Positions 1 to 64,000 of a DNA stretch of 64,000 nt are shown here, piece by piece. Each line of letters begins with the position of its first letter. The stretch's first letter is position 1. Source of the stretch: Janibacter alkaliphilus (GTDB lineage Bacteria > Actinomycetota > Actinomycetes > Actinomycetales > Dermatophilaceae); assembly GCF_013408565.1 (NCBI RefSeq), contig NZ_JACBZX010000001.1, positions 2,790,001 through 2,854,000 on the forward strand. Reading direction: 5' to 3'. Made by a program: the position numbers and the translations under genes. The notes beneath the pieces were generated by a model, which saw only the letters and a list, made by a program, of their open reading frames with translations, was not told the DNA's origin and did no database searches.

Positions 1-775
1 GGCCCGCAAGACCGAGGAGACCGTCGCCGAGGCGAAGAAGCTCGCCGCCGCGGTGGACCGGCCGCAGGTCTACATCAAGATCCCGGCCACCCAGGAGGGC
101 CTGCCGGCGATCACCGCGGTCATCGCCGAGGGAATCAGCGTCAACGTCACCCTGATCTTCTCCCTGGAGCGCTACCGCGCGGTGATGAACGCCTACCTCG
201 AGGGCCTGGAGCAGGCGCTCGCGGCCGGCAAGGACCTGTCCACGATCCACTCGGTCGCCTCCTTCTTCGTCTCCCGGGTCGACAGCGAGATCGACTCCCG
301 CCTCGAGGCGATCGGGAGCAAGGAGGCGCTGGCGCTGCGCGGCAAGGCGGCGGTGGCCAACGCCCGGTTGGCCTACCAGGCCTTCGAGGAGGTCTTCGCC
401 ACCCCGCGCTGGCAGCGCCTGGCCGACGAGGGCGCCAACCTGCAGCGTCCGCTGTGGGCCTCCACCGGCGTGAAGAACCCCGACTACCCGGACACCCTCT
501 ACGTCACCGACCTGGTCGCCGCCAGCACGGTCAACACCATGCCGGAGAATACCCTGGACGCGGTGATCGACCACGGCGAGGTCACCGGCGACGAGGTCAC
601 CGGCCGCTACGCCGAGGCGCAGCAGGTCCTCGACGACCTGGACGGCCTCGGCATCTCCTACACCGACGTCACCGAGCAGCTCGAGCGCGAGGGCGTGGAG
701 AAGTTCGAGCAGGCCTGGGGCGAGCTCCTCGAGGGTGTCTCGGCCGAGCTGGCGAAGGCCGTGACCGCCCGATGA
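1..775 (+). CDS. tal: Transaldolase, 5'-truncated by window start
   Basis: Transaldolase moves a dihydroxyacetone unit between sedoheptulose-7-P and glyceraldehyde-3-P in the cytosolic non-oxidative pentose phosphate pathway. The reading frame is open from base 2, so the true start lies upstream; about 257 residues are visible of a protein usually near 370. The motif [11 protein letters not shown] fits the Schiff-base lysine signature of the family, with the lysine codon at 77-79. [11 protein letters not shown] and [13 protein letters not shown] are also typical of the actinobacterial subfamily. The stop TGA overlaps the pgi start as ATGA, so the two genes are translationally coupled. The family assignment is secure; only the N-terminus is missing. 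Confidence 0.95.
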
Positions 776-2385
776 GCGGGCTGTCGGTGACCGCGGCCGG
801 CGTCGCCGCCGACGCGGTCGAGGAGCACCTGCCCGCGCTCGTCGAGGAACGCTTCGCCAGCCGCCTTTTCGACCAGGACGCCACGCTGTGGGGCGAGGAC
901 GCGCAGGACGAGGCGAGCAAGCGCCTCTCCTGGGTCGGGCTGGCCCGCGGCTCCCGGCACCTCGTCGGCGAGATCGCCGCTCTGCGGGACACGCTGCGCG
1001 AGCGCGGGGTCGACCGGATCGTGCTGTGCGGCATGGGCGGCTCGTCGCTGGCCCCGGAGGTCATCTGCGGCACCGCTGACGTGCCGCTCGTGGTGCTCGA
1101 CTCCAGCCACCCGGACGTCGTCCGGGCTGCCGCGGCGGACGTCTCCACCACCGCCGTCGTCGTCTCCAGCAAGTCCGGCTCCACGGTGGAGACCGACAGC
1201 CAGCGCCGGGTCTTCGAGCAGGCCTTCCGCGACGCCGGCATCGACCCGGCCGAGCGGATCGTCGTGGTCACCGACCCGGGCAGCCCGCTGGACGAGCAGT
1301 CCCGGGAGCAGGGCTACCACGTCATCAACGCCGACCCCGGTGTCGGCGGGCGCTACTCCGCGCTCACCGCCTTCGGCCTCGTCCCCTCCGGCCTGGCCGG
1401 CGCCGACGTCGAGCAGCTGCTCGACGACGCCGAGACCATGACCGACCTGCTCGCCGAGGACGACGAGGCCAACCCCGGCCTGCGCCTCGGCGCGGCGCTG
1501 GGCGGCACCGACCCGCTGCGGGACAAGATCTACCTCGTCGACCACGGCACCGAGCTCGTCGGCTTCGGCGACTGGGCCGAGCAGCTCATCGCCGAGTCCA
1601 CCGGCAAGCTGGGCACCGGCCTGCTGCCGGTCGTGCTCGGCCGCGCCAGCAGCACCCCTCCCCCGGCCGACGCCACCGTGGTGCGTCTGGTGGCGGCCGA
1701 CGACGAGGACCCCGAGCCGGGCAGCGCCCCCTCGACGGTCGACGTCTCCGGCAGCCTCGGCGGGCAGTTCCTGCTCTGGGAGGTGGCCACGGCGGTGGCC
1801 GGTCGCCTGCTGGCGATCAACCCCTTCGACCAGCCGGACGTGGAGAGCGCGAAGGCGGCCGCCCGCGAGCTGCTCGACGGCTCGACCGGGAGCGCCGCCC
1901 CGGCCGCGGCCACCGACGGCGCCGTCGAGATCCGGCAGGCCGGCGGCGACTGGCTCGACGGGGCGACCACCGTATCCGGGGCCCTGGACGCCCTGCTGGC
2001 CCAGCTCGGCGAGACCGGCTACCTGGCGGTGATGGCCTACCTCGACCGTGAGGAGGACACCGGTCTGCCGGACGTCGCCGACAGCCTGGCCGAGCGCACC
2101 GGCCGACCGGTGACCTTCGGCTGGGGGCCACGCTTCCTGCACTCCACCGGGCAGTACCACAAGGGCGGCCCGGCCACCGGTGTCTACCTGCAGATCACCG
2201 AGGACCCCCAGCAGGACCTCGAGGTCCCTGGCCGCGAGTTCACCCTCGGGCAGTTCATCGCCGCGCAGGCCGGCGGGGACGCCCAGGTGCTCGCCGACAA
2301 GGGCCGCCCGGTGCTCCGGCTGCACCTGACCGACCACGCGGCCGGGCTGGAGCAGCTGCGCCGGGTGCTGGGCGGTCGCGGGTGA
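772..2385 (+). CDS. pgi: Glucose-6-phosphate isomerase
   Basis: Interconverts glucose-6-P and fructose-6-P, joining glycolysis to the oxidative pentose phosphate branch encoded next door. The 537-residue product has two SIS-like sugar isomerase regions: [11 protein letters not shown] and [12 protein letters not shown] in the first, and [22 protein letters not shown] and [12 protein letters not shown] further on. The open frame extends far upstream inside tal, but the ATG at 772 overlaps the tal stop (ATGA) and gives the expected N-terminus. The gene also overlaps zwf by 4 nt (GTGA). Having pgi inside the tal-zwf-opcA-pgl operon would let fructose-6-P be recycled into NADPH production; that role is inferred from position. 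Confidence 0.95.
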
Positions 2386-3923
2386 GCCCGGCGCGCGTCT
2401 CGGCCACCCACAACCCGCTGCGCGACCCGGCCGACAAGCGGCTGCAGCGGATCGCCGGTCCCTGCAGCCTGGTCCTCTTCGGGGTGACCGGCGACCTGGC
2501 CCGCAAGAAGCTGCTGCCGGCGATCTACGACCTGGCCAACCGTGGGCTGCTGCCGCCCGGCTTCAGCCTGGTCGGCTTCGCTCGGCGCGACTGGGAGGAC
2601 CAGGACTTCGGCAAGGTCGTCTACGAGGCGGTCAAGGAGCACGCCCGCACCCCCTTCCGCGAAGCGGTGTGGCGCACCCTGGCCGAGGGCTTCCGGTTCG
2701 TCCCGGGCACCTTCGACGACCCGGCCGCCTTCGACCTGCTCGCCGAGACGGTCCGTGAGCTCGACGAGGAGCGGGGCACCGGCGGCAACCACGCCTTCTA
2801 CCTCTCCATCCCGCCGGGCTCGTTCTCCACGGTCTGCCAGCAGCTGCAGCGCTCCGGGCTGACCGAGGGCAGCGACGAGTCGTGGCGCCGGGTGATCATC
2901 GAGAAGCCGTTCGGGCACGACCTGCAGAGCGCCCAGGAGCTCAACCGGATCATCGAGGAGGTCTTCCCGCAGGACGCGATCTTCCGGATCGACCACTACC
3001 TCGGCAAGGAGACGGTGCAGAACCTGCTGGCGCTGCGCTTCGCCAACCAGCTCTTCGAGCCGGTGTGGAACAGCCACTACGTCGACCACGTCCAGATCAC
3101 CATGGCCGAGGACATCGGCATCGGCGGCCGGGCCGGCTACTACGACGGGATCGGCGCCGCCCGCGACGTCATCCAGAACCACCTGCTGCAGCTGCTGGCG
3201 CTCACCGCGATGGAGGAGCCGACGAGCTTCGAGGCGGACGCGCTGCGCGCGGAGAAGGAGAAGGTGCTCTCCTGCGTGCGGCTGCCCAAGGACCTGGGCC
3301 GGGCCACCGCGCGCGGGCAGTACGCGGCCGGCTGGCAGGGCGGCGAGCAGGTGCGCGGCTACCTCCAGGAGGACGGCGTCGGCGACGGCTCGACCACCGA
3401 GACGTACGCGGCGGTTCGCCTGGACGTCGACACCCGCCGCTGGGCCGGGGTCCCCTTCTACCTGCGCACCGGCAAGCGGCTGGGGCGGCGGGTGACCGAG
3501 ATCGCCGTCGTCTTCAAGCGGGCCCCGCACCTGCCCTTCACCGACACCGAGACCGAGGAGCTCGGCCAGAACGCCGTGGTCATCCGGGTCCAGCCCGACG
3601 AAGGGATCACCATGCGCTTCGGCGCGAAGGTCCCGGGCAACCAGATGGAGGTGCGCGACGTGACCATGGACTTCGGCTACGGCCGTGCCTTCACCGAGAC
3701 CAGCCCGGAGGCCTACGAGCGGCTCATCCTCGACGTGCTGCTCGGGGACCCGCCGCTCTTCCCGCGGCACACCGAGGTGGACCTCTCCTGGCAGATCCTC
3801 GACCCGATCGAGCGGTACTGGGCGAAGCAGAAGACGGTCGACCAGTACCCCGCGGGGACGTGGGGGCCCGACTCCGCCGACGAGATGATGGCCCGCGACG
3901 GCCGCACCTGGAGGATGCCGTGA
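2382..3923 (+). CDS. zwf: Glucose-6-phosphate 1-dehydrogenase
   Basis: Oxidises glucose-6-P to 6-phosphogluconolactone with NADP, the entry step of the oxidative pentose phosphate pathway. The protein has 513 residues, normal for the family. The Rossmann motif FGVTGDLARKK begins near residue 33. The active-site signature RIDHYLGKETVQ begins near residue 202 and carries the catalytic Asp-His and the substrate lysine. The GTG start at 2382 overlaps the pgi stop, and the stop overlaps the opcA GTG. The whole block tal-pgi-zwf-opcA-pgl reads as one coupled operon. Confidence 0.97.
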   Translation: MSPARVSATHNPLRDPADKRLQRIAGPCSLVLFGVTGDLARKKLLPAIYDLANRGLLPPGFSLVGFARRDWEDQDFGKVVYEAVKEHARTPFREAVWRTLAEGFRFVPGTFDDPAAFDLLAETVRELDEERGTGGNHAFYLSIPPGSFSTVCQQLQRSGLTEGSDESWRRVIIEKPFGHDLQSAQELNRIIEEVFPQDAIFRIDHYLGKETVQNLLALRFANQLFEPVWNSHYVDHVQITMAEDIGIGGRAGYYDGIGAARDVIQNHLLQLLALTAMEEPTSFEADALRAEKEKVLSCVRLPKDLGRATARGQYAAGWQGGEQVRGYLQEDGVGDGSTTETYAAVRLDVDTRRWAGVPFYLRTGKRLGRRVTEIAVVFKRAPHLPFTDTETEELGQNAVVIRVQPDEGITMRFGAKVPGNQMEVRDVTMDFGYGRAFTETSPEAYERLILDVLLGDPPLFPRHTEVDLSWQILDPIERYWAKQKTVDQYPAGTWGPDSADEMMARDGRTWRMP

Positions 3924-5050
3924 TCGTCGACCTGCCCAGCACCTCCTCGACCGAGGTGAACAAGCGCCTGGTGACGATGCGCCAGGACGTCGGCGCGCTG
4001 GCCCTCTCCCGGGTGCTCACCCTCGTGGTCGTCGTCGACGCCGAGGACGAGGCCGAGGCGGCCGTGGCGCTGGCCGGCGAGGCCAGCCACCAGCACCCGT
4101 GCCGGATCGTCACGGTGGTCACCGGCAACCGTCGTGGCGCTGCCCGGATGGACGCCCAGATCCGGGTCGGCGGGGACGCCGGGGCCAGCGAGATCGTCCT
4201 GCTGCGGCTCTACGGCCCGCTGGCCGGGCACGCCCGCAGCGTGGTCATCCCGCTGCTGCTGCCGGACTCGCCGGTCGTCGTGTGGTGGCCCGGCGCCCCG
4301 CCAAAGGACCCGGCCAGCGACCCGATCGGGCAGATGGCCCAGCGCCGGATCACCGACCTGGCCCGGGCGCCCCGGCCGGCGTCGGCGATGAAGCAGCTGG
4401 CGCAGCACTACTCCCCCGGTGACACCGATCTGGCCTGGTCCCGGATCACCCGGTGGCGGGGCCTGCTGGCCACGGCGCTGGACCGGCGCCCCTTCGAGCC
4501 GGTCGAGGCGGCCGTCGTGGCGGGGGCGAGCGACTCCCCCTCCACCGATCTGCTCGCCGGCTGGCTGCAGCACCGGCTGCGCTGCCCGGTCACGATCGTC
4601 CGTTCGGCGGACCGCTCCGGCATCGTCAGCGTGCGGCTGGAGCGTCGCTCCGGCAACGTCGACCTGGTGCGGCCGCACGACGGCGACACCGCCACCCTGG
4701 ACCAGCCGGGCCAGCCGCAGCGGGCGCTGGCGCTGGCCCACCGCAGCGACGCCGAGAGCCTCGCCGACGAGCTGAGCCGCCTCGACCCGGACGAGATCTA
4801 CGACCAGGCGCTGCGCAAGGGCCTGCCGCAGGTCACCCGCAGCCGCTCCAGCATGGCGGACGCGGTCCGCCGCGGCGACGCCCCGTCCGTCTCCGCCTCT
4901 CGCGAGGCGGCGGCCCGGATCGCCAAGCGCTCCGGGCGCCGGGGCTCCAGCGCCATGGTGGAGGCCGAGCCGGAGGCCGCGTCCTCGGAGCCGGAGACCG
5001 TGCACGAGGCGGCCGCCGAACGGCTGCAGGCCAAGCGCGAGGAGGACTGA
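3920..5050 (+). CDS. opcA: Glucose-6-phosphate dehydrogenase assembly protein OpcA
   Basis: OpcA is a cytosolic protein found in actinobacteria and cyanobacteria that supports assembly and activity of Zwf. The 376-residue product begins MIVDLPSTSSTEVNKRL and contains the family segments CRIVTVV and PVVVWWPGAPP. The C-terminal 60 or so residues are rich in Ala, Glu, Arg and Ser and look unstructured. The GTG start overlaps the zwf stop by 4 nt (GTGA), and pgl follows 2 nt after the stop. Position directly after zwf is the usual arrangement and supports the call. No catalytic residues are expected, since OpcA acts through Zwf. Confidence 0.93.
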   Translation: MIVDLPSTSSTEVNKRLVTMRQDVGALALSRVLTLVVVVDAEDEAEAAVALAGEASHQHPCRIVTVVTGNRRGAARMDAQIRVGGDAGASEIVLLRLYGPLAGHARSVVIPLLLPDSPVVVWWPGAPPKDPASDPIGQMAQRRITDLARAPRPASAMKQLAQHYSPGDTDLAWSRITRWRGLLATALDRRPFEPVEAAVVAGASDSPSTDLLAGWLQHRLRCPVTIVRSADRSGIVSVRLERRSGNVDLVRPHDGDTATLDQPGQPQRALALAHRSDAESLADELSRLDPDEIYDQALRKGLPQVTRSRSSMADAVRRGDAPSVSASREAAARIAKRSGRRGSSAMVEAEPEAASSEPETVHEAAAERLQAKREED

Positions 5051-5052
5051 TC

Positions 5053-5808
5053 ATGACGTCAGCACCCGAGGGGGCCGAGCCGCTGCTCGTCGTCCATCCC
5101 ACCCGGGCCCGGCTGTCCGCCGGCATCGGCGCCCGGCTGGCCCTGGCCGTGCTCGACGCCCAGGCGGAGCGCGGCTGGGCGGACGTCTCGCTCACCGGCG
5201 GCACCATGGGCTCATCCCTCGTCGCGGCGCTGGCCGAGTCCCCGCTGCGCGAGCTCGTGGACTGGGAGCGGGTCGGCATCTGGTGGGGCGACGAGCGGTA
5301 CCTGCCGGCCGGGGACGCCGACCGCAACGACACCCAGAACGACGACGCCGGGCTGCGCAGCCTGGGCATCCCGGCCGAGCACGTGCACCGGGTCCCGGGA
5401 CCGGACACCAGCGGCTCCGCCGAGGAGGCCGCGCAGGCCTACGAGGCCGCCCTGCGCGAGCACGGCCGCGGCTCCTTCGACGTGATGATCCTCGGGGTGG
5501 GTCCGGACGGGCACGTCGCCAGCCTCTTCCCCGGTCACCCGGCGCAGCTGTCCGACGACGCGATCGCGGTGGCGGTGCACGGCTCCCCCAAGCCGCCGCC
5601 GGACCGGGTCTCGCTCACCCTGGAGTGCCTGGCCCGCAGCCGGCAGGTGTGGTTCGTCGTCGCCGGCGACGACAAGGCGCAGGCGGTGGCCGACGGGATG
5701 GCCGGCGCCGGTCCGGAGCGGAGCAGCGCTGCCCAGGTGCGCGGCCAGCAGGCGACGCTGTGGCTGGTCGATCAGTCAGCGGCCGGCCAGGTCACCGAGC
5801 GCGGCTGA
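5053..5808 (+). CDS. pgl: 6-phosphogluconolactonase
   Basis: Hydrolyses 6-phosphogluconolactone, the Zwf product, to 6-phosphogluconate. The 251-residue protein belongs to the DevB/NagB-like family: SLTGGTMGSSL near residue 46, IWWGDERYLP near residue 75, and ILGVGPDGHVASLFPG near residue 148 are the usual substrate-binding and catalytic segments. The ATG at 5053 is 2 nt after opcA, with GAGGA upstream at the end of opcA serving as ribosome binding site. It is the last gene of the operon and faces rbpA on the other strand. Confidence 0.95.
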   Translation: MTSAPEGAEPLLVVHPTRARLSAGIGARLALAVLDAQAERGWADVSLTGGTMGSSLVAALAESPLRELVDWERVGIWWGDERYLPAGDADRNDTQNDDAGLRSLGIPAEHVHRVPGPDTSGSAEEAAQAYEAALREHGRGSFDVMILGVGPDGHVASLFPGHPAQLSDDAIAVAVHGSPKPPPDRVSLTLECLARSRQVWFVVAGDDKAQAVADGMAGAGPERSSAAQVRGQQATLWLVDQSAAGQVTERG

Positions 5809-5828
5809 ACCAGGGAGACCCAGTCCGG

Positions 5829-5850
5829 GCGCCGCCGGTGGCCCCGGCGC
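5829..5850. terminator. Weak GC hairpin between convergent pgl and rbpA
   Basis: The 49-bp convergent gap holds arms GCGCCG and CGGCGC around a 10-nt loop. It could stop transcription from either side, but it has no U-tract and is short. Confidence 0.35.
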
Positions 5851-5857
5851 GGTCCGC

Positions 5858-6208
5858 TCAGCGGATGAGGCCCCGCTTGCGCAGCTCGGCGAGCCGCTCG
5901 TCGAGGATGGCCTCGCCCTCGACGTCGGAGCGGCGCTCCTTCACGTACGCGAGGTGGGTCTTGTAGACCTCCGCCTTCGGCGGGGCGGGCGGGTTGTCCT
6001 TGTCGGTGCCCGCGGGGAAGCCGCACCGGTTGCACTCCCAGGTCTCCGGGATCTCGGTGCCCTCCTCGATGGCGAAGGAGGGTCGCACCTCGTGCCCGTT
6101 GGCGCACCAGAAGGAGACGATCGTGCGCGGGGCGGCGTCGCCACGCTCGGCCTCGCCCATCGGGCCGGAGCCGATCCGGGTGCCGCGGATCGCGTTACCA
6201 CCTGCCAT
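5858..6208 (-). CDS. rbpA: RNA polymerase-binding protein RbpA
   Basis: RbpA is an actinobacterial transcription factor that binds principal sigma factors and RNA polymerase and stabilises the open promoter complex. The 116-residue protein starts MAGGNAIRGTRIGSGPMGEAE, the conserved N-terminal and core entry. The core domain carries WCANGHEVRPSF and WECNRCG, whose Cys and His are candidate zinc ligands, and the C-terminal sigma-interacting helix includes ERRSDVEGEAILDERLAELR. AGGAGG lies 6 nt before the ATG. It sits downstream of secG with 27 nt between, so it may be cotranscribed or have its own promoter. Confidence 0.96.
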   Translation of the reverse strand: MAGGNAIRGTRIGSGPMGEAERGDAAPRTIVSFWCANGHEVRPSFAIEEGTEIPETWECNRCGFPAGTDKDNPPAPPKAEVYKTHLAYVKERRSDVEGEAILDERLAELRKRGLIR

Positions 6209-6235
6209 GCGGGACCTCCTGGGGTCGGAGCGGGG

Positions 6236-6481
6236 TCAGCCGTCGAAGCGGTCGATGAGACCGATGCCCACGACCGAGGTGAACCAGATGAGGCCGATGA
6301 CGACGGTGAACCGTGACAGGTTCCGCTCGGCCACCGACGAGGACCCCAGCGACGCGGTCATGCCGCCGCCGAACATGTCGGACAGGCCGCCGCCCTTCCC
6401 CTTGTGCATGAGGATGAGCAGCGTGAGGATCACGCCGGTGATCGTGAGGATCACGTAGAGGCCGATACGGACGGCGTTCAC
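6236..6481 (-). CDS. secG: Preprotein translocase subunit SecG
   Basis: SecG is the small third subunit of the SecYEG channel in the cytoplasmic membrane. The product from the GTG at 6481 has 81 residues with two membrane segments, near residues 5-25 (IGLYVILTITGVILTLLILM) and 55-72, separated by the conserved glycine-rich loop KGKGGGLSDMFGGG. An in-frame start 60 bases upstream would add a Pro/Arg-rich 20-residue extension not seen in the family. AGAAGGA precedes the chosen GTG. The position downstream of tpiA is standard in actinobacteria. Confidence 0.93.
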   Translation of the reverse strand: MNAVRIGLYVILTITGVILTLLILMHKGKGGGLSDMFGGGMTASLGSSSVAERNLSRFTVVIGLIWFTSVVGIGLIDRFDG

Positions 6482-6599
6482 TCGTCGGGTCCTTCTGGTG
6501 TCGATGTCTGGTGTCGGTGGGCGGGCACCGGGCCGTGCCACCGGCCCCAGCGTACCTCTCGCCGGCGCCAGGCCGCAGAGGCGCTCCCGGGAGGCCTGC

Positions 6600-6615
6600 G
6601 CCCCCGGGCGGGGGC
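6600..6615 (-). terminator. Hairpin downstream of tpiA
   Basis: Arms GCCCCC and GGGGGC enclose a 4-nt loop 14 nt beyond the tpiA stop. A TACGCT box (minus strand, 6549-6554) between this hairpin and secG could be a separate secG promoter. Confidence 0.4.
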
Positions 6616-6629
6616 CAGGGGCGCGGCCC

Positions 6630-7421
6630 TCAGGTGGTCAGGTGCTTCTGGTAGCGGCAGATCGCGGCGAACTCCTCGGCGTCCAGCGAGGCACCGCCGA
6701 CGAGCGCGCCGTCGACGTCCTCCTGGGACATGATCGCCGCGACGTTGCCGGACTTCACCGAGCCGCCGTAGAGCACCCGGACGGCGTCCGCGGTGTCGCC
6801 GGAGGCGATCTCGGCCAGCTTGGTGCGGATCGCCGAGCACACCTCCTGGGCGTCCTCGGGGGTGGCCACCTCGCCGGTCCCGATGGCCCAGACCGGCTCG
6901 TAGGCGATGACCACGGTGCGCAGCTGCTCGGGGGTGAGCCCGGCGAGGCTGCCCTCCACCTGGGCCAGCACGTGGGCGACCTGGTCGCCGGCCTGACGGA
7001 CCTCCAGGCCCTCGCCGACGCAGACGATCGGGGTCATCCCGTGCCGGAAGGCGGCGGCCGCCTTCGCCGCCACGGTCTCGTCGCTCTCGCCGTGGCCGTC
7101 CCGGCGCTCGCTGTGCCCGACGACGACGTAGGAGCAGCCGAGCCGGGCCAGGAAGGCCCCGGAGACGTCCCCGGTGTAAGCGCCCGAGTCGTGCGGGCTG
7201 ACGTCCTGGGCGCCGTAGCCGAGGGAGAGCTTGTCCCCGTCGACGAGCGTCTGCACCGAGCGCAGGTCGGTGAAGGGCGGCAGCACGACGACCTCGACCG
7301 AGGCCGGGTCGTGCTTGGCGTCGCGCAGCGTCCAGTCCAGCTTCTGCACCAGGTGGGTGCCCTGGACGTGGTCCAGGTTCATCTTCCAGTTGCCCGCCAT
7401 CAGCGGGGTGCGGTCGCTCAT
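6630..7421 (-). CDS. tpiA: Triosephosphate isomerase
   Basis: Interconverts dihydroxyacetone phosphate and glyceraldehyde-3-P. The 263-residue product has the TIM-barrel landmarks: [11 protein letters not shown] near residue 9 with the catalytic lysine, VVVGHSERR near residue 99 with the catalytic histidine, and [13 protein letters not shown] near residue 172 with the catalytic glutamate. The phosphate loop [10 protein letters not shown] is near the C-terminus. The ATG overlaps the pgk stop (ATGA), so it is coupled to pgk in the gap-pgk-tpiA glycolytic cluster. Confidence 0.97.
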
Positions 7422-8623
7422 GCGCTCTCCTCGTGGATGGTCAGGCCGGGCAGCTCCTTGCCCTCGAGGTACTCGAGGGAGGCCCCGCCACCGGTGCTGA
7501 TGTGCCCGAACTGGTCGTCGGCGAAGCCGAGCTGGCGCACCGCCGCCGCCGAGTCGCCACCGCCGACGACGGTCAGGCCGCCACCGGAGGTGACCTCGAC
7601 CAGCGCCTGGGCCACCGCCTTCGTCCCGTCCGCGTACGGAGCCATCTCGAAGGCGCCCATCGGGCCGTTCCAGAAGACCGTGCGGCAGTCGGCGAGCTTC
7701 TCGGCGAAGAGCCGACCGCTGTCCGGGCCGATGTCCACGCCCATCCGGTCGGCCGGGATGGCGTCGGCGGCGACCACCTCGTGGTCGGCGTCGGCGGAGA
7801 ACTCGGTCGCCGCGACGACGTCGGTGGGCAGCACGATCTCGACGCCGTCCCGCTCGGCCTGGTCGAGGTAGCCGCGCACGGTCTCGACCTGGTCCTGCTC
7901 GAGCAGGCTGGTGCCGACCTCGTGGCCCTGGGCCTTGAGGAAGGTGAAGACCATCCCGCCGCCGATGAGCAGCCGGTCGGCGGTGCCGAGCAGGTTGTCG
8001 ATGACCCCGAGCTTGTCGGAGACCTTGGCGCCGCCGAGCACGACCGCGTACGGGCGCTCGGGGTCCTCGGTGAGGCGCCGCAGCACGTCCACCTCGGTCT
8101 GCACCAGCCGGCCGAGCGCGGCCGGCAGCCGGGTGGCCACGTCGTAGACCGAGGCCTGCTTGCGGTGCACCACCCCGAAGCCGTCGGAGACGTAGGCGTC
8201 GGCCAGGGCGGCCAGCTGGTCGGCGAAGGCGCCGCGCTCGGCCTCGTCCTTGCTCGTCTCGCCGGGGTTGAAGCGCAGGTTCTCCAGCACCGCGACCTCG
8301 CCTTCAGCCAGCCCGGAGGCCACCTGCTGGGCGCTCTCCCCCACGGTGTCCGTGGCGAAGGCGACCGGGCGGCCGAGCAGCTCACCGAGGCGGGTCGCGA
8401 CGGGGCGCAGCGAGTAGCGCTCCTCGGGAGCCCCCTTCGGCCGGCCGAGGTGGGCGCACACGAGGACCCGTGCCCCCGCCCCGCTCAGCTGCTCGATCGT
8501 CGGCAACGAGGCCCGGATGCGGCCGTCGTCGGTGATCCGGTCCCCGTCCAGCGGCACGTTGAGGTCCGAGCGGACCAGCACCCGCCGGCCGCGCAGGTCA
8601 CCCAGGTCGGCGATGGTCTTCAC
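7418..8623 (-). CDS. pgk: Phosphoglycerate kinase
   Basis: Transfers the acyl phosphate of 1,3-bisphosphoglycerate to ADP. The 401-residue protein has the N-terminal substrate domain with [19 protein letters not shown] and [11 protein letters not shown], and the C-terminal nucleotide domain with [24 protein letters not shown] and [12 protein letters not shown]. The GTG start is preceded by AGGAGGAG. It sits 27 nt downstream of gap and overlaps tpiA by 4 nt. Confidence 0.97.
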
Positions 8624-8650
8624 GAGAGTCTCCTCCTGACCGGGCCGGCC

Positions 8651-9709
<1,059 letters not shown>

Positions 9710-9718
9710 TCACCGTCC

Positions 9719-9724
9719 ACCCTA
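9719..9724 (-). promoter_or_regulatory. Candidate -10 box for gap
   Basis: TAGGGT on the minus strand fits the actinobacterial TAnnnT -10 form. No convincing -35 is visible. It would separate gap transcription from whiA upstream. Confidence 0.4.
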
Positions 9725-9731
9725 TTCCTTC

Positions 9732-9758
9732 GGGCACCCACCGTCGCGCCGGGTGCCC
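9732..9758 (-). terminator. Hairpin downstream of whiA
   Basis: Perfect 8-bp arms GGGCACCC and GGGTGCCC with an 11-nt loop lie 20 nt beyond the whiA stop, just upstream of the proposed gap promoter. Confidence 0.5.
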
Positions 9759-9778
9759 AGCACGTGGCGAGCGGGCGC

Positions 9779-10759
9779 TCACCCGTCGAGCATGTCCGGG
9801 GTGAGCGTCGACTCGGTCCCCGGGACCCCCTGGTCGGCGGCCCGCTTGTCGGCCATCGCCAGCAGCCGACGCAGCCGTCCGGCCACCGCGTCCTTGGTCA
9901 TCGGCGGGTCGGCCAGCTGGCCCAGCTCCTCCAGGGAGGCCTGCTTGTGGGTCAGGCGCAGGTCGCCGGCCTCGCGCAGGTGCTCGGGCACGTCGTCGCC
10001 GAGGATCTCCAGGGCCCGCTGGACCCGCGCCCCGGCGGCCACCGCGGCCCGGGCCGAGCGCCGCAGGTTGGCGTCGTCGAAGTTGGCCAGCCGGTTGGCC
10101 GTGGCCCGGACCTCGCGGCGCATCCGCCGCTCCTCCCAGGCCAGCACCGCGTCGTGGGCGCCGAGCCGGGTGAGCAGCTCGGCGATGGCGTCGCCGTCGC
10201 GGATGACCACCCGGTCCACGCCGCGGACCTCCCGGGCCTTGCCGGAGATGCCCAGCCTGCGGGCGGCACCGACCAGCGCCAGCGCGGCCTCCGGGCCGGG
10301 GCAGGTGACCTCCAGGGCCGAGCTGCGGCCGGGCTCGGTGAGCGAGCCGTGCGCGAGGAAGGCTCCCCGCCAGGCGGCCTCGGCGTCGCAGGTGGAGCCG
10401 CCGACGACCCGGGGCGGCAGCCCGCGCACCGGGCGCCCCTGGCTGTCGACGAGCCCGGTCTGACGGGCCAGCGCGGCGCCCTCGGCGGCGACCCGGACGA
10501 CGTAGCGCGAGCCCTTGCGCAGCCCGCCGGGCGAGATGACCATGAGCTCGGTGGTGTGGCCGTAGAGGTCGGCGATGTCGCGGCGCAGGCGCCGGGCGGC
10601 CTGGGCGGTGTCCAGCTCGGCCTCGACGACGATCCGGCCGCCGACGATGTGCAGGCCTCCGGCGAAGCGGAGCACCGAGGCGACCTCCGCCTTGCGGCAG
10701 CACGTCTTCGTCACCTCGAACCGGCTGAGCTCGTCCTTGACCTTCGCGGTCATCGCCAT
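9779..10759 (-). CDS. whiA: DNA-binding protein WhiA
   Basis: WhiA combines a degenerate homing-endonuclease fold with a C-terminal helix-turn-helix. In Streptomyces it acts with WhiB to switch on sporulation and cell division genes; in non-sporulating actinobacteria its role is less clear. The 326-residue product starts [20 protein letters not shown] and continues [14 protein letters not shown]. The tail [17 protein letters not shown] is the DNA-binding helix region. The frame is open 132 bases further upstream, but the ATG at 10759 matches the family start and has AGGAGGAG 7 nt ahead. It is the last gene of the uvrC-rapZ-yvcK-whiA run. Confidence 0.95.
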
Positions 10760-10804
10760 CCCGGGCTCCTCCTGCCGGTGCCCGTGCCGGGCCCTCGTCC
10801 GTCC

Positions 10805-10843
10805 GTCGTGCTGAATGTCGTCGTGCTGGGTGTGGTCGTGCTG
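10805..10843 (-). repeat. Three direct repeats with exact 15-nt period upstream of whiA
   Basis: CAGCACGAC (minus strand) occurs three times, at 10835-10843, 10820-10828 and 10805-10813, always 15 nt apart, 46 to 84 bases before the whiA start. They could be tandem operator sites. Because 15 is a multiple of 3 and the upstream frame is open, they could instead be coding (repeated Gln-His-Asp) if whiA started further upstream. Confidence 0.5.
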
Positions 10844-10912
10844 CGTGCGCTGGGGCTGACGCCCGCGGGGCGCCCTCGACCGCGCACCCACGTCTGCGTG
10901 CGCACCCTCGTC

Positions 10913-11863
10913 TCAGTCGAGGATGTCACGATATGCCGCCGCGAGGCGCAGGGTGTCGTGGTGGCCCGGCTGCTCCCGCTGCGCCAGCTGGGCGACGACC
11001 AGCTCGGCGCCCAGGCCGCGGCAGGCGGCGGCCAGGGTGGCCTCGTCCTCGACCGTGGCCCGGTCCACCAGGACGGTGTCGACGACCAGGTCGGGCGCCA
11101 GGGCGTGCAAGGTCTCCAGGTGGCGCACCGCGCTGAAGCCCGGCGTCTCGCTGGTGCTCAGCTCGAGGTTGAGGGTGAGGGTCTTGTGGGCGCGGGTCTC
11201 GACCAGGGCCCGGCGCAGCTCTGGGACGAGCAGGTGGGTCAGCACCGAGGTGTACCAGGAGCCGGGACCGAGCACGACGTGGTCGGCGTCGCGGACCGCG
11301 GTCACCGCCTCGGGGTGGGCCGGCGGCGCCTGCGGGATGAGCGAGATGGACTCGACCACGCCGGTGGTGCGGGCGATCTCGACCTGGCCGAGGATGGTCT
11401 CGCGACGGTCCGGGTCGTCCGGGCGCAGCCCGCTGACCTCGGCCTGCAGGCGCAGCGGCACCGCCGCCATCGGCAGCACCCGACCCCGGGCCTGCAGCAG
11501 CCGGCCGACCAGGTCGAGCCCGGTGACGGGGTCGTCGTGCAGCTGCCACAGCGCGACGATGAGCAGGTTGCCGACGGCGTGCCCGGCCAGCGTGCCCTCA
11601 CCGGTGAAGCGGTGCTGCAGCAGCTCGCTCCAGGTGTGCCCCCACTCGGTGTCGTCGCAGAGCGCGGTCAGCGCCATCCGCAGGTCGCCGGGCGGCAGCA
11701 CCTCGTAGTCGGCGCGCAGCCGGCCGCTGGAGCCGCCGTCGTCGGCGACGGTGACCACCGCGGTGAGGTGCTCGGACAGCAGCCGGAGCGCGGACAGCGA
11801 GGCGGCCAGACCGTGGCCGCCGCCGAGCGCGACGATCTCGGCGTGACGGGTCTGCGGGGTCAT
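10913..11863 (-). CDS. yvcK: Gluconeogenesis factor YvcK (CofD-like)
   Basis: YvcK proteins are CofD-related and bind UDP-sugars; in Bacillus and mycobacteria (CuvA) they link carbon source to cell wall synthesis. The 316-residue product has the nucleotide-binding start IVALGGGHGLAASLSALR, then VADDGGSSGRLR and PPGDLRMAL, and later HVVLGPGSWYTSVLTHLL. The ATG is 1 nt after the rapZ stop. The rapZ-yvcK-whiA trio is conserved across Gram-positive bacteria and points to coregulation of envelope precursors and cell division. Confidence 0.94.
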   Translation of the reverse strand: MTPQTRHAEIVALGGGHGLAASLSALRLLSEHLTAVVTVADDGGSSGRLRADYEVLPPGDLRMALTALCDDTEWGHTWSELLQHRFTGEGTLAGHAVGNLLIVALWQLHDDPVTGLDLVGRLLQARGRVLPMAAVPLRLQAEVSGLRPDDPDRRETILGQVEIARTTGVVESISLIPQAPPAHPEAVTAVRDADHVVLGPGSWYTSVLTHLLVPELRRALVETRAHKTLTLNLELSTSETPGFSAVRHLETLHALAPDLVVDTVLVDRATVEDEATLAAACRGLGAELVVAQLAQREQPGHHDTLRLAAAYRDILD

Positions 11864-11864
11864 C

Positions 11865-12800
11865 TCACTCCCTCCCCAGGTCGCGGTGGACGACGAAGGT
11901 GGACACCTCGTCGCCGGCCAGGCGCTCGGCCAGCGCCTCGGCGGTGGCCACCGAGCGGTGCTTGCCGCCGGTGCACCCCACCGCGAGCGTGACGTAGTGC
12001 CGGTTCTCCCGCACGTACCCGGCGGTGACCGGCACGAAGAGCGCCTGCACCGCGTCGAGGAACTCCGCCGAGCCGTCCTGGCGCAGCACCCACTCGGCGA
12101 CGGTCTCCTCCTGGCCGGTGTGCCCGCGCAGCTCGGGGACCCAGTAGGGGTTGGGCAGGAAGCGCATGTCGAAGACGTAGTCGGCGTCCAGCGGCACGCC
12201 GTACTTGAAGCCGAAGGACATCACCGCCAGCCGCACCGTGTGCCGCGGCGCCCCGGCGACCAGCGGCGCGATCTTGCGGGAGAGCTGGTGGACGTTCAGC
12301 CCCGAGGTGTCCACGGTGACATCGGCGATGGAGCGCAGCTCGGCGAGCATCCGGCGCTCCCGCTGGATCCCGTCGAGCATCCGGCCGTGCCCCTGCAGCG
12401 GGTGCGGCCGCCGCACGCTCTCGAAGCGGCGGACCAGCGCCTCGTCGGTGGCGTCGAGGTAGACGAAGCTGGTGTGCCAGCCGGCCTCGCGCATCCGGCG
12501 CAGGGCGTCGGCCAGCATGTCGAAGCCCTGCGCGCGCACGTCCACGACGATGCCGACCCGCGCCGGGCCGGTCAGCCCTTCGGGGCGGTCGGTGGCGGCA
12601 AACCGCTCGGACAGGTCGAGCAGCGAGTCCAGCAGCGAGATCGGCAGATTGTCGATGACGTACCAGCCGTGGTCCTCCATGACGTTCGCCACCGTGGAGC
12701 GGCCGGCGCCGCTCATCCCGGTGACCACCACCACCTGCGGGTCGTCGGCGGCGGCCGGCTCGATCGTCTCCGATGGCCGGGAGGGGCGGTCGTCGGTCAC
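11865..12800 (-). CDS. rapZ: RNase adapter / nucleotide-binding protein RapZ
   Basis: RapZ (YvcJ) is a P-loop protein. In E. coli it targets a small RNA controlling glucosamine-6-P synthase; in Gram-positives its target is less certain. The 311-residue protein has the Walker A form [16 protein letters not shown] near residue 28, with Arg where Lys is usual, which is common in actinobacterial members. [11 protein letters not shown] and the C-terminal [17 protein letters not shown] follow the family. It overlaps the uvrC start side by 4 nt at 12797-12800 and is followed by yvcK after 1 nt, so uvrC, rapZ, yvcK and whiA probably share transcripts. Confidence 0.95.
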
Positions 12801-14803
12801 GGCTGCTCTCCTTCGTCGAGGACCTCGCCGGTGGTGAGGTTGACGGCGGGCGCCGTCTGCTGCGAGCCCAACTCTGCCGCAATCCGCTGCGCCAGCGCAG
12901 GTCCGATCCCGGGGACCTCGGTCAGCTGCTCGGGAGAGGCGGCCCGGACCTTCTTCACCGAGCCGAACCGGGAGAGCAGGGCCTTGCGCCGGGACTCGCC
13001 GAGGCCGGGGACCCCGTCCAGCGCGCTGGCGGTCATCGACCGGCTGCGTCGCTGCCGGTGGAAGGTGATGGCGAAGCGGTGCGCCTCGTCCCGCACCCGC
13101 TGCAGCAGGTAGAGCCCCTCGCTGGTGCGCGGCAGGATCACCGGGTGGTCGTCGCCGGGCAGCCAGACCTCCTCGAGGCGCTTGGCCAGGCCGACCAGGG
13201 CGACGCCCTCGATGCCCATCTCGTCGAGCACGGCCTGGGCGGCGTCCACCTGGGGGCGGCCACCGTCGACGACGACGAGGTTGGGCGGGTAAGCGAAGCG
13301 GCGGGGGCGGCCGGTCTCCGGGTCGATGCCGGCGGGCGTGCCGGCGGTGTCCGGGTCCGGCTCGTCGGTGCCGGGCTCCGGGGGCACGACGTGCTGGTCG
13401 CCCTCCCGCGGCTGGACCCGGGCGAAGCGACGCTGCAGCACCTCGCGCATCGCCGCGGTGTCGTCGCGGCGGCCGTCGACGTCACCGCGGACGATGAATC
13501 GGCGGTACTCGGACTTGCGCACCAGCCCGTCCTCGAAGACGACCATCGAGCCGACGACGTCGGTGCCCTGGACGTGGCTGATGTCGTAGCACTCGACGCG
13601 CAGCGGGGCCTCGTCGAGGTCCAGCGCCTCCTGCAGCTCCTGCAGCGCCTGGCTGCGGGCGGTGAGATCGCCGGCCCGGGCGACCTTGTGCCGGGCCAGC
13701 GCCTGGGTGGCGTTGCGCTCGACGGTCTCCATGAGGGCTCGCTTGTCGCCGCGCTGCGGCACCCGCAGGCTGACCTGGCTGCCGCGGCGCTCGCCGAGCC
13801 AGGCGGCGACCCCCTGGTCGTCCTCGGGGGCGACCGGGACGAGCACCTCGCGCGGCACGTCCTCGCCCCCTTCGCCGCCGTAGACCTGCTGGAGGAGGTG
13901 CTCGACGATGCCGGGCAGCTCCTCGGTCTCCTTCTCGGCGACCCAGCCGCGCTGACCGCGGATGCGCCCGCCGCGCACGTGGAAGACCTGGATGGCCACC
14001 TCGAGCTCGTCGTCGGCCAGGGCGAAGACGTCGGCGTCGGTGCCGTCCGGGAGGACGACGGCGGAGCGTTCCAGGGCCTTGGTCAGCGCGCCGATGTCGT
14101 CGCGCAGCCGGGCGGCCCGCTCGAAGTCGAGCTCGGCGGATGCCTCGGCCATCCGGCGCTCCAGCCGGCGCACGAAGCGGCCGGTGTCCCCGGCCATGAA
14201 GTCGCACAGCTCCTGGGCGATCTCCCGGTGCTCCCCGGCCGAGACGGTGCCCACGCACGGCGCGGAGCACTTGTCGATGTACCCCAGCAGGCAGGGGCGC
14301 CCCACCTGGCCGGCGCGCTTGAAGACGCCGGAGCTGCAGGTGCGGACCGGGAAGACCCGCAGCAGCAGGTCGAGGGTCTCGCGGATCGCCCAGGCGTGGG
14401 TGTAGGGGCCGAAGTAGCGGGTGCCCTTGCGCTTGCGTCCGCGCATCACCTGCGCCCGCGGGAACTCCTCGCCCATCGTCACGGCGAGGTAGGGGTAGGA
14501 CTTGTCGTCGCGGTACTTGACGTTGAAGCGGGGATCGAACTCCTTGATCCAGGCGTACTCCAGCTGCAGCGCCTCGACCTCGTTGCGGACCACCGTCCAC
14601 TCGACCCCGGCGGCGGTGCGAACCATCCGCTGGGTGCGCGGGTGCAGCCCGGCGATGTCCTGGAAGTAGGAGCCGAGCCGGCTGCGCAGCGACGTCGCTT
14701 TGCCGACGTAGATGACCCGGCCGTGCTCGTCCCGGAAGCGGTAGACGCCCGGCTCGACCGGAATCGACCCCGGTGCGGGTCGGTAGGTCGCCGGATCTGC
14801 CAC
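12797..14803 (-). CDS. uvrC: Excinuclease ABC subunit C
   Basis: UvrC makes both incisions around a DNA lesion during nucleotide excision repair with UvrA and UvrB, all three encoded in this window. The 668-residue protein has a GIY-YIG nuclease domain at residues 15-95 ([19 protein letters not shown]), a UVR region for UvrB binding near residues 210-245, the RNase H-like second nuclease domain (CYDISHVQG and [10 protein letters not shown]), and a C-terminal helix-hairpin-helix pair ([18 protein letters not shown]). The GTG at 14803 is 6 nt after TAGGGT, which suggests a leaderless mRNA. Confidence 0.97.
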
Positions 14804-14809
14804 CCCGTC

Positions 14810-14815
14810 ACCCTA
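14810..14815 (-). promoter_or_regulatory. Leaderless-type -10 box of uvrC
   Basis: TAGGGT on the minus strand ends 6 nt before the uvrC GTG, so transcription would begin at or next to the start codon. No Shine-Dalgarno sequence is present in the gap. Confidence 0.55.
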
Positions 14816-14853
14816 CGAGCCCCCACCGACTCCCCCGAAACTCACCTGTCTCC

Positions 14854-14922
14854 CCTTTATCGGGTTACCCGATAAAGGCTCGCTTCCCGGAGAAGCCTTC
14901 TCGGGTGAGCGAGAGGTTCTCG
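14854..14922 (-). repeat. Three-hairpin dispersed element, copy 1
   Basis: Read on the minus strand this copy has hairpin A (CGAGA-ACC-TCTCG, 14910-14922), hairpin B (GAGAAG-n-CTTCTC, 14890-14902) and palindrome C (12-bp arms CCTTTATCGGGT with one central base, 14854-14878). It lies downstream, in the sense direction, of the gene ending at 14986 and upstream of uvrC. The same order of blocks occurs at 16997-17071 and 44656-44731. Confidence 0.85.
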
Positions 14923-14985
14923 ACGCTGAAGGGGTCGTGCGCCCCTGACGCGGTCAGGGGGTGCCGGACGTCTCGAGGTACGCGG

Positions 14986-15927
14986 TCAGCGTGCTGCCGG
15001 TGTGCGCTGCGAGGTGCGGACGGCCCGCCGGATCCGGGCGTGCAGCAGGCTCGGACGGGACAGGTCGGACCAGGTCACCCGGACGACCACGTACCCGAGA
15101 GCACGAAGGCGGTCTTCCCGCCGCTTCTCGCTGACCAGCGCCGGGACGCCGCCGTCGGCGTACTTCACCACCCCGTCGAACTCCAGCAGGACGGTGGTCC
15201 CCTCGATCTGCAGGTCCGCACGCGCCACGAGCGCCCCACCGTCGCAGATCTCCACCTGGGGCACCGTGGGGATGCCCCAGAAGGAGCACATCACCCGCAG
15301 CCGGCTCTCCCCGACGGACTCCGACCGGCCGTCACAGTGGTGCAGCATCGCGCACGCGGCCCCCGATCCGGCGATGCCGTCGACGCGCCCCACTTCTGCG
15401 GCGAGCTCCTCCGCGCTCAGCAGCCCGCTGTGCAGGGCCGCGTCGGCGGCGACCACGCCCGGCAGGACCCCGTCGTCGCTGGCGGTCTGGACCACGGCCG
15501 CCGCGACGGGGACCGCCGGGCCCACATCGGTCGTCACCGACGGCCGGCTGGTCGGCCGGATGGTGGCCAGCTGGGTCATCACCTGGCGGGGCACAGGACG
15601 CTCCAGCCGGGCCCGGCCCAGCTTGGCCGGGCCCACCGGCAGCCCGTGGGCCACCACCGCGGTGCGCCCGGCGAGGACCGCGTCGGGGTAGACGACGAGG
15701 AGCCCGCGCCCCAGCGGCCGGTGGCGCTGCTCCGCCTGCTCGGCCTCGGACGCCTCGGTATCGACGTGACTCGGCAGGGCGTAGACGCTCCGCCCCAGGT
15801 GCAGCAGCTCGCCGCGAGACACCGCGCGACGAAGGGCGTTGCGGTCCGCGCCGAGCCGACCGGCCTGCGTGGTGACGACGACGCCGCCCTGCGACGCCGC
15901 GAGCTCCTGGATCTCCGTGATGGCCAT
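14986..15927 (-). CDS. AbiEi-like winged-helix protein with DUF559 nuclease-like domain
   Basis: The 313-residue protein has an N-terminal AbiEi-type antitoxin-like winged helix (residues 1-50, with RAVSRGELLHLGRSVYALP) and a C-terminal DUF559-like domain of the Vsr/MutH fold (residues 205-300). Candidate catalytic residues are Glu207, Asp238, Glu249 and Asp251 in ARADLQIEGTTVLLEFDG, followed by EDRLRALGYVVVRVTWSDL. Such proteins are widespread orphans in actinobacteria with no established function. No AbiEii toxin gene is adjacent, so a toxin-antitoxin role is not supported here. It stands alone on the minus strand and is followed by element copy 1. Confidence 0.75.
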   Translation of the reverse strand: MAITEIQELAASQGGVVVTTQAGRLGADRNALRRAVSRGELLHLGRSVYALPSHVDTEASEAEQAEQRHRPLGRGLLVVYPDAVLAGRTAVVAHGLPVGPAKLGRARLERPVPRQVMTQLATIRPTSRPSVTTDVGPAVPVAAAVVQTASDDGVLPGVVAADAALHSGLLSAEELAAEVGRVDGIAGSGAACAMLHHCDGRSESVGESRLRVMCSFWGIPTVPQVEICDGGALVARADLQIEGTTVLLEFDGVVKYADGGVPALVSEKRREDRLRALGYVVVRVTWSDLSRPSLLHARIRRAVRTSQRTPAAR

Positions 15928-16121
15928 GTAGCCATCTGACCGGGAGCGGCGGGCCTGCGACAGTCACGCGCGTGTGCTGTGGATGCCGACGGCGGCGCCG
16001 CGCCCCCTGTGGGAGGGCCCACAAGCCACACCTGATCGAACGGGGAGGAAGGACGCCCGGTGGAGCGGTCGCGGGCGAGCGTGCGACGGTAGGCCGGTAC
16101 CCATACGAAAGGACCTCTCTC

Positions 16122-16964
16122 ATGGCTTCCTCCGCACCCGTCCCCGACCGCGCCGAGCGGGACGCCTTCTTCCCTTCGGACTCCTCGCTGGAGCAGTACG
16201 TGCCGCCGCAGGCCGGGATCGACGTCCCGGACCACGAGCAGGTGGCCTCCGGCCCGCGCCGGGTGCTGGTCATCGGCACCGACGAGCGCTACCTGCGCCT
16301 GGCGGACGGGCGGTACTTCTCGACCGGCAACCATCCGGTCGAGACCCTCGGACCGATCATGCACCTGCGGGCAGCGGGCTACGAGTTCGAGGTCGCGACC
16401 CCGTCCGGCGCCATGGTCAAGCTGGAGCACTGGGCGGTGCCGGCCGAGGACGAGGCGGTGAAGGCGGCCCTCGACGCGCTCATGCCGCAGCTGCGCGACC
16501 CGCGCCCGCTGGACGAGGTGGTCGCCGAGCTCGACCCTGCTCGCTACGCGGCAGTCTTCGTCCCCGGCGGGCATGGAGCGATGATCGGTCTGCCGACGAG
16601 TGCTGGTGTCGGAGCCGCCCTGCGCTGGGCGCTGGAGCACGACCGCCCGGTCATCACGCTGTGCCACGGCCCGGCCGCCCTGCTGGCTGCCACCGACGAC
16701 CAGGGGCGCTCTCTCTTCGCCGGCTACGAGGCGTGCGTCTTCCCGGACGCCCTGGACTCCGGAGCCAACATCGACCTCGGCTACCTGCCCGGCGCCATGT
16801 CCTGGCTGCTCGCCGAGCGCCTCGCGGAGCAGGGGGTCACGGTCGTCAACGACGACATGAGCGGCCAGGTGCACCGGGACCGGCTGCTCGTCACCGGCGA
16901 CAGCCCGCTGGCCGCGGACGCCCTCGGACGCCTCGCGGTCGAGACGCTGGCCGAGCTCCGGTGA
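16122..16964 (+). CDS. hchA: Glyoxalase III / protein deglycase Hsp31 (DJ-1/PfpI family)
   Basis: Hsp31-type proteins convert methylglyoxal to lactate without glutathione and act as stress chaperones in the cytosol. The 280-residue product has the DJ-1/PfpI fold, with the nucleophile Cys181 in ITLCHGPAALL, AVFVPGGHGAMIGLP just before it, and GYLPGAMSWLLAERL near the C-terminus, all typical of the HchA branch. The open frame runs upstream, but the ATG at 16122 has AAAGGA ahead and gives the family N-terminus. It is monocistronic and followed by element copy 2. Confidence 0.88.
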   Translation: MASSAPVPDRAERDAFFPSDSSLEQYVPPQAGIDVPDHEQVASGPRRVLVIGTDERYLRLADGRYFSTGNHPVETLGPIMHLRAAGYEFEVATPSGAMVKLEHWAVPAEDEAVKAALDALMPQLRDPRPLDEVVAELDPARYAAVFVPGGHGAMIGLPTSAGVGAALRWALEHDRPVITLCHGPAALLAATDDQGRSLFAGYEACVFPDALDSGANIDLGYLPGAMSWLLAERLAEQGVTVVNDDMSGQVHRDRLLVTGDSPLAADALGRLAVETLAELR

Positions 16965-16996
16965 GCGGCCGGAGGTAGCCGCTGGCCCGCTGGCTG

Positions 16997-17071
16997 CCGA
17001 GGAACGCTCGGTAACCCCAGAAGCCTTCTCCGGCGACCGAGCCTTTATCGGGTAACCCGATAAAGGCTCGG
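16997..17071 (+). repeat. Three-hairpin dispersed element, copy 2
   Basis: Hairpin A is CCGAG-5 nt-CTCGG (16997-17011), hairpin B is AGAAG-n-CTTCT, and palindrome C spans 17037-17071 with 17-bp perfect arms around one base. It lies 33 nt after the hchA stop in the sense direction, between hchA and the convergent Rieske gene, a position suited to a terminator. Confidence 0.88.
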
Positions 17072-17084
17072 GGGCGGGTGGGGG

Positions 17085-17543
17085 TCAGGTGACGACGAGC
17101 TCATCGCCGTCGAGGGTGACCTCACGGGTGGTCAGGCCGGTCTCGGCGGGGCCCTTGGTGACCTCGCCGGTGGCCGGGTCGAAGGTGCTGCCGTGGCAGG
17201 GGCAGACGATCGCGTCGCTGGTCACCTCGTCCACCGCGCAGCCCTGGTGCGGGCAGGCCGCGTCGAAGGCGGCGTACTCCCCCGCGCTCGGCTGGGTGAC
17301 GACCACCGAGCCGGAGACCGTGCCGCCACCCTCGGGCACCTCGCTGCTGGCCACCCGGACCTCCTCGCCCGAGCCGGCCGAGCCACCCGAGCCGGAGGAC
17401 GAGCCACCGCCGTCGTCGCTGCCGCCGCAGCCGGCGAGGATCAGCGCGCCGCCACCGACCGCGCCGACGCTCATCACCGCTCGGCGGGTGGTGCAGCCGC
17501 CGGTGCAGGCAGCGCCTGCGTCAACAGCACGACGTTCGTCCAT
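17085..17543 (-). CDS. Secreted Rieske (2Fe-2S) lipoprotein
   Basis: A 152-residue electron-transfer protein. The N-terminus has a twin-arginine motif (Arg20-Arg21) and hydrophobic stretch ending in the lipobox LAGC, with Cys39 as lipidation site, followed by a Gly/Ser linker (residues 40-60). The Rieske domain has CPHQGC at 97-102 and CPCHG at 114-118, giving ligands Cys97, His99, Cys114 and His117 and the disulfide pair Cys102-Cys116. It is much smaller than QcrA and has no respiratory genes nearby, so its redox partner is unknown. GGGAG precedes the ATG at 17543. A TAGCGT box at 17588-17593 (minus) could be its promoter. Confidence 0.9.
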   Translation of the reverse strand: MDERRAVDAGAACTGGCTTRRAVMSVGAVGGGALILAGCGGSDDGGGSSSGSGGSAGSGEEVRVASSEVPEGGGTVSGSVVVTQPSAGEYAAFDAACPHQGCAVDEVTSDAIVCPCHGSTFDPATGEVTKGPAETGLTTREVTLDGDELVVT

Positions 17544-17673
17544 GATCTCCCTCTCGGGTTGTGGGCAGCGACGGAACAGCATCGTCCACGCTAGCCGCCG
17601 ACGCTGTCCCCCGGCTGTCGGCGCGCTGTGGTGCTGCGCCTGCCGCGAGCCGCTCCGGCGACCCGGCCCGGCG

Positions 17674-20934
<3,261 letters not shown>

Positions 20935-20941
20935 CCGCACA

Positions 20942-20985
20942 ACTCTAGGCGGCACCCCCGACAGCGCCCAGCGCGCCTCTAGGCT
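20942..20985. promoter_or_regulatory. Divergent leaderless-type promoters of uvrA and the GH15 gene
   Basis: On the minus strand TAGAGT (20942-20947) ends 7 nt before the uvrA GTG. On the plus strand TAGGCT (20980-20985) ends 6 nt before the GH15 ATG at 20992. The two genes share a gap of only 57 bp, with no ribosome binding site on either side. No match to the actinobacterial SOS box TCGAAC-N4-GTTCGA was seen. Confidence 0.55.
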
Positions 20986-20991
20986 GGCCCG

Positions 20992-22860
20992 ATGACGACT
21001 CCGATCGAGGACTACGCGGTCATCGGCGACACCGAGACCGTCGCCCTGGTCAGCCGGGCCGGGTCGATCGAATGGCTCTGCCTGCCCCGCTTCGACTCTC
21101 CCTCCTGCTTCACCGCGCTGCTGGGCACCCCCGAGCACGGGCGCTGGCTGCTGACGCCCGTGGCCGAGGCGCGCACCACCCGGCGCTACCACGAGGGCAG
21201 CTTCGTCCTGGAGACCACGCACGAGACCGAGACCGGGGTGGTCCGGGTCACCGACCTCATGCCGCTCGGCGACGGCCGGGCCGACATCGTCCGCCGGGTC
21301 GAAGGGGTCTCCGGCAGCGTGGTGATGGACCACGAGTGGGTCGTCCGCTTCTCCTACGGCCGGATCACCCCCTGGGTCACCCGCGGATCCGGGCACGACG
21401 AGGACGCCGGCGAGGTGCTGACCGCGGTCGCCGGCCCGGACATGCTGGTGCTGCGCGGCGACCGGCTGCCCAGCGCCGAGGGCGACCACCACCGGGACCG
21501 GTTCACCGTGCACGAGGGCGAGCGGGTGGACCTCTCGCTGACCTGGACCGCCTCGTGGAAGCCGGTCCCGCCGCCGCTGGACGCCTCCTCCCGGATCGCC
21601 GCCACCGTCGCCCGCTCCGCCGAGTGGGCCGCCCGCTGCACCTACCAGGGGCGCTACCGCGAGCAGGTGGAGCGCTCGCTGCTGGTGCTGCGGCTGCTCA
21701 CCGACACCCGGCGCGGCGGGATCGTCGCAGCACCGACGACCAGCCTGCCGGAGCACTTCGGCGGGGAGCGGAACTGGGACTACCGCTACTGCTGGTTGCG
21801 CGACGCCTCGCTGACCCTGGAGTCGCTGCTGCGCTCGGGCTACGTCGGGCCGTCCCGGCTGTGGCGGGACTGGCTGGTCCGGGCCATCGCCGGCGACCCC
21901 GAGGACATGCAGATCATGTACGCCGTCGACGGGGGGCGGGAGCTGCCCGAGCGCGAGCTGGACCACCTGCCGGGCTACGCCGACAGCCGGCCGGTGCGGG
22001 TCGGCAACGGCGCCGTCGACCAGAAGCAGACCGACGTCCTCGGCGAGGTGATGATCGCCCTCGAGGACGCCCGTCGGCTGGGGCTGGAGGAGTCCCCGCA
22101 GTCCTGGGCGGTGCAGCGGGCGCTGGTGGACACCCTGGCCACCCACTGGGACGAGCCGGACAACGGGTTGTGGGAGATCCGCGGGCCGCTGCGCCACTTC
22201 ACGCACAGCCGGGTGATGGTCTGGGCCGCCTTCGACCGGGCCGTCCGGGCGGTCGAGGAGCACGGCTACCAGGGCGACGTCGAGCGCTGGCGCGAGCTGC
22301 GGGACGCGGTGCACGCGGAGGTGTGCGAGCGCGGCTGGGACGAGCGGCGGCAGACCTTCACCCAGCACTACGAGACCGAGGAGGTGGATGCCTCGCTGCT
22401 GCTCATCCCGCTCGTCGGCTTCCTGCCTCCCGACGACGCGCGGGTGCACGGCACCATCGCGGCGATCGAGCAGGACCTCATGCGTGGCGGCTTCCTGCTG
22501 CGCTACCGCACCGAGAGCGGCATCGACGGCCTCACCGGTGACGAGCACCCCTTCCTGGCGTGCTCGTGGTGGCTGGTCAGCGCCTGGGCGGCGATCGGCG
22601 AGGTGGCCAAGGCCGCGGAGCTCATGGACCGGCTGGTCGCCCTGCTCAACGACGTCGGTCTGGTCGCCGAGGAGTACGACCCCGAAGGGGACCGCCAGGC
22701 CGGCAACTTTCCGCAGGCCTTCTCCCACCTCACCCTCATCGGCGCGGCCTACGCCCTCGCCGAGGCCGAGGCCGAGGCCGAGGCCGAGGGCCGAGCCGAG
22801 CAGCAGCAGCAGAGCACCGCTGCCGCACCCACCCCCACCGCGAAGGAGAGCACGCGATGA
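20992..22860 (+). CDS. Glycoside hydrolase family 15 protein (glucoamylase/trehalase-like)
   Basis: A 622-residue cytosolic enzyme of the (alpha/alpha)6-barrel GH15 family, which hydrolyses alpha-glucosides such as trehalose or malto-oligosaccharides. The N-terminal domain begins [18 protein letters not shown] and [16 protein letters not shown]. The catalytic barrel has [13 protein letters not shown] near residue 262, [16 protein letters not shown] near residue 340, and [20 protein letters not shown] near the C-terminus. The last 35 residues form a low-complexity tail of Glu-Ala repeats and four Gln, encoded by a GAGGCC hexamer run near 22759-22788. The stop overlaps the next gene's ATG (ATGA). 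Exact substrate is not readable from sequence; trehalose is plausible from mycobacterial relatives. Confidence 0.88.
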
Positions 22861-23540
22861 GCCAGACCGCCCCGCAGGAGTACACCGGTGACGTCGCCCC
22901 GGGCGACCCGGCCCAGGTCCGTCGGCTGCGGCGGCTGACGATCCGCAAGATCGCCGTCGGCGAGATGTACAACAACGTCTACCTGCTGACCTGCACCGCG
23001 ACCGGCGAGCAGCTGCTCATCGACGCCGCTGCCGAGGCCGAGCGGGTGCTGGCCCTGATCGCCGAGGGCGGCGACGGCCTGGCCCACCTGGTGACCACCC
23101 ACCGTCACCACGACCACGTCGGGGCCCTGGCCGAGGTCGCCCGAGAGACCGGCGCCGAGACCTACGCCGGCGAGGACGACGCCGCGGCTCTGCCGGAGCT
23201 GCCTGACCACTCGCTGCGGCACGGGGACACCGTCACCGTCGGCGAGGTCGACCTGCAGGTGCTGCACGTGCGCGGGCACACCCCCGGCTCGGTGGTCCTG
23301 GTGCACACCGAGCCCGACGGCAGCGCCCACGTCTTCACCGGGGACACCCTCTTCCCCGGCGGCGTCGGCGCCACCGACCGCTACGACTACCAGGACTTCG
23401 GCACCCTCTTCACCGACGTCACCGAGCGGATCTTCGCCACCCTCGACGACCGTGCCTGGGTCTACCCGGGCCACGGCGGCGACACCACGCTCGGCGCGGA
23501 GCGGCCGCACCTGGAGCAGTGGCGAGAGCGCGGGTGGTGA
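22857..23540 (+). CDS. MBL-fold metallo-hydrolase
   Basis: A 227-residue cytosolic metallo-beta-lactamase-fold protein, similar to the glyoxalase II branch. The metal motif is THRHHDHVG near residue 81; later metal ligands are His in [15 protein letters not shown], Asp in [11 protein letters not shown] and His in [12 protein letters not shown]. The GTTL/F region [14 protein letters not shown] is common in such hydrolases. The ATG at 22857 overlaps the GH15 stop and the stop overlaps the exporter start (GTGA), so three unlike genes are coupled in one operon. Substrate unknown. Confidence 0.85.
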
Positions 23541-24433
23541 CCCGGCGCCTCTCCGCCTCCGCGGTCCCCGCCCCGCTGCTCGTCCTCGGCGGGGTCGTCT
23601 CGGTGCAGTTCGGCGGGGCGCTCGCCGCTATCCTCGTTCCGGAGATCGGTGCCGGACCGTCGGTGCTGCTGCGCCTGCTCGTCGCGGCCGGGCTGATGCT
23701 CGCGCTGACCCGTCCTCGGGTGCGCGGCTACACCCGTGAGCAGTGGCTCACCGTGGGCGCCTTCGGCCTCGCGCTGGGGCTGATGAACTGGTCCTTCTAC
23801 GCCTCGCTGGCGCACCTGCCGATCGGGGTCGCGGTCACCGTGGAGTTCATCGGGCCGCTGACCCTGGCCACGGTGCTCTCCCGCCGGCCGCGCGACCTGC
23901 TGGCGGTGGCGGCTGCCGCCCTCGGGGTGGTGCTCATCTCCGAGGCGACCGAGCTGCCGCTGGCCGAGCTGGACTGGACCGGGCTGGCGCTGGCGCTGGC
24001 GGCCGGCGTGTGCTGGGCCGCGTACATCATCCTCTCCGGGCGCACCGGTGCCGCCTTCCCGCAGCTGGACGGGCTCACCTTCGCCCTGGTCGTCGCATCC
24101 GCGGTGGTGCTGCCGGCCGGGCTCGTCGGCTGGGACCAGGTGGGGCCGCGCCATCTCGCCTTCGGCGCGGGGGTGGCGGTGCTCAGCTCGGTGCTGCCGT
24201 ACTCCCTGGAGCTGCTGGCGCTGCGGCGGCTCAGCGCCCAGGTCTTCGGGATCCTGCTCAGCCTGGAGCCGGCGGTGGCGGCGCTGGCCGGTCTCGTCGT
24301 GCTGGGCCAGCGACTGGGCCCCGCCCAGCTCGTCGGCATGGCCCTCGTGGTCTCGGCGAGCGTCGTCGTGCTCGGCCTCGGCCGCCGAGGAAGAGACGTC
24401 ACCCCCGACTCCTTGGCGGAGACCGGGGGCTGA
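23537..24433 (+). CDS. EamA/RhtA-family transporter
   Basis: A 298-residue inner-membrane protein of the drug/metabolite transporter superfamily with about ten hydrophobic segments in two repeats. The second repeat includes LDWTGLALALAAGVCWAAYI and ILLSLEPAVAALAGLVVLGQ-like segments, and the pattern is closest to RhtA-type threonine/homoserine exporters. The frame is open from 23519, but GTG at 23537 overlaps the MBL gene stop by 4 nt and leaves a short charged N-terminus. Substrate is inferred only from family and is uncertain. A strong hairpin follows. Confidence 0.82.
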   Translation: MTRRLSASAVPAPLLVLGGVVSVQFGGALAAILVPEIGAGPSVLLRLLVAAGLMLALTRPRVRGYTREQWLTVGAFGLALGLMNWSFYASLAHLPIGVAVTVEFIGPLTLATVLSRRPRDLLAVAAAALGVVLISEATELPLAELDWTGLALALAAGVCWAAYIILSGRTGAAFPQLDGLTFALVVASAVVLPAGLVGWDQVGPRHLAFGAGVAVLSSVLPYSLELLALRRLSAQVFGILLSLEPAVAALAGLVVLGQRLGPAQLVGMALVVSASVVVLGLGRRGRDVTPDSLAETGG

Positions 24434-24464
24434 CGACGGGCTGACGACCTGGGAGACGCTGGTC

Positions 24465-24501
24465 GTCGGGTCGGCCCACGCTGCGGCGGGGCCGACCCGA
24501 C
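24465..24501. terminator. Bidirectional terminator hairpin
   Basis: Perfect 13-bp arms (GTCGGGTCGGCCC and its complement) with an 11-nt loop sit between convergent EamA and terC genes, 31 nt after one stop and 7 nt after the other. Confidence 0.7.
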
Positions 24502-24508
24502 CGAGAGG

Positions 24509-25678
24509 TCAGCCGTCCTTGCCCTGCGCGGCGCGGCCGTCCTCGGAGGCCGACGCGTCGGCCGGCTCGTCCTCGCCCCGCGGTACGCCCTCGCGGTCCG
24601 CGCCGTCCGGCCCGGCCTCCTGCTCCTTCTTCTCCTGCTCCAGGGTGTCGGCACCCTTGCCGCCGGTCTTGATGAGGCTGGCGACGGTGGTGACACCGAG
24701 GATGACGAAGATGGCGCCGAGGGAGACCGAGATCGGGATCTCCGGGACCGGGACGTGCTCGCCGCCGTTGATGAACGGCAGCTCGTTCTCGTGCAGGGCG
24801 TGCAGGATGAGCTTGACCGCGATGAAGCCGAGCAGCACGGCCAGGCCGATCGTCAGGTAGACGAGCTTCTTCAGCAGACCACCGATGAGGAAGTACAGCT
24901 GGCGCAGACCCATGAGGGCGAAGAGGTTGGCCGTGAGCACCAGGTAGGGCTCCTGGGTGAGGCCGTAGATCGCCGGGATGGAGTCGAGCGCGAAGAGCAG
25001 GTCGGTCATGCCCAGGGCGAGCACGACGAAGAAGATCGGGGTGACGACCCGCTTGCCGTTCTCCTTGGTGATGAGCCTCTGCGTCCAGGTCTGGGTCGAG
25101 GGCAGCCGCCGCTCGGCCCACTTGAGGATGCGGTTCTCCTCGTACTCCTCGTCGTCGCTGTCCCCCTCGAAGGCGAGCTTGATCGCGGTGAAGAGGAGGA
25201 AGGCGCCGAAGATGTAGAAGACCCAGGAGAACTGGTTGATCGCCGCGGCACCGACGAAGATGAAGATCGTGCGCAGCACGATGGCGATGATGATGCCCCA
25301 CAGCAGCGCGATCTGCTGGTACTTCTGCGGCACCCCGAAGCTCGCCATGATGATGAGGAAGATGAAGAGGTTGTCGATCGAGAGCGAGTACTCGGTCAAC
25401 CACCCGGCGTAGAACTCGCCGGCGAGGGTGCTGCCCTGGGTCACCCAGATCCCGATGCCGAAGAGCACCGCCGCCGAGACGTAGCCGACGAGGGCGACCG
25501 TCACCTCACGGGTGGAGGGGACGTGCGGGTTGCGGGCGATCCAGATGACGTCGAAGAGCAGCACGGCGGCAGCGACGCCGAGCGTGAGCAGCCACACCCA
25601 GGTGGGGACCTCCATGGTTCCGCCCGGGATGAGGGCTGGTGCGGTCAGCGCGGGAGCGCCGACGAGGGTGGTGGTCAC
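24509..25678 (-). CDS. TerC-family membrane protein
   Basis: A 389-residue integral membrane protein of the TerC/Alx family. Recent work on the family points to metal export, including manganese for metalation of secreted proteins; older annotation is tellurium resistance. At least seven hydrophobic segments are present. The family acidic motifs NLFIFLIIMASFGVP and DLLFALDSIPAIYG carry the intramembrane Asp and Asn residues. A charged tail rich in Glu, Gly and Asp (about residue 340 onward) is likely cytoplasmic. GTG at 25678 has GGAAGG 9 nt ahead, and that site lies inside the riboswitch expression platform described next, which supports a manganese role. Confidence 0.93.
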   Translation of the reverse strand: MTTTLVGAPALTAPALIPGGTMEVPTWVWLLTLGVAAAVLLFDVIWIARNPHVPSTREVTVALVGYVSAAVLFGIGIWVTQGSTLAGEFYAGWLTEYSLSIDNLFIFLIIMASFGVPQKYQQIALLWGIIIAIVLRTIFIFVGAAAINQFSWVFYIFGAFLLFTAIKLAFEGDSDDEEYEENRILKWAERRLPSTQTWTQRLITKENGKRVVTPIFFVVLALGMTDLLFALDSIPAIYGLTQEPYLVLTANLFALMGLRQLYFLIGGLLKKLVYLTIGLAVLLGFIAVKLILHALHENELPFINGGEHVPVPEIPISVSLGAIFVILGVTTVASLIKTGGKGADTLEQEKKEQEAGPDGADREGVPRGEDEPADASASEDGRAAQGKDG

Positions 25679-25687
25679 GTGCGGTTA

Positions 25688-25820
25688 CCTTCCGGACGAC
25701 GGGTGATCCTGTCCGGAGGTCTCTCCCACCCAGGGGCCGGCACCCCGGGCCCGACGACGACCGTGCAGGTCACCGGCGTGCCGTGATGGCGAGGATGCCG
25801 CGCGGGGATACTCCCCTCCG
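25688..25820 (-). promoter_or_regulatory. yybP-ykoY manganese riboswitch with ribosome-binding-site switch
   Basis: The minus-strand leader of terC carries the two conserved loops of this class: GGGGAGTA (25809-25816) and GAGACC near 25718-25723. Stem P1 pairs CGGAGG (25815-25820) with CCTCCG (25714-25719). Just downstream, TCCGGAC (25711-25717) can instead pair with GTCCGGA (25691-25697). That right arm overlaps GGAAGG (25688-25693), the terC ribosome binding site. P1 and the second hairpin share bases TCCG, so they exclude each other: manganese binding would form P1 and free the site. The class and its metal are known; the switch mechanism here is inferred from pairing. Confidence 0.88.
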
Positions 25821-25869
25821 CTGACGAGGATTGTCGCAGATGGTGACCCCGACCACGAACCCAGCGCGC

Positions 25870-27975
<2,106 letters not shown>

Positions 27976-27981
27976 GTACCC

Positions 27982-27987
27982 AACCTA
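27982..27987 (-). promoter_or_regulatory. Leaderless-type -10 box of uvrB
   Basis: TAGGTT on the minus strand ends 6 nt before the uvrB ATG. No SOS box of the actinobacterial type was found in the 136-bp gap. Confidence 0.5.
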
Positions 27988-28036
27988 AGCCCCGGCACCG
28001 ACAACGTATTCCGACTGGCCCTCCCCCTTCGACAGT

Positions 28037-28109
28037 CCCCAACTCCCTAGGCTCCTGGATGTGCCTAGCCTGCAGGCTGAGCGTCTGCGGTCTGCCTAGG
28101 CAGTTGGGG
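28037..28109 (-). terminator. Large nested inverted repeat after coaE
   Basis: Outer arms CCCCAACTCCCTAGGC (28037-28052) and GCCTAGGCAGTTGGGG (28094-28109) pair over 16 bp with one mismatch. The 41-nt loop holds a perfect 12-bp palindrome AGCCTGCAGGCT (28067-28078). It begins 2 nt after the coaE stop, so a terminator is likely; the nested structure is larger than needed for that. Confidence 0.65.
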
Positions 28110-28111
28110 GA

Positions 28112-29314
28112 TCAGGGGGCGGTTGGTGGGTCGGGAGTCCAGGACGTGGCGGAGGCCCAGGCCGTGATCCGGGGGTGGGCGGCGGCGAACCACGCCTCCT
28201 TCGCCTCCGCGTACGCCGCCCGGTCCAGCCCGAGGCCGGCGAGGCGCTCCTTCTCCGCGCGGTAGGCGAGCCGCTCGCCCTCCTCGGACCGCAGCCAGTC
28301 ACGGAGGACCATCGCCCAGCGCCAGCCCGGTGAGCCGACCTCACGGACGTGGACGTGCACCGGCATGCCCGGATCGGCGCCCTGGTGGTACCGCTTCGGC
28401 CACACCTGACCGTCCTCGGAGCGGTCCTGGGTGATCTCGTCCCGCCGCGGCCAGCCGCCGGCCAGCATCGCCGCGACGAAGTCGGGCCGGTCCGCGTCCG
28501 CCAGCGAGCGGACGCCGATCTGCAGGTCGAGGATCGGCGCGGCGAGCATCGGCACCGAGGTGGACCCGACGTGATCGACCCGTACCGCCAGATCACCGAG
28601 CCCGTGCCGCAGCCGGGCCACGGTGCGCGAGGCCGCGTCAGCCCAGCCCGGGTCCGGCTCCGTCAGCACGAGCTCCGACGGCTGCACGGCCACCCGCCCC
28701 AGCCGGAGGTTCTCGGCGAAGGGCGCCAGCCGCTCCCGCCAGAGCCGCTCGACCTGCCCCCGCAGCTGCTCCGGGGTGCCGTGGTTGTCCAGGAGCACGT
28801 CGGCCACCGCGCGTCGCTGAGCGTCGCCGGCCTGCGACCGCATCCGGGAGCGGGCGTCCTCCTCAGGCATGCCACGGTGCTCGACCAGCCGACGCACCCG
28901 GGTCTCCTCGTCGGTGTCCACGACGAGGACGAGGTGGTACTGCGGGGCCATCTCCTTCTCGACGAGCAGCGGCATGTCGTGGACGACCACCGCAGCCCCG
29001 GCGTCGCGGGCCTGCTCGCGCCGCTCGTCGGTCCGCTGCCAGATCGCCGGATGGGTGATCGCCTCGAGAGCGGCCAGCGCCTGCGGGTCGCCGAAGACCA
29101 CCCGGCCCAGCGCGGGTCGGTCCAGGGCGCCCTGCGCGTCCAGCAGGTCGTCGCCGAAGCGCGCCACCACCTGCCGCAGGGCCGGCTGCCCCGGCTCGAG
29201 CACCTCTCGGGCGATGGCGTCGGCGTCCAGCACCACGGCTCCGGCGTCGCGGAGCGCCGTGGCGGCCGTCGACTTGCCGGACCCGATCCCGCCCGTCAGT
29301 CCGATGTAGAGCAC
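28112..29314 (-). CDS. coaE: Dephospho-CoA kinase fused to a GrpB-like domain
   Basis: CoaE phosphorylates dephospho-CoA in the last step of coenzyme A synthesis. The 400-residue protein has the kinase domain at residues 1-200 (P-loop GLTGGIGSGKSTAA, VLDADAIAREVL, THPAIWQR) and a C-terminal GrpB/UPF0157 nucleotidyltransferase-like domain at about 215-380 (LAVRVDHVGSTSVPMLAAP and VHVHVREVGSPGW). The same fusion exists in mycobacterial CoaE (about 407 residues), where the extra domain affects folding and solubility. It lies downstream of rpsA, separated by a strong terminator. Confidence 0.95.
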   Translation of the reverse strand: MLYIGLTGGIGSGKSTAATALRDAGAVVLDADAIAREVLEPGQPALRQVVARFGDDLLDAQGALDRPALGRVVFGDPQALAALEAITHPAIWQRTDERREQARDAGAAVVVHDMPLLVEKEMAPQYHLVLVVDTDEETRVRRLVEHRGMPEEDARSRMRSQAGDAQRRAVADVLLDNHGTPEQLRGQVERLWRERLAPFAENLRLGRVAVQPSELVLTEPDPGWADAASRTVARLRHGLGDLAVRVDHVGSTSVPMLAAPILDLQIGVRSLADADRPDFVAAMLAGGWPRRDEITQDRSEDGQVWPKRYHQGADPGMPVHVHVREVGSPGWRWAMVLRDWLRSEEGERLAYRAEKERLAGLGLDRAAYAEAKEAWFAAAHPRITAWASATSWTPDPPTAP

Positions 29315-29384
29315 CCGCCGACCCTACCCAGGACGATGGGACCCAGGACGCGCGACCCGTCGAGGCACCGACCGTCGACGACGA

Positions 29385-29418
29385 GACGGCCCGCACCCCT
29401 GCCGGGGTGCGGGCCGTC
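29385..29418 (-). terminator. Terminator of rpsA
   Basis: A perfect 15-bp stem (GACGGCCCGCACCCC with its complement) and a 4-nt loop TGCC lie 19 nt beyond the rpsA stop. It is the strongest hairpin of terminator type in the window, although no T-run follows. Confidence 0.75.
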
Positions 29419-29436
29419 CGCGTTGGTGGCTGGCGA

Positions 29437-30951
29437 TCAGCCGCCGGTGAGCTTCTCCCGCAGAGCAGCCAGCGCCTCGTCGGAGGCGAGGGTGCCCTCG
29501 TTGCTCGGCGCCGGGGAGGCGCTGGGCGTGGGCTGGCCCGAGCCGGAGCTCGAGGGACGCGAGCCCGAGTCGGAGGAGTACGAGGTCGTGGTGACCTCGT
29601 CGCCCGCCTCGGCGGCGGCAGCGTCGTCGGCGGCCGCCTTCTCGATCTGGGCGCGGTGCGCCTCCCAGCGCTCGTGCGCCTCGGCGTACTGCTTCTCCCA
29701 GGCCGCGCGCTGGGCCTCGTAGCCCTCGAGCCACTCGTTGGTCTCCGGGTCGAAGCCCTCGGGGTACTTGTAGTTGCCCTGCTCGTCGTACTCGGCAGCC
29801 ATGCCGTAGAGCGTCGGGTCGAACTCGGTGAGGTTGGCCCCGTCCTCGTTGGCCTGCTTGAGGCTCAGCGAGATCCGGCGACGCTCCAGGTCGATGTCGA
29901 TGACCTTGACGAAGATGTCGGCGCCCACCTGGACGACCTGCTCGGGCAGCTCGACGTGCCGCTCGGCCAGCTCGGAGATGTGCACCAGGCCCTCGATGCC
30001 GTCCTCGACGCGGACGAAGGCGCCGAAGGGGACGAGCTTGGTGACCTTGCCCGGCACGACCTGACCGATCGCGTGGGTCCGGGCGAAGTGCTGCCACGGG
30101 TCCTCCTGGGTCGCCTTCAGCGACAGCGAGACCCGCTCGCGGTCCATGTCGACGTCCAGCACCTCGACGGTGACCTCGTCGCCGACCTCGACGACCTCGG
30201 ACGGGTGGTCGATGTGCTTCCAGGACAGCTCGGAGACGTGCACCAGGCCGTCCACCCCGCCCAGGTCGACGAAGGCGCCGAAGTTGACGATCGAGGAGAC
30301 GACGCCGGTGCGGACCTGGCCCTTCTGCAGCTCCTTGAGGAAGGTGCTGCGGACCTCGGACTGGGTCTGCTCCAGCCAGGCACGACGGGAGAGCACGACG
30401 TTGTTGCGGTTCTTGTCGAGCTCGATGATCTTGGCCTCGATCTCGCGGCCCACGTAGGGCTGGAGGTCGCGGACGCGACGCATCTCCACCAGCGAGGCCG
30501 GGAGGAAGCCGCGCAGGCCGATGTCGAGGATGAGGCCGCCCTTGACGACCTCGATGACGGTGCCGGTGACGACGCCGTCCTCCTCCTTGATCTTCTCGAT
30601 CGTGCCCCAGGCGCGCTCGTACTGGGCGCGCTTCTTGGACAGGATCAGCCGACCCTCCTTGTCCTCCTTCTGGAGGACCAGGGCCTCGACCTCGTCGCCG
30701 ATCTCGACGACCTCGTTCGGGTCGACGTCGTGCTTGATGGACAGCTCGCGCGAGGGGATGACGCCCTCGGTCTTGTAGCCGATGTCGAGCAGCACCTCGT
30801 CGCGGTCGACCTTGACGATGTGACCCTCGACGATGTCGCCGTCGTTGAAGTCCTTGATGGTCGCGTCGATGGCGGCGAGAAGCTCTTCCTCAGTGCCGAT
30901 GTCGTTGACGGCGATCTGAGGGGCGGTCGTGTCGACCGTGCTGGCAGTCAT
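29437..30951 (-). CDS. rpsA: 30S ribosomal protein S1
   Basis: S1 binds mRNA on the small ribosomal subunit. The 504-residue protein has four S1 domains, at about residues 37-106, 124-189, 209-278 and 295-364, the usual actinobacterial number (six in E. coli). Domain 3 shows VVSSIVNFGAFVDLGGVDGL. The remaining 135 residues include a Trp/Tyr-rich helix (WLEGYEAQRAAWEKQYAEAH) and a Ser/Pro-rich end. The frame is open upstream, but ATG at 30951 has GGAG 10 nt ahead and matches the family start. Codon use is the most biased in the window, as expected for a highly expressed gene. Confidence 0.97.
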   Translation of the reverse strand: MTASTVDTTAPQIAVNDIGTEEELLAAIDATIKDFNDGDIVEGHIVKVDRDEVLLDIGYKTEGVIPSRELSIKHDVDPNEVVEIGDEVEALVLQKEDKEGRLILSKKRAQYERAWGTIEKIKEEDGVVTGTVIEVVKGGLILDIGLRGFLPASLVEMRRVRDLQPYVGREIEAKIIELDKNRNNVVLSRRAWLEQTQSEVRSTFLKELQKGQVRTGVVSSIVNFGAFVDLGGVDGLVHVSELSWKHIDHPSEVVEVGDEVTVEVLDVDMDRERVSLSLKATQEDPWQHFARTHAIGQVVPGKVTKLVPFGAFVRVEDGIEGLVHISELAERHVELPEQVVQVGADIFVKVIDIDLERRRISLSLKQANEDGANLTEFDPTLYGMAAEYDEQGNYKYPEGFDPETNEWLEGYEAQRAAWEKQYAEAHERWEAHRAQIEKAAADDAAAAEAGDEVTTTSYSSDSGSRPSSSGSGQPTPSASPAPSNEGTLASDEALAALREKLTGG

Positions 30952-31100
30952 GTAGTAGGAACTCCGATTGTGGACAGATGAGTAGCGGACAGATGGTGGT
31001 CGCACCGTGCTGAGATCCACCGCCCGGAGCCGGATGCGGTCGAGCAGCAGACGCACACGTGTGCACGTTTATCCTAGGCAACCCCTCGTCCGCGGGTCAA
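30952..31100 (-). promoter_or_regulatory. rpsA promoter and long structured leader
   Basis: TTGACC (31095-31100) and TAGGAT (31071-31076) on the minus strand are 18 nt apart, the best two-box sigma-A promoter in the window. Transcription from about 31064 gives a leader near 113 nt. The leader starts with the 12-bp palindrome GCACACGTGTGC (31053-31064) and contains two copies of CATCTGTCC. The remaining part of the gap up to 31231 shows no further gene. Confidence 0.7.
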
Positions 31101-31231
31101 AGGCGCCCCGGGCCGTCGGCCCTGGAGCCGCCGACCGGCGGCACGCCCGGTGAGCTGCCCGCGCCCCCGCGCCCGCTCACCACCCGCTCACCCCCTGCGC
31201 ACCACCCGTGACCTCGGGCGATACTGGCGCG

Positions 31232-32059
31232 GTGAGCGAGACCGACGACCGCGCGCCCGCCCGGGTCGAGCGCCGGAACGCCCCGCAGGACGAGACCGTG
31301 ACCGCGAACCGCGGGTGGTGGGACGCCGCCGCGGTGGACTACCAGCAGGAGCACGGTGCCTTCCTCGGCGACGCCGAGCTCGTCTGGGGACCGGAGGGGT
31401 GGACCGAGGAGGAGCTGCGGGTGCTCGGGCCGGCCGGGGGCCTGCGCGGGCTCGACGTGCTGGAGTTCGGCGGGGGCGGCGCCCAGGGCGCCCGCTGGTG
31501 CGCGGCGCAGGGTGCCAGGGTGCTCTCCACCGATCTCTCGGCCGGGATGCTGGCTGGTGCCCGGCGAATCGACGCCGCCCACGACGGCCCGTCCCCGCTG
31601 CTGGCCCAGGCCGACGCCACCCGGCTGCCGCTGGCCGACGCGTGCATGGACGTCGTCTTCTCCGCCTACGGCGCCCTCCCCTTCGTCGCCGACGCGCGGG
31701 GGCTGATGGCCGAGCTGGCCCGGCTGCTGCGCCCGGGCGGCCGGCTGGCCTGCTCGACCAGCCATCCCATCCGCTGGGCCTTCCCGGACGTGCCCGGCGA
31801 GGCCGGCCTCGGCGCCAGCGGCAGCTACTTCGACGAGGCGCCCTACGTCGAGGAGGACGCGCAGGGCCGGGCGACCTACGTCGAGCACCACCGCACGCTG
31901 GGCCACCGGGTCGCCGACCTGGTGGCTGCCGGGCTGGTGGTCACCGACGTGCTGGAGCCGCCGTGGCCCGAGCGGAACACGCAGACCTGGGGCGGCTGGT
32001 CGCCGCTGCGCGGGGCGCACCTGCCCGGGACGCTGATCCTGGCCGCCCGCAAGCCCTGA
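31232..32059 (+). CDS. Class I SAM-dependent methyltransferase
   Basis: A 275-residue cytosolic methyltransferase of the Methyltransf_11 type. The start region RGWWDAAAVDYQQEHGAFLG is typical of an actinobacterial family of unknown substrate. SAM-binding motif I is LDVLEFGGGGAQGARW, motif II/III is VLSTDLSAGML, and the post-I region includes ADATRLPLADACMDVVFSA and LLRPGGRL. The frame is open from GTG 31208; GTG 31232 is preferred because GATACT ends 6 nt before it, a leaderless-like arrangement. It reads away from rpsA and converges on the epimerase gene. Confidence 0.8.
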   Translation: MSETDDRAPARVERRNAPQDETVTANRGWWDAAAVDYQQEHGAFLGDAELVWGPEGWTEEELRVLGPAGGLRGLDVLEFGGGGAQGARWCAAQGARVLSTDLSAGMLAGARRIDAAHDGPSPLLAQADATRLPLADACMDVVFSAYGALPFVADARGLMAELARLLRPGGRLACSTSHPIRWAFPDVPGEAGLGASGSYFDEAPYVEEDAQGRATYVEHHRTLGHRVADLVAAGLVVTDVLEPPWPERNTQTWGGWSPLRGAHLPGTLILAARKP

Positions 32060-32082
32060 CGAGGCGCCTGACGTCACCCCAG

Positions 32083-32099
32083 CGTCGGGCGGTCCGACG
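32083..32099. terminator. Short hairpin between convergent genes
   Basis: Arms CGTCGG and CCGACG with a 5-nt loop lie in the 67-bp gap between the methyltransferase and the decarboxylase genes. Confidence 0.4.
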
Positions 32100-32126
32100 G
32101 GCAGGTCGGTGGCGGACCGTGGCGGC

Positions 32127-33122
32127 TCAGTGGCCGGCGAGGATGTGCTCGGTGTCGCTGGCGCTCAGCGGCCGGGCGCGCAGCCGCGGCCCCTGCGCCT
32201 CGCTGCGGAACCAGTCGATGGTCCGGCGCAGCGCGTCCTCGATCTCGACCTGTGGCTCCCAGCCGAGCAGCTCGCGGGCCAGCGCGGTGTCCGGCTGACG
32301 GACCGTGGGGTCGTCGACGGGACGGGCGATGTGCCGGATCGTCGAGGTGCTCCCGGTGAGCTCGATGATCCACTCCGCGAGCTCGGTCATCGACAGCTCG
32401 TGCGGGTTGCCGATGTTCACCGGCCCAGCGTGCTCGCTGTCGGCCATCGCCAGGATCCCGGTGATGAGGTCGTCGACGTAGCAGATCGAGCGGGTCTGGC
32501 TGCCGTCGCCGGCCACCGTGACCGGCTGGCCGGCCAGCGCCTGGCGGATGAAGTTGGGGATCGCCCGGCCGTCGTCCGGGCGCATCCGCGGGCCGAAGGT
32601 GTTGAAGATCCGCACGATCCCGGTGTCCACGCCGTGGGTGCTGCGGTGCGCCAGGGTGAGCGCCTCGGCGAACCGCTTGGCCTCGTCGTACACCCCGCGC
32701 GGCCCGACCGGGTTGACGTGCCCCCAGTAGGACTCGGGCTGCGGGTGCACCGCCGGGTCGCCGTAGACCTCGGAGGTCGAGGCCAGCACGAAGCGGGCCC
32801 CCTTCTCCCGGGCCAGCGCCAGCGCGTGCATCGTGCCGATCGAGCCCACCTCGAGGGTCTCGATCGGCAGCTGCAGGTAGTCCACCGGGCTGGCCGGCGA
32901 CGCCAGGTGCAGCACGAGGTCGACGTCACCCGCGACGGTCACGTCGCGGGTGACGTCCACCTCCACCAGGTCGAAGCCGGGCTCGTCGGCGAGGTGGGCG
33001 ACGTTCGCCGGGGTGCCGGTGACGAAGTTGTCCAGCGCGACCACCTCGTCGCCGCGGGCGACCAGGCGCTCGCACAGGTGCGAGCCCAGGAAGCCGGACC
33101 CGCCGGTGACGACGGCGCGCAC
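32127..33122 (-). CDS. UDP-glucuronate decarboxylase-like NAD-dependent epimerase
   Basis: A 331-residue extended short-chain dehydrogenase that most resembles UDP-glucuronate decarboxylase (UDP-xylose synthase). The NAD motif GGSGFLGSHLCERL is near residue 7. The catalytic Ser/Thr and Tyr-Lys are in LASTSEVYGDP and YDEAKRFAE. HLASPASPVDY, RIFNTFGPRM and GDGSQTRSICYVDDL are family marks. It would supply UDP-xylose or a related pentose to the nearby transferases. The product is inferred; a dTDP-glucose-type epimerase cannot be fully excluded. It follows the DUF3068 gene by 3 nt, so the two are likely cotranscribed. Confidence 0.85.
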   Translation of the reverse strand: MRAVVTGGSGFLGSHLCERLVARGDEVVALDNFVTGTPANVAHLADEPGFDLVEVDVTRDVTVAGDVDLVLHLASPASPVDYLQLPIETLEVGSIGTMHALALAREKGARFVLASTSEVYGDPAVHPQPESYWGHVNPVGPRGVYDEAKRFAEALTLAHRSTHGVDTGIVRIFNTFGPRMRPDDGRAIPNFIRQALAGQPVTVAGDGSQTRSICYVDDLITGILAMADSEHAGPVNIGNPHELSMTELAEWIIELTGSTSTIRHIARPVDDPTVRQPDTALARELLGWEPQVEIEDALRRTIDWFRSEAQGPRLRARPLSASDTEHILAGH

Positions 33123-33125
33123 GGA

Positions 33126-34196
33126 TCAGCCGTGCAGGTCGCGGCGACGCTGCGTCTGGTCGTCCGGACCGGACCGCCCGTCGGCCGGGTACGAGCCCTG
33201 CTGCGGCTGGTCGCCGAAGACGGGGTCCGGACCGGTGGCGTAGGCCGGCTCGTTCTCCAGGCGCCGGTTGCGACCGGCGACGATCGAGAAGATCAGTCCG
33301 CCGATGAGCAGCAGCGCGCCGATGATGATCAGCGGGATGGAGAAGGTGGTCTGCACGCCCTTGAGCAGCATCGACTTGGACTTGTAGTCCTCGACGTTCT
33401 GGTTGACGGTGTCCTCGGTGAAGCGGGAGACCGTGTCCAGGGCGTCGACCGTCTGGTTGTCGTACTGGAACTCCTGGTGCTGCTCCTCGGTGCGGTCCAG
33501 GACCACCCCGGTCACCGGGTCCACCCAGAAGGTGCGCTTGTTGGAGTAGTAGCGGTCCGCGGTGACCGCGCCGCTGTCGTCCGCCTGCCCGAAGAGCTGG
33601 CCGGGCAGCTCCATCTCGGTGTACTTCGTCAGCGGCACCTCCATGGTGTACCGGTACACCTCCATGCCCTGCAGCTCCTCGGTGTCCTCGTAGGTCACCG
33701 GGTAGGCCTGCCGGGTGGTCGAGTCCCACCACTCGTACTCGTCGGTCGGCTGCGCGTCGAAGGGGAACTTGACGGTCAGGCCCTGGTGCTGGACCTCCTG
33801 GCCGTCGAGGCTCTCGCCGCAGCAGTTCACCGCCATGCCGGTGTGCCGGTCGAAGACGACGGTCTCCTGCGAGGCAGCCATCGGCATGTCGTCGTCGTTG
33901 TTGTCGCTCTTGGTGCCCAGCTCCCACACGGCCAGGTCCTGATCGGTCTCCTCAGACGCCTGCTCGGCGTCGGAGGGGCGACCGATGACGGTCGCGACGG
34001 TGGTCAGCTCTCCCCCGCCCGGCTCGACGTTGTCCGCGTCGAAGAAGGTGGCGTTGGGGTCCTGCACCACCTGACGGGAGTTCTGGTCGAGCGGGACGAC
34101 CGCCAGCCGCGGGTAGGCGTAGAACTTCAGGAGCAGGCCCAGGACGAGCAGGAATGCCCCTACGCCCATGATGATGGCCGGCAACAGCTTGCGCAC
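33126..34196 (-). CDS. DUF3068 membrane protein
   Basis: A 356-residue membrane protein of the DUF3068 (PorA-family) group. An N-terminal membrane segment (residues 6-27, IIMGVGAFLLVLGLLL) is followed by a large extracytoplasmic region of about 270 residues, then a second segment near residues 296-320 and a basic Gln/Pro-rich cytoplasmic tail. YRYTMEVPLTKYTEMELPG and TFWVDPVTGVVLDR fall in the family's core. Function is unknown; a homologue lies in the mycobacterial aftD neighbourhood (Rv0227c, from memory). The GTG at 34196 has a near-perfect AGGAGGG ahead, which fixes the start inside a longer open frame. Confidence 0.85.
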   Translation of the reverse strand: MRKLLPAIIMGVGAFLLVLGLLLKFYAYPRLAVVPLDQNSRQVVQDPNATFFDADNVEPGGGELTTVATVIGRPSDAEQASEETDQDLAVWELGTKSDNNDDDMPMAASQETVVFDRHTGMAVNCCGESLDGQEVQHQGLTVKFPFDAQPTDEYEWWDSTTRQAYPVTYEDTEELQGMEVYRYTMEVPLTKYTEMELPGQLFGQADDSGAVTADRYYSNKRTFWVDPVTGVVLDRTEEQHQEFQYDNQTVDALDTVSRFTEDTVNQNVEDYKSKSMLLKGVQTTFSIPLIIIGALLLIGGLIFSIVAGRNRRLENEPAYATGPDPVFGDQPQQGSYPADGRSGPDDQTQRRRDLHG

Positions 34197-34349
34197 GAGA
34201 GACCCTCCTTGGTCCAGGAACTTACCGGAGGGTAGCACCGCAACCCATCGATGACCGGCGTGCACGAGAGTAAGCGACGTGTCGTGCGCCACGTGGCAGG
34301 ACACGACGATCCGCACCTCGCCTGCGATACCCCCTCCCAGGGGCCGCTA

Positions 34350-34901
34350 TCAGCCCAGCAGGTCCGTGACCAGGCCGGACAGCGGACGGCTCGGGCTCAC
34401 CCCTTCGGCCCGCATCCCCAGGCCCTCGGCCGGGGCGAGGTCGCCGGGCTTGTCGCCGAGCATCACGCACCGGCCCGGCTCAGCCCAGGGGGCCCGCCGC
34501 AGGACCTCCTCGAAGAGTCCCGGCCTCGGCTTGCGGCAGCGGCACGTGCCGCGCTCGTGCGGGCACACGGCGACGGCGTCCAGCCGGCCGCCGGCGGCGG
34601 CCAGCCCCGCGCGCAGCCGGTCGTGCACGGCCCGCAGGTCGGCAGCGGTCATCAGGCCGCGCGCCACGCCGCGCTGGTTGGTGACCAGCACCGTGGTCAG
34701 CCCGGCGGCGGTGAGCCGTCCCACCGCGTCGGCCGCCCCGGGCAGCAGGCGCAGCTCCTCGGGCCGGGTGACGTAGCCGCCCTCGACCTGCACGTTGAGG
34801 GTGCCGTCCCGGTCCAGCAGCACCAGGTCCACCGGGCCGCGCCCGTCGGGCTCGGGCAGCAGCGGCGGCCCGTCCCACCAGGGGGCGGGCAGCGCGCTCA
34901 G
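34350..34901 (-). CDS. gmhB: Heptose bisphosphate phosphatase-like HAD enzyme
   Basis: A HAD-family histidinol-phosphatase-type enzyme expected to remove a phosphate from D-glycero-D-manno-heptose 1,7-bisphosphate. Motif I is LVLLDRDGTLNVQ, motif II VLVTNQRGVARG, and the loop CPHERGTCRCRKPRPGLF supplies the zinc ligands (three Cys and one His). Motif III/IV is CVMLGDKPGDLAPAE. The frame is open upstream, but no ATG or GTG fits near the gmhA stop. CTG at 34901 overlaps that stop (CTGA), has AGGAG 5 nt ahead, and gives 183 residues starting LSALPAPWWDGP. The alternative is GTG at 34832 (160 residues). Confidence 0.85.
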   Translation of the reverse strand: MSALPAPWWDGPPLLPEPDGRGPVDLVLLDRDGTLNVQVEGGYVTRPEELRLLPGAADAVGRLTAAGLTTVLVTNQRGVARGLMTAADLRAVHDRLRAGLAAAGGRLDAVAVCPHERGTCRCRKPRPGLFEEVLRRAPWAEPGRCVMLGDKPGDLAPAEGLGMRAEGVSPSRPLSGLVTDLLG

Positions 34902-35515
34902 GGCAGCTCCTGCATGACCTCGTCGACCGCCTCGCACCAGGCGTGCGCCCACAGCATGTGCAGCTCCTGGATGCGCGGGGTCTCCTCCGAGGGCACGACG
35001 AGCAGGTGGTCGGCGAGCTCGCCCAGCCCGGCGCCGCGCGCGCCGGTCATGAGCACCGTGACGAGGCCGCGCTCGCGGGCCACCTGCAGCGCGGCCAGCA
35101 CGTTCGGGCTGGCCCCGGAGGTGGACATCGCCAGCAGCACGTCGCCCTCGCGCCCGTGCGCCCGGACGCCCCGGGCCAGCACCTGCTCGAAGCCGTAGTC
35201 GTTGGCGATCGCGGTGACCGACGAGGTCGACTCGGCGAGGCTGACCGCCGGCAGCGGGGCCCGGTCCTGGACGCACCGGCCGAGCATCTCGGCGGCGACG
35301 TGGCTGGCGATCGCCGCCGACCCGCCGTTGCCGGCGACGAGCAGGGTGCGGCCGCTGGTGACCGCGGCCACCACCGCCTCCCCCGCCGCCAGCACCTGCC
35401 TGCGCAGGCTCTCCTGCGCGGCCGCGCGGGCCAGCTCGGACCAGGCGGTCACCCCGGCGTCGTGCCGGGCGGCCAGCACCCCGGCCGGGTCGCGGGGCTG
35501 CGTCGGGTCGCTCAT
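34898..35515 (-). CDS. gmhA: Sedoheptulose-7-phosphate isomerase (phosphoheptose isomerase)
   Basis: A 205-residue SIS-domain protein of the GmhA family, which converts sedoheptulose-7-P to D-glycero-D-manno-heptose-7-P. The SIS core has LLVAGNGGSAAIASHVAAE near residue 57, AMSTSGASPNVLAAL near 128 and IQELHMLWAHAWCEAVDE near the C-terminus, with the family's catalytic Glu and His. The ATG overlaps the hddA stop (ATGA), and the stop overlaps the proposed CTG start of gmhB. Its substrate is made by the transketolase/transaldolase reactions represented at the start of the window. Confidence 0.92.
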   Translation of the reverse strand: MSDPTQPRDPAGVLAARHDAGVTAWSELARAAAQESLRRQVLAAGEAVVAAVTSGRTLLVAGNGGSAAIASHVAAEMLGRCVQDRAPLPAVSLAESTSSVTAIANDYGFEQVLARGVRAHGREGDVLLAMSTSGASPNVLAALQVARERGLVTVLMTGARGAGLGELADHLLVVPSEETPRIQELHMLWAHAWCEAVDEVMQELP

Positions 35516-36558
35516 CGTTGCCCCCTCCAGGTGGTGGCTCCGTGGTCGGTGAAGGTGAACTCCGAGACCTGCAGCCCGAGGCCGATGAGGGCGTCGGCGA
35601 CCTGGTGACGCCGTTCGAACTCGCAGATGAAGATCATGTGGCCGCCGCCACCGGCTCCGGTGACCTTGCCCCCGAGGGCCCCGGTACGCATGGCCAGGTC
35701 CACGGCGTCGAGGATCAGCGGGGTGGCGATCCGGCTGGACATCCGCTGCTTCTCGGCCCAGGCCTGCCCGAGCAGCCGGCCGACCTCGTCGACCTTGCCG
35801 CGCAGCAGCGCCACCCGCATGGCGTCGGCGAGGTCGCGCTGCGCCCGCAGGCCGGCCACCGCGTCCTGCTGGCCGGTCTCGTAGCGGCTGACCTGGTCCT
35901 CGATGATGTGGTCGCTGACCCGGGTCCGCCCGGTGTAGGCCAGCAGCATGTTGTGCTCCAGCTCGTGCACGGTGTCCGCGCGCACCCGCAGCGGCGAGAC
36001 GACGACCTCGCCGTGGCCGCGGAACTCCATGAAGTTGAACCCGCCGAAGGCGGCCGCGTACTGGTCCTGGTAGCCGCCGGGGATGCCCAGGTCCTCGCGC
36101 TCGAGGTGGTAGGCGAGCTCGGCCATCTCGTGCGGGTCCAGGTCGATGCCGCAGTGCCGGGCGACGAGGTCGATCACCGCCACCATGACGGCGCTGGAGG
36201 AGCCCAGCCCGGAGCCGGGCGGGGCGTTGGTGTGCAGGAAGAGGTCGAAGCCGTCGGAGGGCATCGCCCCGCGCAGCGTCATGATCCGGTCGATCGCCGC
36301 CTTGGGCAGGTCCAGCGTGCCGTCCAGGGTGGCCCGCTGGCCGACCTCGTAGTCGATCGCCTGCCCGTAGTCGTGCGACTCCACGGTGATCCGCCCGTCG
36401 GTCCGCGGACGAAGGGTGGCGTAGGCGTAGCTGCTGATCGTGGCGCTGAGCACCGCCCCGCCCTCACGCTCCGGGAAGGGCGAGACGTCGGTCCCGCCGC
36501 CGGCGAAGCTCACCCGCAGCGGCACCCGCGCGCGCAGCACCGGTCGCTCCGGTCGCAT
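35512..36558 (-). CDS. hddA: D-glycero-alpha-D-manno-heptose-7-phosphate kinase-like GHMP kinase
   Basis: A 348-residue GHMP-superfamily kinase resembling HddA, which phosphorylates heptose-7-P at C1 on the way to GDP-heptose. It starts RARVPLRVSFAGGGTDVSPF, has the ATP motif APPGSGLGSSSAVMVA near residue 113, and ends with the third GHMP motif GGKVTGAGGGGHMIFIC near residue 306. ATG at 36558 is preceded by GGAAGGGG; the open frame begins 66 bases earlier. It is first in hddA-gmhA-gmhB. A fucose- or other sugar-kinase role is possible, but the neighbours favour heptose. Confidence 0.88.
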   Translation of the reverse strand: MRPERPVLRARVPLRVSFAGGGTDVSPFPEREGGAVLSATISSYAYATLRPRTDGRITVESHDYGQAIDYEVGQRATLDGTLDLPKAAIDRIMTLRGAMPSDGFDLFLHTNAPPGSGLGSSSAVMVAVIDLVARHCGIDLDPHEMAELAYHLEREDLGIPGGYQDQYAAAFGGFNFMEFRGHGEVVVSPLRVRADTVHELEHNMLLAYTGRTRVSDHIIEDQVSRYETGQQDAVAGLRAQRDLADAMRVALLRGKVDEVGRLLGQAWAEKQRMSSRIATPLILDAVDLAMRTGALGGKVTGAGGGGHMIFICEFERRHQVADALIGLGLQVSEFTFTDHGATTWRGQR

Positions 36559-36625
36559 CAGACCCCTTCCGATGGGTGACAATCGTCCCTGTCCAGCAGT
36601 TACCCGATGGTAGGCGAGGAGCACC

Positions 36626-37864
36626 GTGCCGTCCCCGACGACCGCTCAGCCTCGCACTGTGACGCTCGACGCGTTGCGGGGGGTGGCCGCCTGGCTCGTG
36701 CTGCTCTCGCACGTGGGCTTCTGGACCGGGGAGACCTCCGGGGGCGCCGTGGGCAGCCTGGCCGCCCGCGGCGACGTCGGGGTGGCGATCTTCTTCGCGC
36801 TCTCCGCGGCGCTGCTGTCCGCCCCCTTCGTCCGTCGCGGTCTGGGCGAGCCGGCCCCCTTCTCCCTCGCCCGGTACGCCCGTCGCCGCCTGGCCCGCAT
36901 CCTGCCGGCCTACTACCTGGCGCTGGCCGGGGTGCTGCTGACCGCGGTGGCGCTCGGCGACCCGGGCGGGGTGCTCAGCCTGCCGACCGTGCTGGTGCAC
37001 CTGGTGCTGGGGCAGGGCGTGACCGGGGTGACCTTCCAGTCCTTCACCCAGACCTGGAGCCTGACCACCGAGGCGGTCTTCTACCTCGTGCTGCCGCTGG
37101 GTGCGGCGCTGGCCGTGCCGTGGGTGCTGGCGGCCGGTCCGGGAGCCGCGGACGAGAGCGCGCGACGTCGTGCCCGCGGCCGTCGGATGATCCTCGGCTG
37201 CGCCGTGCTCGGCCTGCTCGGGCTGCCGGTCCAGGGCCTGGCCGCGGTCTTCACCGGGGAGGGCGCGTCCTGGTGGGCCGGGGCGCTGGCCACCTCGGTG
37301 CCCGGGCACGCGCTGTGGTTCGCCGTCGGGATCGCCGTCACCGTGCTGCTCGAGGCCGAGCGCGCCGGGACCCGGCTGTGGGGCGGTCGCGCCGGTGAGC
37401 TGGTCGAGGTGCTGCGCACCTCGCCCGGGACCCTGGTGCTGCTGGCGCTGGTGGTCTGGGCGGTCGCCGCCACCCCGCTGGCCGGGCCGCGCGACCTCAC
37501 CGACCCGGCGGCCGGCGCGCTGGTCGCCCGGGAGGTGCTCTACGGCGTGATCGCGCTGGCGCTGCTGCTCGCCGCGACCAGCCGGGGACTGCCGGAACGG
37601 GTGGCCGCCTCACGGCTGGCCGGCCCGAGCCGGTGGCTGGGCGACACCTCGTACGGCGTCTTCCTGTGGCACGTGCTGGTGCTCCAGGTGGTGTACGCGG
37701 CGCTGGACCTCCGGCTCTTCTACGTGCCCTTCGTGCCGATGCTCGTCCTCGTCACCGTGCTCTCGCTGGGCATCGCCCACCTGTCGTGGGTGCTCGTGGA
37801 ACGGCGGTTCATCGCCTGGGCCCACCGGGACGCAGCAGCGCGGCCAGCAGCAGCCCGACGGTGA
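36626..37864 (+). CDS. Acyltransferase 3 family membrane protein
   Basis: A 412-residue integral membrane O-acyltransferase (OafA type) with about ten membrane segments. The N-terminus LDALRGVAAWLVLLSHVGFW carries the family's catalytic His, and RRLARILPAYYLAL and WSLTTEAVFYLVLP are conserved cytoplasmic and catalytic segments. It likely acylates a surface sugar. GTG at 36626 has GAGGAG ahead. The last 56 bases overlap, antisense, the end of the DUF3367 gene at 37809-41675. A homologue in the mycobacterial aftD region (Rv0228, from memory) supports a shared pathway. Confidence 0.88.
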   Translation: MPSPTTAQPRTVTLDALRGVAAWLVLLSHVGFWTGETSGGAVGSLAARGDVGVAIFFALSAALLSAPFVRRGLGEPAPFSLARYARRRLARILPAYYLALAGVLLTAVALGDPGGVLSLPTVLVHLVLGQGVTGVTFQSFTQTWSLTTEAVFYLVLPLGAALAVPWVLAAGPGAADESARRRARGRRMILGCAVLGLLGLPVQGLAAVFTGEGASWWAGALATSVPGHALWFAVGIAVTVLLEAERAGTRLWGGRAGELVEVLRTSPGTLVLLALVVWAVAATPLAGPRDLTDPAAGALVAREVLYGVIALALLLAATSRGLPERVAASRLAGPSRWLGDTSYGVFLWHVLVLQVVYAALDLRLFYVPFVPMLVLVTVLSLGIAHLSWVLVERRFIAWAHRDAAARPAAARR

Positions 37865-40800
37865 CCGCGCCGAGCCCCTGACCGACCCAGGCGCCGGCCG
37901 AGTACCGCTCGGCGACGCCGAGCGCGGCGATGGCGAGGGCCGAGAGCAGCAGCGTGCCCAGGACGGCGAGCGGCCGCGCGCGGGAGGGCACGAGGGCACC
38001 GAGCGGGGCGAGCAGGGCGCCGAGCGGGCCGGCGACGAGACCCCCGAGGACGAGCGCGGTCAGGCCGGTCGGCAGCCGCCCGGCCGTCCTGGAACGCACC
38101 TCCGTGGCGGTGCCCGGCGGGTCTCCCCGGGGCGGGGCTGTCCCGTCGGCGCGCGGCACCGCGGGCACCGACGGGCGCCGGGCGCGGGCGAGCCGCTCGC
38201 CGGCCGCCCAGAGCAGCAGCAGGGCCACGAGCAGCCCGCCGACGAGCAGGGCGGTGCGGTGGGCGCCGTTGGGCGCGAAGTCGACGGTGACCTGCTCGGC
38301 TCCCCCGGCCGGGAGCCGGAAGCCCTGACGCCAGCCGTCGACGGTGACCGGGTCCAGCCGCCGCCCGTCGGCGGTGCGTGCCTGCCACCCGGCGTTGGCC
38401 CCCTGGGCCAGGGTCAGGTAGCCCGCCTCCCCCGGCTCGACGTCGATACGCCACCGGCCGGGGTGCTCACGCTCGGCAGAGGTGACCCCGCGGGCCGGCG
38501 CCGCCGAGGCGCTCGACGCGGTCGCGCCGCCGCCCACACCCGACGGGCCGTCCGCGGCGGCCTCTCCCTCGTCCAGGCCCGCCGCGCCGGCCTCTCCCGC
38601 GTCCTCCGCCGAGGTTACCCGGACGCGCTCCGGCAGCAGGACGTCGGTCGCCGTGGTCAGCACGTCGGTGCGGCCGCCGTCGTGCGTGGTCTGACCGCAC
38701 GAGCGGAGCGGCACCGGACGGCCGGAGAGCAGGTCGCCGCGGGAGACCGACAGCGCGAGGCCGACCCGCTCCTGGCCGATCCGGACCGAGCCGGCCTGCC
38801 CGCACCCCAGCTCCACGGTCCGGTCGTCGCTGCTCTGGTCGTCACGTCCCTGGTTGGCGCTGCCCGCCAGCCCGTCGACGCTCACCTCGGGAGCCCGCCA
38901 GGACTCCCCGCCACGGACGAAGCTCAGCCGCAGGGTCGAGGTCTGCTGCACCGGGACCTGCAGCCGGGTGGTGGACCCGCGCACCCAGGTGCCCTGGTCG
39001 GTCTGGATCCGAACCGGCCCGGCCGCGCGGTCCAGGGAGATGGTCGAGACGCGACGCTGCTCCCCCAGGTCGATCTCGAGGGTGGGGGCGGCCTCGTCGG
39101 GAGCGGGTTCCCAGCGGGTCGCGGGGTCGCCGTCGACGGCTGCGCCTGGCCGGTGCTGCAGCCGCTCGTGCGCGGGGCGGTCGGTCGCGGCGCGGGTGCT
39201 GCTGCGCAGCGACCAGGGACCGTCGAGCAGGTCCTCGGCGGCCAGGCTGGGCCGGGGCCGCGCCCAGGCGCGCACGTCCAGGGCGCCGCTGGGCGGGGTG
39301 GCGGTGCGGCGCAGGTCGGCGCCCTCCTCCCCGAGGCTCGGGTCGGCGGCCGCGCGGGGGTCGCGGGTGATGAGTACCGGGCCGTCGCCGGAGGGCAGCG
39401 CGAGCACCGGGCCGTCGTCGTCGGTGCCCGGCGCCACGCGGGTGGTGCGGCCGGTGCTCTCGCCGCCCGGCGGCAGGTCGCGGGTGCCGACCTCGACGGG
39501 ACGGGGGTCGTCGGCCGGGAGCGTCGGCGAGCGCCCGTCCTGCGGTGGCAGCCCGGAGGACAGCGCCTGCCAGCGCAGGGAGTCGGTGGTGATCGCGGCA
39601 ACGTCCGAGCCGTCGCCGCCGAGGCCGTCCGCGACCGGGTCGTCGGCGGCGACGTCGCCGGTGAGCAGCATCGCCTGCTCCGGGGTCAGCAGGCCGGTCT
39701 CGGCGAGATCGGTCCACACCTCCGGCGCCCCGGCGACCCGCTGGGCCGTCGCGACCGGGTAGAGGCTGGCGGCGTCGTCGGCGTCGGCATCCGGGGCCGT
39801 CACCGACCACACGACGACCCGGTGCTCGCCCCGGCCGGTCGCGTCGGTGCGCTCGATCCCCGGCGAGGCGTCCAGCGTGGCCGCAGCAGCGTCCGGGTCG
39901 AGGGTGCCGACGTCGGCGCTGATCCCCCAGCGCACGACGACCCGGCGCACCCCCAGGCGCTCCAGCTGGTCGGCCAGCCGGGGCGAACCCACCCCGGCCG
40001 AGGCGAGCAGATCGATCCCGTCGAGGACCCGGGTGGCCCCGGGGTGCCCGAGCGGGGCCGACCCGCGGCCGAGCACCGGTGACTCGGCCAGGGCGGCCAG
40101 CGGCTCGTCCACCGTGCGGCCCCAGGTGTAGTCGGCGGTCCGGGCGCCGGGCAGCAGCAGCGTGGCTCCGCCCTCACGCTGGGCCGCGCGGTCGACCGTC
40201 TGGGCCGTCGTGGCCCACTCGGCGGGCACCTCGTCGTAGGCCCAGGCGTCGCCGCCGCGCCCCTGCCACAGCGGCAGGGTGGCCGCGACCAGCGCCACCG
40301 CGGTGCCGGCGACGAGCAGCCGGCCCGTGGTGAGGCGTGCCCCCACGGCGAACCGGCGCCCCGTCCACCCTCCCGGTGCGGTGGGGACCCCCTTCGCCAC
40401 CCCGCCCCGGCGTCCAGCCACCCCGGCGAGCAGCAGGCCCACCCCGAGCGCCACCGGCAGGCGGACCAGCGGGTCGGCCTTGTGCACGTTGCGCAGCGCG
40501 GCCAGCGGCCCGTCCAGCAGGTCCTGGACCGGGCCGGCCAGCGGGCCCGAGCCCGAGCCCTCGCGGCCCACCGCCATGACGAGCACGCCCAGCAGCACCC
40601 CGGTCAGCGCCCACCGGGTCAGGTGTCGTCGCTCCGCCGACGCGCGCTCGCCCGGTCCGTGCCGGCGCGCCCTGACCAGGCCGGCGAGACCGAGCCCGGC
40701 CACCGCCATGGTGCCGATGATCGCCAGCACCGACTGGGCCAGCACCCAGCCGGTCTGCCAGGTGGGGTGGTCGCCGGCGGTGAGGATGTAGGCGACCCAG

Positions 40801-41675
40801 TGCTGCGCCCCGCGCAGGACGTTGGGCAGCGAGGCCACCGCCGTGGTCGTCGAGGCCACCTCGATGAAGTCGAGGAAGGGGTAGGAGTAGCGGCCGAGGA
40901 CGAGTAGCGGGCCGAGCCACCAGGCGCTGCCGAGCAGCGCGCCCAGGCTCCACCAGGCCAGCGCGCGGCCCTTGCGGCGGCCCCGGGGGGCCAGCAGGAT
41001 CCAGCCGGCGGCCGGGACCAGCGCGACCAGGGAGACGGTGGCGTTGACCCCGCCGAGGCAGGCGGCCAGCAGCCCGGTGGTCACGGCGGCCCGGCGTCTG
41101 TCGGACGCCGCGACGCCCTCGCGCACGGCCCGCTCGGCCGCCAGCACCAGCCACGGCAGCAGCGCGTAGGGCCACACCTCGACGGAGATCTCCGAGAGCA
41201 CGGTGAGCACCCGCGGCGAGAGCGCGTAGACGACCCCGGCCAGCAGCGCCGTGCCGGTGCCGAGGCCGGCGATGCGACGGGCCAGCCGCTCGGTGCCGAG
41301 GAGAGCGACGACGAGGATCAGCGCCCACCAGGCCCGCTGGATGACCCACGGGTCGAGGCCGATCACCTCGCCGAGCCAGTAGAAGGGACCCATCGGCCAC
41401 AGGTAGCCGTAGGCCTGGTTCTGCAGCTCGCCGACCCCGGTGTGGTCGTTCCAGGCCCACAGGGCCCGGGCGAGGTATCGGCCCGGGGAGAGCAGCAGGT
41501 CCACCTTCGTGTCCGGCTGGATCATCCCGGGGGCGACGAAGAACGGCAGCACCCCCACGGCGAGCATCGTCACCAGCCGCTGCAGCCCGGCCCGCCGTCG
41601 GCGGACGTCGGTCGCGGCGGGGGCGCCCGGGAGGGACCTCGCGGTGGTCGCCGAGGCAGCGGCACCGTCGGTCAT
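37809..41675 (-). CDS. DUF3367 GT-C glycosyltransferase, AftD-like
   Basis: A 1288-residue membrane protein of the AftD type. Mycobacterial AftD adds alpha-1,3-arabinofuranose in arabinogalactan and lipoarabinomannan; whether the sugar here is arabinose is unknown. The N-terminal half is a polytopic GT-C domain (PGMIQPDTKVDLLLSPGRYL in the first loop, with candidate catalytic Asp). The C-terminal half is extracytoplasmic and includes a discoidin/CBM-like module (PATRWEPAPDEAAPTLEIDL) and ends with four or so membrane segments. ATG at 41675 overlaps the methyltransferase stop (ATGA). A second, larger paralogue is at 48704-53224. Confidence 0.88.
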   Translation of the reverse strand: MTDGAAASATTARSLPGAPAATDVRRRRAGLQRLVTMLAVGVLPFFVAPGMIQPDTKVDLLLSPGRYLARALWAWNDHTGVGELQNQAYGYLWPMGPFYWLGEVIGLDPWVIQRAWWALILVVALLGTERLARRIAGLGTGTALLAGVVYALSPRVLTVLSEISVEVWPYALLPWLVLAAERAVREGVAASDRRRAAVTTGLLAACLGGVNATVSLVALVPAAGWILLAPRGRRKGRALAWWSLGALLGSAWWLGPLLVLGRYSYPFLDFIEVASTTTAVASLPNVLRGAQHWVAYILTAGDHPTWQTGWVLAQSVLAIIGTMAVAGLGLAGLVRARRHGPGERASAERRHLTRWALTGVLLGVLVMAVGREGSGSGPLAGPVQDLLDGPLAALRNVHKADPLVRLPVALGVGLLLAGVAGRRGGVAKGVPTAPGGWTGRRFAVGARLTTGRLLVAGTAVALVAATLPLWQGRGGDAWAYDEVPAEWATTAQTVDRAAQREGGATLLLPGARTADYTWGRTVDEPLAALAESPVLGRGSAPLGHPGATRVLDGIDLLASAGVGSPRLADQLERLGVRRVVVRWGISADVGTLDPDAAAATLDASPGIERTDATGRGEHRVVVWSVTAPDADADDAASLYPVATAQRVAGAPEVWTDLAETGLLTPEQAMLLTGDVAADDPVADGLGGDGSDVAAITTDSLRWQALSSGLPPQDGRSPTLPADDPRPVEVGTRDLPPGGESTGRTTRVAPGTDDDGPVLALPSGDGPVLITRDPRAAADPSLGEEGADLRRTATPPSGALDVRAWARPRPSLAAEDLLDGPWSLRSSTRAATDRPAHERLQHRPGAAVDGDPATRWEPAPDEAAPTLEIDLGEQRRVSTISLDRAAGPVRIQTDQGTWVRGSTTRLQVPVQQTSTLRLSFVRGGESWRAPEVSVDGLAGSANQGRDDQSSDDRTVELGCGQAGSVRIGQERVGLALSVSRGDLLSGRPVPLRSCGQTTHDGGRTDVLTTATDVLLPERVRVTSAEDAGEAGAAGLDEGEAAADGPSGVGGGATASSASAAPARGVTSAEREHPGRWRIDVEPGEAGYLTLAQGANAGWQARTADGRRLDPVTVDGWRQGFRLPAGGAEQVTVDFAPNGAHRTALLVGGLLVALLLLWAAGERLARARRPSVPAVPRADGTAPPRGDPPGTATEVRSRTAGRLPTGLTALVLGGLVAGPLGALLAPLGALVPSRARPLAVLGTLLLSALAIAALGVAERYSAGAWVGQGLGAVTVGLLLAALLRPGGPRR

Positions 41676-42406
41676 CGACGACGCAGCACGAGCAGCAGGT
41701 TCCAGGTGAGCACCTCGCGCACGCCGGGCACCCGCAGCAGGTGGGCGAAGCCGTCGGGGAGGTAACGCGGGCGGGCGACGAGCACCTCGACGTCCGTGCG
41801 CTGCCGGGCCCAGGCCAGGCCCTGGGCGACCGAGACCCGGTAGAGGGTCTCGTCCACCCGGTTCTTCGGCGGGTGCCCGTGGCGGCGGGTGTAGCGGCGG
41901 ACCGCCCGTCGGCCACCCAGCCAGTGCCACGGCGAGGTCTCGTGCCCGCCCCACGGCGAGAGCCAGTTGGTGTAGGAGAGGAAGACCAGCCCACCCGGAC
42001 GGGTCACCCGGACCAGCTCGTCGGCCACCCGCTCCGGGTCGGGCACGTGCTCCCAGACGTTGCTGGAGAAGGCGATGTCGACGCTGCCGTCGGCCACCGG
42101 CAGGTCGGCGGCGTCGCCGACCACCCCGGCGCCGACCAACGACGGGACCTCACGGTCGTGGTCCACCGGGATGTAGCGCGCCCCGGCGTCGCGGAAGGCG
42201 CCGGCGAACTCCCGGGGGCCGGCCCCCACGTCCAGCACGGTGAGACCGGACAGGTCGGCGTGCTCGCGCAGCAGCTCCAGGGAGTCCGTGGCCAGCTCGG
42301 AGTAGAACCGCTCGGGCTCGGTCTGCTCCACCAGGAACGCCCGGAAGAGCCGCACCGAGCGGCGCAGCCCGCGCGGGCGTGCGGTGCTCGGGCTGGTGTC
42401 GGTCAC
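41672..42406 (-). CDS. SAM-dependent methyltransferase of the aftD neighbourhood
   Basis: A 244-residue class I methyltransferase. Motif I is LTVLDVGAGPREFAGAF, followed by YIPVDHDREVP, DAADLPVADGSVDIAFSSNVWEHVPDPE and RVTRPGGLVFLSYTNW. The C-terminal part has YTRRHGHPPKNRVDETLYRVSVAQGLAWA. Similar proteins sit beside aftD in mycobacteria (Rv0224c, from memory), where they are linked to envelope synthesis. It is coupled to the DUF3367 gene by an ATGA overlap and follows the next methyltransferase by 7 nt. Target is unknown; a lipid carrier or sugar is plausible. Confidence 0.82.
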   Translation of the reverse strand: MTDTSPSTARPRGLRRSVRLFRAFLVEQTEPERFYSELATDSLELLREHADLSGLTVLDVGAGPREFAGAFRDAGARYIPVDHDREVPSLVGAGVVGDAADLPVADGSVDIAFSSNVWEHVPDPERVADELVRVTRPGGLVFLSYTNWLSPWGGHETSPWHWLGGRRAVRRYTRRHGHPPKNRVDETLYRVSVAQGLAWARQRTDVEVLVARPRYLPDGFAHLLRVPGVREVLTWNLLLVLRRR

Positions 42407-42413
42407 GGGGCCA

Positions 42414-43280
42414 TCATGGCCGACGGGCCTCGAGCTGCAGCGTCGGCCGGCTGCGTGGCGCGACGAGCCGCTGGGCCAGGACCAGGGGCAGGCTGGCCAC
42501 GGCTGCCGCCATGGTGGTCCGTGAGGCGAGCACCCCGGCCCGGCGCTCGGCCGGCCGCAGCGCCCGGACCAGGCTCGCCGCGTCGACGCTCAGGCTGTCC
42601 AGCGGCAGCCGGGTGACCTGCACGTCGACGAGGCCCGCGGCCGTCGCGGCGCGCGCCAGGGAGTCGGCGGTGAAGAAGCGGCGGTGGGTGGGGTCCTCGA
42701 GCATCCACCAGGCCGACCCGTAGCGCTCGACACCGGTGGAGTCGCCGGCGGGCGTGAGCATCACCACCCGGCCACCCGGGCGGGCCAGCCGCCGGGCACC
42801 GGCCAGCGCGGCGGCCGGGTCCTCGACGTGCTCGAGGACGTGGATGCCGACGACGAGGTCGTGCTGCCCGGCCTCGGTCAGCGTCTCCACGGTGCCGCGG
42901 TGCAGGTCGCCCGCTGCCCGCACCCGCGGGTCGACGTCGAGCAGCAGCTGGTCCGGGTCGACCCCGGCGACCCGGGCGCCGTCGTCGAGGAAGCGGCGCA
43001 GCATCTCTCCGGTGCCGTAGCCGATCTCGAAGACCGAGCCGGGCCGGCCTCCGCGGACCAGCGAGCGGTAGGTCAGGTCCAGGCGCACCCGGTCCAGCCG
43101 CGGCTCGCCGCCGTAGGCGAGGTCGCGGTGGTGCGCCGGCGCCCGGTCGAGGTCGCGGAGCAGGTGCCCGCAGGTGGCGCAGCGCTCCAGCACCCCGCCG
43201 TGGCGAAGGGCGATGCCCCGCACCTCTCCCCCGCACACCTCGCAGCTGCGAGGAACCTCACCTACCCCTGGGTAACTCAC
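42414..43280 (-). CDS. Methyltransferase with N-terminal zinc ribbon
   Basis: A 288-residue protein with four cysteines in two CxxC knuckles near residues 13 and 35 (CEVCGGE and CATCGH), then a class I methyltransferase domain: VFEIGYGTGEMLRRFLDDG, VAGVDPDQLLLDV, VGIHVLEHVEDPAAAL, RPGGRVVMLTPAG. Proteins of this build methylate sugar or lipid-linked substrates. GTG at 43280 has no Shine-Dalgarno but lies 6 nt after TAGGGT, a leaderless arrangement inside a palindromic operator-like site. It leads the minus-strand run into the AftD-like gene. Confidence 0.82.
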   Translation of the reverse strand: MSYPGVGEVPRSCEVCGGEVRGIALRHGGVLERCATCGHLLRDLDRAPAHHRDLAYGGEPRLDRVRLDLTYRSLVRGGRPGSVFEIGYGTGEMLRRFLDDGARVAGVDPDQLLLDVDPRVRAAGDLHRGTVETLTEAGQHDLVVGIHVLEHVEDPAAALAGARRLARPGGRVVMLTPAGDSTGVERYGSAWWMLEDPTHRRFFTADSLARAATAAGLVDVQVTRLPLDSLSVDAASLVRALRPAERRAGVLASRTTMAAAVASLPLVLAQRLVAPRSRPTLQLEARRP

Positions 43281-43290
43281 GGGGTTACCC
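43270..43290. promoter_or_regulatory. Inverted repeat over the start of the zinc-ribbon methyltransferase
   Basis: GGGTAAC (43270-43276) and GTTACCC (43284-43290) form 7-bp arms 7 nt apart. They span the GTG start and touch the TAGGGT box (43287-43292) in the divergent gap. A second hairpin, GGCCACC-ACGA-GGTGGCC (43304-43321), sits in the leader of the glycosyltransferase gene. Both could act as operators; function is inferred from position. Confidence 0.5.
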
Positions 43291-43337
43291 TAGCCGTCGA
43301 CCCGGCCACCACGAGGTGGCCAGTGAAGGAGCAGGGG

Positions 43338-44597
43338 ATGAGCGACGACGCCGGGGGCGGACGTGCCCCGCTGCGCGTGCTCTACCTCTCCTGGCGGGAC
43401 CGGGAGAACCCGGAGGCCGGTGGCGCCGAGACCTTCACCGAGCGCACCAGCGAGGTGCTCACCGGGCTGGGCCACCAGGTCACGCTCTTCACCGCCCGCT
43501 TCCCGGGAGGCGCTGCACGCACCCGGCACGGTGACGTGGACGTGGTGCGTCGCGGCGGCAAGTTCACCGTCTACCTGCACGGGCTGGCCCACCTGCTGCG
43601 GCACCGTCGGGACTACGACGTCGTGCTCGACGTGCAGAACGGCGTCCCCTTCTGGAGCCCGCTGGTGGCCGGTCGGCTCCCGGTGATCAACATCGTCCAC
43701 CACGTGCACCGGGACCAGTGGTCGGCGGTCTTCGGTCCGTCGGTCGCCCGGCTCGGCTGGTTCCTGGAGTCGCGGCTGGCGCCGCGGGTCTACCGGGGCA
43801 GCCGGTACGTGACGGTCTCGCGCTCGACCCGCGCCGAGCTCGAGGAGCTGGGGGTCGACCCTGGCCGGGTGGACCTCGTCTACTCCGGCAACGACCGGCC
43901 CGTCGACCTGGACCGCTACGCCGAGCTGGAGCGGACCGAGCGGCCGACGATCCTCTTCCTCGGGCGGCTGGTCCCGCACAAGCACGTCGAGCAGGCCGTC
44001 GACATCCTCGCCGACCGGGCGGACACCCACCCGGACCTCGAGCTGCACATCGTCGGCGGCGGCTACTGGGAGAGCACCATCGCCGCGCACGCCGCACGTC
44101 GCGGGGTGAGCGACCGGGTGCACCTGCACGGCTTCGTCGACGAGCCGGTCAAGCACGAGCTGCTGGCCCGCTCGTGGGTGGTCGTCATGCCCTCGCACAA
44201 GGAGGGCTGGGGGCTGACCATCGTCGAGGCAGGGCTGCACGGCACGCCGGCGGTGGCCTACTCCTTCGCCGGCGGTCCGAGCGAGTCGATCGTGCACGGC
44301 CGGACCGGGCTGCTGGCCGACAGCCGGGCCGAGTTCGAGGAGCAGGTGCTCTCGCTGCTGGACGACGCCGAGCAGCGGCGCGACCTGGGACGGACGGCGC
44401 GGATCTACGCGACCTCGTTCGACTGGGTGCGGGCCGGTCACCGGCTGGAGACGGTGATCCTGTCGGTGCTGGGGCGCGGGGCGCGCTACCGGGACGACAC
44501 GGTCGACCTGGACGCGCTCATCGCCAGCTCGCCGCGGGAGCGGCGTGGTCCAGGCGGTGGGCAGCCGCGGCGGCGCGCGACCAGCTCGGTGGCCTGA
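43338..44597 (+). CDS. Glycosyltransferase family 4 protein
   Basis: A 419-residue GT-B glycosyltransferase. The N-terminal acceptor domain starts LRVLYLSWRDRENPEAGGAE, with NIVHHVHRDQWSAVFGP further on. The C-terminal donor domain has ILFLGRLVPHKHVEQAVDIL near residue 211 and the E-x7-E motif in SHKEGWGLTIVEAGLHGTP near residue 287. The C-terminal 30 residues are Arg-rich. It is cytosolic or membrane-peripheral and probably works on a lipid-linked glycan. AAGGAG precedes ATG 43338 inside a much longer open frame. The mycobacterial aftD region has a similar gene (Rv0225, from memory). Element copy 3 follows. Confidence 0.88.
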   Translation: MSDDAGGGRAPLRVLYLSWRDRENPEAGGAETFTERTSEVLTGLGHQVTLFTARFPGGAARTRHGDVDVVRRGGKFTVYLHGLAHLLRHRRDYDVVLDVQNGVPFWSPLVAGRLPVINIVHHVHRDQWSAVFGPSVARLGWFLESRLAPRVYRGSRYVTVSRSTRAELEELGVDPGRVDLVYSGNDRPVDLDRYAELERTERPTILFLGRLVPHKHVEQAVDILADRADTHPDLELHIVGGGYWESTIAAHAARRGVSDRVHLHGFVDEPVKHELLARSWVVVMPSHKEGWGLTIVEAGLHGTPAVAYSFAGGPSESIVHGRTGLLADSRAEFEEQVLSLLDDAEQRRDLGRTARIYATSFDWVRAGHRLETVILSVLGRGARYRDDTVDLDALIASSPRERRGPGGGQPRRRATSSVA

Positions 44598-44655
44598 GCC
44601 TCACTCAGCGGTATCAGAGCGGGCGATCCATGCGCGCTCGGCGCGCAACGGCGTG

Positions 44656-44731
44656 CCGAGAACCTCTCGGTCACGCGAGAAGCCTTCCCCATGAACCGAG
44701 CCTTTATCGGGTAACCCGATAAAGGCTCGGT
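44656..44731 (+). repeat. Three-hairpin dispersed element, copy 3
   Basis: Hairpin A is CCGAGA-ACC-TCTCGG (44656-44670). The hairpin B block is degenerate (GAAG-n-CTTC). Palindrome C at 44695-44731 has 18-bp perfect arms around one base, the longest of the three copies. It begins 58 nt after the GT stop in the sense direction and ends 10 nt before the stop of the convergent small membrane protein gene. Confidence 0.88.
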
Positions 44732-44741
44732 GAGGGGAAGA

Positions 44742-44897
44742 TCAGGAGTTGTAGGAGATGACGGAGGTGTTCTCCTGCGGCACCTCGGCGCCGGTCTGAG
44801 ACTGCACGACGATGAAGATCGCCACGGCCGCCAGCAGCGCACCGATGATCGTGCCGGTCACGTTGTAGACGGTCTTCTGGGTGCCTTCGTTGTTCAC
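44742..44897 (-). CDS. Small single-pass membrane protein, 51 residues
   Basis: GTG at 44897 is preceded by GGAGGG at a 6-nt distance. The product starts MNNEGTQKTVYNVTGT, has one hydrophobic segment at about residues 16-32 (IIGALLAAVAIFIVVQ), and ends with a polar, probably external tail SQTGAEVPQENTSVISYNS. Codon use is like neighbouring genes. I do not recognise a family. It lies between the GT4 gene and the polytopic membrane gene at 44946, on the same strand as the latter and 48 nt after its stop. A role as an accessory to the glycan machinery is only inference. Confidence 0.72.
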   Translation of the reverse strand: MNNEGTQKTVYNVTGTIIGALLAAVAIFIVVQSQTGAEVPQENTSVISYNS

Positions 44898-44945
44898 GTT
44901 CGTCCCTCCAGGATGGTCAGGTCTGCATCGATTGTAACTCGTCAG

Positions 44946-46700
44946 TCACAAACCGGCGACAGGTTGACCGTGATCCGGCTCGCGTCGTCCGCGCCCGGGG
45001 CCGGACCGGTGTGCGCGCCACGCCCGGGACAGCCCGGTCCCGGCGAGCAGGATCCACGTGCCCCCGGTGACGAGCAGGCCCAGCGCCCGGGTGGTCGACG
45101 GGCCCGGCTCGCTGGTGGTCGGGGCGCCCAGGTCGTGGACCCGCAGCGAGCCGTCGACGACCACCGGGTCGCCGAGGTCCGCCGGCACCGACGACTCGGG
45201 GTCGGGCTGGTCGGTCTGGACCACCACCCAGCGCACCCCGGCGCGCTCCAGCGCTGCGCGCACGTCCCCGCCACCGGCCACGGCGCGGGCGACCGCCGAC
45301 GCGGCCGGGTCCTCCCCAGCCACCTCGCCGTCGCGCAGGACCAGCCGGTCGTCGGTGAGCACGTCGCCGTCGACGAGCCGGTCCCAGGGGTCGAGCACCA
45401 CCCGGTCCTCGTTCCAGGAGGAGCGGCGGTAGGTGGACCAGGGCAGCACCGCGACCCGGTCCGCACCGCTGACCTGCTCGGCCACCCGCAGGTGGGCCGC
45501 CGGGTAGTCGACGCTCCCCCACGCGCCCGCGTGCCCCCACGCCAGCAGCGGCAGCGTGGCCACCGGCCAGGCGGCCGCGGCCAGCAGCCACGGGCCGGCA
45601 CGGGCGGCGGCGGCACGGTCCACCACCGCGACCAGCGCGCAGACCACGAGCAGCACCCACAGCGCGGCGAGCTTCTGCCCGTCGCGCAGCAGCCCCCCGC
45701 CGGGCACCTCGGTGACCAGCGTGGTGACCACCGCGGCGCCGCCGGGCAGCGAGGCCGCGGCGGCGAGCAGCAGCCCGACCGCCCCGGCGAGGCTCGCTCC
45801 GACGGTCAGCGGGTCGCGCCACCAGTCGCGTCGGCAGAGGGCGAGCCCGAGCACGAGCAGCGTGGCCAGCAGCGCCAGCCCGGAGGCCACCAGCGAGGTG
45901 CGCTCGTCGAACCAGGTCATGTCGTTCCACAGCCCCCCGCCGAGCAGCAGCGAGCCGAGCACGCCGAAGGGGGTGTCCGCGGCGGCCGCGAAGGCGGTCA
46001 CCCCCTCGGGATCGGCGGCCCGGGAGCCCGCGGTGAGGAAGGGCCACCACCACACCGCGCCGGTGGCTGCGGCGACCCCCACGACCAGGGCGAGGTCCGC
46101 GGCCCGACGATGCGCCGTCAGCCGCGGCCCGACCGGCACGAGCAGCACCAGCGCGGCCAGCAGGGCGGCGAGCACGGTCCCGGTGGCACCACCGAGCGAG
46201 GCCAGCGCCAGGGTCGCCGCCAGCGGCCACCGGGCGACCTCCCCGCGCCGTAGCCGCGCGGCCGCGACCAGCACCCAGGGCAGCAGCGCGTACCCCATGA
46301 GGTAGCCCCAGTGGCCGATCCCGAGGCGCTCGCCCACCCACGGGTTCCAGGTCCACAGCACGGCGCCGGCCAGCGCGCCCCAGCGCGTCGCCGCCAGGCG
46401 GCCGGCCCCTGCGGCGCCGACGACGAGGCTGCCCAGCAGCAGCACCTTCTGCACCACCCATCCGGGCAGCGCGAGCGACATCAGGGCGACGAGCAGGTCG
46501 TTGGGCACCGCCCGCGGCACTCCTCCGTCGGTGCCCAGGGTGCCCGCGTCCAGCGCCAGGTCCGGGACGTGCACGAGGTCGTAGTGCAGCGTGTAGCCGG
46601 GCGCCAGGGCCGGCCCGAGGATGACCGCTCCCAGGAGCAGCCCGGTGAGCGCCCCGACCCCGGTGGGTCCGGGGCGTGCGATCCGCCGGGTCGCGGTCAC
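44946..46700 (-). CDS. Polytopic GT-C-like membrane protein
   Basis: A 584-residue membrane protein with about twelve hydrophobic segments. It begins with a basic N-terminus and a first loop PGYTLHYDLVHVPDLALDAG, which resembles the acidic first loops of GT-C transferases. Further motifs are WTWNPWVGERLGIGHWGYLMGYALLPW and an extracytoplasmic C-terminal region (residues 400-560). It resembles the mycobacterial Rv0226c-type membrane protein (from memory) found beside aftD. GTG at 46700 overlaps the upstream GT4 stop (GTGA), whereas the open frame continues far upstream as a shadow. Confidence 0.8.
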   Translation of the reverse strand: MTATRRIARPGPTGVGALTGLLLGAVILGPALAPGYTLHYDLVHVPDLALDAGTLGTDGGVPRAVPNDLLVALMSLALPGWVVQKVLLLGSLVVGAAGAGRLAATRWGALAGAVLWTWNPWVGERLGIGHWGYLMGYALLPWVLVAAARLRRGEVARWPLAATLALASLGGATGTVLAALLAALVLLVPVGPRLTAHRRAADLALVVGVAAATGAVWWWPFLTAGSRAADPEGVTAFAAAADTPFGVLGSLLLGGGLWNDMTWFDERTSLVASGLALLATLLVLGLALCRRDWWRDPLTVGASLAGAVGLLLAAAASLPGGAAVVTTLVTEVPGGGLLRDGQKLAALWVLLVVCALVAVVDRAAAARAGPWLLAAAAWPVATLPLLAWGHAGAWGSVDYPAAHLRVAEQVSGADRVAVLPWSTYRRSSWNEDRVVLDPWDRLVDGDVLTDDRLVLRDGEVAGEDPAASAVARAVAGGGDVRAALERAGVRWVVVQTDQPDPESSVPADLGDPVVVDGSLRVHDLGAPTTSEPGPSTTRALGLLVTGGTWILLAGTGLSRAWRAHRSGPGRGRREPDHGQPVAGL

Positions 46701-47884
46701 CGCCCCGGTCCGGAGGCGTGCCGCCGCTCGATGTCGGCGAAGGCCCGGCCCATCGCGGCGCTCTGCCCGAGCAGGTCGTGCTCGGCGAGCATCCGGGCAC
46801 GGTTGGCGGCGCCCACCTCGGCGCGGCGGGCGTCGTCCTCGAGGAAGCCGGCCAGCCCGTCGGCCAGGGCCTCGGCGGAGTCCTCGAGCAGCAGGTTCGG
46901 CGGGTGCACGGCCTCGTCGTTGGTGCCGCACGCGGTGGTTACCACCGGCAGCCCGCTGGCCTGCGCCTCGAGGTAGGCCAGGCCGAGCTGCTCGGTCCAC
47001 TTCCACGTGGGGCGGGGCGCCGTGGTGAAGACCGCGGCCCGGCGCAGCAGGTCGGCCACGCCCGGCGTGTCCAGCGACCCGACGAGCTCGACCCCGCTCC
47101 GCGGGTCCGCCGCCGCGCGCTCGACCAGCGGCCGCAGCGGGCCACGTCCGGCGACGACCAGCCGGGCGTCGGGGACCCGGCGGCGCACCAGCGGCATCGC
47201 CTCGAGCACCCGGTCGATGCCCTTGTTCTCGGCGAGCGGGGAGACGAAGGCGATGACCGGCTCGGTCGCCGAGGCGTCGGCCGGGTGGAAGAGCGTGGTG
47301 TCGACCCCGGGGCGCACCACCCGGATGAGCTCGTCGTCGAAGCCGTTGGCCAGCAGGTGGTCCCGGGCCGCGTCGACCATGCACAGCAGCAGGTCGGCGT
47401 CGCGGCAGGAGTCGACGGCCTGGCGGTAGGGCGGCAGCCGGTAGAGCGGCTGGTCGGGCAGGTTCTCCCAGGTGATCACCGCCTGCAGCGGGCCGGTGCC
47501 CCGGCGGCCCGGGCTGCTGGCGGGTGCGTCGCGGCGCGCCGCGCGGCGCCAGCGGGAGGCCTGGCCGGTCACCAGCGAGCACAGCTCGAGCGAGGTGACC
47601 CAGTCGTAGCGGGCCGGGTCCTGCTCCCCCAGCCCGCGCACCCAGGCCAGCGCCCCGGCCTCGACGAACCGCTTCACCGGGCGGCGGTAGGTGCTCGGCA
47701 CCCAGGTGATGTCGCCGGCCGGCTCCTGCTGGGCCAGCGCGGTGACCCGGGTCCGGGGCATCAACGACATCCAGTACAGCTCGCGACGGACCCGCTGGTC
47801 GGGCAGCGAGACCCAGAGCATCCGTCGGTCACGCTGCTCGGCCACGTCCGGCGGCGTCAGGCCGGCCGCCTCGTCGGCGCTCAC
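46697..47884 (-). CDS. Glycosyltransferase family 4 protein
   Basis: A 395-residue GT-B transferase. The N-terminal half is divergent (RRMLWVSLPDQRVRRELYWMS, VITWENLPDQPLYRLPPYRQ). The donor domain has IRVVRPGVDTTLFHPA near residue 205, VSPLAENKGIDRVLEAMPLV, RLVVAGRGPLRPLVE and the E-x7-E-like WTEQLGLAYLEAQASGLPVV near residue 312. It is coupled by GTGA overlaps on both sides: its GTG overlaps the GT2 stop and its stop overlaps the membrane protein start. This places it in the run DUF3367-GT2-GT4-membrane protein. Confidence 0.85.
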   Translation of the reverse strand: MSADEAAGLTPPDVAEQRDRRMLWVSLPDQRVRRELYWMSLMPRTRVTALAQQEPAGDITWVPSTYRRPVKRFVEAGALAWVRGLGEQDPARYDWVTSLELCSLVTGQASRWRRAARRDAPASSPGRRGTGPLQAVITWENLPDQPLYRLPPYRQAVDSCRDADLLLCMVDAARDHLLANGFDDELIRVVRPGVDTTLFHPADASATEPVIAFVSPLAENKGIDRVLEAMPLVRRRVPDARLVVAGRGPLRPLVERAAADPRSGVELVGSLDTPGVADLLRRAAVFTTAPRPTWKWTEQLGLAYLEAQASGLPVVTTACGTNDEAVHPPNLLLEDSAEALADGLAGFLEDDARRAEVGAANRARMLAEHDLLGQSAAMGRAFADIERRHASGPGR

Positions 47885-48717
47885 CGCTGGGCCCGGTCGC
47901 GCCGTCCGCGCCGGGCGCCGAGGGCGTAGGCGCCGGCCTCCATGCCCCGCAGCAGCACCATCCCGGCCGCGTGCGCGGGGTCCCGCAGCAGCCGACGACG
48001 GTTCCGGGCGTAGGCCGAGAGCACCGCGCGCCCCTGCGCCGAGACGGCGCCGTCGTGAGCCTCGGCGAAGGCGGGGATGCTCCGTCCGTAGTAGAAGCGC
48101 TTGCGCATGACGTCGGCCACGGTCAGACGACCCTCGTCGTGGTCGACGAGCACCGGGGCCAGGGCGATCCCCAGGCCGTCCCGGCGCATCCGCATCCGCA
48201 GGTCGGCGTCCTCCGGGCCGGACATCTCCAGGTCGAAGCCGTCCTCGACGAGCAGCTCGCGCCGCACCAGCCGCGGGTTGTGCAGCCACGGGTCGTCGAG
48301 GTAGCACTCCCGCTCCAGCGCCCGGCAGGCGGTCCAGTACCCGTCGCCGATGGTCCGCTCCGGCAGCGCGACCCCCGCGGCACCGGTCTCCGCGGCCGTG
48401 GCCAGCGCCCGCTCCACGGCCTCGGGCGGCAGCAGCATGTCACTGTCCAGCCAGAGCACCCACTCGGTGCGGGCCGCCGCGACCCCCAGGTTGCGCTGGG
48501 CCGAACGCTCCGGGCCGCCGACGATGACCTCGTCGGCGTGCTCCGCCGCGATCGTGGCGGTGGCGTCGGTGCTGTGGTTGTCGACGACCACGAGGGTCAC
48601 CGGGACGCTCTGCGCGGTCACCGAGCGCAGGCAGGCATCGATCGTCCGTTCGTTGTTGCGGGTGGGCACGACGACGGTGACCCGCGCCGAGGTGCTGCCG
48701 CGATCAGGCGTGGGCAT
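47881..48717 (-). CDS. Glycosyltransferase family 2 protein
   Basis: A 278-residue GT-A transferase. It has VTVVVPTRNNERTIDACLRS near residue 13, LVVVDNHSTDATATIA, the metal-binding segment WVLWLDSDMLLPPE near residue 89, and the catalytic-region SGPEDADLRMRMRRDGLGI. ATG at 48717 overlaps the end of the large DUF3367 gene by 14 nt, and the stop overlaps the GT4 start. Nucleotide-sugar donor and acceptor are not predictable. Confidence 0.87.
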   Translation of the reverse strand: MPTPDRGSTSARVTVVVPTRNNERTIDACLRSVTAQSVPVTLVVVDNHSTDATATIAAEHADEVIVGGPERSAQRNLGVAAARTEWVLWLDSDMLLPPEAVERALATAAETGAAGVALPERTIGDGYWTACRALERECYLDDPWLHNPRLVRRELLVEDGFDLEMSGPEDADLRMRMRRDGLGIALAPVLVDHDEGRLTVADVMRKRFYYGRSIPAFAEAHDGAVSAQGRAVLSAYARNRRRLLRDPAHAAGMVLLRGMEAGAYALGARRGRRDRAQR

Positions 48718-51700
48718 CGTTCTCCTCCGCATCGTTCGTCTCACGGTCGGGCGGGGTGCGCTCGTCGCCACGGCGCGCGCCGGGCCGGCGCACCGGCCGC
48801 AGGAAGGCACCGAGCACGGCCATCGTCAGCCCGGCACCGGCGACGTGGTGCGGCACCAGGGCCTCTGCCACGGTGCTCGCGCTGATCTCGCCGAGCGTCC
48901 CCGCGGCCTGGGCCTGCAGCACGAAGAGGATCGCGGAGACAAGCACCAGGGCGGAGCCGACCGCCACGAGCAGCCGTGGCCGCGGTCCGACGCGGCGCAG
49001 CAGCAGCACGGCCAGCAGCGCGCCGAGGCCCGCGCCGATCCCGCCGATCAGCAGGGCACCGAGGGCCAGGGCTGCCTCGAGCAGCAGCCGCGACCTGCCG
49101 CTGGCCCGGAACAGCCGCTCGCCCAACGGTGCTCGCGGCGTCCGCGGGGCGACGTGGCTGCCGGGGGCGTGCTCATCGGTCTCCGCGGCATCCGGCAGCC
49201 CGCTCACCGCCGGCGCACCGGCATCGGTGACTGGCGCGCTGGATCCCGACGACGCGGGGGGCTCGCCAGCAGCGGTGCCGACCGCAGAGGTCTCGGCAGG
49301 AGCGCTCTCAGCAGGAGCGCTCTCGGCAGGAGTGGTCGCGACGGCGGTCGCACCGGCGGTCGCACCGGACCGTCGGCCGCTGGTGCCGCGGCCGCTCGTC
49401 CCGGCACCGGGCCGGGGGTCGGGCTCGCCCGGCTCCGCCGGTCCGCTCTGGTGCTCGTCGCCCCAGGCCCCCTCGCGCTCGCTGGCGACCTCCTCGCGCC
49501 GACGCCGCGCCAGCGGTGCCGCGAAGAGGATCCCGGCGACCAGCAGGCTGCCGCCCGAGGCCACCAGCGCCACGGTGGCCGGCCGCTGCGGACCGAAGCG
49601 GATGTCGATGGTCTGGCCCTGCGTGCTCTCCACCAGCCAGCCGGTGGCGTAGCCGTTGACGACGATCGGCTCCCCGAGGTCGGTGCCGTCCTCCAGGGTG
49701 GCGGTCCAGCGCGGGTCGTAGCCCTGGCCGATGGACAGCACGTACGGGGTGCGTGAGGGGCCGACCTCGACGCTGAGGGACGAGCCACCGCCCTGCTCGG
49801 TGCCGACGACCGGCGGCGGGGTGGGCTCGGTGGGCTCGCGACCCTGCACGTCGCGCATGGTGACGGTGTCCAGCTGCACCCCGTCCACCGGGCGCAGCTG
49901 GTGCTCGCCCCAGACCAGGGACTCCCGGCCGCAGCCGACCCACCTGGTCGCCGGCCCGCGGGGTCCGGCGAGGTTCTCGGTGTCGCGGGGGCGCATCTGC
50001 ACCGGCTCCCCGTCCAGGGTGGCCACGGTGATGCAGGTCTGCTCCTCGCCGGTGGCGGCGATGGTGGCCCCGGTGTCGATGTCGCTCACCCGGGGCGGAC
50101 GCTGACCCTGCGCGTCGTCGACCTCGTCGACGACGACCCGCACGGTGCGACCGGTGGTGCCCTCGGGGACGGTGACGGTGGCGCTCCCTTCGCCGACCTC
50201 GCCGGTGGCCACCTCCTCGCCGTCGACGAGGACGCGCACCCCGGTGATCCAGGCGGTGTCTCCCTCGTCCTCCGGGTCGGCCACCTGACGGACGGTCACG
50301 TCGTCGATGGTGCGCTGCGGGCCGCGGATCTGCCACCAGGCCTCCGCCAGCGGCCCGCCCGGCACCCAGGCGGTGCGTGCCGAGCCGTCCGAGGCCTGCG
50401 AGGCGCGTCGCTCCACGGAGTCGAAGTAGGCCCCGGACGAGCGCGCCTGATAGGTCGTGTCCAGCCCGAGGACCTCGTCCATCAGCGGCTCGGCGTCGTC
50501 GGCCATCCGGGCGGTGGCCGTCAGCGAGACCTCGCGGTCGTCGGGCACGCTGAAGGCGCGGCGCAGGCCCTGCTCGGTGTCGTCGTCGAGGCTGTCGGTG
50601 TTCTGCACCCGGGTGAGCGAGACGTCCAACGGGGTCCGGGCGAAGCGCTCCCGCTGCTCGGGGTCGAGGTCGGCGTAGAGGGTGTCCAGGGTCCGGGGGG
50701 TGCGGGTCACCCGCTCGGCGACCAGCGGCTCGGGCAGGCCCAGGTCGATCTCGGAGACCCCGACGAGGCTGAAGCCGGTGCCGCGCTGGCCGGCGACCTC
50801 GAGCCGCAGCTCGTCGGTCTCCACCCCGTCCAGGTCGACCCGCACGATCCCGTCCTCGTCGGCGGTGACCCGCTCCCGCCGCTCGCCGGCGCTGACCACC
50901 AGCGCGTCGATCGCGGTGTCGCCGAGGGCGGTGGTGCGGATGGTCACCTCGCCGAGCTCGGTCGGCTCCGGCAGGGTGAGGTCGAGCCGCTCGCCGGTGG
51001 CCCCCTGGAAGTCGCCGAAGAGCCACGCGGTCGACCGGTCCCCGTCGATGGCGTTCTCGGCGACGCCCGACGGCACGTCGAAGAAGGTGCCCCCCTCGTC
51101 GGTGGCCTGCACCTCGACGCCGTCGCGCACCAGCACGCTCTGGTCGTCCGGGTCGTCGCCGAGGGCGCGGGTCAGACCGGGGTCCTCGTCGGGCGCCAGC
51201 ACCGCCGAGTGGCCGGCGGTCAGCCGGTTGGCGATGACCGAGCGGCGCTGGTTGGTGTCGGTGACGACGAGCCGGCCGTCCTCGCCGAGCATGCTGCTCA
51301 GCTCGTCGGCGCCGAGGTCCGCGGCGTACCGCAGCGTGGGGTCCCCGGCGAGCAGGTCCTCACGGGCCAGCGCCGGGACGGACCAGGCGTCGCCGGCGAC
51401 GACGATGCTGCCGGCGACCGGCGCCGCCCGCACCACGCCCGGCGCGGAGCGGACCCCGTAGAGCTGCAGCGGCGGCAGCAGCGACTCCTCCACGCTCACC
51501 GGCGGGTTGGCCACGGTGAAGGTGTTCTCCCCCGGCTCGCCGAAGTTCACCAGGCCGCGCAGGCCGGGGTCGCTGCTCAGCGCCGTCGAGGTGGTGCCCG
51601 GGCGGGCCCCGCCGTCGCCCTCCCAGGCCACGTCGTGGCGCAGCAGGATCTGGTCGGCGCCGAGGTAGCGCGCGTACGGCGAGACGTGGTGGCTGCCACC

Positions 51701-53224
51701 GTTGCCGGACTGCAGGGTGTCGTCGAGCGCGGCCAGGTAGTTCGCGCCGTGGGCCGAGGTGTTGGGCGTGGTCTCCGGGATCACCGCGTCCCGGCTGAAG
51801 AGCGAGCTGGGCAGGTCGTCCGGCCGCTCCTCGCTCCACCGGTACTGCGGGCGGGTCTGCCCGGGCAGCAGCAGCACCCGACCGTCCTCGGCCCCCTCGT
51901 CGACGGCGTCGGCGGCCTGGCGCCAGTAGCCCGGCACGTCCAGCGGCGAGGTGTAGAGGTTGCCGGTGATCGCCGGGGCGACCAGCGCGAAGAGGGTGGC
52001 CATGGCGAGCCCGCCGACGGCCGGCCCTGCGCCCGGCCGGGACATGACCCGGGGCAGCGTCCGAGCCAGGCCCACCCCGAGGACCAGGGCGAAGGCGAGG
52101 GCCAGGCCGGCACCGATCTTGTTCGTCGTGCGGAAGGCCTCCATCGCCGGCACGTGCTCGAGGACCCAGCCGAGCAGCAGGGCGAACCCGCTGCTGCCGC
52201 GTCCGTCGGGGTAGAGCCCGACCATGACCACCGCGGCCAGGGCAGCGGTGCCGGCGCTGAGCCGGGCCAGCCGGGCCGGGACGACCCGCAGCGAGAGCAG
52301 CGCGGCCGCCGGCCAGAGCATGGTCAGCAGGATGACCAGGGGGCTGGTCAGGTAGATGGCGAACTCGGGGATCCACGGCCCGGTCTCGTCCGAGCCGTAG
52401 TAGCTCCACAGGCCCAGGCCGCGCAGCACCTCGACGAAGGAGCTGGTCCGGTTGATCCCCTCGGGCGTCTCCGAGGCGTCGACGATCTGGGTGCCGGTCG
52501 CGGTGGCGGCGATGCTCGGCACCAGCCAGTAGAGGGAGACAGCCACGACGAAGAGGGCGCACCGGGCGAGCGCCCCGGCGACCTCCCGCCACCGCAGCCC
52601 CTGCTCGGTGCGCACGTACAGCGCCAGCGGGATGACCAGGAGCAGCTGCAGCACCGGCACCACGCCGACGTTCATCCCGCTCATCGCGAAGAAGACCAGC
52701 CCGGTGGCGGCCGGCCAGGTCCAGCCGCGCGGGTCGCGCAGCGCCTTCGTGATGGTGATCAGCAGCCACGGCAGCAGCGCCATCGGCAGGGCGATCGCCA
52801 GCGTGCTGCCGGCGGCCACCGCGTAGGGGTTGGCGATGTAGGCCACGCCGGCGATGAGGGCCGCCCAGCGCCCGGCCCGCGGGACCAGGGTGCGCAGCAG
52901 CCGGGCGGTCCCCCAGGCGGCCAGCGCCCAGAGCAGCAGGTGGTAGATCTTGAAGGCCATCTCGGCGTCCAGGCCGATCCCGCGCAGCAGCGCGGTGACC
53001 GCGAGCACCGGTACCAGGCCGACGTTGAGGTTGGGCGAGCCCAGGTAGGGCGAGCTGCTCCAGGCGGAGAGGTAGCGGGGCAGCATCTCGCCCGGCGCGA
53101 GGTAGACCTCGGGCTTGATGTCGGTCTGGAAGACGCCCCAGCTGTTGCCGACGACGATGAGGGTCAGCAGGGTGAGGAGTCCGGCGGTGACCAGGCGGTA
53201 GGGCGTGATCTGCCTACGACGCAC
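48704..53224 (-). CDS. Large DUF3367 (AftD-like) GT-C membrane protein
   Basis: A 1506-residue second DUF3367 protein. The GT-C half starts after a basic N-terminus with a first loop TDIKPEVYLAPGEMLPRYLSAW and about eleven membrane segments to residue 430. An extracytoplasmic region of about 800 residues follows, with discoidin/CBM-like stretches (ENAIDGDRSTAWLFG, GERLDLTLPEPTELGEVTIR and DGSARTAWVPGGPLAEAWWQ). The last 300 residues have a membrane segment, a Ser/Pro/Ala linker with tandem SAPAE repeats (near 49280-49330) and three more membrane segments. GTG at 53224 has GGAGGGAG ahead. It heads the GT2-GT4-membrane protein run. Confidence 0.87.
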   Translation of the reverse strand: MRRRQITPYRLVTAGLLTLLTLIVVGNSWGVFQTDIKPEVYLAPGEMLPRYLSAWSSSPYLGSPNLNVGLVPVLAVTALLRGIGLDAEMAFKIYHLLLWALAAWGTARLLRTLVPRAGRWAALIAGVAYIANPYAVAAGSTLAIALPMALLPWLLITITKALRDPRGWTWPAATGLVFFAMSGMNVGVVPVLQLLLVIPLALYVRTEQGLRWREVAGALARCALFVVAVSLYWLVPSIAATATGTQIVDASETPEGINRTSSFVEVLRGLGLWSYYGSDETGPWIPEFAIYLTSPLVILLTMLWPAAALLSLRVVPARLARLSAGTAALAAVVMVGLYPDGRGSSGFALLLGWVLEHVPAMEAFRTTNKIGAGLALAFALVLGVGLARTLPRVMSRPGAGPAVGGLAMATLFALVAPAITGNLYTSPLDVPGYWRQAADAVDEGAEDGRVLLLPGQTRPQYRWSEERPDDLPSSLFSRDAVIPETTPNTSAHGANYLAALDDTLQSGNGGSHHVSPYARYLGADQILLRHDVAWEGDGGARPGTTSTALSSDPGLRGLVNFGEPGENTFTVANPPVSVEESLLPPLQLYGVRSAPGVVRAAPVAGSIVVAGDAWSVPALAREDLLAGDPTLRYAADLGADELSSMLGEDGRLVVTDTNQRRSVIANRLTAGHSAVLAPDEDPGLTRALGDDPDDQSVLVRDGVEVQATDEGGTFFDVPSGVAENAIDGDRSTAWLFGDFQGATGERLDLTLPEPTELGEVTIRTTALGDTAIDALVVSAGERRERVTADEDGIVRVDLDGVETDELRLEVAGQRGTGFSLVGVSEIDLGLPEPLVAERVTRTPRTLDTLYADLDPEQRERFARTPLDVSLTRVQNTDSLDDDTEQGLRRAFSVPDDREVSLTATARMADDAEPLMDEVLGLDTTYQARSSGAYFDSVERRASQASDGSARTAWVPGGPLAEAWWQIRGPQRTIDDVTVRQVADPEDEGDTAWITGVRVLVDGEEVATGEVGEGSATVTVPEGTTGRTVRVVVDEVDDAQGQRPPRVSDIDTGATIAATGEEQTCITVATLDGEPVQMRPRDTENLAGPRGPATRWVGCGRESLVWGEHQLRPVDGVQLDTVTMRDVQGREPTEPTPPPVVGTEQGGGSSLSVEVGPSRTPYVLSIGQGYDPRWTATLEDGTDLGEPIVVNGYATGWLVESTQGQTIDIRFGPQRPATVALVASGGSLLVAGILFAAPLARRRREEVASEREGAWGDEHQSGPAEPGEPDPRPGAGTSGRGTSGRRSGATAGATAVATTPAESAPAESAPAETSAVGTAAGEPPASSGSSAPVTDAGAPAVSGLPDAAETDEHAPGSHVAPRTPRAPLGERLFRASGRSRLLLEAALALGALLIGGIGAGLGALLAVLLLRRVGPRPRLLVAVGSALVLVSAILFVLQAQAAGTLGEISASTVAEALVPHHVAGAGLTMAVLGAFLRPVRRPGARRGDERTPPDRETNDAEENDAHA

Positions 53225-53320
53225 GCCCTCTCCCTCCGTCGCGACCGGCCGTGGGACGTGCGCTGGCACGTCGAGCGCCGATCCTAACCGACCCCGGGCC
53301 CGCCACTACCGAGGCGTAAC

Positions 53321-54628
53321 ATGACGATCGCCACCCCGTCGGCCTGCCCGAAGGACCCCATGCCGCTCTCGCCCCGTCGCGCGCTGCCCGCCGCTGCGGC
53401 CGTGCTCGGGATCAGCATGGGTCTGGCCAACCTGCTCAGCTACGTCTTCGTCGTCTTCGTCTCCTCGGCGCTGGGCCCGGCCGACTTCGGCGGCTTCTCC
53501 GCGCTGAACACCTACGGGGTGCTGCTGGCCATGCCGGCCGGCGCCTTCCAGGTGGTCGTCGCCGCCCGGCAGACCGACGCCGCCCGGGCCGCCGGGCGGG
53601 CCCTCACCGGGGTGCGCAGCGCCCTGCTCGTCGGCAGCGGCCTGGCGGTGGTGACCATCGCGCTCGCCCCGGTGCTGCGCGACGTGCTGCGGCTGGACTC
53701 GGCCTGGTCGGTGGTCTGGCTGGCGCTCATGGTGCCCCCGATGACCGTCACCGGTGCGCTGCAGGGCGTGCTGCTGGGCCGGGAGCGCTACGGCCGGCTC
53801 TCCGGGATCTACCTGGTGACCGGCGGCACCCGGCTGGTGGCGGCGGTGCTGGCGGTGGTGGCCGGGCTGAGCGTGGCGCAGATCTTCGCCGCCACCTTCG
53901 TCGCCTCGGTGGTCTCGGTGCTGGCGGCCCTGGGGGTCACCCGCGGGCTGCTGGGGCAGGGACCGCGGGCCGAGCACCCGGCGGAGCTGCTGACCGGGCT
54001 GGTGAAGAGCAACGTGGCGCTGGCCGGGCTGACCGCGCTCTCCAGCCTCGACGTCGTGCTCGCCCGCGCCCGCCTCGACGACCACGACAGCGGCGCCTAC
54101 GCGCTGGCGGCCCTCTTCGGGCGGGTGGTCTTCTGGGGCACCCAGTTCCTCGCGCTGACCATCGTGCCGACCCTCGCCGACCGCCGCCGCGCCACCGTGG
54201 TCCGCTCGACCCTGCACCGGGCCGCGCTGACCGTGGTGGTGCTCGGCGGGCTGGTGGCGCTGGTCTGCGCGCTCGTGCCCGGCCTGCTGGTGCGCCTGAC
54301 CGGCGGGTCGGCCTTCGCCGACGCCGAGCCGCTGCTCGTCTGGTGCGCGCTGTGCGGGACGCTGTGGGCGGTGGTGCAGGTCTGGCTCTTCGCGGAGATG
54401 AGCCGTGGCGGGCACGTGCTCACCGTCGTGGTCTGGGTCGCGGCCGGCGTGCAGGCGCTGCTCGTGCTCACCTGGCTGGGAGACTCCCCCTACGAGGTGG
54501 TGGCCGCGGTCGGCGGCACCGCCGGTGTGGTGGCGCTGATCGGGCTCATGCTCGTCCCGGCCAAGGAGCCGGCCCCCTCGCCCGGGTCGGCCGAGACGAT
54601 GGAGGCCCTCGACCTCACCCACGACTGA
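53321..54628 (+). CDS. Polysaccharide flippase-like membrane protein (MOP superfamily)
   Basis: A 435-residue polytopic protein of the Wzx/MATE-like group, with about twelve membrane segments. The start region ISMGLANLLSYVFVVFVSSALGPADFGGFSALNTYG is typical of oligosaccharide flippases, as is LQGVLLGRERYGRLSGIYLV. It probably moves a lipid-linked oligosaccharide to the outer face for the DUF3367 transferases. ATG at 53321 has GAGG ahead; a second ATG at 53360 would give a 422-residue form. It reads divergently from the large DUF3367 gene across 96 bp. Confidence 0.85.
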   Translation: MTIATPSACPKDPMPLSPRRALPAAAAVLGISMGLANLLSYVFVVFVSSALGPADFGGFSALNTYGVLLAMPAGAFQVVVAARQTDAARAAGRALTGVRSALLVGSGLAVVTIALAPVLRDVLRLDSAWSVVWLALMVPPMTVTGALQGVLLGRERYGRLSGIYLVTGGTRLVAAVLAVVAGLSVAQIFAATFVASVVSVLAALGVTRGLLGQGPRAEHPAELLTGLVKSNVALAGLTALSSLDVVLARARLDDHDSGAYALAALFGRVVFWGTQFLALTIVPTLADRRRATVVRSTLHRAALTVVVLGGLVALVCALVPGLLVRLTGGSAFADAEPLLVWCALCGTLWAVVQVWLFAEMSRGGHVLTVVVWVAAGVQALLVLTWLGDSPYEVVAAVGGTAGVVALIGLMLVPAKEPAPSPGSAETMEALDLTHD

Positions 54629-54644
54629 CCACCGACGGCGTCAC

Positions 54645-54669
54645 CCACGACGGACGACGTCGGTCGTGG
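54645..54669. terminator. Hairpin between convergent flippase and methyltransferase genes
   Basis: Arms CCACGAC and GTCGTGG enclose an 11-nt loop in the 44-bp convergent gap. Confidence 0.45.
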
Positions 54670-54672
54670 CCC

Positions 54673-55524
54673 TCAGGACCGGTCGGAGGCCTCGATCGAG
54701 CTGGCCTCCTTGGAGGGGTAGAGCCGCTTCGCCAGCGGCACCAGCCCCGGGAAGCGGTGGATCGCGGTCCAGGCGGCCTTCTGGCCGGGGCCGAGCACCG
54801 TGCGGTAGCCGAGCCGGCGCCAGCGCACGTCCCAGGGCTCCTCGCTGCCGCGGGCGGTGGCCGCGTCCCGGCGGAAGCTCAGCGCGTGCAGCCCGTTCGC
54901 CCAGCGCGGGTCGTCGTTGGTGCGGGCGTCCCAGCGCCGCTCCACCCGCCACTGCGGGTGCCGGGCGATGTAGGCGTCGTGGGCGTCGGTGACCATCGGG
55001 TAGGTGGCGTCGTCGACGAGGACCACGGCCTCGTCCGCCAGCCACGGCTCGATGATGCCGAGCGCGAGGTAGTGCGAGGTGGCGGTGTGCTCGCCGTCGT
55101 AGAAGTAGACCCCCACCGGCCGGTCGAGCAGCCCGGGGCGTCGCAGCAACGAGAAGCAGTTGCCCTCGATGAGCCGGACGTCGGCGTGCGCCGCGTGCGT
55201 GGCGAGGTTGTGCTCCAGCTCGGCCCGGGCCTCCTGGCCCTGCATCCCGAACTCGAGGTAGTTCTCCAGCACGTAGAAGGTGCGGTCCGGCACCGAGCGG
55301 ACCGCGCCGCAGATCGAGCGCCCCTTGTAGCTGCCGACCTCGAGGTAGCACTCGTCCTCGGGCAGCGCCCGGGCGGCGGCGTTGAGCACCGCCAGCTCGT
55401 TCGCCGAGGTGTAGCCGTTGACCGTCCGGGTCAGCTCGGCGAAGGCGGGGTCGCTCGGGTCGCTCACCTGCGGGTCACCGTCGAAGGACGCCTCGACCTC
55501 CTCGAGGAAGCGCTCCAGCTGCAT
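54673..55524 (-). CDS. Class I SAM methyltransferase (Methyltransf_24-like)
   Basis: A 283-residue protein with motif I YLEVGSYKGRSICGAV near residue 60, then VRLIEGNCFSLL and the acidic segment VYFYDGEHTATSHYLALG, and VVLVDDATYP. This pattern is seen in sugar O-methyltransferases and cephalosporin-hydroxylase-like methyltransferases. The ATG shares one base with the upstream stop (TGATG), so it is coupled to the charged membrane protein gene. A role in methylating the surface glycan is inferred from context. Confidence 0.8.
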   Translation of the reverse strand: MQLERFLEEVEASFDGDPQVSDPSDPAFAELTRTVNGYTSANELAVLNAAARALPEDECYLEVGSYKGRSICGAVRSVPDRTFYVLENYLEFGMQGQEARAELEHNLATHAAHADVRLIEGNCFSLLRRPGLLDRPVGVYFYDGEHTATSHYLALGIIEPWLADEAVVLVDDATYPMVTDAHDAYIARHPQWRVERRWDARTNDDPRWANGLHALSFRRDAATARGSEEPWDVRWRRLGYRTVLGPGQKAAWTAIHRFPGLVPLAKRLYPSKEASSIEASDRS

Positions 55525-56255
55525 CAGCGGCGGTCCAGGTCCCAGTCGTCGTCAGCGTCCGCGTCGCGGCGCAGGTCGATGTCGTCGCGACGACGCCGCG
55601 GCTCCCGGTCACGGCCGCGTGCGGGGCGCTCCCGGCCCTGGTCCCGGCGCCGGGCCAGGTCGTCCTCGGTGGTCTCGTCGTCCACGGCGACCGCGCGGCG
55701 GGATCCCCCGCGGCGGCGGTCGGCGTCCTCGTCGGTCAGGTCCCGCTCGTCGCGGCGGCGCTCGTCGTGCCCGCGGTCGCCGCGGCCACGCTCCCGGCCA
55801 CCTCGAGCACCGGCCCCTCGGTGGTCGCGGTGGTCGCGCTCGCGCCGACGGTCCCGGTCGTCGACGTCGTCCTCGTCGTCGAACCGGTCGTCGTCGTAGC
55901 GGTCGTCCTCGTCGTCCAGGTCGCGACGGGTACGGCCCCCGGTCTCATCGCCGCGGGTGACCCCGAAGAGGGCGAAGCCGAGGACGATGATCAGCGCACC
56001 GGCGGCCAGGCTGATGTACGCCCGCATCCGGTTCAGCGACTCGGCGGGGTCGCAGACGTTCGCGGCGCCCCCTTCGTCGTTCGGTCGGAAGGCGGAGCCG
56101 CACGTGAAGATGCCCCCGCCGGACTGGGTGAGGTAGACCGGGGCGAGGTAGAAGTACACGGCCAGCAGCAGCAGCGGCGCGCCTGCCATGATCGCGACCT
56201 TGGTCCCGGTGCGCAGGGTCGTGACCGAGCGGGTCTCGTGCGTCGACTCAGACAT
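55524..56255 (-). CDS. Two-pass membrane protein with long Asp/Arg-rich tail
   Basis: A 243-residue protein of no family I recognise. Two membrane segments lie near residues 20-42 and 82-102, with an external loop between them containing two Cys (ITL-type TCGSAFRPNDEG and VCDPAE) that could form a disulfide. From about residue 108 a 135-residue cytoplasmic tail is almost entirely Asp, Glu, Arg, Gly and His, in runs such as DDEDDVDDRDRRRERDH. ATG at 56255 has AGGA 8 nt ahead; starts at 56264 and 56273 are possible. The tail is probably disordered and could act as a scaffold, but this is inference. Confidence 0.7.
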   Translation of the reverse strand: MSESTHETRSVTTLRTGTKVAIMAGAPLLLLAVYFYLAPVYLTQSGGGIFTCGSAFRPNDEGGAANVCDPAESLNRMRAYISLAAGALIIVLGFALFGVTRGDETGGRTRRDLDDEDDRYDDDRFDDEDDVDDRDRRRERDHRDHRGAGARGGRERGRGDRGHDERRRDERDLTDEDADRRRGGSRRAVAVDDETTEDDLARRRDQGRERPARGRDREPRRRRDDIDLRRDADADDDWDLDRR

Positions 56256-56306
56256 GGCGGTCATCCTACTCACGAGTCATTTCGCGTCCGCAGCGAACGG
56301 GTCGGT

Positions 56307-56312
56307 TATGGT
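56307..56312 (+). promoter_or_regulatory. Leaderless-type -10 box of the SGNH acyltransferase
   Basis: TATGGT ends 7 nt before ATG 56320, and no Shine-Dalgarno precedes that ATG. An ATG lies within the box itself at 56308, but it would sit upstream of the predicted transcript start. Confidence 0.55.
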
Positions 56313-56319
56313 CCGGATC

Positions 56320-58278
56320 ATGTCGACGGCCCTCTCTCCCATCGGCCGTCGACCCCCGGGACTGACCTACCGGCCGGCGATCGACGGGGTGCGCGCCGTC
56401 GCGGTGATCGCCGTGGTGGTCTACCACCTGCTGCCGCAGGCCGCCCCCGGCGGCTGGTTCGGGGTGGACGTCTTCTTCGTCGTCTCCGGCTTCCTCATCA
56501 CCTCGCTGCTGCTCGCCCAGCACCGTCGCGGCCACGGCCGGGTGAGCCTCCCCGCCTTCTGGGCGGCCCGGGCGCGGCGGCTCATCCCGGCGCTGCTGCC
56601 GGTGCTGGCGGCGGTGCTGCTGGCCGCGACCGTGCTCACCCCCGCGGGCCGTCGGGACGCGGTGGCCGGAGACGTGCTGGCCACCCTGGGCTACGTCGCC
56701 AACTGGCGCTTCATCCTCGGGGACGAGGCCTACTTCGGGCAGATCTCGGCCCCCTCGCCGCTGCGGCACGCCTGGTCGCTGGCGGTCGAGGAGCAGTTCT
56801 ACATCGTCTACCCGCTGCTGCTGCTGGCGCTGCTCGCGCTCGCCCGACGGCGCAGCACCGTGATCGCCGTGCTCACCGGGCTGGCCGCCGTCTCGGCGCT
56901 GCTCATGGTGAGCCTGCACCAGCCGGGGGTCGATCCCAGCCGGGTCTACTACGGCACCGACACCCGCGCCCACCAGCTGCTCGTCGGCGCCGTGCTCGCG
57001 GCGGTGCTCTCGCCCGGCCCCGGCGAGGTCTCGCGCGACCTCGCCCGGTCCGTCGACCGGTGGTGCCGACGGCTGGCGCTGCCGGCCGGCCTGGTGGTGC
57101 TGTCGGCGATGTGGTGGGCCGGCCGGGCGCAGGAGGTGCTGCTCGAGGGAGCCCTGGTGCCGCTGTCGGTGCTCGTGGCGGTCGTCGTCGTGGCCGCCAG
57201 CAGCCCCCGCGCCAGCCTGGTGCAGCGGGTCCTTTCCGTCGAGCCGCTGCGGCGGGTCGGGCTCATCTCCTACGGCCTCTACCTCTGGCACTGGCCGCTG
57301 GTCGTCTACCTCAACAGCGACGTGCTGCCGCTGCCCGAGCTCGCCCGGGCCGGGGTGCAGCTCATCCTCGCGCTCGTCCTCGCGGTGCTGTCGTACCTGC
57401 TCCTCGAGCGGCCGGTGCGGCGCCACGGGGTGCGGGCGCTGGTCCCCCGGGTGCCGCGGGCCGGGCTGGTCGTCGCCTGGGCCGCGGTACCGGCGCTGGT
57501 CGTCGGGGCGCTGGTCATGCCGACCGCAGCCCGGGCGATCTCCCCGGCACCGCTGACCGCCGACGGTGAGCTCACGGTCCCGGAGCGGCCCTACACCCCC
57601 GGGGAGAGCATCACCACGGTGATGCTCATCGGCAACTCGGTCCCCGGCAGCCTGTACGACACCTTCCCGCAGAGCGCGCACCCCGACCTGCGCCTGGTGG
57701 ACGAGAGCAACCCGGGCTGCGACAGCCTCGGTGTGCCGAAGTACGTCGACGGGGGCGTCGCCCCCGAGCTGGAGGGCTGCGAGGCGTGGCGGGAGAGCTG
57801 GCCCGGAGACGTCGAGGAGAGCTCGGCCGACGTGGTGCTCTACTTCGTGCCGCAGAGCTGGGTCACCGACCGCTACCCCGACGGTCAGGTGGCCGCGGCC
57901 GGCACACCGGTCTGGTCGCGGCTCATCGAGGACGCGCTCGACGAGGCCGACGCGGCGGCCGGCAGCAGCCGCCTGGCACTGGTCAACCTCGCCTGCCACG
58001 ACGTCCCGGACATCGGCGGCGAGGAGAGCGACCGGGTCAACGACATCGAGCACGTGCGCCTGGTCAACGACACCGTCGCGGACTGGGCGGAGCGCCGGGA
58101 CGTGCCGGTGATCGACCAGTACGGGCTGCTCTGTCCCGGCGACGAGGTCAAGGACATCATCAACGGGACACCGCTCTACGAGGACAGCCTGCACTTCACC
58201 GACACCTCCGGACCGATCGTCTGGGGCTGGCTGGCGCCACAGGTGCAGCAGGTGGCGCGCGGCGAGGAGCTGTCCTGA
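56320..58278 (+). CDS. Acyltransferase 3 protein with C-terminal SGNH-like domain
   Basis: A 652-residue OafA-type O-acyltransferase with a fused extracytoplasmic SGNH domain. The membrane half (residues 1-400) begins YRPAIDGVRAVAVIAVVVYH with the catalytic His and has GVDVFFVVSGFLITSLLL, ARRLIPALLPVL and HAWSLAVEEQFYIVYPLLLL. The SGNH part (about 430-652) keeps the block V Asp/His end EDSLHFTDTSG, but block I reads LIGNSVPGSL where GDS is usual. It likely acetylates a periplasmic glycan. The stop overlaps the next gene's apparent CTG start. A larger open frame begins upstream but lacks translation signals. Confidence 0.88.
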   Translation: MSTALSPIGRRPPGLTYRPAIDGVRAVAVIAVVVYHLLPQAAPGGWFGVDVFFVVSGFLITSLLLAQHRRGHGRVSLPAFWAARARRLIPALLPVLAAVLLAATVLTPAGRRDAVAGDVLATLGYVANWRFILGDEAYFGQISAPSPLRHAWSLAVEEQFYIVYPLLLLALLALARRRSTVIAVLTGLAAVSALLMVSLHQPGVDPSRVYYGTDTRAHQLLVGAVLAAVLSPGPGEVSRDLARSVDRWCRRLALPAGLVVLSAMWWAGRAQEVLLEGALVPLSVLVAVVVVAASSPRASLVQRVLSVEPLRRVGLISYGLYLWHWPLVVYLNSDVLPLPELARAGVQLILALVLAVLSYLLLERPVRRHGVRALVPRVPRAGLVVAWAAVPALVVGALVMPTAARAISPAPLTADGELTVPERPYTPGESITTVMLIGNSVPGSLYDTFPQSAHPDLRLVDESNPGCDSLGVPKYVDGGVAPELEGCEAWRESWPGDVEESSADVVLYFVPQSWVTDRYPDGQVAAAGTPVWSRLIEDALDEADAAAGSSRLALVNLACHDVPDIGGEESDRVNDIEHVRLVNDTVADWAERRDVPVIDQYGLLCPGDEVKDIINGTPLYEDSLHFTDTSGPIVWGWLAPQVQQVARGEELS

Positions 58279-59321
58279 GCGGCCTGCAGGCGGTGGTGCT
58301 CGCCGGCGGTCGCGGCAGCCGGATGCGTCCGCTGACCGACGACTGCCCCAAGCCGCTGCTCCCCGTGGGCGACCGCTCGCTGCTGCAGCGCCAGCTGAAC
58401 GACCTCGCCGCGCTCGGCGCGACCCGGGTCGTCGTCGCCGCCGGGTACCGCGCCGCGGACCTCCACTCCGCCTTCCCCGATCACCGCTCCCCCGCTGGCG
58501 GGCCGGACGGTGCGCCGAGCCGCCCCGAGGTGCGGGTGGTGCGCGAGGCACGCCCGCTGGGAACCGGCGGCGGCCTGCGCGAGGCCCTGACCGAGGTGCG
58601 CGACGCCGACGCCGTGCTGGTGCTCAACGGTGACCTGCTCACCGGGCACGACCTGGCCGCGCAGGTGCGCGCGCTGCAGGAGGCCGACGACGAGGTGCTC
58701 GCGGTGGTGCACGTCCGCGAGGTGGCCGACGCGCGTCCCTACGGCAGCGTCGTGCTGGGCCCCGACGACCGGGTCACCGCCTTCGTGGAGAAGTCGGACA
58801 CCCCGCCGGCCCGGACGATCAACGCCGGCACCTACGTGGTGCGACCCGCGCTGCGCGAGCGGATCCCCGACGGTGCGGTCTCGCTGGAGCGGGAGGTCTT
58901 CCCCTCGCTGGCCGCCGAGGGTCGCCTGCACGGCCACCGGGAGGACGCGGACTTCCTCGACGTCGGCAACCCGGCCGCGCTGGTGAGGGCCAACCAGCAG
59001 GTGGTCCGGGCCGGTGGCGCCGAGGCGCTGGTGCTGCCCGGCGCGCAGGTCCACCCCGACGCGGTGCTCACCGGCGGCAGCGTCGTGCACCCCGGGGCCC
59101 GGGTCGGTGCGGGCGCCCGGCTCGACGGCGCGGTCGTGCTGCCGGAGGCGGTCATCGGCACAGGGTGCCTCGTCGCCCGGTCGGTGATCGGTCTGCAGGC
59201 CGAGCTGGGCGAGGACGCGTCGGTCATCGACGCGGCGCTGGGCACCGGGGTGCGGATCGCGCCGGGCGCGCAGGTGCGCGACGCGCTGCTCCCGGACCCG
59301 GTGGCGGCGCCGGGGCGCTGA
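58275..59321 (+). CDS. NDP-sugar nucleotidyltransferase, possible heptose- or mannose-1-phosphate guanylyltransferase
   Basis: A 348-residue protein with an N-terminal nucleotidyltransferase domain (LQAVVLAGGRGSRMRPLTDDCPKPLLPVGD, VLVLNGDLLTG, DFLDVGNPAALV) and a C-terminal left-handed beta-helix (residues 250-345) of hexapeptide repeats. It resembles mannose-1-P guanylyltransferases and HddC, which makes GDP-heptose. With hddA, gmhA and gmhB present, it could complete the GDP-heptose pathway; this is inference. No ATG or TTG fits the N-terminus. CTG at 58275 overlaps the upstream stop (CTGA) and has GAGGAG 5 nt ahead. GTG at 58293 would cut into the first beta strand. Confidence 0.85.
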   Translation: MSGLQAVVLAGGRGSRMRPLTDDCPKPLLPVGDRSLLQRQLNDLAALGATRVVVAAGYRAADLHSAFPDHRSPAGGPDGAPSRPEVRVVREARPLGTGGGLREALTEVRDADAVLVLNGDLLTGHDLAAQVRALQEADDEVLAVVHVREVADARPYGSVVLGPDDRVTAFVEKSDTPPARTINAGTYVVRPALRERIPDGAVSLEREVFPSLAAEGRLHGHREDADFLDVGNPAALVRANQQVVRAGGAEALVLPGAQVHPDAVLTGGSVVHPGARVGAGARLDGAVVLPEAVIGTGCLVARSVIGLQAELGEDASVIDAALGTGVRIAPGAQVRDALLPDPVAAPGR

Positions 59322-59351
59322 GCGTCCGCGGTGCCCGTCCGCGTCGGGCGC

Positions 59352-62033
59352 TCAGTGCGCCGCGTCGTGCCAGGTGCGGCCCACCCCGACGGAGACGTCC
59401 AGGGGTACGTCCATCTCGACGGCCGAGCCCATCTGCTCGCGCAGGATCGCCTCGACCTGCTCGGCCTCGCCCGGTGCCACCTCGACGACGAGCTCGTCGT
59501 GCACCTGCAGCAGCACCCGGGAGCGCAGCCCGGCCTGCTCCAGCGCCGCGACCGAGCGCAGCATGGCCACCTTCATGATGTCCGCCGCCGACCCCTGGAT
59601 AGGGGCGTTGAGCGCCATCCGCTCGGCCATCTGGCGCCGCTGCCGGTTCGAGCTGTCCAGGTCCGGCAGGTAGCGGCGCCGACCCATCATCGTCTCGGTG
59701 TAGCCCTGCTTCGCCGCCTCCTTGACGACCCCGTCGAGGTAGTCGCGCACCCCGCCGAAGCGCTCGAAGTACTCCTCCATGAGCGCGGTGGCCTCGGCGG
59801 TGCTGATCGTCAGCTGCTTGGACAGGCCGAAGGCGGACAGCCCGTAGGCCAGCCCGTAGGACATCGCCTTGACCTTGCTGCGCATCTCGCTGGTCACGCC
59901 CTCGGGCTCGACGCCGAAGACCCGTGCCCCGACGAAGCGGTGCAGGTCCTCGCCGGTGCGGAAGGCCTCGATGAGCCCCTCGTCGCCGGACAGGTGGGCC
60001 ATCACCCGCATCTCGATCTGGCTGTAGTCGGCCGACATCAGCGACTCGTAGCCCTCGCCGACGACGAAGACCTCGCGGATCCGTCGGCCGGCCTCGGTGC
60101 GGATCGGGATGTTCTGCAGGTTGGGGTCGGTCGAGGAGAGGCGTCCGGTCGCCGCGATGGTCTGCTGGTAGGTGGTGTGGATCCGGCCGTCGTCGGCGAC
60201 CGACTTGATCAGCCCCTCGACGGTGACCCGCAGCCGGGTGGCGTCGCGGTGGCGCAGCAACGCCTCGAGGAAGGGGTGCTCGGTCTTGGTGTAGAGGTCG
60301 GCGAGGGCGTCGGCGTCGGTGGTGTAGCCGGTCTTCGTCTTCCGGGTCTTGGGCAGCCCGAGCGTCTCGAAGAGGACGGTCTGCAGCTGCTTGGGCGAGC
60401 CGAGGTTGATCTGCTCGTCATCGATCGCCGCCCAGGCGTCCCGCTGGGCCTGCTCCACCCGGTCGGCGAAGCCGGCCTCCAGCTCGGTGAGCGCGTCGGT
60501 GTCCACGGCGATCCCGGCGGCCTCCATGTCGACGAGCACGTCCACCAGGGGCATCTCGACGTCGGTGAGCAGCGCCGTGCCACCCGTGCCCTCGACCTGC
60601 TCCAGCAGCACCGGCGCCAGCTCGGCGACGGCGGTGGCCCGGGTCATCGAGGCGCGGGCCGCCTCGTCGTCGTCCGCGGAGAAGTCGAGGGTGCCCTGGC
60701 TGCTGTCGTCCGGCGCCGCGTCGGCGGCGTGCAGGTCCCGGCCGAGGTGGCGGACGGTGAGGTCGCCGAGGTCGTAGCTGCGCTGGTCCGGGCGGACCAG
60801 GTAGGCGGCCAGCGCGGTGTCCACGGTCAGGCCCGCCAGCGGCAGCCCGGCCGCACGCAGCGCCAGCAGCGGCCCGTTGGCGTCGTGCATCGCCTTCGGC
60901 CGCTCCGGGTCGGCCAGCCAGGACCGCAGCGCGCTCTCGTCGTCGGCCGTGAGCGTCGCCGGGTGGACCCAGGCCCCGACACCGCTGTCGGTGGCCAGGC
61001 CGAGACCGGTGACGTCGCCCCTCCCGCGGCCCCAGGTGCCACTGACGTCCAGCCCGAGCCGCGCCCCGCCCGGGGCGTGCTCGGCGAGCCAGCCCGCGAG
61101 CTCACCCTCGCCGAGCACCTCGCCGGCGACCTCGACCCCACCGCTGACCTCGCCCTGCTCGGTGGCGAAGGTCTCGAAGAGCCGGTCCCGCAGCACCCGG
61201 AACTCCAGGCTGTCGAAGAGGGTGTGCACCTGCTCGCGGTCCCACTCCCGGCGCGCCAGGTCGTCCACCGAGACCGGCAGTGAGACGTCCCGGACGAGCT
61301 CGTTGAGCCGGCGGTTGCGCAGCACCTGGTCGAGGTGGTCGCGCAGGCTCTGCCCGGCCTTGCCGGTGACCTGGTCGACCGCGCCGACGAGCCCGGTGAG
61401 GTCGCCGTGCGCGGTGAGCCACTTGGCCGCCGTCTTCGGCCCGACCCCGGGCACGCCGGGCAGGTTGTCGCTGGACTCGCCGACGAGCGCGGCCAGGTCG
61501 CTGTAGCGCTCCGGCGGCACCCCGTACTTCTCCTCGACCGCCGCCGGGGTCATCCGGGCCAGGTCGGAGACCCCCTTGCGCGGGTAGAGCACGGTGGTGC
61601 TGGGGCCCACCAGCTGCAGGGTGTCCCGGTCGCCGGAGCAGACGAGGACCTCCATGTCCTGCTGCTGGCCCTGGGTGGCGAGGGTGGCGATGATGTCGTC
61701 GGCCTCGAAGCCGTCGACCTCCAGGTGGGTGATCCGCAGCGCGTCGAGCACCTCCTTCAGCAGCGGCACCTGACCGGCGAAGGCGTCCGGGGTGGCCGAG
61801 CGGCCCGCCTTGTACTCGGTGTACTCCTCGCTGCGGAAGGTCTGCCGGGAGACGTCGAAGGCCACCGCGAGGTGGGTGGGCTCCTCGTCCCGGAGCACGT
61901 TGATGAGCATCGCCACGAAGCCGTAGACCCCGTTGGTGTGCTGCCCCGTGCTCGTCGAGAAGTTCTCCGCGGGCAGCGCGAAGAACGCCCGGTACGCCAG
62001 GGAGTGCCCGTCCAGCAGCATCAGTCGACTCAC
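59352..62033 (-). CDS. polA: DNA polymerase I
   Basis: An 893-residue repair and lagging-strand polymerase. The 5'-3' exonuclease covers residues 1-290 (LMLLDGHSLAYRAFFALP, VAFDVSRQTFR, GFEADDIIATLA, GVPGVGPKTAAKWL). The middle exonuclease-like domain (about 310-490) lacks the catalytic acidic residues: motif I reads RLGLDVSG and motif II AMHDANGPLLAL, so proofreading is probably absent, as in mycobacterial PolA. The polymerase has TGRLSSTDPNLQNIPIR, SADYSQIEMRV near residue 668 and LQVHDELVVEV near 847. GTG at 62033 lies 7 nt after TAGGGT; the frame is open upstream without better signals. Confidence 0.96.
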   Translation of the reverse strand: MSRLMLLDGHSLAYRAFFALPAENFSTSTGQHTNGVYGFVAMLINVLRDEEPTHLAVAFDVSRQTFRSEEYTEYKAGRSATPDAFAGQVPLLKEVLDALRITHLEVDGFEADDIIATLATQGQQQDMEVLVCSGDRDTLQLVGPSTTVLYPRKGVSDLARMTPAAVEEKYGVPPERYSDLAALVGESSDNLPGVPGVGPKTAAKWLTAHGDLTGLVGAVDQVTGKAGQSLRDHLDQVLRNRRLNELVRDVSLPVSVDDLARREWDREQVHTLFDSLEFRVLRDRLFETFATEQGEVSGGVEVAGEVLGEGELAGWLAEHAPGGARLGLDVSGTWGRGRGDVTGLGLATDSGVGAWVHPATLTADDESALRSWLADPERPKAMHDANGPLLALRAAGLPLAGLTVDTALAAYLVRPDQRSYDLGDLTVRHLGRDLHAADAAPDDSSQGTLDFSADDDEAARASMTRATAVAELAPVLLEQVEGTGGTALLTDVEMPLVDVLVDMEAAGIAVDTDALTELEAGFADRVEQAQRDAWAAIDDEQINLGSPKQLQTVLFETLGLPKTRKTKTGYTTDADALADLYTKTEHPFLEALLRHRDATRLRVTVEGLIKSVADDGRIHTTYQQTIAATGRLSSTDPNLQNIPIRTEAGRRIREVFVVGEGYESLMSADYSQIEMRVMAHLSGDEGLIEAFRTGEDLHRFVGARVFGVEPEGVTSEMRSKVKAMSYGLAYGLSAFGLSKQLTISTAEATALMEEYFERFGGVRDYLDGVVKEAAKQGYTETMMGRRRYLPDLDSSNRQRRQMAERMALNAPIQGSAADIMKVAMLRSVAALEQAGLRSRVLLQVHDELVVEVAPGEAEQVEAILREQMGSAVEMDVPLDVSVGVGRTWHDAAH

Positions 62034-62040
62034 GGGCCCG

Positions 62041-62046
62041 ACCCTA
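62041..62046 (-). promoter_or_regulatory. Leaderless-type -10 box of polA
   Basis: TAGGGT on the minus strand ends 7 nt before the polA GTG; the 7-nt gap is pure GC with no Shine-Dalgarno. Confidence 0.5.
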
Positions 62047-62166
62047 TCTGCGTGCTCCGACAGCGTCAGCGGCCGACGTGGCCGCCGCCCGGTACCGACT
62101 GTCACGGCCTCGTGGAGAGCACCGTCGGGAATCGCGCCGAAAGGCCGGACGGGCTGCACTCTGGCC

Positions 62167-62172
62167 TATGGT
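62167..62172 (+). promoter_or_regulatory. Candidate -10 box for the thioesterase gene
   Basis: TATGGT lies 40 nt before ATG 62213, giving a leader of about 33 nt that contains the ribosome binding site GAGGAGA. Confidence 0.45.
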
Positions 62173-62212
62173 TGGCTCCGCAGATCAACCGTGCCCTGTG
62201 CGAGGAGAACCG

Positions 62213-62626
62213 ATGACCGACCCGCAGCCAGCTCTGACCCCTGCGCTGGCGCGCCGCGAGGTGGGCGCGCTCGCCGCACGGATGGGCATCGAGGTGGTCG
62301 AGGCGTCCCCGGAGCGCGTGGTGGCGACCATGCCGGTCGCCGACAACACGCAGCCCTACGGCCTTCTCCACGGTGGCGCCTCGGTCGTGCTCGCCGAGAC
62401 CCTCGGCTCGATCGGCTCGGCGCTGCACGCCGGTCAGGGCCGGGTCGCGGTCGGGATCGAGATCAACGCCACGCATCACCGCTCAGCGACCGAGGGCGTG
62501 GTCACAGGGGTGGCCACCCCGCTCACCCGGGGGCGCACACTGGCGTCCTACGAGGTGGTCATCACCGACGAGCAGGACCGCCGCGTGTGCACCTCGCGCA
62601 TCTCCTGCCTGGTGCGCGACGCGTGA
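62213..62626 (+). CDS. PaaI-family hotdog-fold thioesterase
   Basis: A 137-residue acyl-CoA thioesterase of the PaaI/MenI type. The core has QPYGLLHGGASVVLAETLGSIGS near residue 47, with the HGG turn and the catalytic acidic residue in LAETLGS, followed by GIEINATHHRSATEG. Relatives hydrolyse 1,4-dihydroxy-2-naphthoyl-CoA in menaquinone synthesis or phenylacetyl-type CoA esters; the substrate here cannot be fixed, as no menaquinone genes are near. ATG at 62213 has GAGGAG ahead, inside a longer open frame. Confidence 0.88.
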   Translation: MTDPQPALTPALARREVGALAARMGIEVVEASPERVVATMPVADNTQPYGLLHGGASVVLAETLGSIGSALHAGQGRVAVGIEINATHHRSATEGVVTGVATPLTRGRTLASYEVVITDEQDRRVCTSRISCLVRDA

Positions 62627-62633
62627 CTGATCT

Positions 62634-64000
62634 GTGAGACCGGCACGGCGGTCGAGCCGGCGCCCCGCTCGGCGACCCGACCTGCTGCGCCGGGCGTGGG
62701 AGAGCGACCTGGCGCGAACCGCCCGACATCTCCGCTCGTACCCGTCGGGCCCGGGCCTGGGCCTGGTGCTGCAGCTCGCGTGCCTGCTGGGTCCCGGATG
62801 GGCCTTCGTCAAGGCCGTGCGGATCGACTGGACACCCGAGGGCGACGACGCGATGATCGCCCTCCGCGCGATGGACGTCTTCTCCACCTCCCCTCCGGTC
62901 ATGGGTCAGCGCTCGACCAGCGGGATGAACGACCCGAGCCTGGCCTCCCACCACCTCGGCCCTCTGGAGTACTACCTGTTGGCGCCGCTGGGTGAGCTCT
63001 TCGGCTGGGCACCCTGGAGCATCGCACTGACCATGTGCTTGCTGGCCGCCGCCTGCTCGCTCATCACCGTGCGTGGCGCGCTGCACCTCGGTGGTCCCGT
63101 GGCCGCATGCGGCGCCCTCGGGACGGTCCTGCTGACCCAGTGGGCTATCGGCGTGGAGGGGATGTTCCGACCCTTCAACCCCTACCCCGCTCTGCTCGCC
63201 CTGCTCGCCGTCATGGTGCTCGCCTGGGCCCTGCTCGTCGGACGCTGGTGGGCGGCGCCGCCTTTCGTCGTGCTCGTGTCCCTCGTGGCCCAGGCGAACC
63301 TCGCCTATGCCCCGATCGCCGTGGGCCTCGGCCTCGGTACGCTGCTGCTCGCCGGGGTCTCGGCGAGGCGCGGTCGATGGGTCTACGAGGGCCGAGAGCG
63401 AGGACCGTACCGGCAGCGCAATCGCAAGCCGCCTCGGGACCACGTCGGTGACCACAGCCTGCTCGGACGCATGCCTCGTCCGCTCGTCTGGGCCACGGTC
63501 CTGCTGATCCTCTGCTGGCTCCCCTCCACGGTCGAGCTGTTCCTGTACGAGCCGAACAACGCCACCCAGCTCTACCGCTACGCGACCGCCCCGGATGACC
63601 CGCGGCGCGGCCTCAACGTCGAGGGGATGCTCCACCTCCTGGAGATCTTCGCCCCGGGGCCCGGCGGCTTCGGCCAGCTCACCCCGGACCTGACACTCCA
63701 GAGGAACCCGGCGATGATGCTGGTCGGCGTCCTGGTCATCCTGCTCGGGGTGCTCGGCTGCTCTCGGGTCGGGCTCCGTCCCGGACGCAGCAACGCGGTG
63801 CTGCCCTGCCGGGTGGCTACCGCTGGACTGCTGGGCGGCGCAGTCAGCGCCGCGCTGCTGCCGACCGGCCTGATCGCCCCCTACTATGTGGCGCTCCACC
63901 TGCCTCTGGCGACCTTCACCTGGTTCGCGGTGCTGTGGCGGATGTACGCCGCGATGCCCGGCGCGCGCAATCGACCCACGACAAGGGTGCGCCACGCATT
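62634..64000 (+). CDS. GT-C-like polytopic membrane protein, truncated by window end
   Basis: An open frame from GTG 62634 to the window end encodes 455 residues without a stop. After a basic N-terminus (MRPARRSSRRPARRPD) there is a first membrane segment near residue 45-62, then an external loop WTPEGDDAMIALRAMD, whose Asp pair resembles the catalytic acidic residues of GT-C transferases. At least seven more hydrophobic segments follow. It starts 8 nt after the thioesterase stop with no clear ribosome binding site. Codon use is a little less strict than in neighbours (more CGA, AGG, TTG). A glycosyltransferase role is inferred from topology only. Confidence 0.75.
   Translation, partial: MRPARRSSRRPARRPDLLRRAWESDLARTARHLRSYPSGPGLGLVLQLACLLGPGWAFVKAVRIDWTPEGDDAMIALRAMDVFSTSPPVMGQRSTSGMNDPSLASHHLGPLEYYLLAPLGELFGWAPWSIALTMCLLAAACSLITVRGALHLGGPVAACGALGTVLLTQWAIGVEGMFRPFNPYPALLALLAVMVLAWALLVGRWWAAPPFVVLVSLVAQANLAYAPIAVGLGLGTLLLAGVSARRGRWVYEGRERGPYRQRNRKPPRDHVGDHSLLGRMPRPLVWATVLLILCWLPSTVELFLYEPNNATQLYRYATAPDDPRRGLNVEGMLHLLEIFAPGPGGFGQLTPDLTLQRNPAMMLVGVLVILLGVLGCSRVGLRPGRSNAVLPCRVATAGLLGGAVSAALLPTGLIAPYYVALHLPLATFTWFAVLWRMYAAMPGARNRPTTRVRHA

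Follow-up and report, generated by a model that had tools for sequence, protein, structure and literature searches.

The closest described counterparts of the element considered here are the REP repeats and the RAYT/TnpA-REP systems termed REPtrons. In the portions of PMC2817692 and PMC8266576 that were available, the RAYTs are HUH/Y1 tyrosine transposases (PF01797), and REPtrons feature an enzyme gene between two inverted palindromes, dispersed copies that are largely extragenic, a match between enzyme and repeat, a copy number that tracks the enzyme, several systems per genome, and an enzyme that diverges faster than its neighbors at a shared site. The GTAG and CGTC REP superfamilies are likewise short palindromic repeats, often situated in convergent gaps, with the CGTC REPs lacking a dedicated transposase according to the accessible part of PMC3733652, in which a word search returned no actinobacterial names. 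Within these portions of the three sources, RAYTs are the sole enzymes tied to REP-type repeats.

The window, i.e., the whole 64,000-nucleotide stretch of the Janibacter alkaliphilus genome under study, contains three copies of an element with the common block order A-B-C, at the positions reported by the first-pass annotation. A covariance model recovers copy 1 at 14853-14922 on the minus strand (90.0 bits; C core 14858-14874) and copy 2 at 16998-17067 on the plus strand (78.6 bits; C core 17046-17062), both also found by the core pattern, and copy 3 at 44657-44726 on the plus strand (83.0 bits, with gene calls; C core 44705-44721); the three align without gaps. Copy 1 lies directly 3' of, and in sense orientation to, a nuclease gene (14986-15927, minus strand). 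Copy 2 is inverted with respect to copy 1, and the pair, with C facing outward, encloses the nuclease gene and a DJ-1/PfpI-family gene (16122-16964, plus strand; Pfam PF01965), a possible passenger situated on the copy 2 side of the nuclease gene. Copy 3 is a dispersed copy flanked by convergent genes. The genome-wide covariance-model search that the annotation had called for revealed a repeat far commoner than three copies, with 63 rows at 60 bits or more that reduce to 61 places upon merging two overlapping opposite-strand pairs. The suggestion of a MITE-like repeat is thus borne out in the sense of a MITE/REP-like dispersed element: 60 of the 61 placed copies are intergenic. The core TATCGGGTWACCCGATA, with up to 2 mismatches, occurs at 66 sites in the 3.32-Mb genome as against 0 for the reversed control, which excludes chance as the source of the repeat. 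No direct target-site duplication was found, the best offset showing a common 3-mer in 9 of 61 copies (2.8 expected), and this sets the element apart from a classical insertion sequence or MITE with target duplication. Neither an insertion event nor an empty site came to light, and these negatives weigh against the nuclease-linked reading developed below. An Rfam family was likewise dropped as its identity, as the Rfam 15 scan of the window gave no match above the gathering score.

Hairpins A and B are present as annotated but imperfect in many copies (e.g., A of copy 2 reads CCGAGGAACGCTCGG), and the AT-richness ascribed to palindrome C is relative only, its 30 nt having 53% GC against 73.5% for the window. 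In the own-genome covariation set (38 of the first 40 copies, two mirrored ones being excluded), compensatory change in stems A and C and in a longer hairpin D does not rise above that in shuffles. The C core is nearly invariant in this genome, hence its lack of compensatory change, and hairpin D, formed by the 3' arm of A and the 5' flank of C, was rejected with 73% of its cells paired. Hairpin B does covary in relatives (55 cells against 20.3, sd 3.3, and 77 against 28.0, sd 3.9, in a second count). The stem-compensation test that the annotation had named has a split outcome, with stems uncompensated in this genome and hairpin B compensated in relatives; the former likewise counts against the nuclease-linked reading.

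The gene beside copy 1 codes for a 313-aa protein, characterized by means of Pfam AbiEi_4, AlphaFold, and Foldseek with VIA-align, which combines an AbiEi-like winged-helix part (residues 1-199) with a Vsr/I-Bth0305I-like domain (about 200-308). In the AlphaFold model (pLDDT 93.9) the predicted nuclease domain adopts a Vsr-type restriction-endonuclease-like fold, as judged from Foldseek and VIA-align matches. Domain matches among 17 family members comprise AbiEi_4 in 14, MTES_1575 in 11, DUF559 in 4, AbiEi_1 in 1, and Y1_Tnp in none; MTES_1575 proteins are treated in the part of PMC3710099 that was available. Searching the genome with Pfam DUF559 yielded 3 matches, with the window gene not among them, and the nuclease alignment is the better probe for such a search; no useful NCBIfam match was found. 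Compared with the homing endonuclease I-Bth0305I and the Vsr endonuclease (3r3p, 1cw0, 1vsr), the Janibacter protein adds the AbiEi-like N-terminal part, and its gene is bracketed by palindromes that also occur gene-free. Compared with the AbiEi antitoxin of AbiE systems (6y8q; PADLOC AbiEi models), it has a fused nuclease domain instead of a neighboring AbiEii toxin, none being present among the neighbors scanned in the window (UvrC, DJ-1/PfpI) or in G002 (SelR, chlorite dismutase). A survey of open-licence full texts in PMC, a library that has no bioRxiv preprints of its own and covers few subscription journals, listed no paper linking AbiEi, DUF559, or MTES_1575 to palindromic repeats.

We propose that the element is probably a REP-like, non-autonomous dispersed palindrome, with the AbiEi-winged-helix/Vsr-like nuclease as its cognate enzyme. 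The first-pass annotation had read the repeat alone, the bracketing of a nuclease gene by inverted copies not being visible to it. In 11 other Janibacter genomes this element flanks the nuclease homolog on both sides, in inverted orientation. The core flanks clade-1 genes on both sides in 12 of 12 cases, at core-to-core distances of 1135-1151 bp in 8 and of 1284, 1479, 1929, and 2188 bp in the remainder, and among the 78 other family loci does so at one, L097, whose genome contains 21 cores; the palindromes differ between nuclease lineages. Across the family, inverted repeats enclose 64 of 90 genes from 31 genomes at a score of at least 30; the corresponding numbers are 29 of 5142 for mismatched flank pairs and 20 of 600 for random spans. 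When the genes are clustered at 55% identity, 34 of 45 clusters show such a bracket. At the stricter score of at least 40, 54 of 75 named loci are bracketed versus 2 of 2250. Against the nuclease link stand the 26 of 90 loci without a bracket at the lower score, the 21 of 75 that miss a score of 40 (including 7 of 9 from Rhodococcus), and the window bracket itself, which spans 2.2 kb and does not pass the test on 600-bp flanks (score 15).

Arm searches (six arms or cores in three genomes, one search being partial) retrieved dispersed copies of the palindrome from its own genome in 5 of 6 cases; the arm of the own-genome family gene at 3122343 (L118) retrieved just its own pair within the 243 kb searched, which counts against the proposal. 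For 42 dispersed Janibacter copies, excluding four from two gene-less genomes, the ends of the resident nuclease rank 2.38 of 11 on average versus 5.65 under permutation (0 of 5000), with the adverse qualification that they come first in just 23 of the 42, ties included. The 12 genomes of the genus with the gene contain 10-66 cores and the 4 without it 2-9 (p=0.002), the presence of any cores in the four that lack the clade-1 gene again weighing on the other side. At a shared site, the nuclease is 65% identical as opposed to 85% and 89% for its neighbors. Sequence comparison shows the bracketing, the lineage-specific palindromes, their same-genome dispersal, the likeness of copies to the ends of the resident nuclease, the fact that hairpin B covaries in relatives, and the tie of gene presence to copy number. 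The genomic features given above for REPtrons recur in this organization; the points of difference are that the enzyme is unrelated to RAYTs and that the Janibacter ends carry two palindromes. Y1_Tnp was found in 0 of 39 genomes (the controls rang in 5 of 14), and RAYT/IS200 mobilization was rejected on this ground. Neither a GTAG nor a CGTC tag is visible by eye on either strand in the consensus of 40 own-genome copies and 22 Janibacter ends, and the element differs from both superfamilies in this respect and in having a candidate enzyme.

In the full unit, two inverted ends would enclose the nuclease gene; palindrome C (core TATCGGGTNACCCGATA in this genome) forms the outer part of each end and hairpin B the inner part. 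The nuclease may recognize these ends, perhaps with hairpin B extruded as a cruciform or single-stranded and the winged helix on C, and would nick or cut there; single ends might then be copied into new intergenic sites during repair and persist where harm is small, often between convergent genes. We infer that the repeats are spread by the nuclease in this manner. Were the protein instead a selfish homing-type endonuclease that cuts insertion sites, with the ends marking or protecting occupied sites, the gene-free copies would be remnants of decayed units; this is unlikely, as the dispersed copies are single ends, not gapped inverted pairs, at almost every one of the 61 places examined, and homing would require homologous flanks, which appear to be absent at the scattered sites. 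The AbiEi-like N-terminal part and the near-invariant C core would also suit an AbiEi-type regulator that controls its own gene via the adjacent palindromes, with the dispersed copies acting as decoys or marking a regulon, and with another role for the nuclease domain. We consider this quite improbable, given that the divergent gaps, the expected place of promoters, contain just 8 of 60 copies, that copies lie on both sides of the gene with C outward, and that compensated changes maintain the inner hairpin, which a duplex operator would not need.

Convergent gaps, in which the annotation had placed two of its three copies, are enriched in them, with 28 of 60 genome-wide (window junctions: 7 of 47 convergent, 2 of 18 where the gap exceeds 80 bp). 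Its claim that each copy follows a sense gene holds for all three copies in the window, yet genome-wide for just 38 of the 60 intergenic copies, the upstream neighbor being antisense in 22. The stop-codon check it suggested gives the tightest link for the antisense downstream gene (42 of 60 copies, median 17 bp); 52 of 60 adjoin at least one gene 3' end, not above the window junctions overall (40 of 47). Among the copies listed, none has a T-tract after its hairpins, and given this and the mixed orientation we reject an intrinsic terminator as the main identity. That the host retains the copies as transcription terminators, as boundary elements, or for RNA stability, with an incidental nuclease link, accords with their intergenic and convergent placement but is very improbable in view of this mixed orientation, the absent T-tract, and the copies in divergent gaps, and would not account for the many different palindromes that bracket members of a single gene family.

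It is somewhat more likely than not that the REP-like palindromes and their nuclease represent a second class of REPtron that evolved independently and is widespread in Actinobacteria, with a Vsr-like nuclease and an AbiEi DNA-binding part, wherein each lineage creates and maintains its own palindromes and several populations occur per genome. If so, REP-like repeats would have had a convergent origin in a restriction-fold nuclease, and repeats without a RAYT would gain a candidate mobilizer; the REPtron signature around an unrelated nuclease family would show convergent domestication. The common, functionless AbiEi_4/MTES_1575/DUF559 proteins of Actinobacteria would gain a testable role, and the spread of such repeats could be addressed by a simple binding and cutting assay, for which nature supplies many enzyme-palindrome pairs. 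The presence of the nuclease gene between inverted copies in relatives points to an unrecognized route by which bacterial genomes may gain repeats of this kind.

The three copies of an element with the order hairpin A, hairpin B and palindrome C that were noted in the first-pass annotation are present in the window (model coordinates 14853-14922 on the minus strand, and 16998-17067 and 44657-44726 on the plus strand) and are members of a genome-wide family. BLAST with the third copy recovers at least 40 places in the J. alkaliphilus genome, a covariance model built from 38 copies yields 63 rows at ≥60 bits, and the core of palindrome C, TATCGGGTWACCCGATA, occurs at 66 sites (reversed control: 0); Rfam gave no matches in the window. 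The copies in this genome can be aligned without gaps, their C core is nearly invariant, and no compensatory excess was found among them in stems A and C or in a longer hairpin D. Some places, e.g. genome positions 1509426/1509469, show a mirrored form, A-B-C-B'-A'. From alignment column 70 onward there are two right-end types, viz., GGGnGnCGGGTGnGG (36 of 61 copies) and GCTCGG (24 of 61), which lengthens palindrome C.

The first copy adjoins a gene (14986-15927, minus strand) coding for an AbiEi-type winged-helix domain and a Vsr/I-Bth0305I-like nuclease domain. Among the 39 genomes searched, its top-scoring group in Janibacter (clade 1, one gene per genome) is found in 12 of 16 genus genomes, this one included, and within the loci examined the core (≤2 mismatches) lies on both sides of the gene in all 12. 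The core-to-core distance is 1135-1151 bp in eight of these, whereas the remaining four brackets measure 1284, 1479, 1929, and 2188 bp; that of 2188 bp belongs to the window and encloses a DJ-1/PfpI gene (16122-16964), and the 1929-bp one (G004) encloses a methyltransferase gene (685-1419 of locus L071), both of which may be passengers. The ends in most of these loci have the layout AAGAGAAAC - hairpin B - TTTATCGGGTNACCCGATAA - GGGGCRGGTGRGG, with palindrome C facing outward. Core number differs with the presence of the gene: at ≤1 mismatch there are 10-66 cores in the 12 genus genomes with it versus 2-9 in the four without (Mann-Whitney p=0.002; two of the four are incomplete assemblies). 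A genome of another genus (G022) has 21 cores and a family gene (L097) with the core on both sides; thus, all 13 genomes with at least 10 cores hold a core-bracketed gene. Across 78 non-clade-1 loci, which are part of the family genes in the other genomes, the core flanks the gene on both sides in L097 alone and on a single side in two further loci.

Eleven of the 12 clade-1 genes share a site, flanked by msrB(SelR)- and chlorite-dismutase-like genes, and that of the window lies at a different place, beside uvrC; its protein is 51% identical to some Nostocoides and Phycicoccus proteins versus 40-44% to other Janibacter ones. With G002 as the reference, nuclease identity at the shared site (mean 65%) is below that of the neighbors (85% and 89%) in 10/10 loci. 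Readings of the nuclease as a homing enzyme and of the palindromes as operators are kept as rivals of lower weight.

Inverted bracketing extends across the family (163 matches in the 39 genomes). When the left 600-bp flank was aligned to the reverse-complemented right 600-bp flank for 90 of these, mostly the better-scoring ones, from 31 genomes, 64 scored ≥30 (versus 29/5142 between-genus mismatched pairs and 20/600 random window spans) and 44 scored ≥40 (versus 16/5142 and 1/600). There are 45 clusters at 55% identity, 34 of which have a bracketed member, and self-complementarity exceeds that of 95% of nearby windows in 51 of 63 arms. A scan of named genomes, overlapping the 90 in some loci, kept 80 of 122 relatives; 75 were tested, with L167, L180, L203, L217, and L212 (truncated by contig ends) excluded. 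Of these, 54 scored ≥40 versus 2/2250 in the control, including 20/20 in Nocardioides, 7/7 in Janibacter, and 2/9 in Rhodococcus, and none of the single Humibacillus, Terracoccus, Serinicoccus, and MAG loci.

Three further family genes in J. alkaliphilus are all bracketed (scores 50, 69, and 99), and the four palindromes of this genome are mutually dissimilar. For the nuclease at 154911 (L120), the palindrome has 149 + 135 occurrences (≤2 mismatches; control 0), often in tandem arrays with a period of ~31 bp; these reach up to ~17 units (154676-154823, 1072133-1072649, and other clusters). The arm of the nuclease at 1529530 (L119) gives 38 rows, and the palindromes of Kytococcus (G023, assigned from its match to L207) and Nocardioides sp. 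Root682 eight rows and seven places, respectively, each including its own pair; that of the gene at 3122343 has no further copy within the 243 kb compared. At window positions 28040-28087 there is a weak match (77% over 48 nt) to the palindromic arm of L119, which would be the window's second repeat family.

Gene calls based on codon usage, with the window as training set, allowed 61 element copies to be placed, 60 of them intergenic and one overlapping a called gene, and no target duplication was found around them. Convergent gaps are enriched for copies, since they hold 28/60 against 7/47 window junctions (33 tandem, 7 divergent) and 2/18 window gaps >80 bp; tandem gaps hold 24 (10 sense with the element, 14 antisense) and divergent gaps eight. 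The earlier proposal that each copy follows a gene in sense holds in part: the upstream neighbor is in sense in 38/60, and the downstream neighbor is antisense in 42/60, its stop codon lying a median of 17 bp past the element. At least one gene 3' end adjoins 52/60 copies, which is not above the window junctions (40/47). A reading of the copies as host 3' elements is also kept as a rival of lower weight.

The dispersed copies resemble the ends of the resident nuclease locus. The comparison covered 42 copies, drawn from among the matches listed for the J. alkaliphilus model in 10 gene-bearing Janibacter genomes, and the ends at 11 nuclease loci. Own-genome ends have a mean rank of 2.38 of 11 (permuted labels 5.65, sd 0.88; 0/5000 as low), ranking first in 23 including ties and strictly first in 18. 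In stem B, the 22 ends show 55 cells with two-sided compensation versus 20.3 (sd 3.3) when shuffled (0/500) and a covariation score of 0.338 versus ≤0.172 when slid, and the dispersed copies show 77 such cells versus 28.0 (sd 3.9; 0/1000), with relatedness, which may inflate such counts, preserved in the slid controls; therefore, the structure of hairpin B is kept in relatives with its letters varying by lineage. G003 and G005 share a dispersed copy (L258, L272) without a difference over 67 nt; it may be an ancient shared insertion that could serve for dating.

Among the features described for RAYTs, the HUH/Y1 transposases that with REP palindromes form REPtrons, are inverted bracketing, dispersed extragenic palindromes, enzyme-repeat matching, copy numbers tracking the enzyme, and fast evolution at a fixed site (PMC2817692). 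The nuclease system shows this signature; however, its enzyme is unrelated to RAYTs, and a search of the 39 genomes turned up no Y1_Tnp gene. Based on this comparison, we conclude that the nuclease and its palindromes would work like a REPtron without being a RAYT system, and infer that the nuclease recognizes, cuts, and spreads the palindromes.
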